The translations under genes and the position numbers were made by a program. A stretch of DNA of 64,000 bases from Dokdonella sp. (lineage in GTDB: Bacteria; Pseudomonadota; Gammaproteobacteria; Xanthomonadales; Rhodanobacteraceae): contig NZ_JAHCAQ010000001.1 of the NCBI RefSeq assembly GCF_019634845.1, positions 62,001 through 126,000 of the forward strand. The letters are read 5' to 3'. Shown one piece after another: positions 1-64,000 of the stretch (position 1 is the first letter of the stretch; every line of letters begins with the position of its first letter). Below the pieces are notes generated by a model. The model had not been told where the DNA came from, made no database searches, and was given only the letters and a program-made list of their open reading frames with translations.

Positions 1-352
1 AGCCGGCCTTGTCGATGGCGGTCTCGTCCATGCCCGAGCGGTACAGCCAGCCGATCTTCTGCTCGATCGAACCGGCCGTCGCCGTGTCGGCGGACTTGTC
101 GGCGCGTTCGACGAGGGTGTGCTGGGCGGCAAGGCTCTTTTCGCGCAATTCGTCGAAGGCACCCCAGCGCGTCTTGTCGGCCGGGATCGGGTTGGCCGCG
201 ATCCACTTGCCATTGGCATAGGCGTTGAAGTCGGTGCAGGGCGACACCGACTTGTCGAGATCGCCGATGTCGAACACCGGCGCCGCCGCGAGCTGGATGC
301 TCACGGCCAGGGCAAGGGCGGACACCAGAAGGCGGGGCGTGGTGCGGGGCAT
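1..352 (-). CDS. M13 family metallopeptidase, N-terminal part (cut by window edge)
   Basis: This gene reads leftward from an ATG at 352-350 and runs off the window, so only about 117 residues are visible. They comprise a signal peptide (MPRTTPRLLVSALALAV, ending near AAA-P) followed by the typical start of a mature M13 (neprilysin/PepO) peptidase: FDIGDLDKSVSPCTDF, then NGKWIAANPIPADKTRWG, then GSIEQKIGWLYRSGMDE. The catalytic HExxH half lies outside the window. The visible part is closely similar, nearly residue for residue, to the start of the next gene upstream (436-2460), which is on the same strand 83 bases away, so the two are tandem paralogues. M13 enzymes are zinc endopeptidases of the envelope that cut small peptides. 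The family assignment is firm; the substrate is unknown. Confidence 0.9.
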   Translation of the reverse strand, partial: MPRTTPRLLVSALALAVSIQLAAAPVFDIGDLDKSVSPCTDFNAYANGKWIAANPIPADKTRWGAFDELREKSLAAQHTLVERADKSADTATAGSIEQKIGWLYRSGMDETAIDKAG

Positions 353-435
353 GGCGGTAACCTCGTGCATCGAATGACGGAACCTTGAACCGTGAGCGCC
401 CGCGCCGTTTCGGCGATGCGGGCGCCGCGCCGGCA

Positions 436-2460
436 TCACCAGATCTTCACCTGCTGCTCGCCGCTGCGCACCATCGCGTCGCCGGCCTTGCAGGCGAACG
501 CCTGCGCGAACTGCGGCATGTTCGACGGGGCCGCGATCGCGCGGTACTGCGCCGGTGCATGCGGATCGGCATTGAGCAGCACTTGCAGATGCTCGGGGCG
601 GATCGCGCCGCGCCACACGCGGGCCCAGTTGAGGAAGAAGCGCTGGTCGGGCGTGTAGCCGTCGATCTTGTGGTTCTCGGCCGGATGCGCCTTGAGCACC
701 TTCTGGAACGCATCCCAGGCCACGTTGATGCCACCGAGATCGGCGATGTTCTCGCCCAGCGTGAGCTGGCCGTTGACATGCTTGCCCGGCAGCGGTTCAT
801 AGGCGTCGAACTGCTTGACGAGCTTGTCGGTGCGCGCATCGAACTTGTTGCGATCGTCCTGCGTCCACCAGTTGACGTTGTTGCCCTGCGCGTCGAACTG
901 GCTGCCCTCGTCGTCGAAGCCGTGGGTGGCCTCGTGGCCGATCACGGCGCCGATGCCGCCGTAGTTGAGCGCATCGTCGGCCTTGAAGTCGAAGAACGGC
1001 GGCTGCAGGATCGCGGCCGGGAAGTTGATCGTGTTGTCGCTGGGGTTGTAGTAGGCATTGACCGTCTGCGGCGTCATGCCCCATTCGAGGCGGTCGGTCG
1101 GCTGGCCGATCTTGGCGATGTCCCAGGCATTGTTGAACCGTGCGGCCGCCATGACATTGCCGTAGTAGTCATCGGGCTTGACGGTCAGGCCCGTCCAGTC
1201 GCGCCACTTGTCGGGGTAGCCGATCTTGGGCAGGAAGGTCGCCCACTTTTCCAGTGCCTTGGTCTTGGTCGCATCGCTCATCCAGTCCAGATGCTCGATG
1301 CGCGTCTTGAGCGCGGCCACCACATGGGTCACCAGTTCCTGCGCGCGCTCCTTGGCGGCCGGCGGGAAGGCCTTGGCCACGTACAGCTCGCCCAGTGCCA
1401 TGCCCATGCCGGCATTGGTGGCGCCGAGCACGCGCTTCCAGCGCGCCTCCTGTTCCTTCTGGCCGCCGAGCGTCTTCTTGTAGAACGCGAACGACTCCTC
1501 GACGAAGGGACGCGACAGGTAGGGGGCGGCGCCGTCGATGGCGTGCGCACGCAGGTAGGCCTGCCAGTGGTCGACCGGCACGTCGACCAGCATCTTGTCC
1601 AGTTCGGCGAAGAACTTGGGCTGCGACAACGAGAAACCGCCCTTGATGTCAGCCTTCTGCGCGGCGAGGAACTTGCTCCACGAGAAGTTGGGCGAGGCCG
1701 CGTCGGCCGCGGCGACGGTCACGAAGTGGTACTGGTTCTCGGGCTTGCGCCACTCGACCGGCGTCAGCGACGCGGAGGCCAGCCGTGTTTCGAAGGCCAG
1801 CACGCGATCGGCATCGCGCTTGGCATCGGCCTTGTTGCTGCCGGCCAGTTCGAGCATCTTCGCCACGTGGTCCTTGTAGGCCTGGCGGATGTCCTTGTAT
1901 TCGGGCTTGCTGTAATACTCGGCGGTCGGCAGGGCGAGGCCGCCTTGCATCGCGAACGCGATCTGGATCTTGGAGTTCTTGAAGTCGGGGCCGGCACCGA
2001 ACATGAACACGTCGCCCTGTCCGCGCACCATCGCGTCGGTGATGTAGCCGGCGATGTCGGCCGGCGTCTTGAGCGCGGCGATGCGTTCGAGCTCGGGCTT
2101 GAGCGGCGTCAGGCCGGCTTTCTCGATCGCGGCCTCGTCCATGCCGGCGCGATAGAACCAGCCGATCTTCTGTTCGATCGAACCGGCCTTGGCCTGATCG
2201 GCGTCACGCGCGGCGGCATCGACGATCTCGTGCTGGACCTTGAGGCTCTGTTCGCGCAGTGCGTCGAACGCGCCCCAGCGCGTCTTGTCGGCCGGGATCG
2301 GATTCGCCGCGACCCACTTGGCGTTGACGAAGCCGTTGAAGTCGGCGCAGGGACTGATCTTGGCGTCGAGATCGCCGACGTCGAACGACGCGGCCACGGC
2401 GCTGGTCGAGATCGCGGCGCAGATCGCCAGCGGCAAGTGTTTGCGGAACAGTGTTTTCAT
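436..2460 (-). CDS. M13 family zinc metallopeptidase, exported
   Basis: The predicted protein has 674 residues. I chose the ATG at 2460 because it begins a good signal peptide (MKTLFRKHLPLAICAAIS, cleaved near AVAA-SF); the open frame extends further upstream but without export-signal character. The zinc site is complete: HEATH at about residues 509-513 and ENIADLGG at about 570-577, with the M13 N-terminal fold (PCADFNGFVNAKWVA) and C-terminal substrate-binding region also present. The protein ends MVRSGEQQVKIW, the usual bacterial M13 ending in which the family's C-terminal Trp is kept but no Cys precedes it. M13 peptidases are exported zinc endopeptidases acting on short peptides. A paralogue follows 83 bases downstream on the same strand, so the two may be co-transcribed and differ in specificity. 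Confidence 0.95.
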   Translation of the reverse strand: MKTLFRKHLPLAICAAISTSAVAASFDVGDLDAKISPCADFNGFVNAKWVAANPIPADKTRWGAFDALREQSLKVQHEIVDAAARDADQAKAGSIEQKIGWFYRAGMDEAAIEKAGLTPLKPELERIAALKTPADIAGYITDAMVRGQGDVFMFGAGPDFKNSKIQIAFAMQGGLALPTAEYYSKPEYKDIRQAYKDHVAKMLELAGSNKADAKRDADRVLAFETRLASASLTPVEWRKPENQYHFVTVAAADAASPNFSWSKFLAAQKADIKGGFSLSQPKFFAELDKMLVDVPVDHWQAYLRAHAIDGAAPYLSRPFVEESFAFYKKTLGGQKEQEARWKRVLGATNAGMGMALGELYVAKAFPPAAKERAQELVTHVVAALKTRIEHLDWMSDATKTKALEKWATFLPKIGYPDKWRDWTGLTVKPDDYYGNVMAAARFNNAWDIAKIGQPTDRLEWGMTPQTVNAYYNPSDNTINFPAAILQPPFFDFKADDALNYGGIGAVIGHEATHGFDDEGSQFDAQGNNVNWWTQDDRNKFDARTDKLVKQFDAYEPLPGKHVNGQLTLGENIADLGGINVAWDAFQKVLKAHPAENHKIDGYTPDQRFFLNWARVWRGAIRPEHLQVLLNADPHAPAQYRAIAAPSNMPQFAQAFACKAGDAMVRSGEQQVKIW

Positions 2461-2678
2461 GGGGAGGTCCAGGTCGGGAAGTGAAGGCGAAGCCGTGCGC
2501 GCCGCCGGCATCGCGGCGCATGACCAGGCGTTTGCCCAGCCCGTTCGCTCAATCGCCGAGGCTACCCGCTCGCGGCCGCCGCAAGCCTGTGTCAAAGGTC
2601 ACGTCGGAGGCGTCGTTTTCGTTGCGGTACAGGTAGTTATGCGCAAGCATGCGGCCGGCGGGCGCGGCCGGCGCAGCA

Positions 2679-3317
2679 TCAGGGTTTCCTCGCCAGCGGG
2701 AACGGCAAGCGGTCGGGCGAAGTCGCACCAACCGAAAGGATGAAGGCCATCGCCTGGTCGACGCTCCAGTCGGTCGCGACGAGTTCGGTCACCGGGACGA
2801 TCTCCAGGTAACCACCGGTGGGGTTGGGCGTGGTCGGCACGTACACGGCCGCGTACTCCACGCCGTCGGCATCCTCGAACACGCGCGTGACGAAGCCGAT
2901 CGTCCTGAGCTGCGGCGAGGGGAAGGCGATGAGCACCACGCGCTGGGTGCCGCCGGGCTTGTTCTGCAGCATCGCCATCAGCTTCTTGGCGCCGCCGTAG
3001 ATGCTGTGGGCGATCGGAATGTGCTCGATCAGGCGCTCGAAGATCGCCAGCACACGCTGGCCGAGCACGCGCGAGGCGGCGAAGCCGACCACGTACAGCA
3101 GCACCAGCGTGATGAGGAAGGCCAGTGGCGACAGCAGCCATTCCTGCTGCAGGTGGCCGAGCGTATCGGGGTAGGCATTGACGAGTGCCGTGATCCACGG
3201 CAGGTTGACCTCCGACAGCAGTGCGAAGATCCACTTGAACACGATCCAGGTCAGCCACAACGGGATGATCGTGAGCAGGCCCGTGAACAGGTAACGTTGC
3301 AGGTGCAGGGAGCGCAT
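2679..3317 (-). CDS. DUF502 family membrane protein
   Basis: The 212-residue product begins MRSLHLQRYLFTGLLTIIPL, followed by the WLTWIVFKWIF stretch that is characteristic of the DUF502 family. Two hydrophobic segments are visible, at about residues 10-32 and about 68-88 (PLAFLITLVLLYVVGFAASR), followed by a soluble domain with the family-like segments ERLIEHIPIAHSIYGGAKKL and NPTGGYLEIVP. DUF502 members are inner-membrane proteins of unknown biochemical role. The length is normal for the family. It is a single gene: upstream of the M13 pair on the same strand but 218 bases from it, and divergent from the P-loop kinase gene at 3482. The family call is confident; I assign no function. Confidence 0.9.
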   Translation of the reverse strand: MRSLHLQRYLFTGLLTIIPLWLTWIVFKWIFALLSEVNLPWITALVNAYPDTLGHLQQEWLLSPLAFLITLVLLYVVGFAASRVLGQRVLAIFERLIEHIPIAHSIYGGAKKLMAMLQNKPGGTQRVVLIAFPSPQLRTIGFVTRVFEDADGVEYAAVYVPTTPNPTGGYLEIVPVTELVATDWSVDQAMAFILSVGATSPDRLPFPLARKP

Positions 3318-3481
3318 GGTTTTCCGGTGGGTCGTCGTGGCGCCCGGTGGTGGGCGATGACGGCCGGTTGATTCTAGCGGACGCAGGACGAGTCGATGGC
3401 AGGACCGAACTCACCCGTGCGCACGCCTCATGCCGGCGGCGCCTGCGTGTGGCAACGCCGGCCGCCACCGCGGGGGCGGCG

Positions 3482-4069
3482 ATGAGCACAGCAGCCGATC
3501 GCGTGGTGGTGGTCGTGATGGGCCTGCCCGGTGCCGGCAAGACGACGATTGCCCGCGCGCTCGAGCGCGAGCTCGCGTTGCGCCGCATCTGCCGCGATGC
3601 GATCCGCGCCGCGATGTTTCCCGTCTGCAGCTATACGCGCATGGAAAAGCGCGCGGCGTTTCGCGGCGTGCTGATGGCGCTCGAAATCAACTGCGTGCTC
3701 GGCGCATCGAGCGTGCTCGACGGCATGACCTTTGCGCGGCGCAAGGACTTCGATGCGGTGGCGGACTGCGCCCGGCAGCACGGTCATGCGGTGCTGCCGC
3801 TGCTGGTCGAGTGCCGGCCCTCGCTGGCGCGGCTGCGCATCGAGCGCGACGTCGCGCGCGGCAGTCACCCGGCCGGTGACCGCTTGCCCGCGCTGGTGGA
3901 CGCGATGGTGACGCGCTTCGATGCGCCGCCGGAGGGCAGCCTGCGCATCGATGGCGAGGCCCCGGCGGCCCAGATGTGTGCGCAGGCACTGCTTGCGGTC
4001 GGCGCCTGGCGCAACGGCCGCGCGTCGCGAGCTCAGCCCGCGCCCGAGCCATCGGCGCCATTGCCGTAG
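3482..4069 (+). CDS. AAA_33/zeta-toxin-like P-loop kinase
   Basis: The protein has 195 residues from the ATG at 3482. I rejected the longer upstream frame because the Walker A motif sits normally close to this start (GLPGAGKTT, residues 14-22). Next comes an R-x-x-CRDAIRAAMFP segment, in the place where gluconate-kinase-like and zeta-toxin-like enzymes bind the phosphate acceptor, then VLDGMTFARRKDFDAV, a Walker-B-like strand, and a basic lid region (RLRIERDVARGSHPAGDR). This is the architecture of small ATP-dependent kinases of the AAA_33 family; the substrate cannot be read from the sequence. Its last 37 bases overlap the 3' end of the opposite-strand TIGR03032 gene. There is no antitoxin-like partner, so a toxin role is not supported. 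Confidence 0.75.
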   Translation: MSTAADRVVVVVMGLPGAGKTTIARALERELALRRICRDAIRAAMFPVCSYTRMEKRAAFRGVLMALEINCVLGASSVLDGMTFARRKDFDAVADCARQHGHAVLPLLVECRPSLARLRIERDVARGSHPAGDRLPALVDAMVTRFDAPPEGSLRIDGEAPAAQMCAQALLAVGAWRNGRASRAQPAPEPSAPLP

Positions 4070-5208
4070 CCGGCGCCGGGCGTCGCGGGCGTGGGCTGCG
4101 GCGTGAAGCCGACCTCGCGCAGCGCCTCGTCGGGTAGCGCGTAGGAATTGGTGAGGTATTCGCCGTCGCTGATGATCTCGGGAAACAGCACGCCCGGAAT
4201 CGCCTGCACCGCGAAGATCTCCTGCACGCCGCCGGTGAACTTGAGCAGTGCAATCGTGTTGCCGGTGTCCAGGTGCACCACCCACACGCCACTTTGCCGA
4301 TCGCGGTTGTCGTCGGTGATCTCGATGTCGGTGAAGGCATTGGTTTCGCGCAACTGCGACAGGCCGATGAACGCCACCGGACCGAGAAAGTCGAGTCCGC
4401 GCGCGAAGCCCGGCACGCTGGCGACGTCGGTCTTGGCGCCGGTGGCGGGATCGATCGTGACCAGCTTGCCGCGGCCTGACTCGAGCACCCACAGCTTGCC
4501 CGCGTGCCAGCGCGGCGAATGCGGCATCGACAGGCCACGCGCGATCACCTTGTCGCCGACGAGGTCGATGACGATGCCGCCATCGCGCTTGTTGTTGCGC
4601 CAACCCTGCGGTTCGTCGCATTCGCCCAGCGCGGTCAGGTAGCGCGGCTTGCCGTCGCGCATCGCCAGCCCATTGAGGTGGCAGCGATCCTCGGGCGCGT
4701 AGTGGCGCACGAAGCGCGGGCGCCAGCGGGGCACGAAACTCGATTTGGCATCGAGCGTGCACAGGCACGAGAACAGCGTGTTCACGAACCACAGGTCGCC
4801 GTGCTTGTCCCAAGCCATTTCGTGGATGTCGATGGCGCCGGTGATGTGGACGCGTCGCGCCATGTACACCGCGTCGTGGCGTGGCGGATCCTGCATCCGC
4901 TTGGCCACGGCCGGCATGTTGCGGAACTCGGCAATCTCCAGCGCCGTGCCCAGCGCCAAGCGCTCGGCGTCGGCGGCCATCCCCATCGGGCGGTTGAAGC
5001 TGCGGTAGTGGGTGTTGATGGTCGCACCGTCGGGTCGCAGGATCACGAGCTTGCCGGCCTGGTAGGTGCTGATCACGAGACAACCGCCGAGCTGGCGCAG
5101 CAAGTCGGGGAAGTTCGTGGTGTGCACGCTGCCGAGCATCTCGGCGATACGGTTGTCCGGATCGGGCGTGGCGCCGGCGGGGGCGGGGGCGGGACTGTCG
5201 GCGCTCAT
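4033..5208 (-). CDS. TIGR03032 family protein
   Basis: The 391-residue cytoplasmic-looking product has no signal peptide. Repeated beta-propeller-like strands can be seen: LGGCLVISTYQAGKLVILRP, then FNRPMGMAA, IDIHEMAWDKHGDLWFVNTL, RCHLNGLAMRDGKPRYLTAL, then HSPRWHAGKLWVLESGRG and FIGLSQLRETNAF. These features match the TIGR03032 family, whose members have no established function. The last ~25 residues (PTPATPGAGYGNGADGSGAG) are low complexity. The first ~20 residues are rich in Pro and Ala, so the real start could lie slightly downstream. It is followed at 34 bases (upstream side) by the gene at 5242-5790, and its 3' end runs 37 bases into the convergent kinase gene. Confidence 0.85.
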   Translation of the reverse strand: MSADSPAPAPAGATPDPDNRIAEMLGSVHTTNFPDLLRQLGGCLVISTYQAGKLVILRPDGATINTHYRSFNRPMGMAADAERLALGTALEIAEFRNMPAVAKRMQDPPRHDAVYMARRVHITGAIDIHEMAWDKHGDLWFVNTLFSCLCTLDAKSSFVPRWRPRFVRHYAPEDRCHLNGLAMRDGKPRYLTALGECDEPQGWRNNKRDGGIVIDLVGDKVIARGLSMPHSPRWHAGKLWVLESGRGKLVTIDPATGAKTDVASVPGFARGLDFLGPVAFIGLSQLRETNAFTDIEITDDNRDRQSGVWVVHLDTGNTIALLKFTGGVQEIFAVQAIPGVLFPEIISDGEYLTNSYALPDEALREVGFTPQPTPATPGAGYGNGADGSGAG

Positions 5209-5241
5209 GGTGGATGCGGGGCAGGCGGGCAGGCGGGCAGC

Positions 5242-5790
5242 TTACGCGGGCGGCTTGAGCCGCGCACCCTTGAAATACAGCACGCGCAGATCGAGGCCGC
5301 GCTCGCTGCGGCCGATGTAGACAAACCGCGGATTGACCCATGTCGCCATCCGGCCGCGTTCTCGGAAGCGCTGGTTTTCGAGTTCGAGCAGCACGCCGAT
5401 GCAGGGGTAGCCGTGATTGCGGGCATGTTCCTCGAGCAGCGCGCAGGAGCGTTTGAGCAGGGCCATGACGAGCGGACTCGAACGCCAGCGTGCGCCGACG
5501 AAGGTGCGCCAGTAGTACAGCGGCTGGCCCAGCCGCGGCGGCGTGACGGCCAGCGCGGTGCAGACCCCGGCGACCGCGCCACTGGCATCGCAGGCATGCA
5601 TGACGACCTGACCGAGCCGCGCATCCATCGCGGTCTCGTCGGCGAGCGCACCTTCACTGCGCCAGAATGCCTTGATCGCCGCGCCGGCGGGCGCCGTGAC
5701 CTGCGGCCAGTCGATCACGTAATCGAACCGGCCCGGCGTGGCCGTGCGCATCGACATCGATTCGGCACTGGCGTCGTGCGCGGTGGTCAC
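5242..5790 (-). CDS. hypothetical protein, possibly GNAT-fold
   Basis: This 182-residue protein starts at a GTG (5790) that has a GAGGA sequence about nine bases upstream; internal ATGs at residues 12 and 14 are alternatives. I do not recognise a family with certainty. The central part (GQVVMHACDASGAVAGVCTAL, then a conserved-looking YYWRTFVGARWRSSPL, then a helix ALLEEHARNHGYPCIGVLL) has the strand-helix order of an acetyltransferase-like fold, but a clear acetyl-CoA loop is absent. It reads toward the TIGR03032 gene on the same strand with 33 bases between them, so the two may be co-transcribed. Export signals and membrane segments are absent. Confidence 0.7.
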   Translation of the reverse strand: MTTAHDASAESMSMRTATPGRFDYVIDWPQVTAPAGAAIKAFWRSEGALADETAMDARLGQVVMHACDASGAVAGVCTALAVTPPRLGQPLYYWRTFVGARWRSSPLVMALLKRSCALLEEHARNHGYPCIGVLLELENQRFRERGRMATWVNPRFVYIGRSERGLDLRVLYFKGARLKPPA

Positions 5791-5895
5791 GTGGCTGGAT
5801 CCTCGGTGGTCGTCATGGCAAGCATAGGGCGTGGCGCCGGCGGCAGTGCCTCGTGCCGGCGTGGTGGCGGTCCCGGCGGCGCCGCGCCCTGCGCC

Positions 5896-6762
5896 TCAGA
5901 ACAGCAGCGAGGACATCTTGCGCCGGTAGCTGCCGACCAGTTCCTCATCGTCGACGACACTGAAGGCGGCGACCAGGCGCTTGCGCGCCTGCCCTTCGTT
6001 CCAGTTGCGGTCGGCCTTGAGCACGCCGAGGAACTGCTCGAGGCCGGCCGCGACCTGGCCATCGACCAGCAGGCGCACGCCGAGCAGGTCATGCGCCTCG
6101 TAGTCGGCGCCGTTGCGCTCGATGCGCGCACGCAGCTCGCCGATCGCTGGCGCATCCTTGAGCGAATGCGCGAAGTCGAGGCGGCCGCGCAGGCGGCGCG
6201 CGCGGTCATCGCTGGCGAGATTGGCCGGCAGTGCATCGAGTTCGGCTTCGGCGGCGGCAGCGTTGCCGGCCTGCATCTGCGCCACCGCGAGGTCGAGCCT
6301 GAGCTCGGCCTTGTCAGGCTCGGCGGCGATTTCCTGCTCGATGCGCGCGATCGCCTGTGCCGGCGTTTCCTCGCGCACGGGCGGTTCGCTGGCTTCGGCC
6401 GGCGCCGGCGCCGGTTGCACATGACGCTGCAGGAACTCACGTACACCGCCCTCGGGCAGCGCACCGTTGAAGCCATCGACGGCCTGGCCATCGCGGATCA
6501 GCACCACGGTGGGGATGCTGCGCACGCCGAACGCGGCAGCCAACGCCTGCTCCTTGTCGACATCGATCTTCGCCAGGCGCACGGCGCCATTGAAGGCATC
6601 GACCACCTTCTCGAGGATCGGGCCGAGGGTCTTGCACGGGCCGCACCAGGTCGCCCACAGGTCGACGAGGATCGGCTGCTCGAACGAGGCATCGATCACC
6701 TCGCCCTGGAAGTTGGCTTCGGTGGCGTCGAACACGTACGGGGACGGCGGGTTGGCGGACAT
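5896..6762 (-). CDS. cnoX: CnoX/YbbN-like thioredoxin-TPR co-chaperone
   Basis: The protein has 288 residues, close to the 284 of E. coli CnoX (YbbN). Residues ~1-110 form a thioredoxin domain with an intact WATWCGPC active site (Cys40, Cys43) and the cis-proline in SIPT (~Pro84). The rest is a TPR-like helical region (ELRLDLAVAQMQAGNAAAAE, ARRLRGRLDFAHSLKDAP). In this family the protein holds oxidation-damaged proteins and passes them to DnaK/GroEL. E. coli CnoX has SxxC and lacks redox activity, whereas this one keeps both cysteines, so it may still reduce disulfides, as reported for some other bacterial CnoX proteins. It stands alone on the minus strand with 78 bases upstream to the next gene. 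Confidence 0.9.
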   Translation of the reverse strand: MSANPPSPYVFDATEANFQGEVIDASFEQPILVDLWATWCGPCKTLGPILEKVVDAFNGAVRLAKIDVDKEQALAAAFGVRSIPTVVLIRDGQAVDGFNGALPEGGVREFLQRHVQPAPAPAEASEPPVREETPAQAIARIEQEIAAEPDKAELRLDLAVAQMQAGNAAAAEAELDALPANLASDDRARRLRGRLDFAHSLKDAPAIGELRARIERNGADYEAHDLLGVRLLVDGQVAAGLEQFLGVLKADRNWNEGQARKRLVAAFSVVDDEELVGSYRRKMSSLLF

Positions 6763-6840
6763 GCGGTGGCTCCTGGATCACGTCGATCGCAGATTGTGCC
6801 ACCGGCAGCCGATTCCAACCGTACGTTGCCACCTCGCACC

Positions 6841-7425
6841 TCATTCGAAGCCGTCGCTGAAGAGGGCATCGGCCAGTGCTTCGACGAAGACATTGTCGAA
6901 ATTCGAGCTCAGCTCGGTACCGGTCGGCGCAAAAACGCGCAGGTGGATGCGCAGGGACCGATCGGTCGCGGCGGCGACGAGGGTGTCCTGCGTACGGACC
7001 CAGGTGTCGCGCAGGGTGACGTTCGGCGCGGCCAGATGCGCACTGGAATTGCCGCTGCACGCCGCCTCGGCATAAAGATTGGCGAACACCGTCGCGTACG
7101 CATTGTCGGGACTGGTGGCCGCGGGCAGCAGCACGCTGCCACCAAACCGGTAGCTGGTGCCGCCTTGCACGGCAACGCATTGCGAGGCGTAGATCGGGAT
7201 GCGGAACGTGCCGCTCGCAGGCAGGTTGCCGCGCAGCGAGCCTGAGCCGGGAGCGGCGTGTTCGTCGGCGGCATTCCACGCCGCGGTGACGCCGAAGGCT
7301 TCGAACAGGTCCCAATCGGCGAGATTGGAGTCGAAGCCAGGGTTCAGCAGCAGGTTCTGTGCCGGTGCGACGGCAGGCGTCAAGGCCGCGCCAGCGGCGA
7401 TGATGAGCGCAACGATGGGTCGCAT
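6841..7425 (-). CDS. secreted protein with C-terminal LFSDGFE peptide
   Basis: The 194-residue protein starts at the ATG at 7425, the first one that gives a signal peptide (MRPIVALIIAAGAALTPAVAPAQ, cleaved near APAQ-N). The mature part opens NLLLNPGFDSNLADWD, the usual beginning of a carbohydrate-binding-like (CBM_4_9-type) jelly-roll domain, and continues with beta-strand-rich sequence containing one pair of cysteines (Cys near YASQC and near EAAC). It ends at once after LFSDGFE (6844-6864), the short C-terminal peptide that recurs in five other gene products of this window. The open frame extends ~260 codons upstream, but that part is arginine/proline-rich translation of a GTCGG repeat and is not real. 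Function unknown; perhaps a sugar-binding surface protein. Confidence 0.85.
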   Translation of the reverse strand: MRPIVALIIAAGAALTPAVAPAQNLLLNPGFDSNLADWDLFEAFGVTAAWNAADEHAAPGSGSLRGNLPASGTFRIPIYASQCVAVQGGTSYRFGGSVLLPAATSPDNAYATVFANLYAEAACSGNSSAHLAAPNVTLRDTWVRTQDTLVAAATDRSLRIHLRVFAPTGTELSSNFDNVFVEALADALFSDGFE

Positions 7426-7468
7426 GTCGGGTTCCTCGTGGCAGTTGGGCGCGCCGCAGCGACGCGGC

Positions 7469-7520
7469 TCGGCGTCGGGTCGGCGTCGGGTCGGCGTCGG
7501 CGTCGGCGTCGGGTCGGCGT
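7469..7520. repeat. short tandem repeat of TCGGCG/TCGGGT units
   Basis: About 52 bases consist of imperfect copies of TCGGCG and TCGGGT in a row. The array sits 44-95 bases upstream of the start of the secreted protein at 6841-7425 and also upstream of the divergent cytochrome gene. Such arrays can vary in copy number by slippage; no coding function is supported, although the repeat keeps long spurious frames open on both strands. Confidence 0.75.
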
Positions 7521-7700
7521 AGTGCGAGTAACGCCATCCGCGGCGCGGTTGCGCCATGCCGCCGTGCATCGAGTCCGCCGGGCCGTGGCGGCGCTGGCCC
7601 GGCTCGACGCGGCAGGGGCTTGGCCCGGGCGGTGCACGGGCCAGGCCGGTGCGCGGCGTGCGCGGGCTACAATCGCGCGTCGACCACGGCGGGAGCGGCG

Positions 7701-8513
7701 ATGCGCTGCTGGTTGTTGTTGCTGATGGGCTGGATCGCGCTGCCGGTTGCGGCGGCGCAGCTGACGCTCGAACTCGATGGGACGCCGCGCGTGTTCGACG
7801 ACGCCAGCCTGCTTCGGCGCGCCGAAGTGCGCCGCATCGACATTCCCGACGACGTCGCCTACCGGCGCGACATGCGCTACCGCGCGCTGCCGCTGCGTGC
7901 ACTTCTGGCCGGCGTCGGGCCGGTCGACCATCTGCAACTGGTGGCGACCGACGGCTTTGTCGCGGAACTGCCGGCGGCGCTGCTGTGGAACACGGCCGGC
8001 AGCACCGCTTGGCTCGCGATCGAGGATCGGCGCGCGCCTTGGCCGCGCCTGCCGGGCAAGGCGACGAGTGCGGGACCGTTCTACCTGGTGTGGACCCAGC
8101 CGCAGGCGGCCGGTATCGGTACCGAGCGCTGGCCCTACCAGTTGGCCACGATCCGCAGGTTGCCGGGCGTGGCCGAACGCTACCCGGCGCTGCTGCCGGC
8201 CGCCGAGCTTGCACCCGACAGCCCGATCCGGCGCGGCTTCGCGGTGTTCCAGGCCACCTGCATGGCCTGCCACACGCTCAACGGCGCAGGCGCAGCCGAG
8301 GTCGGTCCCGATCTCAACCTGCCCTACGGGCCGACCGAATATCTGCGCGCGGATCTGCTGCGGGCGTATATCCGCCAGCCGCAATCGCTGCGGCACTGGC
8401 CGCGCGCACGCATGCCCGGCTTCGACGCGCGCAGCCTGCCCGATGCCGATCTCGACGCACTGCTCGACTACCTGCGCCACATGACCACGCGCAAGGCCGC
8501 GCTTCAGCCATAG
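7701..8513 (+). CDS. exported cytochrome c with molybdopterin-domain-like N-terminus
   Basis: The protein has 270 residues from the ATG at 7701, which begins a signal peptide (MRCWLLLLMGWIALPVAAAQ). Residues ~21-155 resemble the fold of the SUOX-type molybdopterin-binding domain: a beta-rich segment with RYRALPLRALLAGV, then VATDGFVAELPAALLW, then GPFYLVWTQP and WPYQLATIRR. I do not see the cofactor-ligating cysteine of true sulfite oxidases. A class I cytochrome c domain follows, with haem motif CMACH (Cys187, Cys190, His191) and a likely distal ligand Met238 in RARMPGF. It should carry electrons in the periplasm. The start is supported by the signal peptide. The 3' end overlaps the convergent SemiSWEET gene by 10 bases. 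Confidence 0.88.
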   Translation: MRCWLLLLMGWIALPVAAAQLTLELDGTPRVFDDASLLRRAEVRRIDIPDDVAYRRDMRYRALPLRALLAGVGPVDHLQLVATDGFVAELPAALLWNTAGSTAWLAIEDRRAPWPRLPGKATSAGPFYLVWTQPQAAGIGTERWPYQLATIRRLPGVAERYPALLPAAELAPDSPIRRGFAVFQATCMACHTLNGAGAAEVGPDLNLPYGPTEYLRADLLRAYIRQPQSLRHWPRARMPGFDARSLPDADLDALLDYLRHMTTRKAALQP

Positions 8514-8755
8514 CGCAGCTTGAGTGCGAGGATCGTCGCGGCCAGCGCGAACGTGACCGTGTTGGAAATGATCATCGGCCAGGAGTCGAGCAGGACGCCA
8601 TAACCGAGCCAACAGGCGATGCCGAGCGTGAACAGGCCATACATCCATGCCGAGATGCCGCGCGTGTCGCGCGTGCGGATCGCGCGCAGCGCCTGCGGCA
8701 CGAACGAGACCGTGGTCAAGGTGGCGGCGACGCTGCCGAGCCAGTGCGGATTCAT
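8504..8755 (-). CDS. SemiSWEET sugar transporter (MtN3/PQ-loop)
   Basis: This 83-residue protein is a single three-helix unit of the SWEET/PQ-loop family: helix one contains TTVSFVPQALRAIRTRDTRG, with the PQ motif, followed by a second helix (GLFTLGIACWLGYGVLL) and a third (NTVTFALAATILALKLRYG). The short GISAWMY stretch and the Asn in SNTVTF are typical of SemiSWEETs, which work as dimers and carry sugars by facilitated diffusion. The length is normal (about 85-90 residues). Its last 10 bases overlap the end of the cytochrome gene on the opposite strand. The substrate sugar is not shown by the sequence. Confidence 0.9.
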   Translation of the reverse strand: MNPHWLGSVAATLTTVSFVPQALRAIRTRDTRGISAWMYGLFTLGIACWLGYGVLLDSWPMIISNTVTFALAATILALKLRYG

Positions 8756-8802
8756 CGAGGGCGAGGCCGCGCGCGAGCGGACGTCGCGCGCCGGCGCGCG
8801 GT

Positions 8803-10137
8803 TCAGGGCTGGGTGGCCTTGCCGGCCTGCTTGTAGACCGTGCCGTCCTTCATCACGAACGACACCTGCTGCATGAGCGTGATGTCCTGCAGCGGATTGC
8901 CGTCGACCGCGATGACGTCGGCCAGTTTGCCGGCTTCCACGCTGCCGAGGTCCTTGCTCCGGCGCAGCAGTTCGGCCGCGTGCGTGGTGGCCGCCTGCAG
9001 CGCGTACATCGGCGGGATGCCGGCCTCGACCATGTACTGGAACTCCTTGGCGTTCTGCCCATGTGGATACACGGCCGCGTCGGTGCCGAAAGCGATCTTG
9101 ACGCCGGCCTTGTAGGCCCTGGCCGCCGTCTGCTGGATGATCGGGCCGACCAGCCTGGCCTTCGCCGCCACCTGTGGCGGGTAGTAGCCCGGCTTCGCGG
9201 CCATTTCCTGCACGTACTTGCCGGCGATGATGGTCGGCACGTACCAGGTGCCGTGCTCCTTCATGAGCTTGATGTCGGCATCGTCCATGAAGGTGCCGTG
9301 TTCGATCGAGTCGACGCCGCCGACCACGGCGCGACGGATGCCTTCGGCGCCATGGGCATGCGCGGCCACGGTGAAGCCGTAGTCATGCGCGGCGGCGACG
9401 ACGGCCTTGATTTCGTCGATCGTGAGCTGCGGGTTGTCGGCGCTCGTGCTTTCGTCGAGTACCCCGCCCGAGGGCATGATCTTGATGAGGTCGGCACCGT
9501 CCTTGTAGTGCTGGCGCACGGCCTTCCATGCATCATCGCTGCCATTGATGATGCCGTCCTTCGCGTGCGGGTCGCCCTGCAGGTCGGCACGGTAGCCATC
9601 GGTGTCGTCGGCGTGGCCGCCGGTGGAGCCGATCGCGCCGCCGGCGGTAAAGATGCGTGGGCCCGGAATCACGCCCGCGTTGATCGCATTGCGAAGGGCG
9701 ATCGAGGCATTGGCGCCGTCGCCGAGGTTGCGCACGGTGGTGAAACCGGCTTCGAGCGTGCGCCGCGCGTAGACGGTCGAGCGGATCGCATAATCGGCGG
9801 TGTTCCAGCGGAACTGGTCGGTATAGCCGGTGGGGCTGGTTTCGCTGGTCAGGTGGGTATGGCTGTCGATGAGGCCGGGCAGGCAAGTGGCGCTGCCGAG
9901 GTCGATCACGCGCGCACCGGCGACGTCGCCGCGGCCGGCCTGCACCGACTTGATGCGCGTGCCGTCGGTGACGATCGTCGTTTCGCCCAGCAGCTTGCCG
10001 TTGACCGGGTCGAGCAGGTGCGCGCAATGCAGGACAACGGGTTGCGCCGCCGACGCGGGCGCGTCCGCGGCGTGCGCGCTGGAGGCGCCGGCGGCGGCGA
10101 TGGCGAGAATCGATGCAGTGGCGGCGCGAAGCTTCAT
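8803..10137 (-). CDS. exported metal-dependent amidohydrolase
   Basis: The protein has 444 residues. I chose the ATG at 10137 over one at 10143 because GGGGAG lies at better distance from it; both give the same signal peptide (MKLRAATASILAIAAAGASSAHA). The amidohydrolase-superfamily metal site is visible: SHTHL (His93, His95), the carboxylate-lysine region after DLIKIMPSGG, then VAAHAHGAEG, GVDSIEHGTFMDD, and AFGTDAAVYPHG with the catalytic Asp. The sequence is of the imidazolonepropionase-like or Xaa-Pro-dipeptidase-like type (COG1228), and many such exported enzymes cleave dipeptides. A decayed copy of this gene lies just upstream (10300-10455), so the gene was once duplicated in tandem. 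Substrate unknown. Confidence 0.92.
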   Translation of the reverse strand: MKLRAATASILAIAAAGASSAHAADAPASAAQPVVLHCAHLLDPVNGKLLGETTIVTDGTRIKSVQAGRGDVAGARVIDLGSATCLPGLIDSHTHLTSETSPTGYTDQFRWNTADYAIRSTVYARRTLEAGFTTVRNLGDGANASIALRNAINAGVIPGPRIFTAGGAIGSTGGHADDTDGYRADLQGDPHAKDGIINGSDDAWKAVRQHYKDGADLIKIMPSGGVLDESTSADNPQLTIDEIKAVVAAAHDYGFTVAAHAHGAEGIRRAVVGGVDSIEHGTFMDDADIKLMKEHGTWYVPTIIAGKYVQEMAAKPGYYPPQVAAKARLVGPIIQQTAARAYKAGVKIAFGTDAAVYPHGQNAKEFQYMVEAGIPPMYALQAATTHAAELLRRSKDLGSVEAGKLADVIAVDGNPLQDITLMQQVSFVMKDGTVYKQAGKATQP

Positions 10138-10299
10138 CGGCATGGCTCCCCGGAAATGGACGCACATGCTAGCAGGGCGCTTGCGGCATCGGTGCGCTGC
10201 GCCCACGAATCATCGCAACGAGCAAGGCGTAGCCGCATGGATCGCTCGCCCCGCAGGTCGGGCGTGCTTCGCGCCTACCAGCCGGTGGGCGTGAACCGC

Positions 10300-10455
10300 C
10301 GCGCTGGCACGCGGCCTCCCACGCATCGTGGGTACCCTCGATGATGCCGGCACCCGCGCGATGGCGACGTCGCCGCGACCGACCTGCACCGACTTGATGC
10401 GCGTGCCGTTGGCGATATCGAGCCGGTGACCGCAAGGCAGCGCCAACGGTTGGGG
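10300..10455 (-). pseudogene. remnant of a second amidohydrolase gene
   Basis: Two blocks match the intact amidohydrolase gene next door, in the same order and orientation. Block one (10363-10416) matches the intact gene at the codons for GTRIKSVQAGRGDVA with 49 of 54 identical bases, and here reads GTRIKSVQVGRGDVA. Block two, at about 10305-10353, matches the codons for GIINGSDDAWKAVRQ (about 36 of 46 identical) and reads GIIEGTHDAWEAACQ. The blocks are in different frames and the ~130 codons that separate them in the intact gene are missing. Weaker similarity continues to about 10455 (LALPCGHRLDI against VVLHCAHLLDP). This is therefore a deletion- and frameshift-bearing remnant of a tandem duplicate. 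The counts are my own by-eye alignment. Confidence 0.8.
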
Positions 10456-10614
10456 CGCTGCGTCCTGGTGTGGCTGAAGGCGATGGCGCGGGCATGCGGC
10501 AGCGCGGCGACGCGGCGACGCGGATGCGCTGGCGCCGCCTGTGGCCGTGATCGGCCCGTGCTGGCGATCGCTGGCCGCGTTGCCGATGCCGACAGCCGCG
10601 GTACCGGTCCCGGC
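10456..10614. other. intergenic stretch without recognisable gene
   Basis: Between the amidohydrolase remnant and the hairpin at 10615 I find only G+C-rich sequence with spurious arginine/alanine-rich frames. The wider gap between the two flanking genes (10138-10660) holds the remnant, this stretch, the hairpin and, at 10138-10299, the intact gene's upstream region. Confidence 0.5.
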
Positions 10615-10656
10615 GGCGCGGCGGCTGCGGGTCAGACTGACCGCAGCCGCCGCGCC
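10615..10656 (-). terminator. long hairpin 3' of the gene at 10661-11002
   Basis: A perfect 16-base stem (10615-10630 pairing with 10641-10656) encloses a 10-base loop that can itself fold further (GTCAG/CTGAC). It starts five bases after the stop codon of the leftward gene at 10661. No run of T follows on the minus strand, so if it terminates transcription it may need Rho, or it protects the 3' end of the message. Confidence 0.65.
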
Positions 10657-10660
10657 GTGC

Positions 10661-11002
10661 TCACGGCCAGAACTCGTTGAAGCCGTCCCGGAAGATCGTG
10701 TCGTCATAGCAGGTCAGCGGTGACACCGCCAGCCGCGCAATGACGGCGAGCCCGCCACCTTGCTGCACCGGCAGGTCGACGCGCGCGGCCTGGAGGCGTG
10801 CCGCGAGCTGCACGGAACCCCCTTGCGCGGGTGGCGATGGCAGCGGCGCCAGACTGCCGCTGAGCGCGAAGCGCGCGCTGGTGGCGGTCGCGGGCAAGCG
10901 CGCCTGGGTCTTGCCGGCGGCGAGGACGGGCGCGGCGACGAGGGCGAGGGCGAGCGCCAGCAGCGGAGGGCCGCTGGCGCGCAAGCGCATGATCGCGTCC
11001 AT
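10661..11002 (-). CDS. small secreted protein ending TIFRDGFNEFWP
   Basis: The 113-residue product has an N-terminal signal sequence (RASGPPLLALALALVAAPVLAAGK). The start could be the ATG at 11002 or the one at 10990 (MRLRASG). The mature part (~85 residues) is beta-strand-like and has no recognised domain. It ends TCYDDTIFRDGFNEFWP, a version of the C-terminal peptide found in five other gene products here but with a five-residue extension. The gene starts one base after the stop codon of the S74-chaperone gene, so the two are translationally coupled, and a strong hairpin follows it. The pairing suggests that the two exported proteins act together; what they do is unknown. Confidence 0.75.
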   Translation of the reverse strand: MDAIMRLRASGPPLLALALALVAAPVLAAGKTQARLPATATSARFALSGSLAPLPSPPAQGGSVQLAARLQAARVDLPVQQGGGLAVIARLAVSPLTCYDDTIFRDGFNEFWP

Positions 11003-11003
11003 G

Positions 11004-15312
<4,309 letters not shown>

Positions 15313-15523
15313 CGCGGCGCGGTCAGTGCCGGCCGCGGGTGCGGCCGCATCGTGGCGGGCCGCGAGCCCGGGGCGGTCGATGGCGGGCGGTGCGGCGGCC
15401 TGCCACCCGGGTACGTGTCCGCCGGCGAACGGGGCTCTCGCCAAGACCAGCGCAGCGGGTTCGGGATTGCCGCCGCGTCGCGTTGCGTCGGGCTGCCCTG
15501 ACGCGCCGCGAAGATCGATAATG

Positions 15524-15539
15524 TACGACGAATGTCGTA
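15524..15539. promoter_or_regulatory. operator-like palindrome TACGAC-N4-GTCGTA
   Basis: TACGAC (15524-15529) and GTCGTA (15534-15539) form a perfect six-base inverted repeat with a four-base spacer, in a local A+T-richer patch. A GATAAT that could act as a -10 element lies one base upstream; I see no good -35 at normal distance. It looks like a dimeric repressor site, but no clear gene follows on the plus strand before 15848. Confidence 0.35.
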
Positions 15540-15797
15540 TTCGGATGTGCGCCGGCATCGACTGTGATGCGCCGACGGGGCAGGGCTTTGGTGGCGGGGC
15601 AGGGCCAGTGTGCGCGAGGAGGACTTGCTGAAACAGCACACCACGATGAGTTACCGCTTCACGGCAGGCGAATACGCGGGTCGCAGTGAAACGGTCGGGC
15701 TCGAGCGCGTGTTGCCCGCACCTCAGGATTGTTCATTGTGACGTCGCTGGTGCCCGCGTGCCGGGGTCTCGCCGCGCCCGTCCGATGTTGATCACGT

Positions 15798-15827
15798 GCG
15801 CGCTCCCGGTGCGGATCGGGAGCGCGC
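15798..15827 (-). terminator. stem-loop 3' of the VIT/vWA gene
   Basis: An 11-base perfect stem (GCGCGCTCCCG at 15798-15808 with CGGGAGCGCGC at 15817-15827) encloses an eight-base loop and lies 20 bases beyond the stop codon of the leftward gene. No T run follows, so it is a likely but not classical intrinsic terminator. Confidence 0.55.
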
Positions 15828-15847
15828 GTGGTGCTTCCCGCGTCGAA

Positions 15848-18007
15848 TCATCCGACCGATGCCGCGACCCTGGCCACGCCCTGTTGCAGCCGCGCGAGGG
15901 TGAGTTCTTGGTCATCCTCGAGCGGCGGCGCCGCGCCGGGCGGGCAGTTCGCCTCCAGGTGCAGGAAGGTGCGCAGCAGACTGTGCACATCGCCGTCGAA
16001 GCAACGCAGCTCGGCGAGGCGGCGCTTGGCGTCGGCGCGCAACCGCGGGTCGAGCAGGTTGACGAGTTCGTCGAACTCGATCGAGGTGCGCCGCTGCACG
16101 AACAGCACCGTGCGAAGAACGCGCAGCAGTGCGGCGTCGAGCACGGCGCGGCGCTCAGCCGTCAGCGGCGGCGGCGCGGCGGGCTGCGGCGTGGACGGCG
16201 GCAGTTCCGCGAGATCGTGGTCGTCGGCGGCGCCCGGGTCGTACGTGGGCGCGCACATCAGGGACGAATACACGCCGCTGGTGGATACCAAGCGCGCCGC
16301 GAGCGGCAACGAATGTGCGGCAAACCCGAATCCCGCCGGCACCATCTGTGGAACCTGCACGATCCGCGGCAGTGATCCGCCACGCGCATCGGCGGCGCGT
16401 TCGTGGACGAGGACCGCCGAGGTCTGCGCGCTGATGAGGCCGTAGTGCAGCGCGAGGGTCTTGCGGCGCGCGTCCGAAGGCGCCGCGCGGTAGCGCTGCA
16501 GGCCTGCCCAGGCCCGCCATGCGGGCGCGGTTTCGACGGCCCCGGTCGTGAGCGCCTGCGCCGGGCCCGTGCGTTCGAACTGCAGGCGCACCGTGCGCGG
16601 TTGCGCAGTCGCAGGCAGCAGCGCGAGCGCGATCAGCGCATCGCCCGCATAGAGCGGACGGAGCGGCAGCGCGGTGGCGCCGCGTCCCCAGCACACCCGC
16701 GGTTCGACGGGCGAGAGGCGCGCGCGCTGCAGTTGGCGCAGCACGCCGTCGGCGATCGGTTCGGCGGGCACCGCGCGTTCGAGCGTGCCGCCGGTGGCGA
16801 GTGCGAGCGGCTCGAGCACGTCGGCGCCCGCGCTGCTGCCGACCGCGACGACGAAGATGCGGACGCCACAGGCGAGCGCGCGTTCGCGCGCGGCAGCGAG
16901 CGCATGCGCGTGCACCGCGCCATCGGTCACGAGGATGATCACGCGGTTGCGTGCCTCGTCGTCGGGCCGACCGAGCGTCGCGATCGCCGCTTCGAGTGCC
17001 GCATCCATTTCGGTGCCGCCGAGATCGGCCTGCACGGTCGGGGAAAGCTCGTGCAATGCCGCGCGCACGCGCAGCGTGGCGTGCAGCGGACGGCGGAACA
17101 GTGCGTTGTGCGTGCTGCCGAAACGCAGGACCTGGATGCGATCCTCGTCGCCGAGCGCATTGGCCAGCGCGATGAGCGCGAGACGCGACTGGCGGATCGC
17201 ATCGCCTTCCATGGATCCCGAGCCATCGAGGACCAGGCAGATGTCGCAGGGCCGCGGCTGCACGCCGTTTGCGGCGGGCATGATCGCGGTGAGCATGCCG
17301 ATAGCGCGTTCCCCGTCGGCGATCACGTGCAGCTTGGGCGCGATCGCGTCGTGCAGCGCGAAGTTGAGCACGAGGTCGCGATCGAGCAGGGCGCTGTCGA
17401 TGTCGATGCACGCGGTCTCGCCCTCGCGGCGGAACTGGGCAGGGTGGCTGGCACAGTGGATGGGTGCGGCGGCGAGCAGGCCGTGGATGCGGATGCGCGC
17501 GTCGAGTGGATGCTCCACCGCGAAGTCGTGGGAGGGCTCGGCGAGCGGGTCGAGGAGACTGCGGCCGTAGCGCGGCCGGTACGCGAGCGGCAGGCTGAAG
17601 CGCGCGCCATGGGCCGCGACCGCGAGCGGTGCGGCGAAGCGCAGCACGATCTCGCCGTCTTCGTGTGGGCCGAGGTTGCCGAGGTTGACGCACAGCAGGC
17701 CCGGCTCGAGCTGCTCCAGCAGCACCGCGCTATCGCCACTCGCGATCGCATCGTCGTAGGCGGCGGTCGCGCGCGCGGCAGTCTGCACCTGAGCGACGCG
17801 CGTGACGCCCGCGAGGCGCGCCTGCATGCCGAGGAAGGCCGCGTCGAGCGGGATCGGAAACGACCAGATCGCTTCGATCGGCTCGTCGCCGTCGTTGCGG
17901 AACTCGTGGCGCAGCTCGTACTCGGCGATGAGGTCGGTGATCGTGACGAGCAGGTTGGAGTGTGCGAGCGGTGTCGCCGCTGCGGCGTGTTGGCGTGGCG
18001 CGGTCAT
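15848..18007 (-). CDS. VIT and von Willebrand factor A domain protein
   Basis: The protein has 719 residues and no evident signal peptide. Residues ~10-125 form a VIT (inter-alpha-trypsin inhibitor) domain (VTITDLIAEYELRHEF, EAIWSFPIPLDAAFLGMQAR). A vWA domain follows with a complete metal-ion-dependent adhesion site, DGSGSME at about residue 260, then DLGGTEMDAALEAAI and RVIILVTDGAVHAHA. A C-terminal region of about 270 residues has no recognised domain apart from a helical end (LLRVLRTVLFVQRRTSIEFD). Such proteins usually hold partners together in a metal-dependent way. The ATG overlaps the stop codon of the upstream MerR-type regulator by four bases, so the pair is one operon with the regulator first. 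The cellular role is unknown. Confidence 0.85.
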   Translation of the reverse strand: MTAPRQHAAAATPLAHSNLLVTITDLIAEYELRHEFRNDGDEPIEAIWSFPIPLDAAFLGMQARLAGVTRVAQVQTAARATAAYDDAIASGDSAVLLEQLEPGLLCVNLGNLGPHEDGEIVLRFAAPLAVAAHGARFSLPLAYRPRYGRSLLDPLAEPSHDFAVEHPLDARIRIHGLLAAAPIHCASHPAQFRREGETACIDIDSALLDRDLVLNFALHDAIAPKLHVIADGERAIGMLTAIMPAANGVQPRPCDICLVLDGSGSMEGDAIRQSRLALIALANALGDEDRIQVLRFGSTHNALFRRPLHATLRVRAALHELSPTVQADLGGTEMDAALEAAIATLGRPDDEARNRVIILVTDGAVHAHALAAARERALACGVRIFVVAVGSSAGADVLEPLALATGGTLERAVPAEPIADGVLRQLQRARLSPVEPRVCWGRGATALPLRPLYAGDALIALALLPATAQPRTVRLQFERTGPAQALTTGAVETAPAWRAWAGLQRYRAAPSDARRKTLALHYGLISAQTSAVLVHERAADARGGSLPRIVQVPQMVPAGFGFAAHSLPLAARLVSTSGVYSSLMCAPTYDPGAADDHDLAELPPSTPQPAAPPPLTAERRAVLDAALLRVLRTVLFVQRRTSIEFDELVNLLDPRLRADAKRRLAELRCFDGDVHSLLRTFLHLEANCPPGAAPPLEDDQELTLARLQQGVARVAASVG

Positions 18008-18420
18008 GACGGATCCCCCTGTGGATGCGTGCGGTCGGTGGCGAGTGCGGCGTAGGCCTGCTGCACGGTGCGGAACAGGCTGCGCAACTGTGCCTGGGTG
18101 AGGCGGGCGCGCTCGGGCGCGACCACCAGTTCGAGCCCGTCGGCGATGATCAGGTGCGAACGCACCTCGACCGCCCCGGGGCGCGCGGGCGCGACCGGTG
18201 GGTCATGCCTCGCCTGCAGCAGGCCGGCGATCGCATCGAGCGACAGGCCGGTCTCCTGCCACTGGCGGATGCGCAGCGCGTCGGCCAGGTGCGAAGTGCC
18301 ATACGACGCGCCACGCTTGCTGCCCTCGGGCGCGGCGAGCAGGCCAAGCTGGATGTAGTAGCGGATGGTGCGGGCCGGGACGCCCGACTGTTCGCTGAGC
18401 TGGTGCAGGTTGAGTTTCAT
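18004..18420 (-). CDS. MerR family transcriptional regulator
   Basis: The 138-residue product starts at the ATG at 18420 (MKLNLHQLSEQSGVPARTIR), immediately giving the winged helix-turn-helix of MerR proteins; YYIQLGLLAAPEGSKRGASYG and LADALRIRQWQETGLSLDAI complete the DNA-binding domain. The C-terminal half (from about residue 70) contains SHLIIADGLELVVAPERARL and lacks the cysteines of metal-sensing MerR members, so the ligand cannot be read. It lies directly in front of the VIT/vWA gene with a four-base overlap and probably controls it. An inverted repeat (GACAGT ... ACTGTC) lies just upstream of the start and could be its own operator. Confidence 0.9.
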   Translation of the reverse strand: MKLNLHQLSEQSGVPARTIRYYIQLGLLAAPEGSKRGASYGTSHLADALRIRQWQETGLSLDAIAGLLQARHDPPVAPARPGAVEVRSHLIIADGLELVVAPERARLTQAQLRSLFRTVQQAYAALATDRTHPQGDPS

Positions 18421-18423
18421 AAC

Positions 18424-18473
18424 GACAGTTGAAGTGACGTAAATACTGTCCATTAAGACGGTGCGGATGTCAA
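18424..18473 (-). promoter_or_regulatory. candidate MerR operator and promoter
   Basis: On the minus strand a perfect -35 box TTGACA (18473-18468) is followed by an inverted repeat GACAGT (18450-18445) and ACTGTC (18429-18424) with 15 bases between the arms. CAGTAT at a 19-base spacing is a weak -10 candidate; long spacers are usual for MerR-controlled promoters. The repeat ends four bases before the regulator's start codon. Supported only by pattern. Confidence 0.45.
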
Positions 18474-18683
18474 GGGGCCAATCGCGGTCAGCGGACCGGC
18501 GCGCACCGTGTCCACGGGCATGGTGCGGAGCGGCTCGCGGCGTTACGCTCGCGCTGCGCGGCGGGCGAGGAATTCCACATGCAGTGGCGTCGACGAGTGG
18601 CTGGCCACGACGGGCATCCCGTCGCGATGGGCGCGCGCGGCGCCGCGTTGCTGCCGACGCCGCGGATTCCTGTCGTGCGGCTC

Positions 18684-20657
18684 ATGCGTGCGTGCTGGTG
18701 GCTGCCCGCGTGGCTGGGCATCGCGCTGCCGGCGGCAGGCCAGAACGCGGCAAGCTGGGCGGACCTGTCGCTGTACGGCAACCTCGAGACTGCGGGCGTG
18801 ACGGCGACGCTCACGGGAGACGCCAACCGCAACGCGAGCGTGACGCTCGAATGGCGCCGCGTGGGCGAGGCGGCCTATCGCGCGGGCCACCCGCTGCTGC
18901 GGGTCGATGCGACGCACCTGGTCGGCAGCCTGTTCGATCTTGCGCCGGGCACCGCCTACGAGATCCGCGCGACACTGGCCGATCCCGATGGCGTCGGCGG
19001 GCCGGCGCTGCGTAGCGCGAGCGGTGCCACGCGCGCGGATCTGCTGGTCGAGCCGACGCTGCGGACCCTGTTCGTCGCGCCCGGCGGCAACGACGCCAAC
19101 GACGGCCTGAGCCCAACCAGCGCGCTGCGCAGCATCCAGCGCGCGGCCCAGCTCGCGCAGGCGGGCGATCTCGTGCGGGTGGCGCCGGGCCGCTACCACG
19201 AGGCGGTGAGCGTGCCGCGCTCGGGTAGCGCGGTGCAGCCGATCGTGTTCCGCGCCGATGGTGCCGGCGTGGTGCTCGACGGAGCCAGCCCACTGCCGGC
19301 CGGTACGACATGGAGTGCGCTCGGCAACGGCGTCTACCGCACCAGCCTCGGCCATGCCACGGGCCTGGTGGCGAGCGAGCAGGGCCGGCTGTTCCGCTAC
19401 GCGAGCGCGGCGGCGTTGCAGGCGCTGGCGGCCGGGGCACCGGGCGGCTTCTGGTTCGATGCGTCGAGCCAGCAGCTCAGCGTCAAGTTCGCCGACGGCT
19501 CGGCACCGGGCGCGCACCTGCTCGAGGTGGCCGACCTCGCCGCGGGCTTCACGCTCGATGGCCGCGCCTTCGTGCGCGTCGAGGGTTTCCTGATCCGCCA
19601 CTACGGCGTGGACGAGTACGGCAAGGGCGTGTACCTGCGCTACAGCGACGACTGCATCGTGCGCGGCAACCGCTTCGTCGACCTCGGCAGCGTCGGCGTG
19701 TGGGTCAAGGGTGGCGCGCGCAACCGCATCGAGGACAACGAGTTCAGCGACAGCTCGATCGTCGGCTGGCCATGGCCGGTGACCAAGGGCAGCTACGCCG
19801 AGGACAGCGCGATCCTGTTCACCGATGCGGTCGGCCGCGGCAACGTTGTCCGCCGCAACCGCAGCGACGGCCACTTCAACGGCATCGCGCCCTGCGGCGA
19901 CGCGGCGCCACCCGGCGGCGAGCTCACCACCGAGACCGACGTCTACGACAACGAGCTGCGCCATCACAATGACGATGCGCTCGAACCCGATGGCTACTGC
20001 GCCAATCTGCGCATCTTCGGCAACGTGCTTGCCGATTCGCACATGGGCGTGTCGGTGGCGCCGGCCTGGCCGGGGCCGGTGTGGATCGTGCGCAACAGCG
20101 CCTGGAACCTCGGCAACACGCGCACGAGCCAGGTCGATGGCTACATTTCGAGCTTCCTCAAGGTCAACAGCGGCTATCCCGAGATGGTCGGCCCGCTGCT
20201 GCTCTACCACAACAGCATCGTCACCGCGGCGCCGGCCACCGAGGCGATGTACCTGCTCGATCCGGGCGTGACCTCGACGCTGCGCAGCCGCAACAACCTC
20301 TACGTGGCCACGCGCTACGTGTGGGCCAAGGTCAACACGATCGCGGTCGATGCCGACTACGACCTGCTCCACACCAGCGATGCCACGCGGTTCGTGCGCT
20401 GGCTCGGCAGCAACTATCCGGATCTCGCCGCGCTGCGCGCCGCGCTCGGGATCGAGCTGCATGGGCTCGCCACGCCGCCGCGGCTCGTCGCACCGGCCAC
20501 GGGCGATCTGCGCCTGTTGCCCGACAGCCCCGCGCGCGATGCCGGCGTCGTGCTGCCGGGGATCAACGACAGCTACGACGGTGCCGCGCCCGACCTCGGT
20601 GCATTCGAGTGGCGCGACCTGATCTTCGCCGATGGCTTCGACACGGGCGGAACCTGA
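18684..20657 (+). CDS. secreted right-handed beta-helix protein with C-terminal IFADGFD peptide
   Basis: The protein has 657 residues from the ATG at 18684, which begins a short signal peptide (MRACWWLPAWLGIALPAAGQ); the start is less certain because no clear ribosome site precedes it. Residues ~30-120 look like a fibronectin-III-type domain (SVTLEWRRVGEAAYRAG, LAPGTAYEIRATLADPDG). From about residue 135 the sequence is a pectate-lyase-like parallel beta-helix: LFVAPGGNDANDGLSPTSAL, RVAPGRYHEAV, then turns such as DDCIVRGNRFVDLGSVGVWV, NRIEDNEFSDSS and HNDDALEPDGYCANLRIFGN. It ends LIFADGFDTGGT. Such proteins usually degrade or bind polysaccharide. A divergent position to the MerR operon is 263 bases away. 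Confidence 0.85.
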   Translation: MRACWWLPAWLGIALPAAGQNAASWADLSLYGNLETAGVTATLTGDANRNASVTLEWRRVGEAAYRAGHPLLRVDATHLVGSLFDLAPGTAYEIRATLADPDGVGGPALRSASGATRADLLVEPTLRTLFVAPGGNDANDGLSPTSALRSIQRAAQLAQAGDLVRVAPGRYHEAVSVPRSGSAVQPIVFRADGAGVVLDGASPLPAGTTWSALGNGVYRTSLGHATGLVASEQGRLFRYASAAALQALAAGAPGGFWFDASSQQLSVKFADGSAPGAHLLEVADLAAGFTLDGRAFVRVEGFLIRHYGVDEYGKGVYLRYSDDCIVRGNRFVDLGSVGVWVKGGARNRIEDNEFSDSSIVGWPWPVTKGSYAEDSAILFTDAVGRGNVVRRNRSDGHFNGIAPCGDAAPPGGELTTETDVYDNELRHHNDDALEPDGYCANLRIFGNVLADSHMGVSVAPAWPGPVWIVRNSAWNLGNTRTSQVDGYISSFLKVNSGYPEMVGPLLLYHNSIVTAAPATEAMYLLDPGVTSTLRSRNNLYVATRYVWAKVNTIAVDADYDLLHTSDATRFVRWLGSNYPDLAALRAALGIELHGLATPPRLVAPATGDLRLLPDSPARDAGVVLPGINDSYDGAAPDLGAFEWRDLIFADGFDTGGT

Positions 20658-20741
20658 ACCGGGCGGGCATGACCGACAGCAGGTGCGGCGCGGTGCGCGG
20701 CTCGGCTATGGTGGCGACCTGACCAGTCGGGGAGTCACGAC

Positions 20742-23480
20742 ATGCACCTCAAGATGCTTGCCGCGGTGGTGGCGTTGGCCGCGGCCTGCGCGACGGCGGC
20801 GGCGCAGCAGGCCGATCCGTTCGCGCGCGATCCCGCGCAGGCGGTCGATGCGGCCTACGGCGCGAAGATCGCGCAGTACACCACCGCGCCGCGCTTCAAC
20901 ACCGCACTGACCGACTACCTGCCGGCCTCGAGCACGGTGCCGACCCCGGCCGTGGTGCTCGGCGACGTGGCCGGTGCGCCCGATATGCTGCCCTACACCG
21001 CCGACGTGCATCGCTATTTCCGCCTGCTCGCGGCGGCCACGCCGCGCGTGCGCGTGGTCAGCATCGGCAAGTCCGAGGAGGGCCGCGAGATGATCGCGGT
21101 GGCGGTCGCCGACGAGCGCCTGCTCGACGACCTGGACGCCAATCGCGCGCGCCTCGCGCAGCTTGCCGATCCGCGCACGATCGGCCTCGACGACGCGAAG
21201 GCCGACGCACTGCTCGCGCAGACCACGCCGGTCTACTACATCACCGGCACCATGCACTCGACCGAGACCGGCGCGCCGACTGCGCTGATGGAACTGGCCT
21301 ATCGCCTTGCGGTGGATGATGCGCCCTACATCCGCCGCATCCGCTCCAGCGTCATCACGCTGATCACGCCCGTGGTCGAAGTCGATGGCCGCGAGCGCAT
21401 GGTCGACCTCTACCGCTGGCACAAGGCCAATCCCGGCAAGCAGTATCCGCGCCTGGTCTACTGGGGTCACTACGTCGCCCACGACAACAACCGCGATGCG
21501 ATGGCGCTCACGCTCAACCTGTCGCGCAACGTGCTCGATACCTTCGTCGGCTGGCATGCGCAGGTTCTGCACGACCTGCACGAGTCGGTGCCGTTCCTCT
21601 ACGACAACACCGTGGGTGACGGCCCCTACAACGCCTGGATCGACCCGATCCTCGTCAGCGAATGGCAGCAACTGGGCTGGAACAACGTCGAGCAGCTGAC
21701 CCGGCTCGGCTTGCCCGGCGTGTACACGCATGGCGGCTTCGACACCTGGAGCCCGGGCTACATGATGTTCATGGCGGCGATGCACAACGGCATCAGCCGC
21801 CTGTACGAGACCTTCGGCAATGCCGGCGCCGACACGCTCGAGCGCGTCCTCACGCCGGCGCAGTACGACCGCACCTGGTACCGCCCCAATCCGCCGCTGC
21901 CGAAGGTGCTGTGGTCACAGCGCAACAACAACAACTACGAACAGAGTGGCCTGCTGACTGCGCTCGACTACTTCGTCGCCAACCGCGGCACCTTCCTGCG
22001 CAACTTCTACCTCAAGAGCAAGCGCTCGGTGGAGAAACCCAAGGCCGCCGGCCCGGCGGCCTACGTGCTCGCGGGTGACGACAGCCGCAGCGGTGCGCAG
22101 GCCGAGCTGCTGCGCGCGTTGCTCGCGCAGCACGTCGAGATCCACCGCGCCGATCGCGCATTCACCGTGCAGGTGCCGCAGCCGTGGGTGAAGTCGCCCA
22201 ATGCCGATCCCGCGATGCACCAGCCGGAGCAGCCGCGACTGGCGCCGCGCACGTTCGCGGCCGGCAGTTGGATCGTGCGCATGGACCAGCCCTATTCGCG
22301 CATCGCCGACACCCTGCTCGATCGCCAGTACTGGGCGCCGACCGATCCGCAGAAGAAGCCCTACGACGATACCGGCTGGTCGCTCGGCGACAGTTTCGGC
22401 GTGGACCTCGCCCGCGTCACCGACGCCGCGGTGCTCGCGGTGCCGATGCAGCGCGTCGGCCAGATCGACACGCCGTTCACGCCGGCCGCCCTTGGCGTCG
22501 CCGGTCGCATGCCGCGCATCGCGATCATGCACACTTGGCTGTCGACGCAGACCGAAGGCTGGTGGCGCATGGCGCTCGACCGGCTCGGCGTCAAGTACGA
22601 CTACCTCAGCACGCAGGACGTCGCGCGCCTGGACAAGCTGCGTCGCAACTACGACGTGATCGTGTTCGCGCCGGTCGGTGCGCGCGACACGCGCCAGATC
22701 GTCGATGGCCTGCCGATGTATGGCAACGCGCTGCCGTGGAAGAAGACCGCGCTCACGCCCAACCTCGGCCGCATCGATGCCACCGACGACATGCGGCCAG
22801 GACTCGGCGCGCGCGGCGTCGACAACCTCAAGCGTTTCGTCGCCGACGGTGGCCTGCTGGTGACGAGCGAGGACACCGCGCAGTGGGCGATCGAGCAGGG
22901 ATTCGCGCCGGGCGTCACGGTGACGCCGCGCAAGGAGCTGCGCGTGGTCGGCAGCATCCTCGAAGCGGTGCGCGTCGCCGCCGACAGTCCGATCGCGAAT
23001 GGTTACGACGCGCCGTTCGCGATGTACAGCAACGACGGGCTGTCGTTCGAGGTCAGCAACCTCGTCGGCGGCGACCAGGGCCTGCCCAATGCACGCGACT
23101 ACAAGCGGCCGACCGGTCGCGGTGGCCTGCACGACGAGGACGTGCCCGAAGGGCGCGGCTTCGAGGCGCCGCCGCCACTGCCGTTCGCCAAGCCGTGGCA
23201 GGCGCTGCCGCTCAATGCCGAGCAGGAGCGCAACAATCCGAACCTGATCCCAGCCGAGCTGCGGCCCCGCGTGATCGTGCGATGGGGTGACGAACCCAAC
23301 CTGTTGCGCGCGGGCCTGCTCGATCACGGCAAGGAACTGGCCGGCCGTGCCGCGGTCGTCGATGCGCGTTACGGCAACGGTCACGTGCTGTTGTTCGCGA
23401 GCAATCCGGTGTGGCGCGGCACCACGATCGGCAGCTATGCGCTGCTGCTCAACGCCCTCGCCCATCACGATCGCCTGTGA
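20742..23480 (+). CDS. exported M14 zinc carboxypeptidase family protein
   Basis: The protein has 912 residues. The ATG at 20742 begins a signal peptide (MHLKMLAAVVALAAACATAAAQ). The M14 metallopeptidase region spans roughly residues 80-400: YITGTMHSTETGAP supplies His172 and Glu175 of the zinc site, followed by VVEVDGRERMVDLYRWH, HDNNRDAMALTLNLSR and VLHDLHESVPFLYD near residue 277, which provides the third ligand region. The C-terminal ~500 residues include a glutamine-amidotransferase-like segment (MPRIAIMHTWLSTQTEGWWR, NYDVIVFAPVG), found in long bacterial M14 members that I would put in the zinc-carboxypeptidase/peptidase-M14-like group. It should trim peptides in the periplasm. A hairpin lies beyond the stop (23521-23545). 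Confidence 0.9.
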   Translation: MHLKMLAAVVALAAACATAAAQQADPFARDPAQAVDAAYGAKIAQYTTAPRFNTALTDYLPASSTVPTPAVVLGDVAGAPDMLPYTADVHRYFRLLAAATPRVRVVSIGKSEEGREMIAVAVADERLLDDLDANRARLAQLADPRTIGLDDAKADALLAQTTPVYYITGTMHSTETGAPTALMELAYRLAVDDAPYIRRIRSSVITLITPVVEVDGRERMVDLYRWHKANPGKQYPRLVYWGHYVAHDNNRDAMALTLNLSRNVLDTFVGWHAQVLHDLHESVPFLYDNTVGDGPYNAWIDPILVSEWQQLGWNNVEQLTRLGLPGVYTHGGFDTWSPGYMMFMAAMHNGISRLYETFGNAGADTLERVLTPAQYDRTWYRPNPPLPKVLWSQRNNNNYEQSGLLTALDYFVANRGTFLRNFYLKSKRSVEKPKAAGPAAYVLAGDDSRSGAQAELLRALLAQHVEIHRADRAFTVQVPQPWVKSPNADPAMHQPEQPRLAPRTFAAGSWIVRMDQPYSRIADTLLDRQYWAPTDPQKKPYDDTGWSLGDSFGVDLARVTDAAVLAVPMQRVGQIDTPFTPAALGVAGRMPRIAIMHTWLSTQTEGWWRMALDRLGVKYDYLSTQDVARLDKLRRNYDVIVFAPVGARDTRQIVDGLPMYGNALPWKKTALTPNLGRIDATDDMRPGLGARGVDNLKRFVADGGLLVTSEDTAQWAIEQGFAPGVTVTPRKELRVVGSILEAVRVAADSPIANGYDAPFAMYSNDGLSFEVSNLVGGDQGLPNARDYKRPTGRGGLHDEDVPEGRGFEAPPPLPFAKPWQALPLNAEQERNNPNLIPAELRPRVIVRWGDEPNLLRAGLLDHGKELAGRAAVVDARYGNGHVLLFASNPVWRGTTIGSYALLLNALAHHDRL

Positions 23481-23520
23481 TGCCCGGCATGGCACGTCAA
23501 GAGCGTGCCGTGGAACGCAC

Positions 23521-23545
23521 GCCCATGCGTCTGTCAAGCATGGGC
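23521..23545 (+). terminator. hairpin downstream of the M14 gene
   Basis: GCCCATGC (23521-23528) and GCATGGGC (23538-23545) form a perfect eight-base stem with a nine-base loop, about 40 bases after the stop codon. A second, smaller stem (GGCACG/CGTGCC, 23491-23509) lies between. No T run, so termination is only probable. Confidence 0.45.
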
Positions 23546-23679
23546 AGGCCATCGGCTGCCGGCTAGACTCGGCAGCGGCGCCGGGCATGGCGTCGCTGCC
23601 CGCGACGGGGCGTGTGCCTGCGCCGCGGCGCTGCATCATTTCCAACATCACTTGCGACATCATTCAGGGGAAAGTCCAC

Positions 23680-24060
23680 ATGCGTAGTGTCATCAATCAG
23701 GCCATCGCGATCGCGATGGTCGCCACCACGGCCGTGCTCGGCACGGCGACGCCGGCGCGAGCCGAGAACCTCGACTTCACGCTCGTCAACAAGACCGGCT
23801 ACACGATCGAACAGATCCACGTCAGTGCTTCAGGCCGCAAGAGCTGGGAAGAGGACGTCATGGGCCGCGATGCGCTGGCCAACGGCGAGAGCGTCCACAT
23901 CAAGTTCGATCGTGGCGAGCAGGATTGCCTGTGGGACCTCAAGGTCACCTACGAGGACGACGACGAGGCCGTGTGGGATCGGCTGGACCTGTGTGAGCTG
24001 TCCAAGCTCACGCTGCATTACGACCGCGCCAAGGATTCGACCTGGGCCGATACGCAGTAA
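23680..24060 (+). CDS. small secreted acidic protein
   Basis: The 126-residue protein starts at the ATG at 23680, which follows an AGGGGAAA ribosome site and begins a signal peptide (MRSVINQAIAIAMVATTAVLGTATPARAEN). The mature part of about 98 residues is acidic and contains FTLVNKTGYTIEQIHVSASG, a strand pattern seen in small periplasmic proteins of the DUF1036-like/beta-sandwich type, with a conserved-looking DCLWDLKVTYEDDDEAVWD and one Cys pair (C in QDC and LCE). I do not recognise a named family with confidence. It is a single gene flanked by hairpins on both sides. Confidence 0.8.
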   Translation: MRSVINQAIAIAMVATTAVLGTATPARAENLDFTLVNKTGYTIEQIHVSASGRKSWEEDVMGRDALANGESVHIKFDRGEQDCLWDLKVTYEDDDEAVWDRLDLCELSKLTLHYDRAKDSTWADTQ

Positions 24061-24097
24061 ACACGGTTGGCCTGGTTCGCCCGCCAACGCGGCCGGA

Positions 24098-24128
24098 CGG
24101 GGATTGCCACGCCGCGTGGCAATCCCCG
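24098..24128. terminator. perfect 14-base-stem hairpin between convergent genes
   Basis: CGGGGATTGCCACG (24098-24111) and CGTGGCAATCCCCG (24115-24128) pair perfectly with a three-base loop. The element sits between the ends of the small secreted protein gene (plus strand, 24060) and murU (minus strand, 24169), so it can serve both. No T run on either side. Confidence 0.7.
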
Positions 24129-24168
24129 CCTTGGCAGCAGCAGCGAGGCGACGCGCCCGCGGCGCGCA

Positions 24169-24846
24169 TCAGCAGGCTGGGGCGTGACCGGGCAGCGCCG
24201 CCGCGGCCAGTTGCGCCGGTGTGCCGAGGTTGCACCACGCGCCGTCGTGACGCTCGCCGTCGAGTTGCCGCATGCGCATCGCGCGCTGGAACAGCGGCAA
24301 CAGCTTGAAGCGACCCGCGGGTTGGTCCGACAGCAGTTCGGCCCGATACACGCCGATGTTCGCGAAGGTGAGCCGCTCACCCTCGCCGTCTTCGTTGAGG
24401 CGCGTGCCATCGAGCCAGAAATCGCCGCGCGGATGGAAGTCGGGGTTGGGCACCATCACCAGGTGCGCGAGGCCCCGTGGTTCGCACGGCAGGCGCGCGT
24501 AGTCGTAGTCGCTGAGGATGTCGGCGCTCACCACGATGAACGGCGCGCTGCCCAGGAGTGACAGCGCGCGATGGATGCCGCCGCCGGTTTCCAGCGGCTG
24601 CGGTCCTTCCTCGCTGTAGTGGATGCGCAGACCCCAGCGCGCGCCATCGCCGAGCGCCGGGCGGAATTGCGCCGCCAGATGCGAGATGTTGATGACGACC
24701 TCGGTGACGCCGATCGCGGCGAGCTTGCGCAGGTGATGCTCGATCAGCATCGCGCCGCCCACGCGCAGCAGCGGTTTGGGCGTGACGTCGGTCAGCGGTC
24801 GCATGCGTTCGCCGCGGCCGGCGGCGAGGATCATTGCGCGGCGCAT
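24169..24846 (-). CDS. murU: N-acetylmuramate-1-phosphate uridylyltransferase
   Basis: The 225-residue enzyme begins MRRAMILAAGRGERMRPLTD, followed by VTPKPLLRVGG: the nucleotide-binding signature of sugar-1-phosphate nucleotidyltransferases. Later motifs HLAAQFRPALGDG, EEGPQPLETGGGIHRAL and FIVVSADILSDYDYA match MurU. Together with AmgK it turns recycled MurNAc into UDP-MurNAc in the cytoplasm, bypassing MurA, the fosfomycin target. It starts two bases after the amgK stop codon, so the pair forms an operon in the same order as in pseudomonads. Confidence 0.93.
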   Translation of the reverse strand: MRRAMILAAGRGERMRPLTDVTPKPLLRVGGAMLIEHHLRKLAAIGVTEVVINISHLAAQFRPALGDGARWGLRIHYSEEGPQPLETGGGIHRALSLLGSAPFIVVSADILSDYDYARLPCEPRGLAHLVMVPNPDFHPRGDFWLDGTRLNEDGEGERLTFANIGVYRAELLSDQPAGRFKLLPLFQRAMRMRQLDGERHDGAWCNLGTPAQLAAAALPGHAPAC

Positions 24847-24848
24847 GT

Positions 24849-25901
24849 TCAGGTCACCGTGTCGCGCGGGCGGGTCAGGTCGCGGTCGCCGCGCACGCGT
24901 TGGAGCAGTTCGGCCAGCGGCGCAAGATCGCGGTAGCGGCGCGCGACCTCGATGACGTAGTGCCACACCAGCGGCAGGTCGGCGAGATATTGCGACTTGC
25001 CGTCGCGGTAGTGCAGGCGGCAGAAGATGCCGAGCACCTTGAGGTGGCGCTGCAGGCCGGTGAGATCGAACCAGCGCCCGAAGCGGGCGGCGTCGGTGTG
25101 TACGTCGAGCAGATGCGCGTCGACCAGTCGCAGGCGGTAGTCCTCGAGCCAGCCGGCGACGCGCTCGGCGTCCCACTGGATGTAGCAGTCGCGCAGCAGC
25201 GAGGCGAGGTCGTAGCTGAGTGGTCCGACCAGGGCGCCCTGGAAGTCGATGATGCCGGGATTGGGGTGTGGCAGCGCCGCCGTGGGCGCGGCCGATGGTG
25301 CCACCACCATGAGGTTGCGGCTGTGGTAGTCGCGGTGCATGAATGCCTGCGGCTGCGCCGTGATTGCCTCGATGAGGCGCGTGAAGGCCAGCTCGATGAC
25401 ATCCCATTCCTCGCATTCGATGCTGTGGCCCAGGTGCCGGCGCAGGAACCATTCGGGCATCAGTTCGAGCTCGCGCGTGGCGAACTCGTGGTCGAAGCGG
25501 GCGAGGCCGCGCGTGTCGACCTGCTTCTGCATGCGCAGCAACGCATCGAGCGCATCGGCATACAGCGCGTCGGCGCTGGTCGAATCCAGTTGCGACAGAT
25601 AGGACTGCGTGCCGAGGTCCTCCATGAGGATGAAGCCCTGCGCGAGGTCGGCACCATCGACCGCCGGCACGTGCAGGCCGGCATTGCGCAGGCGCGCGCC
25701 GATGTCGAGCCATGGCGCGCTGTCTTCCTGCGCGGGCGGCGCATCCATCAGCACGCGCGTGCCGCCGTCGGCCAGCGTCACGCGCCAGTAGCTGCGAAAG
25801 CTCGCGTCGGCCGAAGCCGGCTCGATGCTGCGCGCGGGCGTGCCGAGCGTGGCGGCGACGAATCGCTGCCGGGCCTGGGTGCGTGGCGTGGTCGTGCTCA
25901 T
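24849..25901 (-). CDS. amgK: N-acetylmuramate/N-acetylglucosamine kinase
   Basis: This 350-residue cytoplasmic enzyme belongs to the aminoglycoside phosphotransferase-like kinases. Catalytic loop FMHRDYHSRNLM (His189, Asp191) and the metal-binding IIDFQGALVGPLSYDLASLL (Asp219) are intact; VLMDAPPAQED and FILMEDLGTQSYL are typical of AmgK. It phosphorylates MurNAc (and GlcNAc) at the anomeric position to give the substrate of MurU, which follows with a two-base gap. Length is close to that of the P. putida enzyme. The start at 25901 fits the N-terminal domain. No regulator lies adjacent. Confidence 0.93.
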   Translation of the reverse strand: MSTTTPRTQARQRFVAATLGTPARSIEPASADASFRSYWRVTLADGGTRVLMDAPPAQEDSAPWLDIGARLRNAGLHVPAVDGADLAQGFILMEDLGTQSYLSQLDSTSADALYADALDALLRMQKQVDTRGLARFDHEFATRELELMPEWFLRRHLGHSIECEEWDVIELAFTRLIEAITAQPQAFMHRDYHSRNLMVVAPSAAPTAALPHPNPGIIDFQGALVGPLSYDLASLLRDCYIQWDAERVAGWLEDYRLRLVDAHLLDVHTDAARFGRWFDLTGLQRHLKVLGIFCRLHYRDGKSQYLADLPLVWHYVIEVARRYRDLAPLAELLQRVRGDRDLTRPRDTVT

Positions 25902-26108
25902 GGTGCGGCCGCTGGCGGGAGCGCGCCAGTCTAGCGAGGCCGGCGTCGCCGCGCGATGCGGGCAGGGGTTGGCGTTGGCGCCGGCGCGCGAGGGGGCCGC
26001 ATTCGCCGCGTGGGCGCATCGTTGTGGCGACGGGGCGCCGTGTCGAGCGCAGCTTGCTCCGCCTTCGGCCGCTCCCGCGCCTGCAACGAAGCCATCACCT
26101 CGGTGGCA

Positions 26109-26597
26109 TCACCCGCCGTCGAGACCGTCGCGGAAGATCGCGTCGTAGGTCTCGACGAAGGCGCAGTGGCCGTCGCTGGCGGCGCGCGCGAGCGCGTCGA
26201 TGTCGACGATCGCGGCATGCGAGAGCGCGCCCATCGGCGGGAACGTCGTGTTGCGTTGCTCGATCATGATGACGCCGAACAAGCCGCCATCGAAGTCGAC
26301 CCACGGCGCGTAGCCGAACTTGCCGATGCTCGAGATGGCGGGCTGCGCCGGTGCGGCCGGGAAGGTTTCGATCCAGGCGCCGATGCTGTAGGCGTGGCGG
26401 CCATCGGCGCCGGGCGGCGAATAGCCGAGCGCCGCGCCGGCGGTCTGGTCGCTGCCGAGCAGGACCAGCGCGGCCGGCGACAGGATGCGCCGGCCGTTGC
26501 CGACACCATGCCCGAGCAGCATCGCCAGTACGCGCGCGTAGTCGGGCAGCGTCGCCTGCGCGCCGCCGGCGATGCGGCTCACGAGCTGGCGCGGCAT
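26109..26597 (-). pseudogene. 3' fragment of a class C beta-lactamase-like serine hydrolase
   Basis: About 160 residues remain, from around RQLVSRIAGGAQATLPDYAR to the stop. The sequence matches the C-terminal part of exported serine hydrolases (beta-lactamase class C/AmpH type): LAMLLGHGVGNGRRILSPA, SIGKFGYAPWVDFDGGLFG, then MIEQRN. The catalytic SxxK and YxN motifs and the signal peptide, which lie in the missing N-terminal part, are absent, and the frame runs back only into the promoter of the suf operon. It ends DAIFRDGLDGG, a version of the C-terminal peptide of this window. I call it a 5'-deleted remnant. An unrecognised shorter protein is possible but unlikely. Confidence 0.7.
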
Positions 26598-26653
26598 GTC
26601 TGTTCCAGGCGTGGGCAAGCGTGTCCGTGCATAACGCGTCAGGCGAGCCTGCG

Positions 26654-26687
26654 TTGACCCTGTCGCGGCCAAACAGTACAATTTTGG
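26654..26687 (+). promoter_or_regulatory. sigma70 promoter and probable operator of the suf operon
   Basis: TTGACC (26654-26659), a 17-base spacer and TACAAT (26677-26682) give a near-consensus sigma70 promoter 38 bases before the Rrf2 regulator's start. The inverted repeat CCAAA (26669-26673)-N9-TTTGG (26683-26687) is centred on the -10 box, where a repressor would block polymerase. The Rrf2 regulator encoded immediately downstream is the obvious candidate to bind it, by analogy with autoregulated IscR/SufR proteins. Confidence 0.75.
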
Positions 26688-26719
26688 TCCTCTTTGCGAC
26701 CCAGCGCCACGGCCAGGTC

Positions 26720-27166
26720 ATGCTCCGCGTCAGCAAACTCACCGACTACGCCACCGTCGTCATGACCAGCCTCATCGATGTCGAGGACGGCGTACTCAGT
26801 GCGCAGGCCCTGGCCGAGCGCACGCGCCTGGAGCCGACCACCGTGAGCAAGCTGCTCAAGCAGCTCGCCCAGGCCGGCCTCGTGGTCGCCACGCGCGGCA
26901 GCAGCGGTGGCTATCGGCTCGCGCGCGCGGCGAGTGCGATCTCGGTCGCCGACATCGTGGTCGCAATGGAAGGCCCGATCGGCATGACCGAGTGCGGTGC
27001 GCGCGCCGGTGGCTGCGACCATGAGCCGCACTGCGGTACGCGCGTGAATTGGCAGCGCATCAATCGCGTCATCGTCGAGGCGCTGCAGGGCGTGAGCCTG
27101 GCCGACATGGCGCGGCAACCGCCGCCGCGGCGCAGCGCCAGCGCGCTGCATGCCGTCGGCGCCTGA
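26720..27166 (+). CDS. SUF system Rrf2 family Fe-S regulator
   Basis: The 148-residue protein starts at the ATG at 26720 (MLRVSKLTDYATVVMTSL) and shows the Rrf2 winged helix (LAERTRLEPTTVSKLLKQLAQAGLV, SSGGYRLAR). Three cysteines in the C-terminal half (TECGARAGGCDHEPHCG, at about residues 93, 99 and 104) are placed where Rrf2 proteins of this subgroup hold a 2Fe-2S cluster, and NWQRINRVIVEAL is typical of the SUF-associated regulators. It is the first gene of the suf operon and probably senses Fe-S supply and represses from the palindrome overlapping the -10 box. The next gene, sufB, follows at 24 bases. Confidence 0.92.
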   Translation: MLRVSKLTDYATVVMTSLIDVEDGVLSAQALAERTRLEPTTVSKLLKQLAQAGLVVATRGSSGGYRLARAASAISVADIVVAMEGPIGMTECGARAGGCDHEPHCGTRVNWQRINRVIVEALQGVSLADMARQPPPRRSASALHAVGA

Positions 27167-27190
27167 TCCTCAGCCGGAATCCACCCGCAC

Positions 27191-28680
<1,490 letters not shown>

Positions 28681-28684
<4 letters not shown>

Positions 28685-29127
28685 GCATCCATGACGACGG
28701 GCAGGATTCCCCGCGTGTGCCCGCGGGCCGCGGGGGTCGGCACATGAGCGAACGTGGGCCGGCGCTGGACGCACCCGGCCACGCCCACTGCACCCGCGAC
28801 ATCGACGCATGGTTCGGCGGCCGCCTCGGCAACGCCGGGCGGTGGGTGGCTGCGCCGCGTGATTCCGCTTTCGGCCACATCGAAGTGCCGCTGCCGGACT
28901 TGGGCAAGCCGCGCGCCATGCCCGCGACCGGCGCGGAGCCGAACACGATCGAGCTGCGCGCACCCGCGCGCGGCGTGGCGTTCGATGATCGCTTCGCACG
29001 TGGCGGCGACATTGCACCGGGTCAGGTGGTGGCGCCGCTCATTGCGCGCGACGACGTGATCGGCAACCAACGTGCCACGGGCCGGCTGCGGGACCTGGCC
29101 GACATCGAGATGCTGCAAGCACCATAG
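28681..29127 (+). CDS. unrecognised protein encoded between sufB and sufC
   Basis: The 148-residue product starts at the ATG at 28681, which overlaps the sufB stop codon by four bases, and ends 12 bases before sufC. The spacing and shared strand say that it is an operon member. A second ATG at 28744 (MSERGPALD) is an alternative start. I do not recognise a family. The C-terminal half, [19 protein letters not shown] and then [19 protein letters not shown], has the Gly/Pro rhythm of a barrel-sandwich (lipoyl/biotinyl-like or HlyD-like) half-domain but without the modified lysine. Only two cysteines or histidine clusters that could bind metal are visible (HAHC, near residue 35). In the suf operons I know, sufB and sufC are directly adjacent. 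Confidence 0.7.
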
Positions 29128-29139
29128 GCGAACACTGCA

Positions 29140-29901
29140 ATGCTCAAGATCGAAAACCTCCACGTCCGCGTCGCCGGCAAGGAAATCCTCAAGGGCCTGT
29201 CGCTGCAGGTGAATGCGGGCGAGGTGCACGCGATCATGGGGCCCAACGGCGCCGGCAAGTCCACGCTCGGCAACGTGCTGGCCGGGCGCGACGGCTACGA
29301 GGTCAGCCAGGGCAGCGTGACCTACGACGGGCGCAACCTGCTCGAACTCGAACCCGAGGCGCGCGCGGCGGCCGGCGTGTTCCTCGCCTTCCAGTACCCG
29401 GTCGAGATTCCGGGCGTCAACAACACCTACTTCCTGCGTGCCGCGCTCAACGCCCAGCGCAAGGCGCGCGGCGAGGGCGAGCTCGACACCATGCAGTTCC
29501 TCAAGCGCGTGCGCGAGAAGCTCGCGGTGCTGCATCTGAAGGACGAACTGCTGCATCGCGCCGTCAACGCGGGTTTTTCCGGTGGCGAGAAGAAGCGCAA
29601 CGAGATCTTTCAGCTCGCGCTGCTCGAACCGAAGCTGGCGATCCTCGACGAAACCGATTCGGGGCTCGACATCGACGCGCTCAAGATGGTGGCCGAAGGC
29701 GTCAACTCGATGCGCGATCCCGGCCGCGCCTTCATCGTGGTCACCCACTACCAGCGCCTGCTCGACTACATCGTGCCCGACGTCGTCCACGTGCTTGCCG
29801 ACGGACGCATCGTTGAATCGGGCGATGCCAGCCTCGCGCACAAGCTCGAGGAACACGGCTACGCCTGGATCGCCGAGCGCCGCGTGGCCGGAGCGGCGTG
29901 A
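29140..29901 (+). CDS. sufC: Fe-S cluster assembly ATPase SufC
   Basis: The 253-residue ABC-type ATPase carries Walker A GPNGAGKST (around Lys40), the SufC-specific FLAFQYPVEIPGVNN, the ABC signature FSGGEKKRNEI, Walker B LAILDETDSGLDIDAL and the H-loop VVTHYQRLLDYI. SufC energises the SufBCD scaffold in the cytoplasm. Its stop codon shares one base with the sufD start. Length and motifs are standard. Confidence 0.97.
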   Translation: MLKIENLHVRVAGKEILKGLSLQVNAGEVHAIMGPNGAGKSTLGNVLAGRDGYEVSQGSVTYDGRNLLELEPEARAAAGVFLAFQYPVEIPGVNNTYFLRAALNAQRKARGEGELDTMQFLKRVREKLAVLHLKDELLHRAVNAGFSGGEKKRNEIFQLALLEPKLAILDETDSGLDIDALKMVAEGVNSMRDPGRAFIVVTHYQRLLDYIVPDVVHVLADGRIVESGDASLAHKLEEHGYAWIAERRVAGAA

Positions 29902-31018
29902 TGGCCACCGCCCTGCTCGATGAGCTCGGTTGCGGCGATGCCGTGCAGCGCGCCGAGTCGTGGCGATACAGCCGCAACGCGATCCGCGCACTGTCGCAGC
30001 TCGACTTTGCGCCGGCGGCCGGCGATGCGGTGTTCGACGCGCCCCTGCGCGAGCAGTTCGAATGGCCGCAGACGCGGGGCCGACGCCTGGTGTTCGTCAA
30101 CGGCCGGCTGGCGCCGGCGCTGTCGGATCTGGTCGACGCCGACGCCTCGGTCGCAACCCCCACTACCGGCGTCTGCACGCTGCGCCTGGGCCCCACCGCG
30201 GGCCTCGTCCACCTTGTGCATGTCGCCGTGCCCGGCGCGACGGCGACGCGTTGGCAGGCGCGGCTCGAGGTCGAGGTGGCGGCGCCGCGGGCCTGTCTCG
30301 TCGAACACCAGGTCGGTGCCAGCGGCGCCGACGTGCTCGGCGTGCTCGACATCGGGCTCGCGCTGGCGCCGCAGGCGCGGCTCGAATGGGTTTCGCTTGC
30401 CGACCTTCCGGCCACCACCTCGCTCGTGCGCCGCGCCACCGTGTCGCTGGCACGCCAGGCGCAACTGCGCAGCACGCATGCGGTGTTCGGCGGTCGCCTG
30501 CAGCGACTCGAGCTTGGCGTCGCCATCCGCGGCGAGCAGGCGCGACTGGAATCGCGCGGCGTGTTCGTGCTGCGCGGACGTGAGCACGCCGACATCCAGC
30601 TCGACATCAGCCATGCCGCGCGCGACAGCGCCTGCGACATCCTGTGGCGCGGCGTGGCCGATCAGCGCGCGCGGGCGATCTTCCATGGCGGCATCACGGT
30701 CGAGCCCGGCGCCGACGGCAGCGACGCCGGCCTGTCGAACAAGAACGTGCTGCTGTCGCCGCATGCCGAGATCGACACCAAACCGGCGCTCGTCATCCAT
30801 GCCGACGAGGTCAAGGCCGCGCATGGCGCAACGGTCGGTCAGATCGACGAACGCGCGCTGTTCTACCTGCGTTCGCGCGGCATCGCGCTGGCCGCGGCGC
30901 GGCGCATGCTGGTGGCGGCGTTCTGCGCGGAAGCCCTGGCCGGCATCGACGACGCGGCGTTGCGCGAGCGCATCGAGGCGCTGGCCGCGGCGCGCCTGCC
31001 TGCGCCCGAGGGCGCGCC

Positions 31019-31022
<4 letters not shown>
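29901..31022 (+). CDS. sufD: Fe-S cluster assembly protein SufD
   Basis: The 373-residue protein is homologous to SufB but shorter and more divergent, as expected. I use the ATG at 29901; a GTG three bases earlier is possible. The C-terminal half keeps the SufD pattern: ISHAARDSACDILWRGVADQ, RAIFHGGITVEPGADGSDAG, NKNVLLSPHAEIDTKPALVI, ADEVKAAHGATVGQIDERAL and FYLRSRGIALAAARRMLVAA. SufD is the partner of SufB in the SufBC2D scaffold and helps to bring in iron. It overlaps sufS by four bases. Confidence 0.95.
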
Positions 31023-32259
<1,237 letters not shown>

Positions 32260-32263
<4 letters not shown>

Positions 32264-32814
32264 CCGCGCCGGGCGCAAGCGCGCGGCCGCCGCTGGCGTT
32301 CCGCAGCGCGCAGACGGGTGACGTTGCCGTTCTGGTCGGGTTGGTGGAGTCGGCCTATCGCGGCGAGGCCAGCCGTGCCGGCTGGACCACCGAAGCCGAC
32401 CTGCTCGATGGCCAGCGTATCGATGCCGCCGGCATCGGCGCGTTGCTGGCGGCGCACGACAGCCAGATCGTGCTTGCGCTGGCGGAGGGTGCGATCCTCG
32501 CCTGCGCGCATCTGCAGCGGCAGCCGGACGGCGCAGGCGCCTACTTCGGCATGTTCGCCGTGCGGCCGCAGTTGCAGGGCGGCGGCATCGGCGATGCGCT
32601 GCTGGCCGAGTGCGAGCGGCGCGCGCGCGAGGACTGGCACTGCCGGCAGGTGCGCATGACCGTGATCAGCCTGCGCGACGAACTCATCGCCTGGTACGAA
32701 CGGCGCGGCTACCGCCGCAGCGGCCAGTACCAGCCATTTCCGTATGGCGACGCGCGCTTCGGTCTGCCCAGGCGCGATGACCTGCGCTTCGAATGGCTGG
32801 AGAAACCGTTGTGA
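32260..32814 (+). CDS. GNAT family N-acetyltransferase in the suf operon
   Basis: The 184-residue protein starts on the sufS stop codon with a four-base overlap. It has the GNAT acetyl-CoA motif YFGMFAVRPQLQGGGIGDAL and the closing ELIAWYERRGYRRSGQYQPF. A GNAT at this place follows sufS in other Lysobacterales suf operons as far as I recall; the substrate is unknown. It is followed by the Rieske gene after 87 bases. No export signal. Confidence 0.88.
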
Positions 32815-32901
32815 GCCGCGCCTGCGGCATGCTGCGGGCGTGGGCCTGCGGCACCGGCGCGGCCCGGCCGTCGCATTGGTCATTGGCATCGAGGTGACGT
32901 G

Positions 32902-33219
32902 ATGGAGTGGGTGCGCGTATGCACGTTGGGTGAGTTGCTGCCGGGCGAATACCAGGTGGCCTGGGATGGCGACACGCCAATCGCTGTCGTCAACCTCGAT
33001 GGCGACCTGTATGCGATCGAGGATGTCTGCACGCACGATGGCGGCGAGCTCACGGGGGGCGTGATCGAGGGTCGTCAGATCGAATGTCCGCGGCATGGCG
33101 CGCGCTTCGACATCATGACGGGCGCCGTGCTGCGGCCGCCGGCCACGGTGCCGATCGCGACATTTCCGGTCAAGGTCGAGGACGGGATCGTCTACACGCG
33201 GGACGACCGCTGCGACTGA
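32902..33219 (+). CDS. Rieske 2Fe-2S ferredoxin-like protein
   Basis: The 105-residue protein carries both halves of a Rieske cluster site: CTHDGGEL (Cys43, His45) and CPRHGARFD (Cys62, His65). It is a small soluble ferredoxin of the non-haem oxygenase type and contains no oxygenase. I use the ATG at 32902; a GTG lies three bases upstream. The last gene of the suf operon, it ends three bases before the stop codon of the convergent histidine kinase. It may be an electron donor for cluster assembly or a client of it. Confidence 0.92.
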   Translation: MEWVRVCTLGELLPGEYQVAWDGDTPIAVVNLDGDLYAIEDVCTHDGGELTGGVIEGRQIECPRHGARFDIMTGAVLRPPATVPIATFPVKVEDGIVYTRDDRCD

Positions 33220-33222
33220 GCT

Positions 33223-34590
33223 TCATGCCGCCGGCAGGCGGATCGTGACGCGCAGGCCGCGCCCGTCGCGGCCGTGGCCGAACGCGAGTGCGCCGCCATG
33301 GCGTTCGGCGATGCGACGCACGATCGCCAAGCCGAGCCCCGAGCCATCGCGGCGGGCGCCGGGCGGCCGAAAGAAGCGTTCGCCGAGTCGTGGCCAGTAT
33401 TCCTCGGCCACGCCCGGGCCGGAATCCTCGACCTCGATGATGACCGTGCGCAGCTCGTGGGCGACCGCGACCGTGACGGTGCCGTGCTCGCCGGCATGGT
33501 TGAGTGCGTTGTCGACGAGGTTGACCAGCGCCTCGCGCAGCATGACCGCGTCGCCCTCGACTTCGGCGCCGCTGACGCGGCCCTCGTAACCGAGGTCGAT
33601 GTGCAGGGCCAGCGCCTCGGGCACGCGTTCGGCCACGTAGTCGCGTGCCAGCGGCGCCAGATCCACGCGTGCGAACCGCGGCTGGTCCTCGGCCTGCGTG
33701 CGTGCGAGCGTCAGCAGCTGGCCGGCGGCACGCCCGGCGCCGGCCGACAGTCGTTCGACGTGGGCCAGCGCCTCGCGCACGCTGTCGGGACGCGGATCGG
33801 CCAGCGCGCGTTCGGCCTGCAGGCGCAACCCGGCCAGCGGCGTGCGCAACTGGTGCGCGGCGTCGGCGATGAAGCGCTCCTGCAGCTCGAGCTGGGCGCG
33901 CAGGCGCTGCAGCAATGCATCGATGGTCTGCGTGAGCGGGCGGATCTCGCTCGGCACGCGGCTCTGGTCGAGCGGATCCAGGTCGCGCGCGCGGCGTTGC
34001 TCGAGCTGCTCGACGAGCGGGTCGAGCAGGCGCAGGCCGCGCGTCACGCCGACCCACACCAGGATCAGCACGATCGCGATGAGCAGAAGTACCACCGGCA
34101 AGGTGCCGATCAGGATCTCGCGGGCGAGCGCGCGTCGCTCGCGCAGGCCTTCGGCGACCGAGATCACGATGGTCGCGTCAGACGAGTCGTCATGCAGGGC
34201 CAGCGAGGCCATGCGCAGGTGCTGCCCATTGGCAGCGACCGAATCCAGCCGCGGCGCGGCGCCGGGTACCGGCGTCAGTGGCGGCATCGGCAGGTCGCGG
34301 TTGGCGGCGAGCACACCGTGGCTGAGGCTGCGCACGCTGTACCAGGTCGGATCGTCGGCCTCCGACTCCATGAGGATGCGCACCTGCGGGCTCAGCGCGG
34401 CGCCGCCGGCGTCGCTGCGCGCCATGCGCTCGAGGGCGCGCGCGGTCTCGATCAGCGAACGGTCGTAGTTGACGTTGGCGTAGTGCAGGGCCAGCACGTA
34501 GATGAGGGCACCACTGCCGATCCAGGCCAGTGCCAGCGGCACCGCGAGGATCGTCAGCAGGCGTCGCCGCAGGCTAGGCGCGCGCAGCAT
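33223..34590 (-). CDS. two-component sensor histidine kinase
   Basis: The 455-residue inner-membrane kinase has two transmembrane helices, TILAVPLALAWIGSGALIYVL (~12-32) and IGTLPVVLLLIAIVLILVWV (~160-180), with a ~125-residue periplasmic sensor between them of the two-component sensor N-terminal (2CSK_N) type. The H-box is FIADAAHQLRTPLAGLRLQ, the N-box EALVNLVDNALNHAG, and the ATP-binding G-boxes DSGPGVAEEYW and GSGLGLAIVRRIAERHGG. The TctE/QseC-type layout fits. It overlaps its response regulator gene by 17 bases, so both are co-translated. The signal it senses cannot be read. Confidence 0.94.
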   Translation of the reverse strand: MLRAPSLRRRLLTILAVPLALAWIGSGALIYVLALHYANVNYDRSLIETARALERMARSDAGGAALSPQVRILMESEADDPTWYSVRSLSHGVLAANRDLPMPPLTPVPGAAPRLDSVAANGQHLRMASLALHDDSSDATIVISVAEGLRERRALAREILIGTLPVVLLLIAIVLILVWVGVTRGLRLLDPLVEQLEQRRARDLDPLDQSRVPSEIRPLTQTIDALLQRLRAQLELQERFIADAAHQLRTPLAGLRLQAERALADPRPDSVREALAHVERLSAGAGRAAGQLLTLARTQAEDQPRFARVDLAPLARDYVAERVPEALALHIDLGYEGRVSGAEVEGDAVMLREALVNLVDNALNHAGEHGTVTVAVAHELRTVIIEVEDSGPGVAEEYWPRLGERFFRPPGARRDGSGLGLAIVRRIAERHGGALAFGHGRDGRGLRVTIRLPAA

Positions 34591-35254
34591 CGTCCTCTTC
34601 CAGCAGGTAGCCCAGGCCGCGCACGGTGCGCACGCGCACGCCGCTGCCTTCGAGCTTGCGGCGCAGGCGATACACCGCGATGTCGAGGCCGTTGTCGGTG
34701 AGCGTGGTGTCCCAGCTGCACAGCGCCTCGATGAGCTGCTCGCGGCTCACCACGCGGTCGAGTCGCGTCGCCAGGGCTTCGAGCAGGCCGAATTCGCGCG
34801 GCGTGAGTTCGAGCGTTTCGCCGTCGACCTGGGCGCGCCGCCGCGGCAGGTCGAGCCGCATGCGGCCAAGCTGCAGCTCGGGCACGCCCTGACTCGTGCG
34901 CCGTCGCAGCAGGGCGCGTGCGCGCGCCTCGAACTCGCGCAGCGCGAACGGTTTGACGAGATAGTCGTCGGCGCCGAGATCGAGCGCGCGCACGCGTTCC
35001 TCGAGCTCCTCGCGCGCGGTGGCGACCAGCACCGGTACCGCGTCGGCGCGGCTGCGCAGGCGGCGCAACAGCTCGATGCCGTCGACATGGGGCAGGCCCA
35101 GGTCGAGTACGACGAGGTCGTAGGGATGGTTGCGCAGCGCCGCATCGGCGAGGCGGCCGTCGTCGAGGCGGTCGACCGCGTGGCCGGCATGGGCCAGCGC
35201 CGCGCCGATCGCCTCGCCGATCGCGGCATCGTCTTCAATGATGAGGATGCGCAT
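34574..35254 (-). CDS. OmpR family response regulator
   Basis: The 226-residue protein has a receiver domain (MRILIIEDDAAIGEAIGAAL, acceptor Asp in LVVLDLGLPHVDG, then LVATAREELEERV and DYLVKPFALREFEARARAL) and a winged-helix output domain (LELTPREFGLLEALATRLDR, DIAVYRLRRKLEGSGVRVRT). It is the first gene of the pair with the histidine kinase that follows, overlapping it by 17 bases. The targets are not shown; the cytosolic regulator should be phosphorylated by that kinase. Confidence 0.95.
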   Translation of the reverse strand: MRILIIEDDAAIGEAIGAALAHAGHAVDRLDDGRLADAALRNHPYDLVVLDLGLPHVDGIELLRRLRSRADAVPVLVATAREELEERVRALDLGADDYLVKPFALREFEARARALLRRRTSQGVPELQLGRMRLDLPRRRAQVDGETLELTPREFGLLEALATRLDRVVSREQLIEALCSWDTTLTDNGLDIAVYRLRRKLEGSGVRVRTVRGLGYLLEEDDAARA

Positions 35255-35341
35255 GTCGGCCCCATTCTATCGGCCAGCCTGCGGCAATGATCGCGCCACT
35301 GGCGAATTCGTGCAGCGAGTCTTCATGTGAACCTGGCTGCC

Positions 35342-35926
35342 TCAGTCGGGCGGCAGCAATTGCACCAGCACGAGTTCGCCGCCGCCGTCGAGTGCGATGC
35401 GGCTGGTGCCGCTGGCGCCGCGCCGATCGATGTGGAGGGTGTCGCCGGTGGCCGCGTCCAGCGCGCGTCCTTCGCCCTGGGCCTGCAGGTGGCCGGCGAG
35501 CACGTGGATCAGCCATTCCACGCCCTCTCGCGCAAAGATCAGCATCGAGCCGATCAGGGGTCGGGCGACCACCTCGGCGCGCAGCGTGGCGCGCTGCACC
35601 ATCAGGTTGAAATCACGCGTGGGGCCGCCCAGCAGGCGGCAGTCCACGGTCGCTTCGCCGGCGAAGCGCACGCACCCGAAGCGCTGCACGAGGCGCCGCG
35701 GCGGCGCGCCGTCGATGTCGAGCTCGATGCCGTTGCCGCTGAGCAGCAGCAGGTGGCGGTCGATGCCGGGGAATGGCGAGAACGGGCCGTCGCGTTCGAT
35801 GTCGGCGATGCTGATGCGCCAGCGGAAGGCGTCGCCGGCAAGCGGGTCGCGCGCGATTTCGGTGGTCCAGCCGCCATCGTTCTTCCAGCGCAGGCGGCGC
35901 TGTTCGCTGGCCGGGATCACGCGCAT
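35342..35926 (-). CDS. HutD/Ves family protein
   Basis: The 194-residue protein begins MRVIPASEQRRLRWKNDGGW, typical of the HutD family (cupin fold), with FRWRISIADIERDGPFSPFP, GIDRHLLLLSGNGIELDID, LGGPTRDFNLMVQR and HVLAGHLQ further on. HutD occurs near histidine-utilisation genes in pseudomonads, but no hut gene is visible here; E. coli Ves is also of this type. The biochemical role is not established. It sits 12 bases downstream of a GNAT gene on the same strand. Confidence 0.9.
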   Translation of the reverse strand: MRVIPASEQRRLRWKNDGGWTTEIARDPLAGDAFRWRISIADIERDGPFSPFPGIDRHLLLLSGNGIELDIDGAPPRRLVQRFGCVRFAGEATVDCRLLGGPTRDFNLMVQRATLRAEVVARPLIGSMLIFAREGVEWLIHVLAGHLQAQGEGRALDAATGDTLHIDRRGASGTSRIALDGGGELVLVQLLPPD

Positions 35927-35938
35927 CGACGGAGCCCC

Positions 35939-36463
35939 TCAGTGGTCGGCGTCGGCTGGATGGTAAACGTAGACGAGGGTGGCCGCACCGAGGAAGTCGA
36001 TCGTGGTCGCCTGGCGTGCGCCGAGTCGACGGGCGAGGCGTTCGGACGCGACGTTGCCGTTGCGGATGAGACTGATCGCGCGCGGCGCCTGCAGCGCATT
36101 GAAGGCGAAGCCGAGCGCGGCGCGGGCCGCTTCGGTGGCGTAGCCGTGATGGCGCTGCGCGGGCATCAGCATCCAGCCCAGTTCGAGATCAGGCCAGCCT
36201 TCGGGCTGGTGCAGGCCGACGCGGCCGACGAACTCGCCGCTGTCCTTGAGCTCCACCGCCCACATGCCGAAGCCGCGCAGTGTCCAGTGGCCGAGCAGCA
36301 TCGCCATCGAGCGCCACGCATTCATGCGGTCGAGCGGTTGGCCATCGCCGATGTAGCGCGTGTTGTCGGCATCGGCCAGCATGGCCGCGTAGGCTTCGAA
36401 ATGCCGCTCCGCGAGCGCGGTGAGCCGCAGGCGGGCGGTGGTGAGGGTAGGGATCGCGGACAT
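35939..36463 (-). CDS. GNAT family N-acetyltransferase (RimJ/RimL type)
   Basis: The 174-residue product opens MSAIPTLTTARLRLTALAER, the standard start of RimJ/RimL-like acetyltransferases, and has ELGWMLMPAQRHHGYATEAARAA in the acetyl-CoA-binding region followed by the RLARRLGAR loop. Its start is at the ATG at 36463, seven bases after the stop codon of the upstream SET-domain gene. Three genes SET-GNAT-HutD thus form a likely operon. The substrate is unknown. Confidence 0.9.
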   Translation of the reverse strand: MSAIPTLTTARLRLTALAERHFEAYAAMLADADNTRYIGDGQPLDRMNAWRSMAMLLGHWTLRGFGMWAVELKDSGEFVGRVGLHQPEGWPDLELGWMLMPAQRHHGYATEAARAALGFAFNALQAPRAISLIRNGNVASERLARRLGARQATTIDFLGAATLVYVYHPADADH

Positions 36464-36470
36464 TGCAGGC

Positions 36471-36932
36471 TCAGGCAAGCAGGGCGGCCAGTGCCTGCGT
36501 CGAGGCGCGCAGGCTGTCCAGCCAGGTGTAGCCGACGATGGCCTGGCCACTGTGCGCGTCGCGGAAATCCTCGCTCTGGCCCGGCGCAAGCAGGTGGCGG
36601 TAGTCGACCGTGACCTCGGTGCCGGCGGCGAGATCGGCACTGGCAAACACAAAGCCCAGATGCCACAGCCCGCTCGGCACGAAGGCGTGATTGATGTAGC
36701 ACTCGTCGGGCCACTCGGGGGTGATCGTGTAGCGATCCTCGAACCAGCGCACGGTGGCTGGCAGCAGCGCCGCCGCATCGGGGCGCGCGAGGATGTCGTC
36801 GATCGAGTGCACGCGCGCAATGTCGTCGGGCGCGGTGATGACACGCCCACGCGCAACCGGCTCGTCGAGGAACAAGCCTTGTCCAGCGCCCTCGATGGTC
36901 GAGGGACCGATGTGGTAGCGGGGGAGGATCAT
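36471..36932 (-). CDS. SET domain protein (short form)
   Basis: The 153-residue protein starts at the ATG at 36932 (MILPRYHIGPSTIEGAGQGL), the classical entry of a SET domain, and holds CYINHAFVPSG where NHSCxPN would be expected, then FVFASADLAAGTEVTVDYRH. The AdoMet-binding Asn-His pair is kept but the Cys is Ala, and no post-SET cysteines follow. It could be a protein lysine methyltransferase with altered chemistry. It is the first of three close genes on the strand. Confidence 0.85.
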   Translation of the reverse strand: MILPRYHIGPSTIEGAGQGLFLDEPVARGRVITAPDDIARVHSIDDILARPDAAALLPATVRWFEDRYTITPEWPDECYINHAFVPSGLWHLGFVFASADLAAGTEVTVDYRHLLAPGQSEDFRDAHSGQAIVGYTWLDSLRASTQALAALLA

Positions 36933-37023
36933 GGGCGCGCCCAGGCAGGCGGGGCGCGATTCTAGTGCAATTGGCCCGCAGGGCAACTTCGGCCGCCGGC
37001 GCGGCGGTCGCGCCGGCCCGGTT

Positions 37024-37341
37024 TCAGCCTGATTTGTCGCGCGGCGGCATGATCGGGCCGATCACGACGACGGCGCGATTGGCCTCGATCGTGCGCGGGC
37101 CGATGCCGCGCACCTTGGCCAGGTCATCGAGCGACCGGAATGGGCCATGCTGCTCGCGCCAGGCCACGATCGCCTCGGCCTTGACCAGGCCGACGCCGTT
37201 GAGCGCCGCGGCCAGCGCCTTGGCGTCGGCGTGATTGATGTCGACCTGGGCATGGGCGTGGGCCGGCAGCGCCAGCGCGATGCCAACGGCGAGCAGCAGC
37301 GCGCGCAGCGCGTGCATGAGCGGTGGAAGAAGGCGATCCAT
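37024..37341 (-). CDS. exported ComEA-type helix-hairpin-helix protein
   Basis: The 105-residue protein (if it starts at the ATG at 37341; MHALRALLL at 37317 is an alternative) has a signal sequence (LRALLLAVGIALALPAHAHAQ) followed by two helix-hairpin-helix elements: VDINHADAKALAAALNGVGLV-KAEAIVAWREQHGPF and LDDLAKVRGIGPRTIEAN. These bind DNA in periplasmic ComEA, part of natural transformation. Here only one HhH unit pair is present and no other competence gene lies in the window, so a role in DNA uptake is an inference from the family. Confidence 0.85.
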   Translation of the reverse strand: MDRLLPPLMHALRALLLAVGIALALPAHAHAQVDINHADAKALAAALNGVGLVKAEAIVAWREQHGPFRSLDDLAKVRGIGPRTIEANRAVVVIGPIMPPRDKSG

Positions 37342-37497
37342 GGCGGCCAGCATCGCATGCGCCGCGGAGCCGCACGAGCGCATCGTGCGCGTCCATTTGC
37401 AGGCATTTGCCGCCCCGCGGTGTAGGAAATCTCCTACACGCGGGCGCCGATCCGATAAGATCGATGACCGCACATGCACACAACCGGAGACGGCGCG

Positions 37498-38979
37498 ATG
37501 GACACCAAGGCCCTCGACACATTCGTTGGCGCATTGTGGGACGACGAGATCGTGCCGCAGCTGACTGAATACATCCGCATTCCGAACAAGTCACCGATGT
37601 TCGACGCCGACTGGGCCAAGCATGGTTACATGGACCAGGCGGTCGCTCTGTTGGAGAAGTGGGCGCGCACGCAGCCGATTCCGGGCCTGCAGCTCGAGGT
37701 CGTGCGCCTGCCCGGGCGCACGCCGCTCATCTTCATCGAGATCCCGGGGCAGGGTGAGGACACCGTGCTGCTGTACGGTCACCTCGACAAGCAGCCCGAG
37801 ATGACCGGCTGGGCCGCGCACCTGGGACCATGGCAGCCCGTGCTCGAGGGCGATCGCCTGTATGGCCGCGGCGGTGCCGACGACGGTTATGCGATGTTCG
37901 GTGCGCTGGCCGCGATCCGTGCCCTGCACGAACAGGGTGTGCCCTACGCGCGCTGCGTGGTGATGATCGAGGCCTGCGAGGAGTCGGGCAGCTACGACCT
38001 GCCGTACTACGTCGACCATCTGGCGGCGCGCATCGGCAAGCCGTCGCTGATCGTGTGCCTGGACTCGGGCTGCGGCAATTACGACCAGCTCTGGCTGACC
38101 ACGAGCCTGCGCGGCCTGACCGGCGGCAATCTCGTGGTCAAGGTGCTCGAGGAAGGCGTGCACTCGGGCGATGCGTCCGGCATCGTGGCGTCGAGCTTCC
38201 GCATCCTGCGCCGCATCCTGTCGCGGCTGGAGGACGAGAGCAGCGGCCGCATCGTGCCGCAGGAGCTCTACGTGGATGTGCCCGAGGCACGCCTGGCGCA
38301 GGCGCGGCGCACCGCGCAGGTGCTCGGCAATGCGGTCTACGACAAGTTTCCGTTCGTGGCCGGCATGCAGCCGGTACTGGCCGACACCACCGAACTGGTG
38401 CTCAACCGCACCTGGCGCCCGGCGCTGTCGGTGACCGGCATCGGCGGCATGCCGGCGCTCGATTCGGCCGGCAACGTGCTGCGCCCGTACACGGCGGTCA
38501 AGCTGTCGCTGCGCGTGCCGCCGACGCTCGATGCCAAGGCCGGCGGCGAATTCGTCAAGCGCCTGCTCGAGGCCGATCCGCCGTATGGCGCCAAGGTCAG
38601 TTTCGAGCTCGAGAAGGCCGGCAGCGGCTGGGATTCGCCCGCGCTCGCGCCGTGGCTCGAACACTCGGTGGAGCAGGCCTCGCGCACCTACTTCGGCATG
38701 CCGGTCGCCTACAACGGCGAGGGCGGCTCGATCCCGTTCATGGGCATGCTCGGCGAGAAGTATCCGGGCGCGCAGTTCCTCATCACCGGCGTGCTCGGCC
38801 CGCATTCCAACGCGCATGGTCCCAACGAGTTCCTGCACATCCCGACCGGCAAGCGCGTGTCGCTGTGCGTGGCGCAGGTGGTCGCCGACCATTTCGTCGC
38901 CAGCGGCAAGGGCCTCACGCGCGGCGTGGCGGCGAGCGCGGCGCACACGGTCAAGGGTGAGGACGGCTGCTGCGGCTGA
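37498..38979 (+). CDS. M20 family metallodipeptidase
   Basis: The 493-residue enzyme starts at the ATG at 37498, eight bases after a GGAG ribosome site; no signal peptide is visible. The di-zinc site is complete: LLYGHLDKQPEMTGW (His and Asp), GRGGADDGYAMFG (bridging Asp), VMIEACEESGSYDL (catalytic Glu), IVCLDSGCGNYDQ, and GPHSNAHGPNEFL at the C-terminal side. It belongs to the carnosinase/dipeptidase branch. The last residues are GEDGCCG, an unusual Cys pair whose role is unknown. It is alone on the plus strand and diverges from the ComEA-like gene. Confidence 0.93.
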   Translation: MDTKALDTFVGALWDDEIVPQLTEYIRIPNKSPMFDADWAKHGYMDQAVALLEKWARTQPIPGLQLEVVRLPGRTPLIFIEIPGQGEDTVLLYGHLDKQPEMTGWAAHLGPWQPVLEGDRLYGRGGADDGYAMFGALAAIRALHEQGVPYARCVVMIEACEESGSYDLPYYVDHLAARIGKPSLIVCLDSGCGNYDQLWLTTSLRGLTGGNLVVKVLEEGVHSGDASGIVASSFRILRRILSRLEDESSGRIVPQELYVDVPEARLAQARRTAQVLGNAVYDKFPFVAGMQPVLADTTELVLNRTWRPALSVTGIGGMPALDSAGNVLRPYTAVKLSLRVPPTLDAKAGGEFVKRLLEADPPYGAKVSFELEKAGSGWDSPALAPWLEHSVEQASRTYFGMPVAYNGEGGSIPFMGMLGEKYPGAQFLITGVLGPHSNAHGPNEFLHIPTGKRVSLCVAQVVADHFVASGKGLTRGVAASAAHTVKGEDGCCG

Positions 38980-39061
38980 GCGCCTGCCCGCGATGTGCCA
39001 TGCCGCGGCCCGGATGCGGCCACGGCGTGGCGCGATGCTGGCTCGCGACAAGGAGGCCTGC

Positions 39062-39493
39062 ATGGGCATGATTCGCACCGCGCGCAGCTACGATGCCGTC
39101 GCCATCGCCAGACTGTGCGGCGAGCTCGGTTATCCGGCGACGCGCCAGCAGGTACTGGTGCGGCTGGCCGCGATCGAGGCCGCCGAGGCCGTGGTATGGG
39201 TTGCCGAGGACGATGCCGGCGACGTCGTCGGTTGGATCCACGTCGGCTGCTGCGCCCAACTGCTCGGCGACGCGCGGGCCGAGATCTTCGGCCTCGTGGT
39301 CGCGGCCCGGGCGCGCGGCAGTGGCGTCGGCCATGAGCTCGTCGAGCGTGCCGGGCAGTGGGCGCGCGAGCGCGGCTGCGACAGCGTCTGCGTGCGCAGC
39401 CGCGTGGAGCGCGAACGCGCGCGGCATTTCTACCTGCGCGAAGGCTTTGCCAGCGACAAGACCCAGCACGTGCTCGCACGCGCGCTGGGTTGA
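39062..39493 (+). CDS. GNAT family N-acetyltransferase
   Basis: The 143-residue protein from the ATG at 39062 has AEIFGLVVAARARGSGVGHELVERA, with the acetyl-CoA motif RxxGxG, followed by SRVERERARHFYLREGFASD: a normal small GNAT. The fold is complete and ordinary in length. It lies 82 bases after the M20 gene and 52 bases before the AlkB-type gene on the same strand. Substrate unknown. Confidence 0.9.
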   Translation: MGMIRTARSYDAVAIARLCGELGYPATRQQVLVRLAAIEAAEAVVWVAEDDAGDVVGWIHVGCCAQLLGDARAEIFGLVVAARARGSGVGHELVERAGQWARERGCDSVCVRSRVERERARHFYLREGFASDKTQHVLARALG

Positions 39494-39545
39494 TGCCGCC
39501 TGCCTGGACCTTGCCGCCGGCACCGCCCGCGCGCAGGATCGCGGC

Positions 39546-40214
39546 ATGAACGACTGCGCCACGCATGCGGCCGAAGCGCTCGCACGGCAGCGCCCGCGCT
39601 GGCTGGCCGCCGGCCTGCGCGAACTCGAATTGCCCGGTGCCGCGCTGTTCGTGCAGGAGCAGGCCTGGCCCGCGCCGCGCGCCGATGCACTGTTCGCACG
39701 CCTGCGCGCCGAGATCGACTGGCAGCCGCTGCGGCTGCGCTTGTTCGGCCGCGAGGTACTGGCGCCTCGGCTGGCGTGCTGGATCGGCGATGCCGATGCG
39801 GTGTACCGCTATTCGGGCACGCGCTTCGCGCCGCTGCCGTGGACAGCCACCACGGCATGGTTGCGCGACGAGCTGGCCGCGCGGCTCGGGATTGCCTGCA
39901 ACAGCGTGCTGGCCAACCTGTATCGCGATGGCAACGACGCGATGGGCTGGCACAGCGACGATGAGCCCGAGCTCGGGCCGGCACCGCTGATCGCTTCGCT
40001 GAGCTTCGGCGCCGCGCGCACGTTCCGCCTGCGCGCGCGCGAGCGCGGCAATGCCACGCGGCTCGCGATCGAACTGGGCCATGGCAGTCTGCTGCTGATG
40101 GCGGGACGCACGCAGGCGCTGTACCAGCATGCGCTGCCACGCCGCCGGCGCGTGCTGGCGCCACGCATCAACCTGACGTTGCGCTGGATCGAGGCCGGCG
40201 CACGCAGCCGATGA
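39546..40214 (+). CDS. AlkB-type 2-oxoglutarate/Fe(II) dioxygenase
   Basis: The 222-residue protein has the AlkB fold: AWIGD-like LACWIGDADAVYRYSG, then SVLANLYRDGNDAMGWHSDDEPELG with the iron ligands His and Asp (HSD), LIASLSFGAARTF, and the third iron ligand in YQHALPRRR followed by RINLTLRWI with the two arginines that bind 2-oxoglutarate. These enzymes remove methyl groups from DNA or RNA bases. It is of the short AlkB-like group rather than the E. coli alkB of the Ada regulon, and there is no Ada gene here. It stands near the end of the tail of the convergent 1373-residue membrane gene. Confidence 0.93.
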   Translation: MNDCATHAAEALARQRPRWLAAGLRELELPGAALFVQEQAWPAPRADALFARLRAEIDWQPLRLRLFGREVLAPRLACWIGDADAVYRYSGTRFAPLPWTATTAWLRDELAARLGIACNSVLANLYRDGNDAMGWHSDDEPELGPAPLIASLSFGAARTFRLRARERGNATRLAIELGHGSLLLMAGRTQALYQHALPRRRRVLAPRINLTLRWIEAGARSR

Positions 40215-40236
40215 GGCCTGCGGGCGCCGGCGCTGC

Positions 40237-43200
40237 TCACGGCGCCGGTGGCGCCTCGACCTGGGGCAGCTCGACCCGCACGGGCTTGGGGCGCTGCCGC
40301 CAGTAGCCGCCCTGGGTCCAGGCCGCGAAACCGCGGCGCAACCAGCGCACGAGTGCACTGGCCAGCCACAGCGACCACGCCAGCATGGCGAGCTGGTAGC
40401 TCCACAGCGGCAGGCTGATCGCCTTGGCCACGGGCAGCAGGTCGCTGCTGCGGTCGGCAAACCATTGCAGCAGGTGCTCGCTGGAGCCGTTGCCGGCCAC
40501 ATGCATCTCGGGTGCGCCGAGCAGGCCATGGCGGATCGAGTCGAACAGGCAGGCCAGCGCATACACGGTCAGCAGCGCAAGTCCGACCTGGGCGAAGTTG
40601 AACGCCACCGGCGAACGCGGCAGCGGTCCGCGCGCGCGCCAGTCGAGCGCGTACAGCCAGCCGACGACGATGAGCAGGGCCGGCCATGACCAGGTCGAGA
40701 AGCCGATGCCGAGCAGAGCCCATTGCCAAGCCTTGAGCGGCGAACGCGGCAGGCGGGCGAGCGCGAACGCCACCAGCAGCATGACGAGCAGCTCGCTCCA
40801 GTACAGCACGGCCGGACCCGTGGGCGGACCGCTGGTGGCGAGCAGCCAGCGGTCCTGCGGCAGGCTCTGCTCGAGCGTGATGTTGGCGGCCGGCAGGCCG
40901 AGTGCCACCGTCGGCGTGGCGGCGACGCCGGCCACTGGCGTGTCGTCGCGCCAGCGGATGCGAAACTGCTGGCTGCCCGGCGTCAGCGGCAAGCTGAGCT
41001 TGCCATCCTGCGGACGCAGGTTCAGCGGTTCGCCGTCACGTTCCACGCCGAGCACCTCGGCGCCGGCCGGCAGCGTCAGCGCATGCTCACCGCCCTGGCT
41101 CGCGCGCAGCGTCAGCGCGAGCGTCGTCGTGGCGGCGCGTTGAGCGAGCTCCTGCGTCAACGCCACGGCGTCGATCGCGCGCGTGGCGCCGGCCACTGCG
41201 GCGGGTCGGGTCATCGTCAGCGTGAGCGTTTCGCCCGGCAGCGGCTGGAACTGGAAATCGTGCTTCGCGGCATCGGCGTCGTCCGCGCTGTTCGACTGCG
41301 GCACCCCGGCGAATTGCGCATGCCACATCGGGCCGACCGCGACGAGCCAGCGCTCGGCGCGTGAATCCAGCGCCGGCGCGAGCAGGTGCAGGCTCGCATC
41401 CTTGTCCAGCGTCGAGGTCCACTCGACCTGCCGTTCGCGGGCGGCGAAGGCCGCCGTGACATGACCATCGACGACCTTGTGGCCGGCGCTGGTGACATGT
41501 TCGCCGGTCAGCAGTGGAACGCCCACGGTGAAGGCACCCAGATCGGGCGCCAGCCGTTCGACCTTGGTGTCGACAGTCCAGTCCATGCCGAGCCTGAGCG
41601 TGCGTGTGACGCGCACGAAGGGCGGGAACTGCTGGCCTGCGTCACGCGCGGGTGCCGCATCGCCGCTGCGCGCGCGCGCCAGGCTCAGCGTGTCGGTCTG
41701 CAGGCGGTCGTCGACGAGGCCGCTCGCTTCCCAGGCCTCGCCGGCGAAGCGCACGCGCTGCGGCCGCAGCGGAAACGCCAGCGCGACCTTGTCGCCGCTG
41801 GCCTCGAAGCTCAGTTCGAGCCGATGCACGCCGCGATCGAGCGCGGCATGCAGCCTGTCGCCACTGCGCGCGAACGCATCCTGCGCCACGCCGTCGACGC
41901 GCACGCCACGCAGTACCAGATCCTCGTCGTCGCCCGGCAGCGGCACCGCGACGCGTGCACCGGCATTGACCTGCAGCGCGACGTCGACGCGGTCGCCGCG
42001 CGCGCTGACTTCGGCCTGGGCGATGAGCGCGCAGTTGGGGATGCATCTGGGCGCTTCGACCAGACGCGCCCGCAACTGGTCGAGCAGCTCGTTGCCGGGC
42101 AAGGCCTGGGCCTGCGCCGGCGTGGCCGGCAGCAGCGTCGCCAGGCCCACGGCGAGCGCGCCGAGCAGCGACGCGGTGGTGCGCCCGGGCAGGCCGCGCC
42201 ACTTCGGCTTGAGGATCAGCACGACCAGCAGCGCGAGCAGGCCGGTCAGTAGCACGCGCAGTGGCCGCACCAGCCACGGCGGCGCGATCACGAGGCGCAC
42301 CTGCTGGCTGGGCAGCACCGGGCCGTCCCAGGCGAGTTCGTAGCGGTGGCCGAGCTGCCAGTGCGGTTCGCCGCTGCCCGTCTGCATGACGGCGGCCGGA
42401 TCGTTGCGCGTGTGGGCGCTGTCGTCGATGCGCGAGCCGGTGGCGGTCACCGATTCGAGTGCCATGCTGCCGGTCGCTGCCGCTGCCGCTGCCGTTGCCG
42501 GTGCCGGCGCCGGCAACGGCATTGCCATGCTCTTGCGGCGCACCGCGTCGGCGGCCTCCTCGTGGGGCGGTTCGGCGAGCGTCGGCGTCGGCATGTCGTA
42601 TGCGTAGCCTTGCGCCGCTGGCGCCGGCGCGTCGCTCGGCTCCAGTTGCGGGTGCAGGGCCTGACGCAACTGCGCGGTCGCGAACGGCAGCGCCACCAGC
42701 ACCAGGGCCGCCAGCGCCGCGCGGCGCAGCCAGATCGCGGCGCGCGCGAGGTGTCCGCCGCCGGGCAGCTCGCGCGCGATGATGGCGAACACGATGGCGG
42801 CGAGCAGGAGCCACACGGGTGCGCCCGGTTCCTGGTAGCCCAGCAGCAGATAGCCAAGCGCGGCGAGGCCGCCGGCCATGCCGAGGCCGCGCCATGCCAC
42901 GAGGACGAGGATCGCGGCGAGAAACACGTCGAGCAGGGTCCACAGCGACAGCCAACTGCCATCGGCGCGGTCGGCGCCAGGGGCGGCGACGAGGCGATAG
43001 CCGTTGGGCAGGTGCAGTACGGTGGCGACGTGGTCGAAGTTGTCCTGCCAGCCCGTCACCGGTAGCCGTGCACTGTTGGGGACGCGCAGGCCGGCATCGA
43101 GATCGACCGCCGGCAGGCGCCACTCGACGCCGCTGAGCCCGCTGCCGGCGCCGGTCGTGACCAGCAGCGCCGCGTCGTCGGCATCGGCAGTGGCGCGTTC

Positions 43201-44358
43201 GAGTGTCCATGGCTGGGCGGCGTCGAAGCGCCAGCCACGCAGCATGCTGCCGCTCAGCCGATCGTGGGCGAACCAGCCGCCGCCGTCGAAATCGAGCCAC
43301 ATCTCGCGCTGCAGGCGCAGGCGGTTGCCTTCGTCCGCAGCCATGCCACGCGAACGCTGTTCGATCGTGAGCGCGGCATCGGCGCCGAGTGCGAACGCCG
43401 GCAGATCGAGCCATGCGTCGGGCACGCCGTTCTGACGCGGGTCGACCGCGGTGGCGCCGTTGGCGACGCTGACGCGCCAGGCCGGATCGGCGGCATAACT
43501 CCAGATTTCCTGCGGCGGCCACGGCGCCGGCGCGATGCGGGCGGCGACACGCTCGAGCGGCGTACTCGCGCGCGCGTTGAACGTCAGCGTGCTCGTGCCC
43601 GGCTGCACGAGCACGTGCAGGTGACCCTCGCCGTCGAGGCGCGCCGGCCAGTTTCCGGCCAGCGCGGTCGGCACGAAACCGGCGGGCAGCACGGGCCCCA
43701 GGATTTCCTCGCGCGCCTGGCCGGCCACGCGCAACTGGACCTGCGTGCTCAGCATCGCCGGCACGCCGTCGGCCAGGCGGCGGTGCACGCGCAGGTCAAG
43801 ACTGTCGGCCTCGGGTGCGGTGGTCGCACCGCGGCCGAGCGTGAGCTCGTCGCCGTTGCGCTGCAGTGGCGCGATGCGCTTGCCGTCGACATCGAGCGCG
43901 ACGAGGCCGCTCGACTGCGGCACGCGCAGCGTCTGTGGCCGCTCGCGCCAGGGAATGTGGCCGCGGACCTCGTGCGTGCCGGCCGTCAACCACAGTGCGG
44001 GACCGCGTTGATCGAGCACGCTGGCCGGCTTGCCATCGAGCATGACCTGCTGCGGCCAGTGGGCGGCACTGCCCGGCAGCGCGATCCAGCCGTCGGCGTC
44101 GAGCCGCCAGCGTTGGCTGAAGTCGGCGCCGTCAGCGCCGGCCGTCAGCGCGAGCGTGCCGGGCCAGGCACACACGAAGTCGCCGGCGCCGCCGCCGCTG
44201 CGTCCGGCCAGCAGCGGACAGCTGCGGAATTCCTGGTCCTTGAGCACCCAGCCACGCCAGGCTTCGAGCGGGGGCGGCACCACGGTCTGGGCGTGGAGCG
44301 CGCTGCAGGCGGCAAGCAGGGCGACAACGCAGGCAAAGCGGAGCTTGGGTGCGCGCAT
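40237..44358 (-). CDS. large multi-pass membrane protein of unknown function (1373 residues)
   Basis: From the ATG at 44358 the protein has a signal peptide (MRAPKLRFACVVALLAACSA) and a ~450-residue periplasmic beta-rich region (LRVPQSSGLVALDVDGKRIA, TSTLTFNARASTPLERVAAR). Next come hydrophobic segments at about 473-562, one at about 700-720 (RVLLTGLLALLVVLILKPKW), and a second signal-peptide-like stretch at about 727-750 (ASLLGALAVGLATLLPATPA-QAQ). A second ~430-residue beta-rich region follows (LRLGMDWTVDTKVERLAPDL), then about four to five C-terminal helices (1183-1343) ending in a proline-rich tail. I know no function for it. The second signal-like segment after the first half suggests that two exported proteins were fused. 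A low-complexity part PAPAPATAAAAAATGS lies in the linker (about 620-640). Confidence 0.8.
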   Translation of the reverse strand: MRAPKLRFACVVALLAACSALHAQTVVPPPLEAWRGWVLKDQEFRSCPLLAGRSGGGAGDFVCAWPGTLALTAGADGADFSQRWRLDADGWIALPGSAAHWPQQVMLDGKPASVLDQRGPALWLTAGTHEVRGHIPWRERPQTLRVPQSSGLVALDVDGKRIAPLQRNGDELTLGRGATTAPEADSLDLRVHRRLADGVPAMLSTQVQLRVAGQAREEILGPVLPAGFVPTALAGNWPARLDGEGHLHVLVQPGTSTLTFNARASTPLERVAARIAPAPWPPQEIWSYAADPAWRVSVANGATAVDPRQNGVPDAWLDLPAFALGADAALTIEQRSRGMAADEGNRLRLQREMWLDFDGGGWFAHDRLSGSMLRGWRFDAAQPWTLERATADADDAALLVTTGAGSGLSGVEWRLPAVDLDAGLRVPNSARLPVTGWQDNFDHVATVLHLPNGYRLVAAPGADRADGSWLSLWTLLDVFLAAILVLVAWRGLGMAGGLAALGYLLLGYQEPGAPVWLLLAAIVFAIIARELPGGGHLARAAIWLRRAALAALVLVALPFATAQLRQALHPQLEPSDAPAPAAQGYAYDMPTPTLAEPPHEEAADAVRRKSMAMPLPAPAPATAAAAAATGSMALESVTATGSRIDDSAHTRNDPAAVMQTGSGEPHWQLGHRYELAWDGPVLPSQQVRLVIAPPWLVRPLRVLLTGLLALLVVLILKPKWRGLPGRTTASLLGALAVGLATLLPATPAQAQALPGNELLDQLRARLVEAPRCIPNCALIAQAEVSARGDRVDVALQVNAGARVAVPLPGDDEDLVLRGVRVDGVAQDAFARSGDRLHAALDRGVHRLELSFEASGDKVALAFPLRPQRVRFAGEAWEASGLVDDRLQTDTLSLARARSGDAAPARDAGQQFPPFVRVTRTLRLGMDWTVDTKVERLAPDLGAFTVGVPLLTGEHVTSAGHKVVDGHVTAAFAARERQVEWTSTLDKDASLHLLAPALDSRAERWLVAVGPMWHAQFAGVPQSNSADDADAAKHDFQFQPLPGETLTLTMTRPAAVAGATRAIDAVALTQELAQRAATTTLALTLRASQGGEHALTLPAGAEVLGVERDGEPLNLRPQDGKLSLPLTPGSQQFRIRWRDDTPVAGVAATPTVALGLPAANITLEQSLPQDRWLLATSGPPTGPAVLYWSELLVMLLVAFALARLPRSPLKAWQWALLGIGFSTWSWPALLIVVGWLYALDWRARGPLPRSPVAFNFAQVGLALLTVYALACLFDSIRHGLLGAPEMHVAGNGSSEHLLQWFADRSSDLLPVAKAISLPLWSYQLAMLAWSLWLASALVRWLRRGFAAWTQGGYWRQRPKPVRVELPQVEAPPAP

Positions 44359-44442
44359 GTGGGGATCCTTGGCTGGGCAGGGCGGTTGTAACGAGGCTCG
44401 CGCCGCTGCGGGGTTGCATGGTCGGCTTGCCTTGCCCGCCAC

Positions 44443-45129
44443 TCAGCGGCTGGCCGGTATGTTGAAGGTGTCGCGCGATGGGCAGGCGTTGCGCAGGCGC
44501 TGGCCGCACTCGCGCGGTGCGAGGTTGCGGTCGAGGCACACGCGCACCTCGACCAGTTCGCCGCGACTGCAGTTGAGCTTGAACATCGCATCGGTCAGCG
44601 CCGGGTTGGCGCCACGCAGCGCGGCGCGCAACTGCTCGGCCGTCATCGTCAGATCACGGGTCGGCGCCTTGAGCTGCGGCGGCGCCTGCACGCTGGCGAA
44701 GGCGCGGTCGGCGCTGGCGAAATAGGCGGCCGGGGTCAGGCCCGAGCAGGTTCCGTGCGCGCGCCATTCGTGGTTGATGAGGCGCCGGCTCGGCATGAAG
44801 GCGAGCGCCGCCTCGGCGGTCCGGCGATCGACCTCGGCGCTGCTCGCGCAGCGCTGCGGGCCGTTGCCGGTCTCGTACTGCGGCCACAGGCCATGCAGCA
44901 CGAAGCCGAAGCCGCGGCGGGCGCACTGCTCGTCGTCGTCGGGGTGGCTGCGGCAATAGCTTGGCGACCACGACAGCGCCATCACGTAGTAGTCGAAGCC
45001 GGTAGCGGGCGCCTCGCGTGAAGCCGATGTCTTGGCTGCGTCGCGCGCGGGCTGGTGGGGATGACGGGCCAGCGCCAGTGACGAGGCACCGACCGCGAGC
45101 AGCAGCACGAGGACACAGGCTCGACGCAT
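44443..45129 (-). CDS. ribonuclease T2 family enzyme, exported
   Basis: The 228-residue protein starts at the ATG at 45129, giving a signal peptide (MRRACVLVLLLAVGASSLALA). Both RNase T2 active-site blocks are present: CAS1 in FVLHGLWPQ (His79) and CAS2 in HEWRAHGTC (His120, Glu121, His125), with paired cysteines for the disulfides (YCRSH, EQCARR, RCASSA, TCSG). RNase T2 enzymes cut single-stranded RNA through a 2',3'-cyclic phosphate; the E. coli periplasmic homologue is RNase I. It lies 84 bases upstream of the large membrane protein on the same strand. Confidence 0.94.
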   Translation of the reverse strand: MRRACVLVLLLAVGASSLALARHPHQPARDAAKTSASREAPATGFDYYVMALSWSPSYCRSHPDDDEQCARRGFGFVLHGLWPQYETGNGPQRCASSAEVDRRTAEAALAFMPSRRLINHEWRAHGTCSGLTPAAYFASADRAFASVQAPPQLKAPTRDLTMTAEQLRAALRGANPALTDAMFKLNCSRGELVEVRVCLDRNLAPRECGQRLRNACPSRDTFNIPASR

Positions 45130-45236
45130 GACGCGCTCCGGCAGATGGGGGTGCGCGCACGCTAGCACGAGCCGGCGATGCGGTTCGCGGTCGCGGCGCG
45201 CGCTATCATGCGCGACTTTCCCATCGATCCAGACGC

Positions 45237-45734
45237 ATGACCCGACGCATTGCCGCCCGCCGTTCCCCCATCCATGGCAATGGCGTGTTCGCCCTTGTCG
45301 ACATCGCCAAGGGCGTCGAGCTGATCGAATACCGCGGCAAGCTGCTGACCGTGGCGCAGGCCGACCGCAAGTACGCCAATTCCAGCGATAGCGGCCACAC
45401 CTTCCTGTTCACGCTCAATGAGCGATACGTCATCGATGCCAATACCGATGGCAGCATCGCGCGCTGGATCAACCACAGCTGCGCGCCCAACTGCAAGGCG
45501 TTCATCCACGAGGATCCGGGCGGCGACCCGCGCAAGGACCGCGTCATCATCGAGACGCTGCGCGCGCTGCACGCGGGCGAGGAACTCACCTACGACTACG
45601 GCATCGTGCTCGAGGAGCGCCTGACGCCGCGCCTCAAGGCGATCTGGGCCTGTCGCTGCGGCGCCCGCAACTGCAGCGGCACCCTGCTCAAGCCCAAGCG
45701 GCCGCGCCGCCCGGCGCCGGGCCGCACGCGCTGA
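45237..45734 (+). CDS. SET domain protein-lysine methyltransferase with post-SET cysteines
   Basis: The 165-residue protein is a complete, eukaryote-like SET domain: ARRSPIHGNGVFALVDIAKG at the start, WINHSCAPNCKAFI (Asn79, His80), then ELTYDYG, and a post-SET cysteine pattern CRCGARNCSG (Cys139, Cys141, Cys146) that binds zinc. The C-terminal tail is basic (LLKPKRPRRPAPGRTR). Similar small SET proteins occur in some bacteria, including Xanthomonas and Chlamydia; the targets are ribosomal or histone-like proteins in the few studied cases. It is divergent from the RNase T2 gene, with 107 bases between. Confidence 0.92.
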   Translation: MTRRIAARRSPIHGNGVFALVDIAKGVELIEYRGKLLTVAQADRKYANSSDSGHTFLFTLNERYVIDANTDGSIARWINHSCAPNCKAFIHEDPGGDPRKDRVIIETLRALHAGEELTYDYGIVLEERLTPRLKAIWACRCGARNCSGTLLKPKRPRRPAPGRTR

Positions 45735-45815
45735 GGCCGGGCCCCGGGGCGATTGCGGCCAGCGGGGCAAACCCCGTAGGATCGCGCTGCACAGGGGCTG
45801 GATTCCGGGCAGATC

Positions 45816-46907
45816 GTGGACCGCGAACGGGTCATCGCATGCGCCGGCTTGGGTGAGGCTGAACTGGCCCACCTGCGCCTGCTGCTGCGCGCCTGCGCCG
45901 ACGAGCTGTCGGTACCGTGGCGACTCGGCGAGGAGGACGGCGCCGACCTGCTGGTGGTCGACGTGCGCGACTTCGCCGGCGAGATGGCCCAGGCGCGCGC
46001 ACGCTGCAGCGGCCTGCGCTGCGCGATCTTCTCCGACGTGCCCGTGCCCGATGCCGAACTGGTGCTGCAGCGACCGCTGCAGCGTGCCACGCTGATCGAG
46101 TTGCTCAATCGTGTCGTCAGCGGCGGCGGCAAACCGCTGGGCCTGCAGGTCGAGAGCAATGAGTTCCGCGTCCACGACCTCGGCATCGGCATGGCCGAGG
46201 CGCGTCCCGCGAGCGCACGCGCCGGGGTGGCGCCGGCACTCGATGACCTGCTCGCCCTGCAGCGCGAGCAGGATCGGCAGGCGCTGGGCGCATTGCGCGT
46301 GAAAACCGCGGCAACGCCGCGCGTGTGGGCCTCGCGCGAGGCCATGCTCGAGGAAACCGCGCCACGCCCGCTGCGTGAATACCTCAGCGGCGGACTGCTG
46401 CGCGGTCCGGCGCGCTTCGAGCTCGAAGGGGCACTGCCGATCGTGCTCGATCCCAAGCACCGCCTGGCCCATATCGCCGGTGGCCTGCATGCGGCCGAGG
46501 CATACGTGCGTGCGCGCTGGCGCCTGTGCGACTGGGTGCCACTGCGCAGCAGCGAGCTGGCGCAGGCACGCGATACCCTCGTCGCCGTGCCGTATGTGCG
46601 ACTGGCCTGGCTCGACGTGCTGCTGCATTCGGCGGGCCACCTTGCGCGCCACCTCGACCCGAAGGCGACCTACCGTCTCACCGAACCCGCCGTGGCCGAG
46701 GCCGGCTACGCCTGGGTCCATCGCATCGCCTCGACGCTGTTGCAGCCGCTGCGGCTGCACGAGATCGCCGCGGCTTCGGGCGCCAAGATGGCGGATGTGT
46801 TCGACGTCGTGAACGCCTACGACGCGATCGGCCTGATCGAATCGCGCCTGTCGACTCCGGTCGACAGCGAACGCAGCGGCCGCTCCTGGTTCGGTCGGCG
46901 GCGCTAG
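45816..46907 (+). CDS. hypothetical protein, possible receiver-like N-terminal domain
   Basis: The 363-residue protein is cytoplasmic by composition. Its first ~105 residues (LLRACADELSVPWRLGEEDG, ADLLVVDVRDFAGEM, CAIFSDVPVPDAEL, RATLIELLNRVV) have the alternating strand-helix pattern of a response-regulator-like fold without a conserved phosphoacceptor set. The middle and C-terminal parts (PLREYLSGGLLRGPARFELEG, YVRARWRLCDWVPLRSSELA, AGYAWVHRIASTLLQPLRLH, MADVFDVVNAYDAIGLIES) look all-helical, with a DNA-binding-like end. I do not recognise the family. It follows the SET gene at 81 bases on the same strand; a Lysobacterales-specific gene is likely. Confidence 0.75.
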   Translation: MDRERVIACAGLGEAELAHLRLLLRACADELSVPWRLGEEDGADLLVVDVRDFAGEMAQARARCSGLRCAIFSDVPVPDAELVLQRPLQRATLIELLNRVVSGGGKPLGLQVESNEFRVHDLGIGMAEARPASARAGVAPALDDLLALQREQDRQALGALRVKTAATPRVWASREAMLEETAPRPLREYLSGGLLRGPARFELEGALPIVLDPKHRLAHIAGGLHAAEAYVRARWRLCDWVPLRSSELAQARDTLVAVPYVRLAWLDVLLHSAGHLARHLDPKATYRLTEPAVAEAGYAWVHRIASTLLQPLRLHEIAAASGAKMADVFDVVNAYDAIGLIESRLSTPVDSERSGRSWFGRRR

Positions 46908-46965
46908 GGACAGCCCGGTCGATCGCGCAACGGCGAGGCGACATCCGCGCGCCGCACGGTTGGCT

Positions 46966-49614
46966 TCAACCGGCCGCGTCGCCCGAGCGATGCGCCACCC
47001 ACGCTCCGATCAGCGCCGAACCGTAGGGGATCGCCTGCGCGGCGAGGATCGCGATCCACAGCCGGCCCTCGATGTAGTTGATGCCGCTGGAGTTGATCAT
47101 GCCGACGATGCAGGCGATGAGCGCCAGGAACAGCAGCAGTTCCTCGCTCACGGCCATGAACGGGTTGGGTTTCTTGCCGATGCGGCGGCTCTTGGCGGTG
47201 CGCACGAACTCGCCCTTCCGGCGCCACAGGCCCTGGAAGATGCCGTTGGCGATCGCATGCGACAGTCCCATGCTGGCGACCGAGGCCGCGATCGTGTCGC
47301 GCCACGAACAGGGCACGCGCACGCGGTAGAGGATGATGCCGAACGCGGCCTTGAACAGGAAAAAGCCGATCAGCGGCACGAGGAACAGGTACATCGGCAG
47401 CATGAAGTACTGCGGTGCCAGCACCATGCCCAGCGTCCACAGCATCGCCATCAGCGTGAACACCAGGTGCAGCGCATCGCCGAACCACGAGAACCAGCCG
47501 GTGAGGAAGTGGAAGCGCTGGCCGCGGCTCAGCGGCGAACGGCGCGAAACCATCCAGCCCAACCGTGCCTTCATGATCTGCATCGCCCCGAAGGCCCAGC
47601 GCGTGCGCTGCGACTTGTAGGCCTTGAAGTCGGCCGGCGTGAGGCCCTTGCCCATCAGCTCATCGACGTAGACGAGCTCGTGGCCGGCATGCATGAGGCG
47701 CAGGCCGAGCTCGGCGTCCTCGCAGATCGTCCACTCCGACCAGCCGCCGGTGTCGACCAGCGCACTGCGCCGCACCATCGTCATCGTGCCGTGCTGGATG
47801 ATCGCGTTGCGCTCGTTGCGATGGTGCATGCCGATGCGGAAGAAACCGTCGTATTCCCAGTTGGTCATGCGGCGGAATGCATTGTGCTGCCATTCGCGGT
47901 GCGCCTGCGGACACTGCACCACGGCGACGCGGGGATTGTGGAAATAGCCGGTCAGCGCGCGCAGCCAGTCGCTGCGCACCTCGTAGTCGGCATCGATCAC
48001 GGCCACCACTTCGGCGCGCGGATCGGTGACCTCGAGCCCGTAATTGAGCGCGCCGGCCTTGAATCCGGGCCAGGGTTCGAGGTGGTAGAAGCGGAACTTC
48101 GCCCCGAGCCGTTCGCAATGGGCCTGCACCGGCTGCCAGATCTCCGGGTTCCTGGTGTTGTTGTCGAGGACGATGACCTCGTAGTTGTCGTAGTCGAGCG
48201 CCGCCAGCGAGTCGAGCGTGAGGATCACCATCTCGGGTGGCTCGTTGTAGCAGGCCAGGTGGATCGACACGAACGGCTGCGGTTCGTCCGGCGCCGGCGT
48301 GAGCAGCTTGAACTCGCGCAGCCAGAACGGGCGCCAGATCACCTCGGTGAACTCGAACCCGTTGATGAGCAGGATCAGGATGATCGCCAGCTGCGCCGGG
48401 AACAGCAGCAGCAGCATGGTCCAGTCGAGCGGCGACAGGTAGAAATCGTAGGGGAGGGTGGCCATCCACACCAGGATCGACGCCGACAGCTGCACCAGCA
48501 GCAGGAAGAAGAACAGGCCGGTGACGCGGAAGCGGATGAAATGGCGGGCAAACCAGAACATCGGCAGCAGCGCCAGCAGCGAAGCGGCGGCGGCCTTCCA
48601 CGGCCACAGCGGATCCTCGATCACGGTGCCGGTGAGGGCGAACTTGGGCTCGCGCGCGGCGTTGAACACGCCCCAGTACGCCTCCACGCGCCCGCCGATC
48701 TGTTCCTTCCACGGCTGGTCGATCGCCTCCATCACGTAGTAGTCGATGTGCTCGCGGGCGGCGACGTTGAACCAGTCGCGCAGGAAGTGGGCCTCGTCGG
48801 CGATCGAGGGTTGCGCATGCTCGCGGCGGTCGCCGTTGGATGGCCAGCCGACTTCGCCGAGCACGATCGGCTTGCCCGGCGAAACCTGGTCGACGATCTC
48901 GCGCAGCGACTTGAGCTGGCCGAGCACGAAGCCGACCGCATCCTTGCGCGGCACGCGTTCCCAGTACGGCAACACGTGCACGGTGACGAAATCGACATGG
49001 CGGATCAGTTCGGGATTGCGCTGCCACGAATCGAGCGGCTCGGCGGTCGATACCGGAACGTGGAGCTGGGCCCGCGCACGGTCCAGATACTGGATCAGCT
49101 TGCGCACCGGCAGGTCGCCGCGCAGGATCACCTCATTGCCGACGATGACGCGGTCGATGTTGTCGTTGTTGCGCGCAAGCGCGATCAGTGCGGCCAGCTC
49201 GCGCTCGTTGCGCTCGGCGCGGCCTTCGATCCACGCGCCGGCCATCACGCTCATGCCATAGAAGCGTGCGATGCGCGGGATCTGCGGGTTCTCGTACGAG
49301 GAATAGGTGCGCAGCCGATGTGTGTAGTGCGACAGCAGGCGAATGTCGCTGTCGAGCTCGGCTTCGCTCGGAAAGATCAGCTTGGTCGGATCCTGGTAGC
49401 GCTGCGAGGGGTTGTAGGCGAGGCCGCCGATGTCGCCACGCCAGTCGGCGATGTGGGCCGGCCGGTTGAGGAACGCCCACAGCGCGATGTTGGCGGCTGC
49501 CACCAGCACGGTCACGGCGATCGCGCGCCACAGTGATTTGCGCACGACGGGCGCGGTAACGACGGTCAAGGTGGTGCTCGCAGGCCAAGGTGCGTGAACA
49601 GCGCAGCGCAGCAT
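46966..49614 (-). CDS. ndvB: NdvB-type cyclic beta-glucan synthase (GH17-GT2 fusion)
   Basis: The predicted length is 882 residues, near that of pseudomonad NdvB. The start is uncertain: the ATG at 49614 is used, and a TTG about 45 bases later also fits. After an N-terminal helix (RAIAVTVLVAAANIALWAFL) comes a GH17-like domain, with acid/base region DRVIVGNEVILRGDLP and nucleophile region GKPIVLGEVGWPSNGDR. A block of transmembrane helices follows (LLALLPMFWFARH, TGLFFFLLLVQLSASILVW). The GT2 domain holds ACYNEPPEMVILTLDSLAAL, then VVAVIDADYEVR, WTICEDAELGLRLMHAGHEL and YKSQRTRWAFGAM. Several helices close the protein. Related enzymes make periplasmic cyclic beta-1,3-glucans, in which the GH17 part performs transglycosylation. 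Confidence 0.85.
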   Translation of the reverse strand: MLRCAVHAPWPASTTLTVVTAPVVRKSLWRAIAVTVLVAAANIALWAFLNRPAHIADWRGDIGGLAYNPSQRYQDPTKLIFPSEAELDSDIRLLSHYTHRLRTYSSYENPQIPRIARFYGMSVMAGAWIEGRAERNERELAALIALARNNDNIDRVIVGNEVILRGDLPVRKLIQYLDRARAQLHVPVSTAEPLDSWQRNPELIRHVDFVTVHVLPYWERVPRKDAVGFVLGQLKSLREIVDQVSPGKPIVLGEVGWPSNGDRREHAQPSIADEAHFLRDWFNVAAREHIDYYVMEAIDQPWKEQIGGRVEAYWGVFNAAREPKFALTGTVIEDPLWPWKAAAASLLALLPMFWFARHFIRFRVTGLFFFLLLVQLSASILVWMATLPYDFYLSPLDWTMLLLLFPAQLAIILILLINGFEFTEVIWRPFWLREFKLLTPAPDEPQPFVSIHLACYNEPPEMVILTLDSLAALDYDNYEVIVLDNNTRNPEIWQPVQAHCERLGAKFRFYHLEPWPGFKAGALNYGLEVTDPRAEVVAVIDADYEVRSDWLRALTGYFHNPRVAVVQCPQAHREWQHNAFRRMTNWEYDGFFRIGMHHRNERNAIIQHGTMTMVRRSALVDTGGWSEWTICEDAELGLRLMHAGHELVYVDELMGKGLTPADFKAYKSQRTRWAFGAMQIMKARLGWMVSRRSPLSRGQRFHFLTGWFSWFGDALHLVFTLMAMLWTLGMVLAPQYFMLPMYLFLVPLIGFFLFKAAFGIILYRVRVPCSWRDTIAASVASMGLSHAIANGIFQGLWRRKGEFVRTAKSRRIGKKPNPFMAVSEELLLFLALIACIVGMINSSGINYIEGRLWIAILAAQAIPYGSALIGAWVAHRSGDAAG

Positions 49615-49684
49615 AGCCGAAGGCCGCGCGCACGCTCAATTGCGCCAGGCGGTGGCGTGTGCACCGCAGCGAGCGGTGGCCGGG

Positions 49685-50398
49685 TCAGGGCGGTGGCGCC
49701 GCGCCGGCGTGCCGGCGGCGCAGTCGCCCGACGAGGATCGGCGTCAGCGCGAACATCGCCATGCCGAGCAGCGGCAGCAGTACCTGCGGATGGCCGAGGA
49801 TGTTGAGCGAAACGTGGCCGTCGCGCACGATCGTGTCGGCGAGGCCGGCGCCGAGCGCGGTCTCGAACGCGATCATCACGCTGCCGCCGCTCACGGTGGC
49901 GAGCATGAACAGCCACAGTGGGCAACGCAGCCAGGCCAGCGCCACCGTGACCGCGCCAAACGGGAAGAACGGCACCAGCCGCAGGAACATCGTGTAGCTG
50001 ACCGGGTAGGCGTGGTAGCCCGCACGCAGCCGCTCGACCAGCGCCGGTGCATGGCCGCTGCCGTCGGCAAACGCGCGGCGGCTGGCCAGGAACAGCGCCA
50101 GCGCGCCCAGGCAGGTGCCCAGCGACGACAGCACGGTGCCCTCGACGACACCGAACAGGATGCCGCCCGCGAACACCACCAGGACGGCACCGGGCAGGCC
50201 GGTGGCGATCGCCAGCGTCATCGCACCGACATGCAGCAGCCGCGCCAGCAGCGGGTGGGCGACGATGCGGGCATGCAGCGTCACTTCTTCCTCGACGATG
50301 TGGTGCGGGTCGAAATGGTCGAATGCGCCCGCAAGGAACAGGCCAAGACCGAGCGCGACGAGCGCCAGCAGCGGCAGCAGGGATTTGAGTCTGTGCAT
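49685..50398 (-). CDS. TVP38/TMEM64 (VTT domain) family membrane protein
   Basis: The 237-residue inner-membrane protein starts at the ATG at 50398 (MHRLKSLLPLLALVALGLG). It contains the VTT/SNARE-associated pattern: ATGLPGAVLVVFAGGILFG, then GTVLSSLGTCLGALALFLAS, FLRLVPFFPFGAVTVALA and PLWLFMLATVSGGSVMIAFE. These DedA-like proteins are thought to flip or move lipid head groups, or to affect pH and envelope stress. An intrinsic terminator of the upstream nuclease gene lies just 12 bases before the start, so it needs its own promoter, which I could not find in the remaining space. It precedes the glucan synthase gene (71 bases). Confidence 0.88.
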   Translation of the reverse strand: MHRLKSLLPLLALVALGLGLFLAGAFDHFDPHHIVEEEVTLHARIVAHPLLARLLHVGAMTLAIATGLPGAVLVVFAGGILFGVVEGTVLSSLGTCLGALALFLASRRAFADGSGHAPALVERLRAGYHAYPVSYTMFLRLVPFFPFGAVTVALAWLRCPLWLFMLATVSGGSVMIAFETALGAGLADTIVRDGHVSLNILGHPQVLLPLLGMAMFALTPILVGRLRRRHAGAAPPP

Positions 50399-50409
50399 CG
50401 GCAATGAAA

Positions 50410-50433
50410 ACGGGGCCGGTTGTCCGGCCCCGT
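50410..50433 (-). terminator. intrinsic terminator of the secreted nuclease gene
   Basis: Read on the minus strand, ACGGGGCCGG-loop-CCGGCCCCGT forms a 10-base stem with a four-base loop and is followed by TTTTCATT. It lies about 30 bases after the stop codon of the nuclease gene at 50464-53424. It is the one classical rho-independent terminator in the window. Confidence 0.85.
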
Positions 50434-50463
50434 CGAGCAGCGGTCGCCCGCAAGGATAGCCGC

Positions 50464-53424
50464 TTACGGCGTCATGTCGAAGCCGTCGGCGAAGATGCGG
50501 TCGACCACCAGGGTGACGACCTTGCCGTCGTGATCGCCGCTGCGCGCGGCGGTGAGGTCGTTGAGGATCACGCCGCTGGCCTCGGCGACATCGGCGTTGC
50601 CATGCGCGTTGGACACGCCGATGAAGTCGCGCCAGGCGAGCCGCGACAGCAGGATGTGATCGATCTCCTGGGTGAGGCCGCTGAACGTGAACGAGTAGTG
50701 GCTGGCCGGGTCGGCCGCGCTGCCGGTATCGAGCAGTGCCGGCGCCGGCGCCACGTAGGTGGGCGTGTCGGTGTTGGCGGCGTTGCCCGTGAACCAGTAC
50801 AGGTTGCTGCCCTGGTCGGCCGTGCCCATGATCATGCCGGTGACGTCGGCGTAGCCGTCACTGAACTGGTAGGCGTTGAAATCGCCGGCGACGATCAGCG
50901 GCACATCGGCGTCGCCGACGAGGTCGAACGGGCCGGCCGTGAGCGTACCGTCGGCGGCCTGGCGCGTGGTGCCGGCGCCGACCAGCGTGGCGCCGCTCTG
51001 CCACGCCTGCACGATCTGCGCCACCTGGGCGGCCTGTTCGGCGCGCTTGGGTCCGACATAGGGCTTGCTCGGCAGGCCACTCATCGAACGGTTGTACATC
51101 GACAGGAACGCGAAGGGGTAGCCGTTCCAGCTCGCCCGCATCAGCAGCGGCGGCCGGTCATTGAGTTTGCACGAGCTGCCACTGGAGCAGTTGACGGTCA
51201 GCGTGGTACGGAACAACTGCGTGACCGAATCGACTGTCACGTCGTCGCGCGCGAGGATGCCGAGGTTGATGCCGCCGGGATCGTTGCCCTGGATGAGATA
51301 GGGCACGTAGGCGGTGCCGCAGCGCGTCTGCACGCTGGCGGCGAGATCGGCCAGCACGTTGCGGTTCTCGATTTCCTGCACCGCCAGCAGCACGGGTGAT
51401 TTGAGCACGTCGCAGATCTGGCGCGACCACTTGTCGCGGCGGATCTGGTATTGCGCAGCGGTCGGGCAGGTGTCGTTGGCGCCGGTGCCGGCGCAGGTGT
51501 CGTTGTAGGCGCCGTTGTTGGCGCTGCCGTCGGCGACGTTGTTGAAAAGGTGCAGGAAGTTCTGCGAGCCGATCGTCAGCGTGCCGGCCACCGGCGTGGC
51601 CACCGGCTGCACCGCATCGGCCGGCGTCTTGCGCACCAGTGTGGTCATGTCGCGCGGATACAGCTCGTAGATCGGCGTGGTGGCCGATGCAGGCTTGTAG
51701 GCCTGAATCACGCCGGTGACCGCGAAGGTGGTGCCGGCGTGGTAGACGAAGTCGGACGGATCGTCGTAGTCGGGATTGTCGTGGCCCGGATCGTCGCTGC
51801 CGGCGGCGAAGCCCAGGCCGTTGTAGAACACGGTCAGCACCTGCGGCGCGCCGCCCCACACCGGGATTTCCGGATGGCCGCTGACGCCGGGGAACTGCAC
51901 GCCGGGGCCACGCGCCGGGCGCGGCTGGCTGGCCAGCGCGGCGTAGAAGCCGGCCGGATTGCCGGTGTGGATCGCATCGCCACCGCCCGAGCTGTAGGTG
52001 CCGCCGGTCACGCGGGCCTCGTTCATCCGCACCAGCATGCCGTCGAGACAGGTGAAGTTGCTGGCCTGGTAGCCATCGGTCACGGGATCGACCGTACTGC
52101 CAGCCGCCATGCAGATGCCGGTGGTCGGGTCGCTGCTCGGCGGGTGGTCGTCGAGCACCCAGGGCGCGACGGTCGGGCCGGTCGCGGCGGTTACCGCGAC
52201 CGTCGCCGTGGTCAGTTCGGTGATGCCGAAGTATTCGGTGACCTTGCCCGTCACCGTCACCTGGTTGCCGACCGTCACGCTCGGTGCGGTCACGGTGTAG
52301 ACGTAGATGCCGTCCGAGGTCGTGGTGTCGCCATCGCCGACCGGATCCTGCATGAAGAAGCCCTTGGGTCCGACCGCGGTGACCACATTGCCGGCCGTGG
52401 TGACGATCTGGCCGACCAGCGGCGAGGTCGCGCCGTGGCCCTGGATCTGCATGATCGTGAGCGGCGGTGCCGTGACCGTGAGCGCGATCGTAGTGCTGGC
52501 CGTGCGGCTCTGGTCGTCGACGACGCTCACCGGCAACGACTTGCTGCCCGGCGTGGTCGCGCCGTCCACGGTGGCCGCGTAGGTGAACAGCTGATGGCCG
52601 CTGCCGTCGGGGCCGGCGTCGCTGAACGTGGCCGGATTGGCGCCGCCGATCGCGCTGAGATTGGCGCTGACCGTGTAGCTCGCACTGGCCGGGCTGGTGC
52701 CCGGCGTGACGACGACGGTCAGCGTGGTGCCGGCGCCGGGCGCCACCGCTGCCGGACTCGCACTGCCGGTCGCGCTGGGGTTGGTCGGGCCGCCACCGCC
52801 GCAGGCATTGAGCGTGGCACCGCTGTTGCGCGGCGTCGGCGCGCCGGCGAGGAAGTCGGCGGCGTTGTCATCGGTGTCGGTGCAGCCGTCGGCCTTGCGC
52901 AGGCTGGCCGTGGTATTGCTCGGCGCCGGCGCGGGGCCGCTGCCCTCGTAGCAGTTGGCGGTGGTCGCGAAGCCGAGGAAGTCGACGATCGCGGTGCCGC
53001 TTGGGCAGTTGCCGCTGAGCGCGGTGGTATTGCTCACCAGCGCGAGCTTGCCGCCGCTTCCCGCCATCGCGATCGTGCCGCTCGCATCGGGCGTGGGCAG
53101 GTCGACGGTGCCGCCGCTGCCGGCTGCCTGCTGGATGAGGAAATACTGGCCCGGCTGCAACGTCACCGAGGCGCCGAGCGGCGTGACCTGCCAGGAGGTG
53201 CCGGTCGCGCTCGAGTATTGCACCGACCAGCCGCCGATCGATACGGGCGTACTGCCGGCGTTGAACAGTTCGATGAAATCGTTCCTGTAGGTGGCGCCGC
53301 TGTTGCCGCCGCCGCCATAGGCCTGGCTGATCACCACGCCACTGCTGCTGGCGCCCGCCAGCGGCGCTGCACACCCCAGCACCAGCGCAAGCGCTGCGCC
53401 GGCGAGCATTCTCGTTGCCTTCAT
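50464..53424 (-). CDS. secreted LTD-OB-EEP nuclease (ExeM-like), with C-terminal IFADGFD peptide
   Basis: The 986-residue protein starts at the ATG at 53424, which has GGGGG five bases upstream and a signal peptide (MKATRMLAGAALALVLGCAAP). In order: a lamin-tail domain (VVISQAYGGGGNSGATYRND-FIELFN), a beta-sandwich linker (TTLTVVVTPGTSPASASYTV), an OB-fold region with SPLVGQIVTTAGNVVTAVGP and KGFFMQDPVGDGD, and an endonuclease/exonuclease/phosphatase domain (TIGSQNFLHLFN, VLLAVQEIENRNVLADLA, PLIVAGDFNAYQFS, EIDHILLS). This is the ExeM-type extracellular DNase architecture, used to take nutrients from DNA or to remodel biofilm. It ends VVDRIFADGFDMTP. ExeM proteins normally end in a membrane-anchored or GlyGly tail; this one does not. 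Confidence 0.92.
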   Translation of the reverse strand: MKATRMLAGAALALVLGCAAPLAGASSSGVVISQAYGGGGNSGATYRNDFIELFNAGSTPVSIGGWSVQYSSATGTSWQVTPLGASVTLQPGQYFLIQQAAGSGGTVDLPTPDASGTIAMAGSGGKLALVSNTTALSGNCPSGTAIVDFLGFATTANCYEGSGPAPAPSNTTASLRKADGCTDTDDNAADFLAGAPTPRNSGATLNACGGGGPTNPSATGSASPAAVAPGAGTTLTVVVTPGTSPASASYTVSANLSAIGGANPATFSDAGPDGSGHQLFTYAATVDGATTPGSKSLPVSVVDDQSRTASTTIALTVTAPPLTIMQIQGHGATSPLVGQIVTTAGNVVTAVGPKGFFMQDPVGDGDTTTSDGIYVYTVTAPSVTVGNQVTVTGKVTEYFGITELTTATVAVTAATGPTVAPWVLDDHPPSSDPTTGICMAAGSTVDPVTDGYQASNFTCLDGMLVRMNEARVTGGTYSSGGGDAIHTGNPAGFYAALASQPRPARGPGVQFPGVSGHPEIPVWGGAPQVLTVFYNGLGFAAGSDDPGHDNPDYDDPSDFVYHAGTTFAVTGVIQAYKPASATTPIYELYPRDMTTLVRKTPADAVQPVATPVAGTLTIGSQNFLHLFNNVADGSANNGAYNDTCAGTGANDTCPTAAQYQIRRDKWSRQICDVLKSPVLLAVQEIENRNVLADLAASVQTRCGTAYVPYLIQGNDPGGINLGILARDDVTVDSVTQLFRTTLTVNCSSGSSCKLNDRPPLLMRASWNGYPFAFLSMYNRSMSGLPSKPYVGPKRAEQAAQVAQIVQAWQSGATLVGAGTTRQAADGTLTAGPFDLVGDADVPLIVAGDFNAYQFSDGYADVTGMIMGTADQGSNLYWFTGNAANTDTPTYVAPAPALLDTGSAADPASHYSFTFSGLTQEIDHILLSRLAWRDFIGVSNAHGNADVAEASGVILNDLTAARSGDHDGKVVTLVVDRIFADGFDMTP

Positions 53425-53572
53425 CGTCGCCCCCATCGTCGTGATTGCGTGCGCGGCGAACGCCTGCGTTCATGCCGCAGGCAGCCCGCAGCCCCGGCGG
53501 CGATTGTCCCGCGGACGCCACGGCGGCACCAGTGCCGGCGCCGCCGGTCGTGGCGGCTGGCGACCCGCGCGC

Positions 53573-54619
53573 TCAGGTCGGCCGCGCGAACACGGTGATT
53601 TCCTCGCGGTCGTGGTAGAGCTGGCGCGCGCGCAGGTCGAGCGGCGCGGCGACTTCGTTGCGCAGCAGGTCCAGGCACAGCTCCACCTCGGCGTAGCGCT
53701 TCTTCATCGGCAGCTTGAGATTGAAGATCGTGTAGCGGCACCAGCCTTGCGCGAGCCAGTGCGCGATGCGCGCGGCAACCCGCCGCGGCTGCTCGACCAT
53801 GTCGCAGACGAGCCAGTCGACACTCTTGCGCGGCTGCCAGGCAAAGCCGTCCGCGCGCAGGTGCTCGACCAGGCCCGAGGCCATCAGCCCGGCATCCATC
53901 GGCCCATTGTCGACCGCGGTGACGTGCAGCCGGCGCCGCACGAGCTGCCAGGTCCACCCGCCTGGCGCCGCGCCGAGGTCGACCGCGCGCATGCCCTCGC
54001 GCAGCCAGCGCGCGCGCTCGTCGGCATCGAGCAGCACGAGCAGGGCTTCCTCCAGCTTGAGCGTCGAGCGGCTCGGCGCGCCGGGCGGGAACTTCAGGCG
54101 CGGGATGCCGCCGGGCCAGGGTGAGCTGCGGGCCACGTCGGCGGCGCAGACAAAGGCATCGCGCCCCGACTCCAGGCACACATGCAGGCGCCAGCGCGAG
54201 TCGCGCTCGAGCAGGTGGCGCTGGCGCAGCGTGCCCAGCAGCGCCGCATTGAGGCCGCGGCACAGTGCGGCGAGTTCGCGCGCCGCGTCGTTGTCGGGTG
54301 CTTCGACCACGACGTCGCACCAGCGTCGCGGGTCGGCCTCGAGCAACGGCAGCAGGGCGCTGATGCGGTCCTGCGCCGGCATGTCGCGCGCGCGGCCGAG
54401 CACCACCAGCGCCTGGCGCGCGAACACGAACCGATGCCAGTCGGCGGCCAGCGTGGCCGCATGCGCACTCACGAACTCGACGAATCCGCTGCCACGTTCG
54501 CTGCGCGCGTAGCCGCCACCGCCGTGGCCGAGGTCGTGTGCGGCCAGTTCCTGGGCCAGTTCGGCCTCGAAGCCGGGTCGGCAGTAGGCGAGCAGGGCAG
54601 TGGGGGCGGGTGTCGACAT
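53573..54619 (-). CDS. rlmM: 23S rRNA 2'-O-ribose methyltransferase RlmM
   Basis: The 348-residue protein matches RlmM (YgdE), which methylates C2498 of 23S rRNA. The N-terminal THUMP-like part has AYCRPGFEAELAQELAAHDL. The AdoMet-binding motif is AVDLGAAPGGWTWQLVRRR, then VTAVDNGPMD and the catalytic-type DWLVCDMVEQPRRVA. The C-terminal region contains NLKLPMKKRYAEVELCLDLL and ends REEITVFARPT. The start at the ATG at 54619 fits the family. It runs leftward, divergently from the GH44 gene, and the nuclease gene follows after 148 bases. Confidence 0.92.
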   Translation of the reverse strand: MSTPAPTALLAYCRPGFEAELAQELAAHDLGHGGGGYARSERGSGFVEFVSAHAATLAADWHRFVFARQALVVLGRARDMPAQDRISALLPLLEADPRRWCDVVVEAPDNDAARELAALCRGLNAALLGTLRQRHLLERDSRWRLHVCLESGRDAFVCAADVARSSPWPGGIPRLKFPPGAPSRSTLKLEEALLVLLDADERARWLREGMRAVDLGAAPGGWTWQLVRRRLHVTAVDNGPMDAGLMASGLVEHLRADGFAWQPRKSVDWLVCDMVEQPRRVAARIAHWLAQGWCRYTIFNLKLPMKKRYAEVELCLDLLRNEVAAPLDLRARQLYHDREEITVFARPT

Positions 54620-54760
54620 GCGCGCGGCGGCGGGGCAAAGCGCGCATGATGCCTGCGTCGCCGCAGGCTGGCGAATGTGACGGCGTGATGGGTTTGCGGC
54701 GACATCCGCGTAGTAGCGTGACGGGAGGCCGCGAAGAGCGCGGTCGACGGGGAAAACACC

Positions 54761-56431
54761 ATGCCTTGCCGCCATCATCGTCCGCTGCTGTGCCTGCTTG
54801 TCGCTGGCTGTGCCGGTTCCGCCGCCGCCGCGGTCAACGTCAGTGTCGACGCGGCCGCCGACGTGCGTCCGTTCAGTCCCCTCATCTTCGGCATCAACTA
54901 CGGCGACGCCGCGCGCAATGCGGTAATCGGCTATCCGCTGCGGCGCTGGGGCGGCAACTCCACCACGCGCTACAACTGGCAGGTCGACGTGCACAGCACG
55001 GCCGACGACTGGTACTACGAGAACATTCCCGGTGCCAGCGACCGCAGCCAGGTGCCGCCGCTGGGCAACGCCGCCGATGCGTTCGTGAGCGCCACCCGCG
55101 GCTGGGGCGGCGAGGTGCTGCTGACGATCCCGACCATCGGCTGGACACCGCGCGCCGACAGCCCGCAGTCGCATCCGTATTTCGCCGGGTTCTCGGTGGC
55201 CAAGTACGGCGCGCAGCAGTCGACCGACCCATGGGATCCCGACGCCGGCAATGGCGTGCGCAGCAATGGCACCCTGATCACCGGCAACGATCCGCACGAC
55301 ACCTCCAGCGCAGTCACGCCCGCGTTTTGGACGCCGTGGATCGCCCATCTGCAGGCCAGCTTCGGCACCGCCGCCAGTGGTGGCGTGCGCTTCTATGCGC
55401 TCGACAACGAAGTGATGCTGTGGAACTCCACCCACCGCGACGTGCATCCGGCACCGACGACTTATGACGAAACCTGGGCCAAGGCGCTCGCCTACGGCAG
55501 TGCGATCAAGCAGCAGGATCCGGCCGCCCAGGTCCTCGGTCCCGTCACCTGGGGCTACTGCGACCTGTTCGGCTCGGCCGCCGACGACTGCATGGATGGC
55601 AGCGACCGCAGCGCGCACGGCGGGCTCGCCTTCGTGGCCTGGTATCTGCAGCAGGTCTGCGCCAATCCGCTGCCCGGTGGCGCGCGCGTGGTCGACTACC
55701 TCGACCTGCACTACTACCCGCAGGGCCAGAACGTGTCGATGAGCGACGACGACTCCAGCGCCACCGCGGCGCGGCGCCTGCGCGCGCTCAAGGAGCTGTA
55801 CGACCCGGCGTGGGTGTCCGAGTCGTGGCTCGCCGATCTCGGCGACTTCGATGCCAACCACTACAGCAAGCCCCAGCTGATCCGCCGCGCACGCGCGTGG
55901 ATCGACCAGTACTGCCCGGGCACGCGGCTGGCGATCACCGAATACCGTTGGGGCAACGATGGCACGGCCAGCGGCGCGGTGGCGCAGGCCGAGCTGTTCG
56001 GCCTCTTCGCGCGCGAGGGCGTCGACATGGCCACGCGCTGGGTCGCGCCCGAGGCCAACACGCGCGTGGAGCGGGCCTTCCAGTTGTTCCTCGACTATGA
56101 CGGCGCTGGCGGCCGCGTGCAGGGCAGCAGCGTGCGTGCGGTCAGCGCCAACGTCGACCAGGTTGGCGCCTACGCCTTCAGCAGCGGTGCGCGCACGTTG
56201 CTGCTGCTCACCAACAAGACCGCCTCGGCGCAGGACGTCAACGTCGCCTTTGCCGCTTCGCCCGGCGCCCAGTGGACGCTGTACGGCTTCGACGCTAGCC
56301 AGCCCGTGCACGAGATCGCGAGCGGCACGCTGGCCGGCACCAGCCTGAGCCTCACCGCGCTGCCGGCGATGTCGGCGAGCCTGCTCGTGATCAGTGGCAA
56401 CGACGTGATTTTCCGCGACGGCTTCGATTGA
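54761..56431 (+). CDS. secreted glycoside hydrolase family 44-like protein, C-terminal IFRDGFD
   Basis: The 556-residue protein follows GGGGAAAA and starts at the ATG at 54761, which begins a signal peptide (MPCRHHRPLLCLLVAGCAGSAAAA). The GH44 catalytic domain fills most of the rest: FGINYGDAARNAVIGYPLRR, then RWGGNSTTRYNWQ, the acid/base YALDNEVMLWN (Glu217) and the nucleophile LAITEYRWGN (Glu394), at about the spacing expected in GH44 endoglucanases/xyloglucanases. A C-terminal beta-sandwich (residues ~455-545, AVSANVDQVGAYAFSSGART) is typical of the family. It ends NDVIFRDGFD. It should degrade plant beta-glucan outside the cell. Confidence 0.9.
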   Translation: MPCRHHRPLLCLLVAGCAGSAAAAVNVSVDAAADVRPFSPLIFGINYGDAARNAVIGYPLRRWGGNSTTRYNWQVDVHSTADDWYYENIPGASDRSQVPPLGNAADAFVSATRGWGGEVLLTIPTIGWTPRADSPQSHPYFAGFSVAKYGAQQSTDPWDPDAGNGVRSNGTLITGNDPHDTSSAVTPAFWTPWIAHLQASFGTAASGGVRFYALDNEVMLWNSTHRDVHPAPTTYDETWAKALAYGSAIKQQDPAAQVLGPVTWGYCDLFGSAADDCMDGSDRSAHGGLAFVAWYLQQVCANPLPGGARVVDYLDLHYYPQGQNVSMSDDDSSATAARRLRALKELYDPAWVSESWLADLGDFDANHYSKPQLIRRARAWIDQYCPGTRLAITEYRWGNDGTASGAVAQAELFGLFAREGVDMATRWVAPEANTRVERAFQLFLDYDGAGGRVQGSSVRAVSANVDQVGAYAFSSGARTLLLLTNKTASAQDVNVAFAASPGAQWTLYGFDASQPVHEIASGTLAGTSLSLTALPAMSASLLVISGNDVIFRDGFD

Positions 56432-56474
56432 GCCGCGCCGCCGGCACGCATGCCACAATGCGGCAGGTTCCGAT

Positions 56475-56954
56475 GTGGGCAAGCCCGTGGCCCAAGTGCC
56501 GGTACGCTGCAGCATGGTGTCGATCGTGGTCCTGCGCGGGCGCGGCGCGCGCACGCGCATGCTCGTGCTGCACCGCCACTCGGCCTACCTCGACGGCGTG
56601 TGGAGCTATGTGGCCGGGCATGTCGAAGCCGGCGAGACGGGCGCGCAGGCGGCGCGACGCGAACTGGCCGAGGAAACCGGCCTCGTCGCGGACACGCTCC
56701 ACGCCACCAGCTTCTGCGAACAGTTCTACGACGCCGCACACGACTGCATCCAGCTCGTGCCGGCCTTCGTCGCGCGGGTCGGCAACGCCGCCGAGGTGCG
56801 GCTCAACCGCGAGCACTCGGCCTTCCGCTGGGTCACGCTCACGCGCGCGGCGCGCGAACTGCCGTTCGGCAGCCAGCGTGACCTCATCGCGCACGTGCAG
56901 CGCGAATTCGTGCTGCGCGAGCCGCAGCCGCAACTGCGGTTGCCGCCGGCGTGA
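56475..56954 (+). CDS. Nudix hydrolase
   Basis: The 159-residue product starts at a GTG at 56475; an ATG at 56514 (MVSIVVLRGRG) would give a shorter protein that still includes the domain. The Nudix box is perfect: G48-HVEAG-E54-TGAQAAR-REL-A-EE-TG-L (residues 48-70). It is a small hydrolase of nucleoside-diphosphate-linked compounds; the substrate is not readable. It starts 43 bases after the GH44 gene on the same strand, and its 3' end is convergent with the DUF3089 gene (24 bases between). Confidence 0.9.
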   Translation: MGKPVAQVPVRCSMVSIVVLRGRGARTRMLVLHRHSAYLDGVWSYVAGHVEAGETGAQAARRELAEETGLVADTLHATSFCEQFYDAAHDCIQLVPAFVARVGNAAEVRLNREHSAFRWVTLTRAARELPFGSQRDLIAHVQREFVLREPQPQLRLPPA

Positions 56955-56978
56955 TGCAGCGCGTGCGCGGCGGCCCGA

Positions 56979-58427
56979 TCAGCGGCCGTCGCCGGCGTCG
57001 GCCGCGGTCACGCTCAATGCCAGCTCGGCGTGCGTGCTGCCGTGCGCATTGCGCGCGCTCAAGCGCAGTGCGTACACGCCCACGGCGGTAGGCGTGCCGC
57101 TGATCACGCCGCGCCGCGCATCCAGCGCGAGACCGGCTGGCAGGCCCTCAACCGCATAGCGGTCGGCGCGCGCGCTGGCGCGGATCCGGTAGCTCCAGGG
57201 TCGACCGACCTGTGCGGATGCGGTGGCCGTGGTATCCAGCAGTGGTTCGCGTGCGCCATGCTGCCTGCGCCATGCATTGAGGCGCAGGTGCGCGTTTTCG
57301 CGCAGGTCGAGCCAGAACAGCGCGACATCGAACACGTGGTAATTGCGGCCACCGAAGACGCCGCCATCGTCGAACCAGCGCGTGGAAAGCGGTTCGGGTC
57401 CGACGAAGACATAGTTGCCGGCGTCACGCACCGCGAGCAGCCGCGGTATCACCGTGCCGAACGTCGTGTCGGTTCCGAACGGCACTGCACCACGGTGCAG
57501 GCGCGGTGGGGTGCGTCGCATGCGCACGTCCCAGCTCACCGGGTTGATGTTGACCAGCGGCATGCCGCGCGAGTCGGCCCAAAGCCGCAGCGCGCGGTCC
57601 CAGTACAGGTTGTCGTGCTGCCAGGCAGCCAGATCGTCGCCGCCGCCTTCCCCGAACGTGCCCCAGACCGCAACGCAGCCCGTTTGCGCGGGTCGCCGGC
57701 AGGGTGCGAGCCGGGTGAGGTCGGCAGCAAACACGGCGCGTGGTATCGGCTGGCCCGGGAGATATGCCGCCACCAGCAGGCCTCGCAGCGGGCTGTCCTG
57801 GATTGCATCGCTGAGCAGGCGCTGGGCGTGATTGGTGCCCTGGCTGTGGCCGAGCACGAAGAACGGTCGCCCGTGGTTGTAATGCTCGATGTAGTAACGG
57901 AACGCCGCCAGCACGTCGGCGTACGCGATCGCGGCGGGTTCCTGCAGCGCGTCGGCGCCCAGCGCGTAGGTCGGCAGCGTGATCTGGCGATAGCGCGGCG
58001 CGTAGATGCGCGCCACCGCGTTGAACGCGCTGGCCTGGGTCATGAGCATGAGCTCGGCGGTACGCCTGGCCTCGGGGTCATCGATTGGCGCATTGCGCAA
58101 GTCGCCACGCATGCTGGTGGTCGGGTGGATGTAGAACACGTCGGCGACCGCGAGCGATTGCAGGTCGGACATCCCGGCCTCGCGCGGTGTGCGCATCGCT
58201 GCCGAAGGGTGGGCCGGCAGGGCCAGCCACGATTGCGGGTCTGCATAGTCGGGCGGCTGGCCGGGCGTGGCGGCAGCGCCGGCAGCGCCGCCGGTCGGAG
58301 CTGCCGCCGCCACCCACGCGCACGCGCAAGCCAGCGCGACGCTCGCGATCCGAAGCTGCCAGTGCCGCCGCCAGCGCCAAGCGCCGAGCACGATGCTGTG
58401 GGTCGGCAATGGTTGTCGCTCGCTCAT
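56979..58427 (-). CDS. exported DUF3089 alpha/beta-hydrolase with C-terminal Ig-like domain
   Basis: The 482-residue protein has a late hydrophobic signal (RIASVALACACAWVAAAAPT, residues ~25-44). The core belongs to DUF3089: PDYADPQSWLALPAHP, VADVFYIHPTTSMRGDLRNA, ARIYAPRYRQITLP, then nucleophile elbow FFVLGHSQGTNHAQRLL and LLVAAYLPGQPIPRAVF, CVAVWGTFGEGGGDD, NINPVSWD. The C-terminal ~90 residues are a putative Ig domain (He_PIG): AVEGLPAGLALDARRGVISG and then TPTAVGVYALRLSARN. The hydrolase should act in the periplasm on an ester-type substrate. It is a single gene, and it precedes the TonB-receptor end by 98 bases. Confidence 0.88.
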   Translation of the reverse strand: MSERQPLPTHSIVLGAWRWRRHWQLRIASVALACACAWVAAAAPTGGAAGAAATPGQPPDYADPQSWLALPAHPSAAMRTPREAGMSDLQSLAVADVFYIHPTTSMRGDLRNAPIDDPEARRTAELMLMTQASAFNAVARIYAPRYRQITLPTYALGADALQEPAAIAYADVLAAFRYYIEHYNHGRPFFVLGHSQGTNHAQRLLSDAIQDSPLRGLLVAAYLPGQPIPRAVFAADLTRLAPCRRPAQTGCVAVWGTFGEGGGDDLAAWQHDNLYWDRALRLWADSRGMPLVNINPVSWDVRMRRTPPRLHRGAVPFGTDTTFGTVIPRLLAVRDAGNYVFVGPEPLSTRWFDDGGVFGGRNYHVFDVALFWLDLRENAHLRLNAWRRQHGAREPLLDTTATASAQVGRPWSYRIRASARADRYAVEGLPAGLALDARRGVISGTPTAVGVYALRLSARNAHGSTHAELALSVTAADAGDGR

Positions 58428-58525
58428 GTCGATGTCTCGTGCAAGGACGCGAACGCACCGACGCCGCATGTGGTGCGTGTGCTGCGCACGCTACCGTGCG
58501 TTGCGTGCGCAGCACTTGATTTGGA

Positions 58526-60730
58526 TCAGAACGAAACCCGCAACTCGGCCCACGCCGAGCGGCCCGGTTCGTTGACGCGCAGCGTGTTGACGTAGCCGGC
58601 CAGTTCGGCGCTGGCGGCGTTGACGTGCTCGGCGTAGCTGCGGTCGAACAGGTTGTCGATGCCGGCGGCGAGTTTGATGCGCTCGTCGATGCGCCAGCCG
58701 CCGTTGAGCGAGAACACGGCAAAGCCCGCGCTCGGCCCGAGATCCTGGCCGATGATGTTGCCCGAGCCGATCGCCACGCGATGCTGGGCGGCGACCACGC
58801 GCGCGAGCGCGCCGAGCGACCAGCGGCCGTTGTCGCGCACGAGTCCGAAGCGCGCCTCGAGCGGCGGCATTTGCGGCAATGCGCGGTGGCGCGTGTGGTC
58901 CTCGCCCCAGGCCCAGGCCAGGCTCGCGTCGGTCGACCACAGTTCGCCGAGGCGCCACTTCGCGCCGGCTTCGGCGCCCGCGATGCGCGCATCGATGTTG
59001 CGCGCCCGGCTGGTCGGCTGCATGCCGCCGCTGCGGTCGATGATGATGTAGTCGTTCACGCTGCCGGCATACGCCGACAGCCAGCTCTCGAAGCGCTCGC
59101 CGCGATGCACGACGCCGGCATCGAGCTGGGTGGTGCGTTCGGGCGCGAGCGCCTGGAACGCCGCCACGCTGTGCTGGGCGTAGCGGCCGAACAGCTCCCA
59201 GTAGTCGGGAAAGCGCTGCGCATGGCCAAGGCCGACCTGCAGCGTGGTGGCGGCGTCGAGGTCGTGCTCCCAGCGCAGGAAGGCGCTCGGCAGCGTGCGG
59301 CTGCGGTCTGCGCTAACCGTTGCGACCGGATCACCCATGCCCTTGTCCACGCCGCCGGCAGCCGACATCGCGGTGAGGCCGTAGCCATCGACGCGATGGC
59401 GATCCACGCGCGCGCCGGCGACGAGACGGCGCCGTGCGTCGAGACTCCAGGTGAGTTCGCCGAATGCACCGGCCTGCTCGAAACGCGCGTCGCGCCGGCG
59501 CGGCTTGCTGCGCCAGTCGCCGGCCATGCTGCCAGGCGGACCGCCCATGCGGCTGGTGTGTGCATTGTTCGACACGTCGATGCCGCTTGCGAGCTGTACC
59601 GCGCCATCCCAATCGAGCGTGGCGGCGAGGCGGCCGCCGTTGGTGCGACGGGCGACGTTGCTGGCCATCGGCATCGGCATCATGCCGTGCGGATCGGGCT
59701 GGCGTAGCGTGTAGTTGTCCATCACGTGGTCGGCGTAGTTGGAGTACACGCTTGCGGCGATCGACTGCAGGCGGCCGCTGACCGGCTTGTGCTCGATGCT
59801 CAGGCCCACGCTCTCGCGCAGGAACTGCGCGCCATCCATGCCGCTGAACGCATAGGCGGCCTGGCCGTCGCCCTTGCCGGCACTGAGTTCGAGGCGCGTG
59901 CGTGCATCGGGTGTCCAGCCCAGCCGCGCATCGGCGCTCCAGCGGTCCCATGACGAATGCACGCGCTGCCCGTCGCCGTCGGCATAGTCGCCACTGCGCG
60001 TGTGGTCGGCGGTCAGACCGACATAGCCGTGCGGGTTGCCGGCGCGCAGGTCCATGCTCTGGTCGGCGCGCGCATGACTGCCGAACAGAAGGTCACCCTG
60101 CGCGGCGAAGCCCGCCGCGGCGTAATGCGGCACGTCGCGCGCGAACAGCACCGTGCCGGCCGAGCCGACCGGTCCGTACAACACGGTCTGCGGCCCCTTG
60201 ATGATCGTGACGCGGTCGAACAGCGCCGGCGCCACGTAGGCGGTGGCCGGATCCATGCGCGAGGGACAGCCGCCGCCGAGCTGGGCGCCGTCGATCGCCA
60301 GGCCCAGGCGCGAGCCGGCCATGCCGCGCAGCATGGCATCGCCGTTGCTGCCGCCTTTGCGGATCACGCTGAAGCCGGGGACCGACTTGAGCAGGTCGGC
60401 GCCGTCGCTGGCCGGCACCGGTTGGCGCGGCGCCTTGGGGTCGATCTCGACCGTCAGCGGCGTGGCCGGTGGCGACTCGGTGACGACGATTGGATCGAGC
60501 TCGACCGTGGCCGGTTCGCTGGCCTGCAGTGACGGCAATGCGCCGAGCATGCACAGCGCGAGCAAGCGCAAGCTCGCGTGCAGGCGCCGTGTTGCCGCGT
60601 GGTTGCGCGCGGGCCGGCGTGCGCATGGCGTGGCCGGGCCGGACAGTGGGCAGGCGGCGCCATCGTTGGCGGCCGGTGGTGCTGCGGGCGCGTGGTCGAT
60701 GCCGCGCGCATGGTGATGCTGCATGTACAT
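58526..60730 (-). CDS. TonB-dependent copper receptor (OprC/NosA type)
   Basis: The 734-residue outer-membrane receptor starts at the ATG at 60730, six bases after GAGG; a TTG 21 bases upstream would extend it. The N-terminus is Met/His-rich (MYMQHHHARGIDHAP), then a signal (LRLLALCMLGALPSLQA). The plug has LDPIVVTESPPATPLTVEID, DGADLLKSVPGFSVIRKGG-SNGDAMLRG, then CPSRMDPATAYVAPALFDRV and IIKGPQTVLYGP; methionine-rich loops such as HGMMPMPMASNV and SRMGGPPGSMAGD fit copper binding. It ends AELRVSF, with the terminal Phe of beta-barrel proteins. The DUF2946 gene, 187 bases upstream on the same strand, is a usual partner. Confidence 0.92.
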   Translation of the reverse strand: MYMQHHHARGIDHAPAAPPAANDGAACPLSGPATPCARRPARNHAATRRLHASLRLLALCMLGALPSLQASEPATVELDPIVVTESPPATPLTVEIDPKAPRQPVPASDGADLLKSVPGFSVIRKGGSNGDAMLRGMAGSRLGLAIDGAQLGGGCPSRMDPATAYVAPALFDRVTIIKGPQTVLYGPVGSAGTVLFARDVPHYAAAGFAAQGDLLFGSHARADQSMDLRAGNPHGYVGLTADHTRSGDYADGDGQRVHSSWDRWSADARLGWTPDARTRLELSAGKGDGQAAYAFSGMDGAQFLRESVGLSIEHKPVSGRLQSIAASVYSNYADHVMDNYTLRQPDPHGMMPMPMASNVARRTNGGRLAATLDWDGAVQLASGIDVSNNAHTSRMGGPPGSMAGDWRSKPRRRDARFEQAGAFGELTWSLDARRRLVAGARVDRHRVDGYGLTAMSAAGGVDKGMGDPVATVSADRSRTLPSAFLRWEHDLDAATTLQVGLGHAQRFPDYWELFGRYAQHSVAAFQALAPERTTQLDAGVVHRGERFESWLSAYAGSVNDYIIIDRSGGMQPTSRARNIDARIAGAEAGAKWRLGELWSTDASLAWAWGEDHTRHRALPQMPPLEARFGLVRDNGRWSLGALARVVAAQHRVAIGSGNIIGQDLGPSAGFAVFSLNGGWRIDERIKLAAGIDNLFDRSYAEHVNAASAELAGYVNTLRVNEPGRSAWAELRVSF

Positions 60731-60917
60731 GAGGAACCTCGAATGTCGCAATGGTTTGGATGCGCGGCGCAGCGCGCCGGCGCGAGGCAGGTCTCATCGG
60801 GCCGCCGCTCCGCAGCGACGCCGGCGCGCACCGCACGCCGCCCACGGCAGGTGAGCGGCGCGCCGCGGTCGGGCGCACGGGACGGGGACTGCGCGCGTGG
60901 CGCAGCCGGGCGGGGAA

Positions 60918-61466
60918 TCAGGCGACCCGCGGCATCGCGGGCGGGCCGCGCGGCGCGGCTGTCAGCAGCGTCAGCGTGGGCCGCACCGGCAACTGCGGCA
61001 GGCAGGGCGGTGGCGGCGCGGCGGGCGCGGGAGCCGGCGGCAGCGCGGCAAGCGCGAACACGACCGGGCTGTGCAGAAACAGGTCGCAGTAGCCGCAGGC
61101 GGCGAGCGGATCCTCGCCGTGCGCGCCGCCATGCGCGTGCGCGTGGCCAGGGGTGGGTGGAGCCGGTCCCGCGGGCGTGGCCGCGTCGTGGGCATGGCTG
61201 CTGGCCATCGCGGCGTGTCCGCCATGACCATGCGCGGCGTGCGCGTCGGTGACGTTGGTGACGTCGCTGGCGGGCGGCGCCGCGACCAAGTGCCGTGCGT
61301 GCGGCGACGTGGGCTGCCACTGCGCGGCCGCCTCGCGCTGCGCCTGCAGGCGCGATGCGGCGAGCGTCTGCGACACCACCGGCGCGAGCGCGGCCAGCCC
61401 GATCGCGACAAGACCGGCCCAGGCGATGGCGCGGTGCTGGCAGCGTTGGCGCAACGTGGCTCGCAC
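60918..61466 (-). CDS. His-rich DUF2946 family protein
   Basis: The 182-residue protein starts at a GTG (61466) two bases after the stop codon of the prephenate dehydrogenase gene. It has an N-terminal helix (AIAWAGLVAIGLAALAPVVS), a His-rich middle (HAAHGHGGHAAMASSHAHDA and GHAHAHGGAHGE), the DUF2946 signature ACGYCDLFLHSPVV and a second hydrophobic segment with a Pro-rich tail. DUF2946 proteins are commonly next to TonB copper receptors and thought to bind copper in the membrane or periplasm. Coupling to a tyrosine-biosynthesis gene is odd; the receptor gene follows it. Confidence 0.82.
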   Translation of the reverse strand: MRATLRQRCQHRAIAWAGLVAIGLAALAPVVSQTLAASRLQAQREAAAQWQPTSPHARHLVAAPPASDVTNVTDAHAAHGHGGHAAMASSHAHDAATPAGPAPPTPGHAHAHGGAHGEDPLAACGYCDLFLHSPVVFALAALPPAPAPAAPPPPCLPQLPVRPTLTLLTAAPRGPPAMPRVA

Positions 61467-61468
61467 GG

Positions 61469-62260
61469 TCAGGTCGGCTCCGGCCCGGTTCCGCCTGCGG
61501 CGGGAATCGCGAGCGCCCGCGCGTCGGACTCACGCTGCAGGCGCTCGTGGATATCGCGCAAGGTGGCGATGAAACGCTCGCGCGCAAGGGCCGAGTAGGG
61601 GTTTTCCTGTTGGATCGAGGCAAACAGGTGACCGGCGTCGCCGCGCACCGCGGCGAGCATGCTGGTCAGGCCGAGGAACGAGGGCGGCGCCATCGACAGA
61701 TCCTCGCCGATCCCCATCTCGACCAGCGCCTTGGCGATGTAGAACGCGAGCGCGTGGGTCTGTGCCATCGCCTCGTCGTGCGCGGCGGCGTCGCGCTCGA
61801 TGACCTCGCAGCCGAGTCCTTCGAGCAGTGCGCGCACGCGCGGCACCAGGTCCGGATGCAATGCGCTCGGGCAGACCACGACGCGCAACGGGCGTTCGCC
61901 ACGCGCGAGGCTCAGCGGGCCGAACAGCGGATGGGTGCCCGCGTGAGGAATGTCGGTGCCGAGGATTTCGTCGAGCCACTGCTGCGGATGGAGCTTGACG
62001 CTGCCGACATCGATCACCGCGTGCTGCGCGGTGAGCTGCGGCCGCAGTTCGAGCAGCGCGGCGCGCATGTGACGCAGCGGCATCGCCAGCACGACCCACG
62101 CGGCATCGGCGAGCGCCGCTGCGGTCGTGCCGGCCAGTTCCGCCGGCACCGCCGCGACCGGGTCGACCACGTGCACGCGATGGCCGGCCGCGCGCAACAG
62201 CGTGGCGAAGGCCTGTCCGAACCGGCCGTAACCGAACAGTGCGACCGGGGCTGGCGTCAT
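61469..62260 (-). CDS. prephenate/arogenate dehydrogenase family protein
   Basis: The 263-residue protein starts at the ATG at 62260 (MTPAPVALFGYGRFGQAFAT), with the NAD(P)-binding glycine motif GYGRFG at residues 9-14. Other family stretches: VLAMPLRHMRAALLELRPQL, VIDVGSVKLHPQQWLDEILG, GTHPLFGPLSLARGERPLRV, CEVIERDAAAHDEAMAQTHA and PSFLGLTSMLAAVRGDAGHL. It resembles TyrA dehydrogenase domains without a mutase or ACT domain. It overlaps the Cds1-like gene by four bases. Whether it supplies tyrosine for the whole cell or for a pathway with the neighbouring decarboxylase is open. Confidence 0.88.
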   Translation of the reverse strand: MTPAPVALFGYGRFGQAFATLLRAAGHRVHVVDPVAAVPAELAGTTAAALADAAWVVLAMPLRHMRAALLELRPQLTAQHAVIDVGSVKLHPQQWLDEILGTDIPHAGTHPLFGPLSLARGERPLRVVVCPSALHPDLVPRVRALLEGLGCEVIERDAAAHDEAMAQTHALAFYIAKALVEMGIGEDLSMAPPSFLGLTSMLAAVRGDAGHLFASIQQENPYSALARERFIATLRDIHERLQRESDARALAIPAAGGTGPEPT

Positions 62261-63348
62261 GTGTCTGCGGACAGCGGCGCGTTGCCGTGGGCAAGGCACT
62301 GGGCGAGTCGCGCCTGCCAGTCGCGCGGATCGATGCCGTGCGCCTTGAGCCAGTCGGCATCGAACAGCGTCTCGGCATAGCGCTCGCCGCGGTCGCACAG
62401 CAGCGTGACGATGCTGCCGCGCTCGCCGCGCGCGCGCATGCCGGCGGCCAGTTCGAGGCAGGCCACGAAGTTGGTGCCCGAGGAACCGCCGTAGCGTCGC
62501 GCGAAGATGTCCTCGAGCATCCAGGTGGCCGCGATCGAGGCGGCATCGGGCACTTCGAGCACGGCATCGACCACCGCGAACAGGAAGCAGGGCTCGACAT
62601 GCGTGCGGCCGATGCCCTCGATCAGCGTCGGCGTGCAGGCGCTGGCATCCTCGCAGCGCGTGCGCCAGCCCTGGGCGAAGCTGCGTCCGCACGGCTCGGC
62701 CACGCATAACTGCGTCGGCAGGCGGCGATAGCGCAGGTAGCGGCCGATCGTCGCCGAGGTGCCGCCGGTGCCGGCACCGCAAACGATCCAGGCCGGCTGC
62801 GCGTGCGGTTCGCGCGCAAGCTGGCCGAGGATCGACTCGGCGATGTTGTTGTTGCCGCGCCAGTCGGTGGCGCGCTCGGCGAGGCCGAACTGGTCGAGGT
62901 GGCAGGCACCGCGCCGGGCGTGGTCGGCGGCGCGTGCACACACCGCGTCCGGGTCGTCGACGAGGTCGCAACGGCCGCCCAGCGCCTCCACCGCGCGGAT
63001 CTTGGCCGGCGCCGTGTTGGCCGGCATCACCGCCGTGAACTGCAGGCCGAGCAGGCGCGCGAACCAGGCTTCCGCGATCGCGGTGCTGCCCGAGGACGCA
63101 TCGACCACGGGTTGGCCCTGGCGCAGGCGACCGTTGCACAGCGCGTACAGGTACAGCGAGCGGGCCAGGCGATGCTTGAGGCTGCCGGTCGGGTGGGCGG
63201 CTTCGTCCTTGAAATAGAAATCGATGCCGGCATAGCCCGGCAGCTCGATCTTGAGCAGGTGGGTGTCGGCCGAGCGCGCGGCCTCGCGCTCGAGCGCATC
63301 GATCGCGGCGTGCAGCCAGGCGCGGTCGCCGGCGTGGGTGTGGCTCAT
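62257..63348 (-). CDS. PLP-dependent cysteine synthase/Cds1-like enzyme
   Basis: The 363-residue fold-type II PLP enzyme has FYFKDEAAHPTGSLKHRLAR with the PLP lysine (Lys58), VVDASSGSTAIAEAWFARL with the Ser/Thr loop, CGAGTGGTSATIGRYLRY (phosphate-binding glycines), and TLIEGIGRTHVEPC. It belongs to the cysteine-synthase-related group that includes mycobacterial Cds1, an L-cysteine desulfhydrase. Overlaps of four bases both up- and downstream place it in one transcript between a PLP decarboxylase and a prephenate dehydrogenase. The reaction could be cysteine breakdown or a beta-replacement to make an unusual amino acid. Confidence 0.88.
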   Translation of the reverse strand: MSHTHAGDRAWLHAAIDALEREAARSADTHLLKIELPGYAGIDFYFKDEAAHPTGSLKHRLARSLYLYALCNGRLRQGQPVVDASSGSTAIAEAWFARLLGLQFTAVMPANTAPAKIRAVEALGGRCDLVDDPDAVCARAADHARRGACHLDQFGLAERATDWRGNNNIAESILGQLAREPHAQPAWIVCGAGTGGTSATIGRYLRYRRLPTQLCVAEPCGRSFAQGWRTRCEDASACTPTLIEGIGRTHVEPCFLFAVVDAVLEVPDAASIAATWMLEDIFARRYGGSSGTNFVACLELAAGMRARGERGSIVTLLCDRGERYAETLFDADWLKAHGIDPRDWQARLAQCLAHGNAPLSADT

Positions 63349-64000
63349 GCGGGTGGATTCCGGTCGAGCAGCGCTGCCGTGCAGCGCATGAGGAAGTCGA
63401 AGTATCGGTCGATGTAGCTTATGCCGTTTTCGCGGTCGATGAGCCAGGGATTCATCAGCGTGTGGCGCAGCACGACCAGCGCGCCGCCGTCGCTGTCGGC
63501 ATCGGCGTCGGCATCGATGCCGAGCGAGGTGAGGATCTCGCGGGCGGGTCCGGCACCGACCAGCTCGGGCCGCAGCGTCGTCACCGAGCCGAAGAATTCC
63601 TTCACCTGCAGCGGCTGGTGCACGTCAGGGCGCAGGCGCTCGTACAGGCGCCACAGGAATGCGTTGGCCTGTGCCAGCGAGCGGTTGCCGCGCGGGTTGA
63701 AGGCCAGGCAGACGAGGTTGCTGTCGGGCTCGAACGGCACGCGCGCGTGCAGGTAGCCGGCGACCTGGGCAGCGAAGCGCTGCGCGCGCTCGTAGAACAG
63801 CTCGGTGCAGCGCACGGTCGAGCGCGGCATGCGGCCGAAGTTGCGGTGGTCGAGCGGCAGCACCTGGTGCGCGACGTAGACGCCGGCGGCGGCCGCTCCG
63901 GACTTGGAGCCCTCGGGGATGAACTGGCCGAGGCTGCGGAAGCGCTGCAGGTAATCGCGTGGCGCCTCGCCATGGAAGATGTAGTCGGCGCGCTCGGCGA
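63345..64000 (-). CDS. PLP-dependent decarboxylase, C-terminal part (cut by window edge)
   Basis: About 218 residues are visible, reading leftward from beyond base 64000 to the TGA at 63345-63347; codons are in frame from 63998. They include DYIFHGEAPRDYLQRFRSLG and FIPEGSKSGAAAAGVYVAHQ, the PLP-lysine region of group II (aromatic-L-amino-acid/glutamate-type) decarboxylases, then LPLDHRNFGRMPRSTVRCTE and the C-terminal domain with LVVLRHTLMNPWLIDRENGI. The substrate cannot be told because the N-terminal pocket is missing. Its stop overlaps the start of the Cds1-like gene by four bases, so it leads this operon. Confidence 0.85.
   Translation of the reverse strand, partial: AERADYIFHGEAPRDYLQRFRSLGQFIPEGSKSGAAAAGVYVAHQVLPLDHRNFGRMPRSTVRCTELFYERAQRFAAQVAGYLHARVPFEPDSNLVCLAFNPRGNRSLAQANAFLWRLYERLRPDVHQPLQVKEFFGSVTTLRPELVGAGPAREILTSLGIDADADADSDGGALVVLRHTLMNPWLIDRENGISYIDRYFDFLMRCTAALLDRNPPA

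What the first reader, a model, noticed from the sequence alone, without database searches (positions are those of the whole stretch)
6844..56428. Six unrelated gene products end in the same short peptide, [I/L]F-x-D-G-[F/L]
The motif ends a putative sugar-binding protein (LFSDGFE, 6844-6864), a small secreted protein (IFRDGFNEFWP, 10664-10696), a beta-helix protein (IFADGFDTGGT, 20622-20654), a truncated serine hydrolase (IFRDGLDGG, 26112-26138), an ExeM-like nuclease (IFADGFDMTP, 50467-50496) and a GH44 glycosidase (IFRDGFD, 56408-56428). The folds and lengths differ. Five have visible signal peptides; the sixth is a fragment of a normally exported family. The motif always lies within 0-6 residues of the stop codon. 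Unlike PEP-CTERM, GlyGly-CTERM, MYXO-CTERM or LPXTG tails, there is no hydrophobic helix and no basic end. I know no named family for it. It could be a sorting or secretion tag, a surface-attachment signal, or a recognition end for a protease or chaperone. The exported peptidases of the M13, M14 and RNase T2 type lack it, so export alone does not require it.
Basis: partly seen in the sequence, partly recalled or inferred. Interest (0 to 1): 0.8.

Follow-up and report, generated by a model that had tools for sequence, protein, structure and literature searches.

The report
C-terminal tag paired with second T2SS
Dozens of unrelated exported proteins in these bacteria end in the same short peptide, and bacteria that use the peptide nearly always carry an extra protein-export machine, which suggests that the peptide is an address label for that machine.

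Summary
The own genome has 40 IFxDGF-coding sites against 0 for the reversed pattern; 33 of 40 lie within 6 residues of a stop. Core: D-x-I-F-x-D-G-F-[D/E]. Carriers are unrelated, mostly exported proteins, several from families that end in other sorting tags elsewhere.

The tag is all but confined to one order, Xanthomonadales/Lysobacterales. It survives a change of codon usage (Marinicella) and varies by lineage (IFxDRF, IFxDDF).

It travels with a second, apparently complete type II secretion system (T2SS-A) whose GspC has a PDZ domain. In 398 genomes tag and GspC-A occur together in 109, apart in 14 + 17, and are both missing in 258 (phi 0.82; genera 35/2/6/55). The ordinary Xps-type T2SS and C13 peptidase do not track the tag.

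Best reading: a linear targeting signal for T2SS-A, perhaps read by the GspC PDZ domain. Pairing is shown by correlation only; transport and binding are inferred. Main rival: surface anchoring or processing after T2SS-A export. I saw no report of the tag in the searches made.

The parts
6841..7425 (-). exported protein of 194 aa; tag LFSDGFE at 6844-6864
   Evidence: no Pfam match at E 0.01
10661..10990 (-). small exported protein of 109 aa; tag IFRDGFNEFWP at 10664-10696
   Evidence: no Pfam match at E 0.01
18684..20657 (+). beta-helix protein of 657 aa; tag IFADGFDTGGT at 20622-20654
   Evidence: Pfam Beta_helix
26109..26522 (-). C-terminal stretch without a clear start (fragment), read as 137 aa; tag IFRDGLDGG at 26112-26138
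50464..53424 (-). ExeM-like nuclease of 986 aa; tag IFADGFDMTP at 50467-50496
   Evidence: Pfam LTD and Exo_endo_phos; a tagged relative in a Lysobacterales MAG, L069 (25% over 737 aa)
54761..56431 (+). GH44 glycosidase of 556 aa; tag IFRDGFD at 56408-56428
   Evidence: Pfam Glyco_hydro_44

Best explanation
The peptide D-x-[I/L]-F-x-D-[G/R/D/S]-F-[D/E] is a portable linear targeting signal for one particular export machine. Carriers cross the inner membrane by their signal peptides, fold in the periplasm, and are then picked out by the tag for a second, apparently complete T2SS (T2SS-A: gspC-gspD-gspE, in the own genome with gspF nearby, and gspG to gspN in another place), which moves them across the outer membrane. 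The likeliest reader is the PDZ domain at the end of GspC-A; the Xps-type T2SS present in the same cells does not track the tag. Shown: the motif, its position, its spread over unrelated families, its near-restriction to one order, its co-occurrence with T2SS-A, and the PDZ domain. Inferred: that tagged proteins travel through T2SS-A, that the tag is what is recognised, and that the PDZ domain recognises it.
For: (1) 40 sites against 0 in the reversed control, 33 of 40 at the C-terminus. (2) In a chosen panel, 19 of 20 tag+ genomes have two full GspDs and the 20th one plus a contig-edge fragment that lies next to a GspC-A gene; of 20 tag-, 15 have one, 2 none, 3 two or three. (3) GspD tree of 60: one clade holds 19 tag+ rows plus G085 and a doubtful long-branch row of G082; the other clade holds 20 tag+ and 19 tag- rows. 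(4) A second GspG of 172-194 bits is in 16 of 16 tag+ and 1 of 16 tag- genomes. (5) 398 genomes: 109 both, 14 tag only, 17 GspC-A only, 258 neither, phi 0.82; genera 35/2/6/55; stratified by family p = 5e-22. (6) Genomes of genus g19 that looked tag-free by the strict pattern but have GspC-A turned out to be rich in a variant (six genomes 24-105 matches against 5-6 in the control; IFxDRF read in 4 of 7 loci and LFFDAFE in one). (7) 20 of 20 GspC-A have the T2SSC domain and at least 19 a PDZ domain. (8) Close M28 orthologs differ in having the tag, having it buried, or having other C-terminal sequence at the same place. (9) From papers: the GspC PDZ is needed for one substrate in Vibrio (PMC12369372, abstract and passages); Xanthomonas XpsC has a helix in place of the PDZ (PMC11981180, passages).
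Against: All of this is correlation, and joint inheritance reduces the number of independent events; in f1 and f2 the contrast is strong, in f8 absent (2/4/4/29), in f9 and f10 not informative. G085, G163 and G187 have GspC-A without tags; G249, G272 and G347 have a GspC-A-like hit without tags; G392, G118 and G084 (97-99% complete) have tags without a GspC-A hit. Seven of 40 own sites are not at the C-terminus, and the tag does not end at a fixed distance from the chain end, unlike a typical PDZ ligand (recalled). In Vibrio the PDZ-dependent signal is an Ig-fold, not a peptide (PMC12369372). Only a few families were profiled, so another gene could track the tag as well.
Confidence: 0.6

Rival explanations
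1. The tag is a surface-attachment or C-terminal processing signal that acts on T2SS-A cargo during or after export, as GlyGly-CTERM and MYXO-CTERM act on T2SS cargo elsewhere; an unidentified protein binds or cleaves it.
For: Carriers include choice-of-anchor Q (6 of 40) and J (2 of 40) proteins and relatives of rhombosortase- and myxosortase-dependent M36 models. GlyGly- and MYXO-CTERM proteins use the T2SS (PMC11980579, passages). In a Wenzhouxiangella strain the proteinase activity was cell-bound and not found in the supernatant (PMC7691419, passages); its proteins were not checked for tags here.
Against: No hydrophobic helix, Cys or Gly-Gly in the tag. Rhombosortase (TIGR03902) is over its cut-off in 2 of 41 genomes, both tag-free, with one tag+ genome (G170) just below at 80.1 of 84 bits. 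Seven of 40 sites have 21-315 residues after the motif. Exosortases and myxosortase were not searched.
Confidence: 0.25
2. The tag is recognised by a periplasmic protease or chaperone, or protects the C-terminus, and its pairing with T2SS-A only reflects shared ancestry.
For: Both traits are old in the order, and some families carry no internal contrast.
Against: The pairing holds inside f1 (19/1/2/103) and f2 (3/0/1/124); G023 lacks both although its Xps-type GspD groups with that of tag+ G170, which suggests a separate joint loss.
Confidence: 0.1
3. A C13 (legumain-like) transpeptidase cuts after the tag's Asp and joins the protein to the surface.
For: Invariant Asp-Gly-Phe in nearly all own tags resembles plant Asx-ligase sites (recalled).
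Against: PF01650 is missing in 7 of 20 tag+ genomes and present in 14 of 20 tag- genomes; Arg, Asp or Ala can stand in place of the Gly.
Confidence: 0.02

Closest known systems
GlyGly-CTERM / rhombosortase
   Same: C-terminal tag on many unrelated exported proteins, including ExeM-like nucleases; cargo uses the T2SS (PMC11980579, passages)
   Different: Has a Gly-Gly motif, a transmembrane helix and a basic end (recalled); here about 9 residues, no helix, no basic end, and no rhombosortase over cut-off in tag+ panel genomes
MYXO-CTERM / myxosortase
   Same: Lineage-specific tag in dozens of proteins per genome, export by T2SS; one known internal case put down to gene fusion (PMC11980579, abstract listing and passages)
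   Different: Invariant Cys, transmembrane helix and Arg-rich end (PMC11980579); none here
PDZ-dependent T2SS substrates (VesB with EpsC in Vibrio)
   Same: GspC PDZ domain selects some cargo (PMC12369372, abstract and passages)
   Different: There the signal is an Ig-fold of one protein; here a short peptide shared by dozens of proteins, and the PDZ step is not shown
Sorting motif of T2SS-dependent lipoproteins (GspN, Acinetobacter)
   Same: A short sequence motif helps T2SS cargo to the surface; T2SS-A of the own genome has a GspN
   Different: N-terminal, next to the lipobox, required but not sufficient (PMC12802150, passages)
Type IX secretion C-terminal domains
   Same: C-terminal signal for an outer-membrane machine
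   Different: A folded domain and a Bacteroidota machine (recalled); here a short peptide

Membership tests
Type II secretion system (the partner machine, T2SS-A) | secretin GspD | tested here: met
   own L200:8836-10947 matches Secretin, Secretin_N and GspD N0; 551 bits to TIGR02517
Type II secretion system (the partner machine, T2SS-A) | inner-membrane and pseudopilus parts C, F, G, I, J, K, L, M, N | tested here: met
   Pfam matches in the own genome at two places; gspE by BLAST grouping only; gspH not identified in the own genome by any search
Type II secretion system (the partner machine, T2SS-A) | exports the tagged proteins | not testable with these tools
   needs mutants and secretomes
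GlyGly-CTERM | Gly-Gly motif, transmembrane helix, basic end | tested here: not met
   tail composition; the six window tails end 1-5 residues after the motif
GlyGly-CTERM | cognate rhombosortase in the genome | tested here: not met
   over cut-off in 2 of 41, both tag-; G170, tag+, just below
MYXO-CTERM | invariant Cys, helix, Arg-rich end | tested here: not met
   no such features in the tails tallied
PEP-CTERM / exosortase | PEP motif, helix, basic end; exosortase | tested here: not met
   tail features not met; exosortase itself was not searched
Named NCBIfam C-terminal signal | match to a curated tag model | tested here: inconclusive
   none among the 25 most-matched of 58 families shown; the other 33 were not displayed
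PDZ ligand of GspC | PDZ domain in the co-occurring GspC | tested here: met
   PDZ_2 in 19 and PDZ_6 in 19 of 20 GspC-A
PDZ ligand of GspC | binding of the tag | not testable with these tools

The most novel reading that the evidence does not exclude
The first common linear secretion signal for a type II secretion system: a peptide of about nine residues, without a helix and mostly at the C-terminus, that sends dozens of structurally unrelated folded proteins to a dedicated second T2SS through the PDZ domain of its GspC, with a spelling that changes from lineage to lineage.
Probability: 0.5. Interest if true: 0.93.

Novelty: new variant of a known kind. Interest (0 to 1): 0.85.

Why it matters
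[quoted passage not shown] A portable peptide tied to one of two T2SSs in the same cell makes the question testable with simple reporter fusions. It would also let the cargo of this machine be read from sequence across a large order with many uncultured members.

Tried and rejected
C13 transpeptidase as reader: rejected. Rhombosortase: rejected as general partner. Machinery encoded beside tagged genes: clustering of frames of 120 residues or more in 37 own stretches and 63 named loci showed no untagged neighbour that looked like a machine; judged by eye on the first 60 clusters, whose untagged members were largely out-of-frame or antisense readings. Structure: two AlphaFold2 runs gave mean pLDDT 35.6 (window 6841-7425, single sequence) and 28.3 (window 18684-20657 with two relatives), so whether the tag lies outside the fold is untested. 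The first GspD tree contained seven misread frames and was replaced (the second is a quick-method tree). A first ORF table had wrong coordinates through a script slip and was redone. A PDZ pattern of my own found 11 of 20 and was replaced by Pfam. The shuffle used proteins chosen for having the tag, so I do not rest on it.

How the counts were made: the tag excess and the GspC-A positives were typed by hand into the script, genomes with an excess under 4 being entered as negative; positives are hits down to E = 2.4e-20, and weaker hits between that and 1e-5 (three in f1, G290, G329 and G376; one in f10, G224; the rest in f2, such as genus g56) were counted as negative. Tag thresholds of 5 to 10 gave phi 0.79-0.82. 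The family tables were also counted by hand; they add up to those. The tree leaves out the third G095 copy and the G143 fragment. From, 80 of the 119 loci were displayed and analysed; 17 of the 80 (one without an in-frame match, one of 78 residues, the rest short frames) were dropped before the tally of 65 tails.

Paper searches: literal tag strings, 0 papers; by subject; no listing described this tag. Papers seen: PMC12369372 (outline with abstract, and passages), PMC7949064, PMC11980579, PMC11981180, PMC12802150 and PMC7691419 (passages); all others as listings only.
Full report
OBSERVATION. In the own genome (3,261,924 bases, 27 contigs, 90% complete) ATYTTYNNNGAYGGNTTY matches 40 times and the same pattern read backwards never. 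Of the 40 sites 33 end within 6 residues of a stop; the other 7 are followed by 21, 118, 120, 208, 211, 274 and 315 residues. Positions outside the pattern are conserved too: Asp two before the Ile in 30 of 34 own tails and 49 of 65 tails from named genomes, and Asp or Glu after the last Phe in 30 of 34 own tails. The x position takes many residues.

CARRIERS. Forty motif-bearing proteins (34 with the motif at the end, 6 with it displaced or internal; two further near-copies were left out) match 41 Pfam families. The commonest, Peptidase_S8, is in 6; others are GH44, M14, M28, GSDH, Sortilin-Vps10, beta-helix and DUF11. By NCBIfam 6 match choice-of-anchor Q, 2 choice-of-anchor J, and others ExeM/NucH or the rhombosortase- and myxosortase-dependent M36 models; some of these matches are weak or through a shared domain. 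Such families carry other C-terminal sorting signals in other bacteria (the model names say so); here the same place is taken by this peptide. Signal peptides are enriched (26 of 33 against 49 of 134, p = 2.3e-5, crude score). Among the 25 most-matched of 58 NCBIfam families there is no model of the tag.

WHO HAS IT. Those in long frames come from Lysobacterales (Dokdonella, Marinicella and others) or from MAGs named only as gammaproteobacteria, proteobacteria or, once, Oceanospirillales; hits in distant taxa such as Listeria, Bacillus and Bacteroidales are in frames of 5-29 residues and look like chance. Contig lengths tie G010, of the window's genus, to Dokdonella sp. BIN16, G058 to Marinicella litoralis KMM 3900 and G029 to Xanthomonadales bacterium KatS3mg125, so the window is most likely from a Dokdonella. 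That genus g19 is Wenzhouxiangella is my inference and comes from no call. In 398 genomes of the order 117 have a strict match, up to 106 per genome. Of 364 genomes of the class outside the order, 18 have one or two, near background. Marinicella spells the same peptide with AT-rich codons, so selection is on the protein.

WHAT IT TRAVELS WITH. I chose 20 tag+ and 20 tag- genomes. C13 peptidase does not follow the tag: 13 of 20 tag+ and 14 of 20 tag- have it. The T2SS secretin does: 19 of 20 tag+ genomes have two full GspDs, and the last has one plus a contig-edge fragment beside a GspC-A gene; of the 20 tag- genomes 15 have one, two none (over cut-off), and G082, G085 and G095 two or three. 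In a tree of 60 GspDs one clade (type B, with the Xanthomonas rows) holds 20 tag+ and 19 tag- rows; the other (type A) holds 19 tag+ rows, G085, and a long-branch G082 row whose place is unsure. G023, tag- and without type A, groups in type B with tag+ G170, which suggests a separate joint loss.

Type-A genes lie as gspC-gspD-gspE, with gspF found nearby in 10 of 20 stretches and ftsX in 9. The own genome has gspG, I, J, K, L, M and N in a second place on contig 8; gspH was not identified there. A second GspG of 172-194 bits is in 16 of 16 tag+ and 1 of 16 tag- genomes, the one being G085. GspC-A has the T2SSC domain in 20 of 20 and a PDZ domain by PDZ_2 in 19 and by PDZ_6 in 19. Xanthomonas XpsC has a single predicted helix there (PMC11981180, passages).

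With a GspC-A profile and a relaxed tag pattern over 398 genomes: 109 with both, 14 tag only, 17 GspC-A only, 258 neither (phi 0.82, Fisher 1.4e-62); by genus 35, 2, 6 and 55 of 98. Genomes are not independent, so these p values overstate the case. Stratified by family p is 5e-22, carried by f1 (19/1/2/103) and f2 (3/0/1/124); f8 shows no significant association (2/4/4/29, p = 0.22), and the remaining families can hardly show one. Of the 14 tag-only genomes 11 are 65-94% complete; G392, G118 and G084 are 97-99% complete (completeness).

A CHECK THAT COULD HAVE FAILED. By the strict pattern most g19 genomes had GspC-A but few tags. A relaxed pattern gave 24-105 matches against 5-6 reversed in six of them. 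Of seven g19 loci read, five end in a tag: IFKDRFE, IFSDRFD, IFSDRFE, IFQDRFE and LFFDAFE; two do not. In the same search five genomes with neither tag nor type A gave 3-12 against 3-5. Against the reading, G085 (15 against 10), G272 (7 against 7), G249 (3 against 0) and G347 (2 against 1) have a GspC-A hit and little or no excess.

TAG AS A MODULE. A tagged M28 aminopeptidase (L043) has close orthologs, 54-61% identical, in 6 of 30 genomes searched, all tag+ (one copy per genome was read, a second copy in G341 and a broken one in G382 were not). Three end in a linker and a tag (RIFADGFEP, IFSDDFEVVVD, IFGDDFDTAPTGR). In one, IFAHGFE stands at that site and more chain follows. Two have no tag but a long extension that by eye looks like PKD, PPC and P-domain units. 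The best M28 locus in each of the 16 tag- genomes has no tag. Among the other tag+ genomes, G029 and G256 end in a tag, G026 and G058 in near-variants (LFAGDFED, IFASGFE), and G379, G112, G059 and G170 in none.

MECHANISM. T2SSs move folded proteins out of the periplasm. In Vibrio the GspC PDZ domain is needed for one substrate, whose signal is an Ig-fold (PMC12369372, abstract and passages). Put beside the pairing above, I think the tag is the address for T2SS-A (0.6), with the GspC-A PDZ domain the likeliest but unproven reader. The chief rival is anchoring or processing of T2SS-A cargo (0.25). The one physiological hint seen, cell-bound proteinase in a Wenzhouxiangella strain (PMC7691419, passages), fits either. 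Against cut-and-anchor: no helix, no Cys, no rhombosortase over cut-off in tag+ panel genomes, and motifs inside the chain.

LIMITS. Correlation only; few independent events; a draft genome; failed structure predictions; only a few families profiled; a home-made signal-peptide score; hand-entered tables.

Noticed in passing
L045, L052, L053, L062, L063, L066 (own genome): The motif stands inside the chain with 118-315 residues after it, at what look like domain junctions; similar to the internal MYXO-CTERM case put down to gene fusion.
   Followed up: partly
L301, L303 against L298-L300: Close M28 orthologs in tag+ genomes have a long repeat-domain extension in place of the tag, perhaps an alternative export determinant.
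   Followed up: partly
G085 (L258, L259), also G163 and G187, genus g57: Small genomes with T2SS-A but no excess of tags: either the cargo changed or the tag is unlike the patterns used.
   Followed up: partly
G001, same genus as the window, 2.7 Mb, 80% complete: No strict tag match at all, although all 14 other same-genus relatives listed have 13-108.
   Followed up: no
L200:2673-3368 (-); L212 near the gspC-D-E genes: An ECF sigma factor gene lies upstream of the type-A gspC genes in the own genome and in Marinicella; possible regulator.
   Followed up: no
L212, L220, L222: Four tagged frames lie within the 19-20 kb stretches around type-A GspD genes and none was found in the stretches around type-B ones (half of the latter are from tag- genomes).
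   Followed up: no
L042 and L060 (own genome): Two tagged proteins on different contigs with the same last residues (NVGNVAVSCIDRIFADGFDEAP), probably recent copies.
   Followed up: no
window 21075-21167 (-): A tRNA-Leu (CAG) gene, the only tRNA found in the window; it overlaps the 20742-23480 open frame on the other strand.
   Followed up: no
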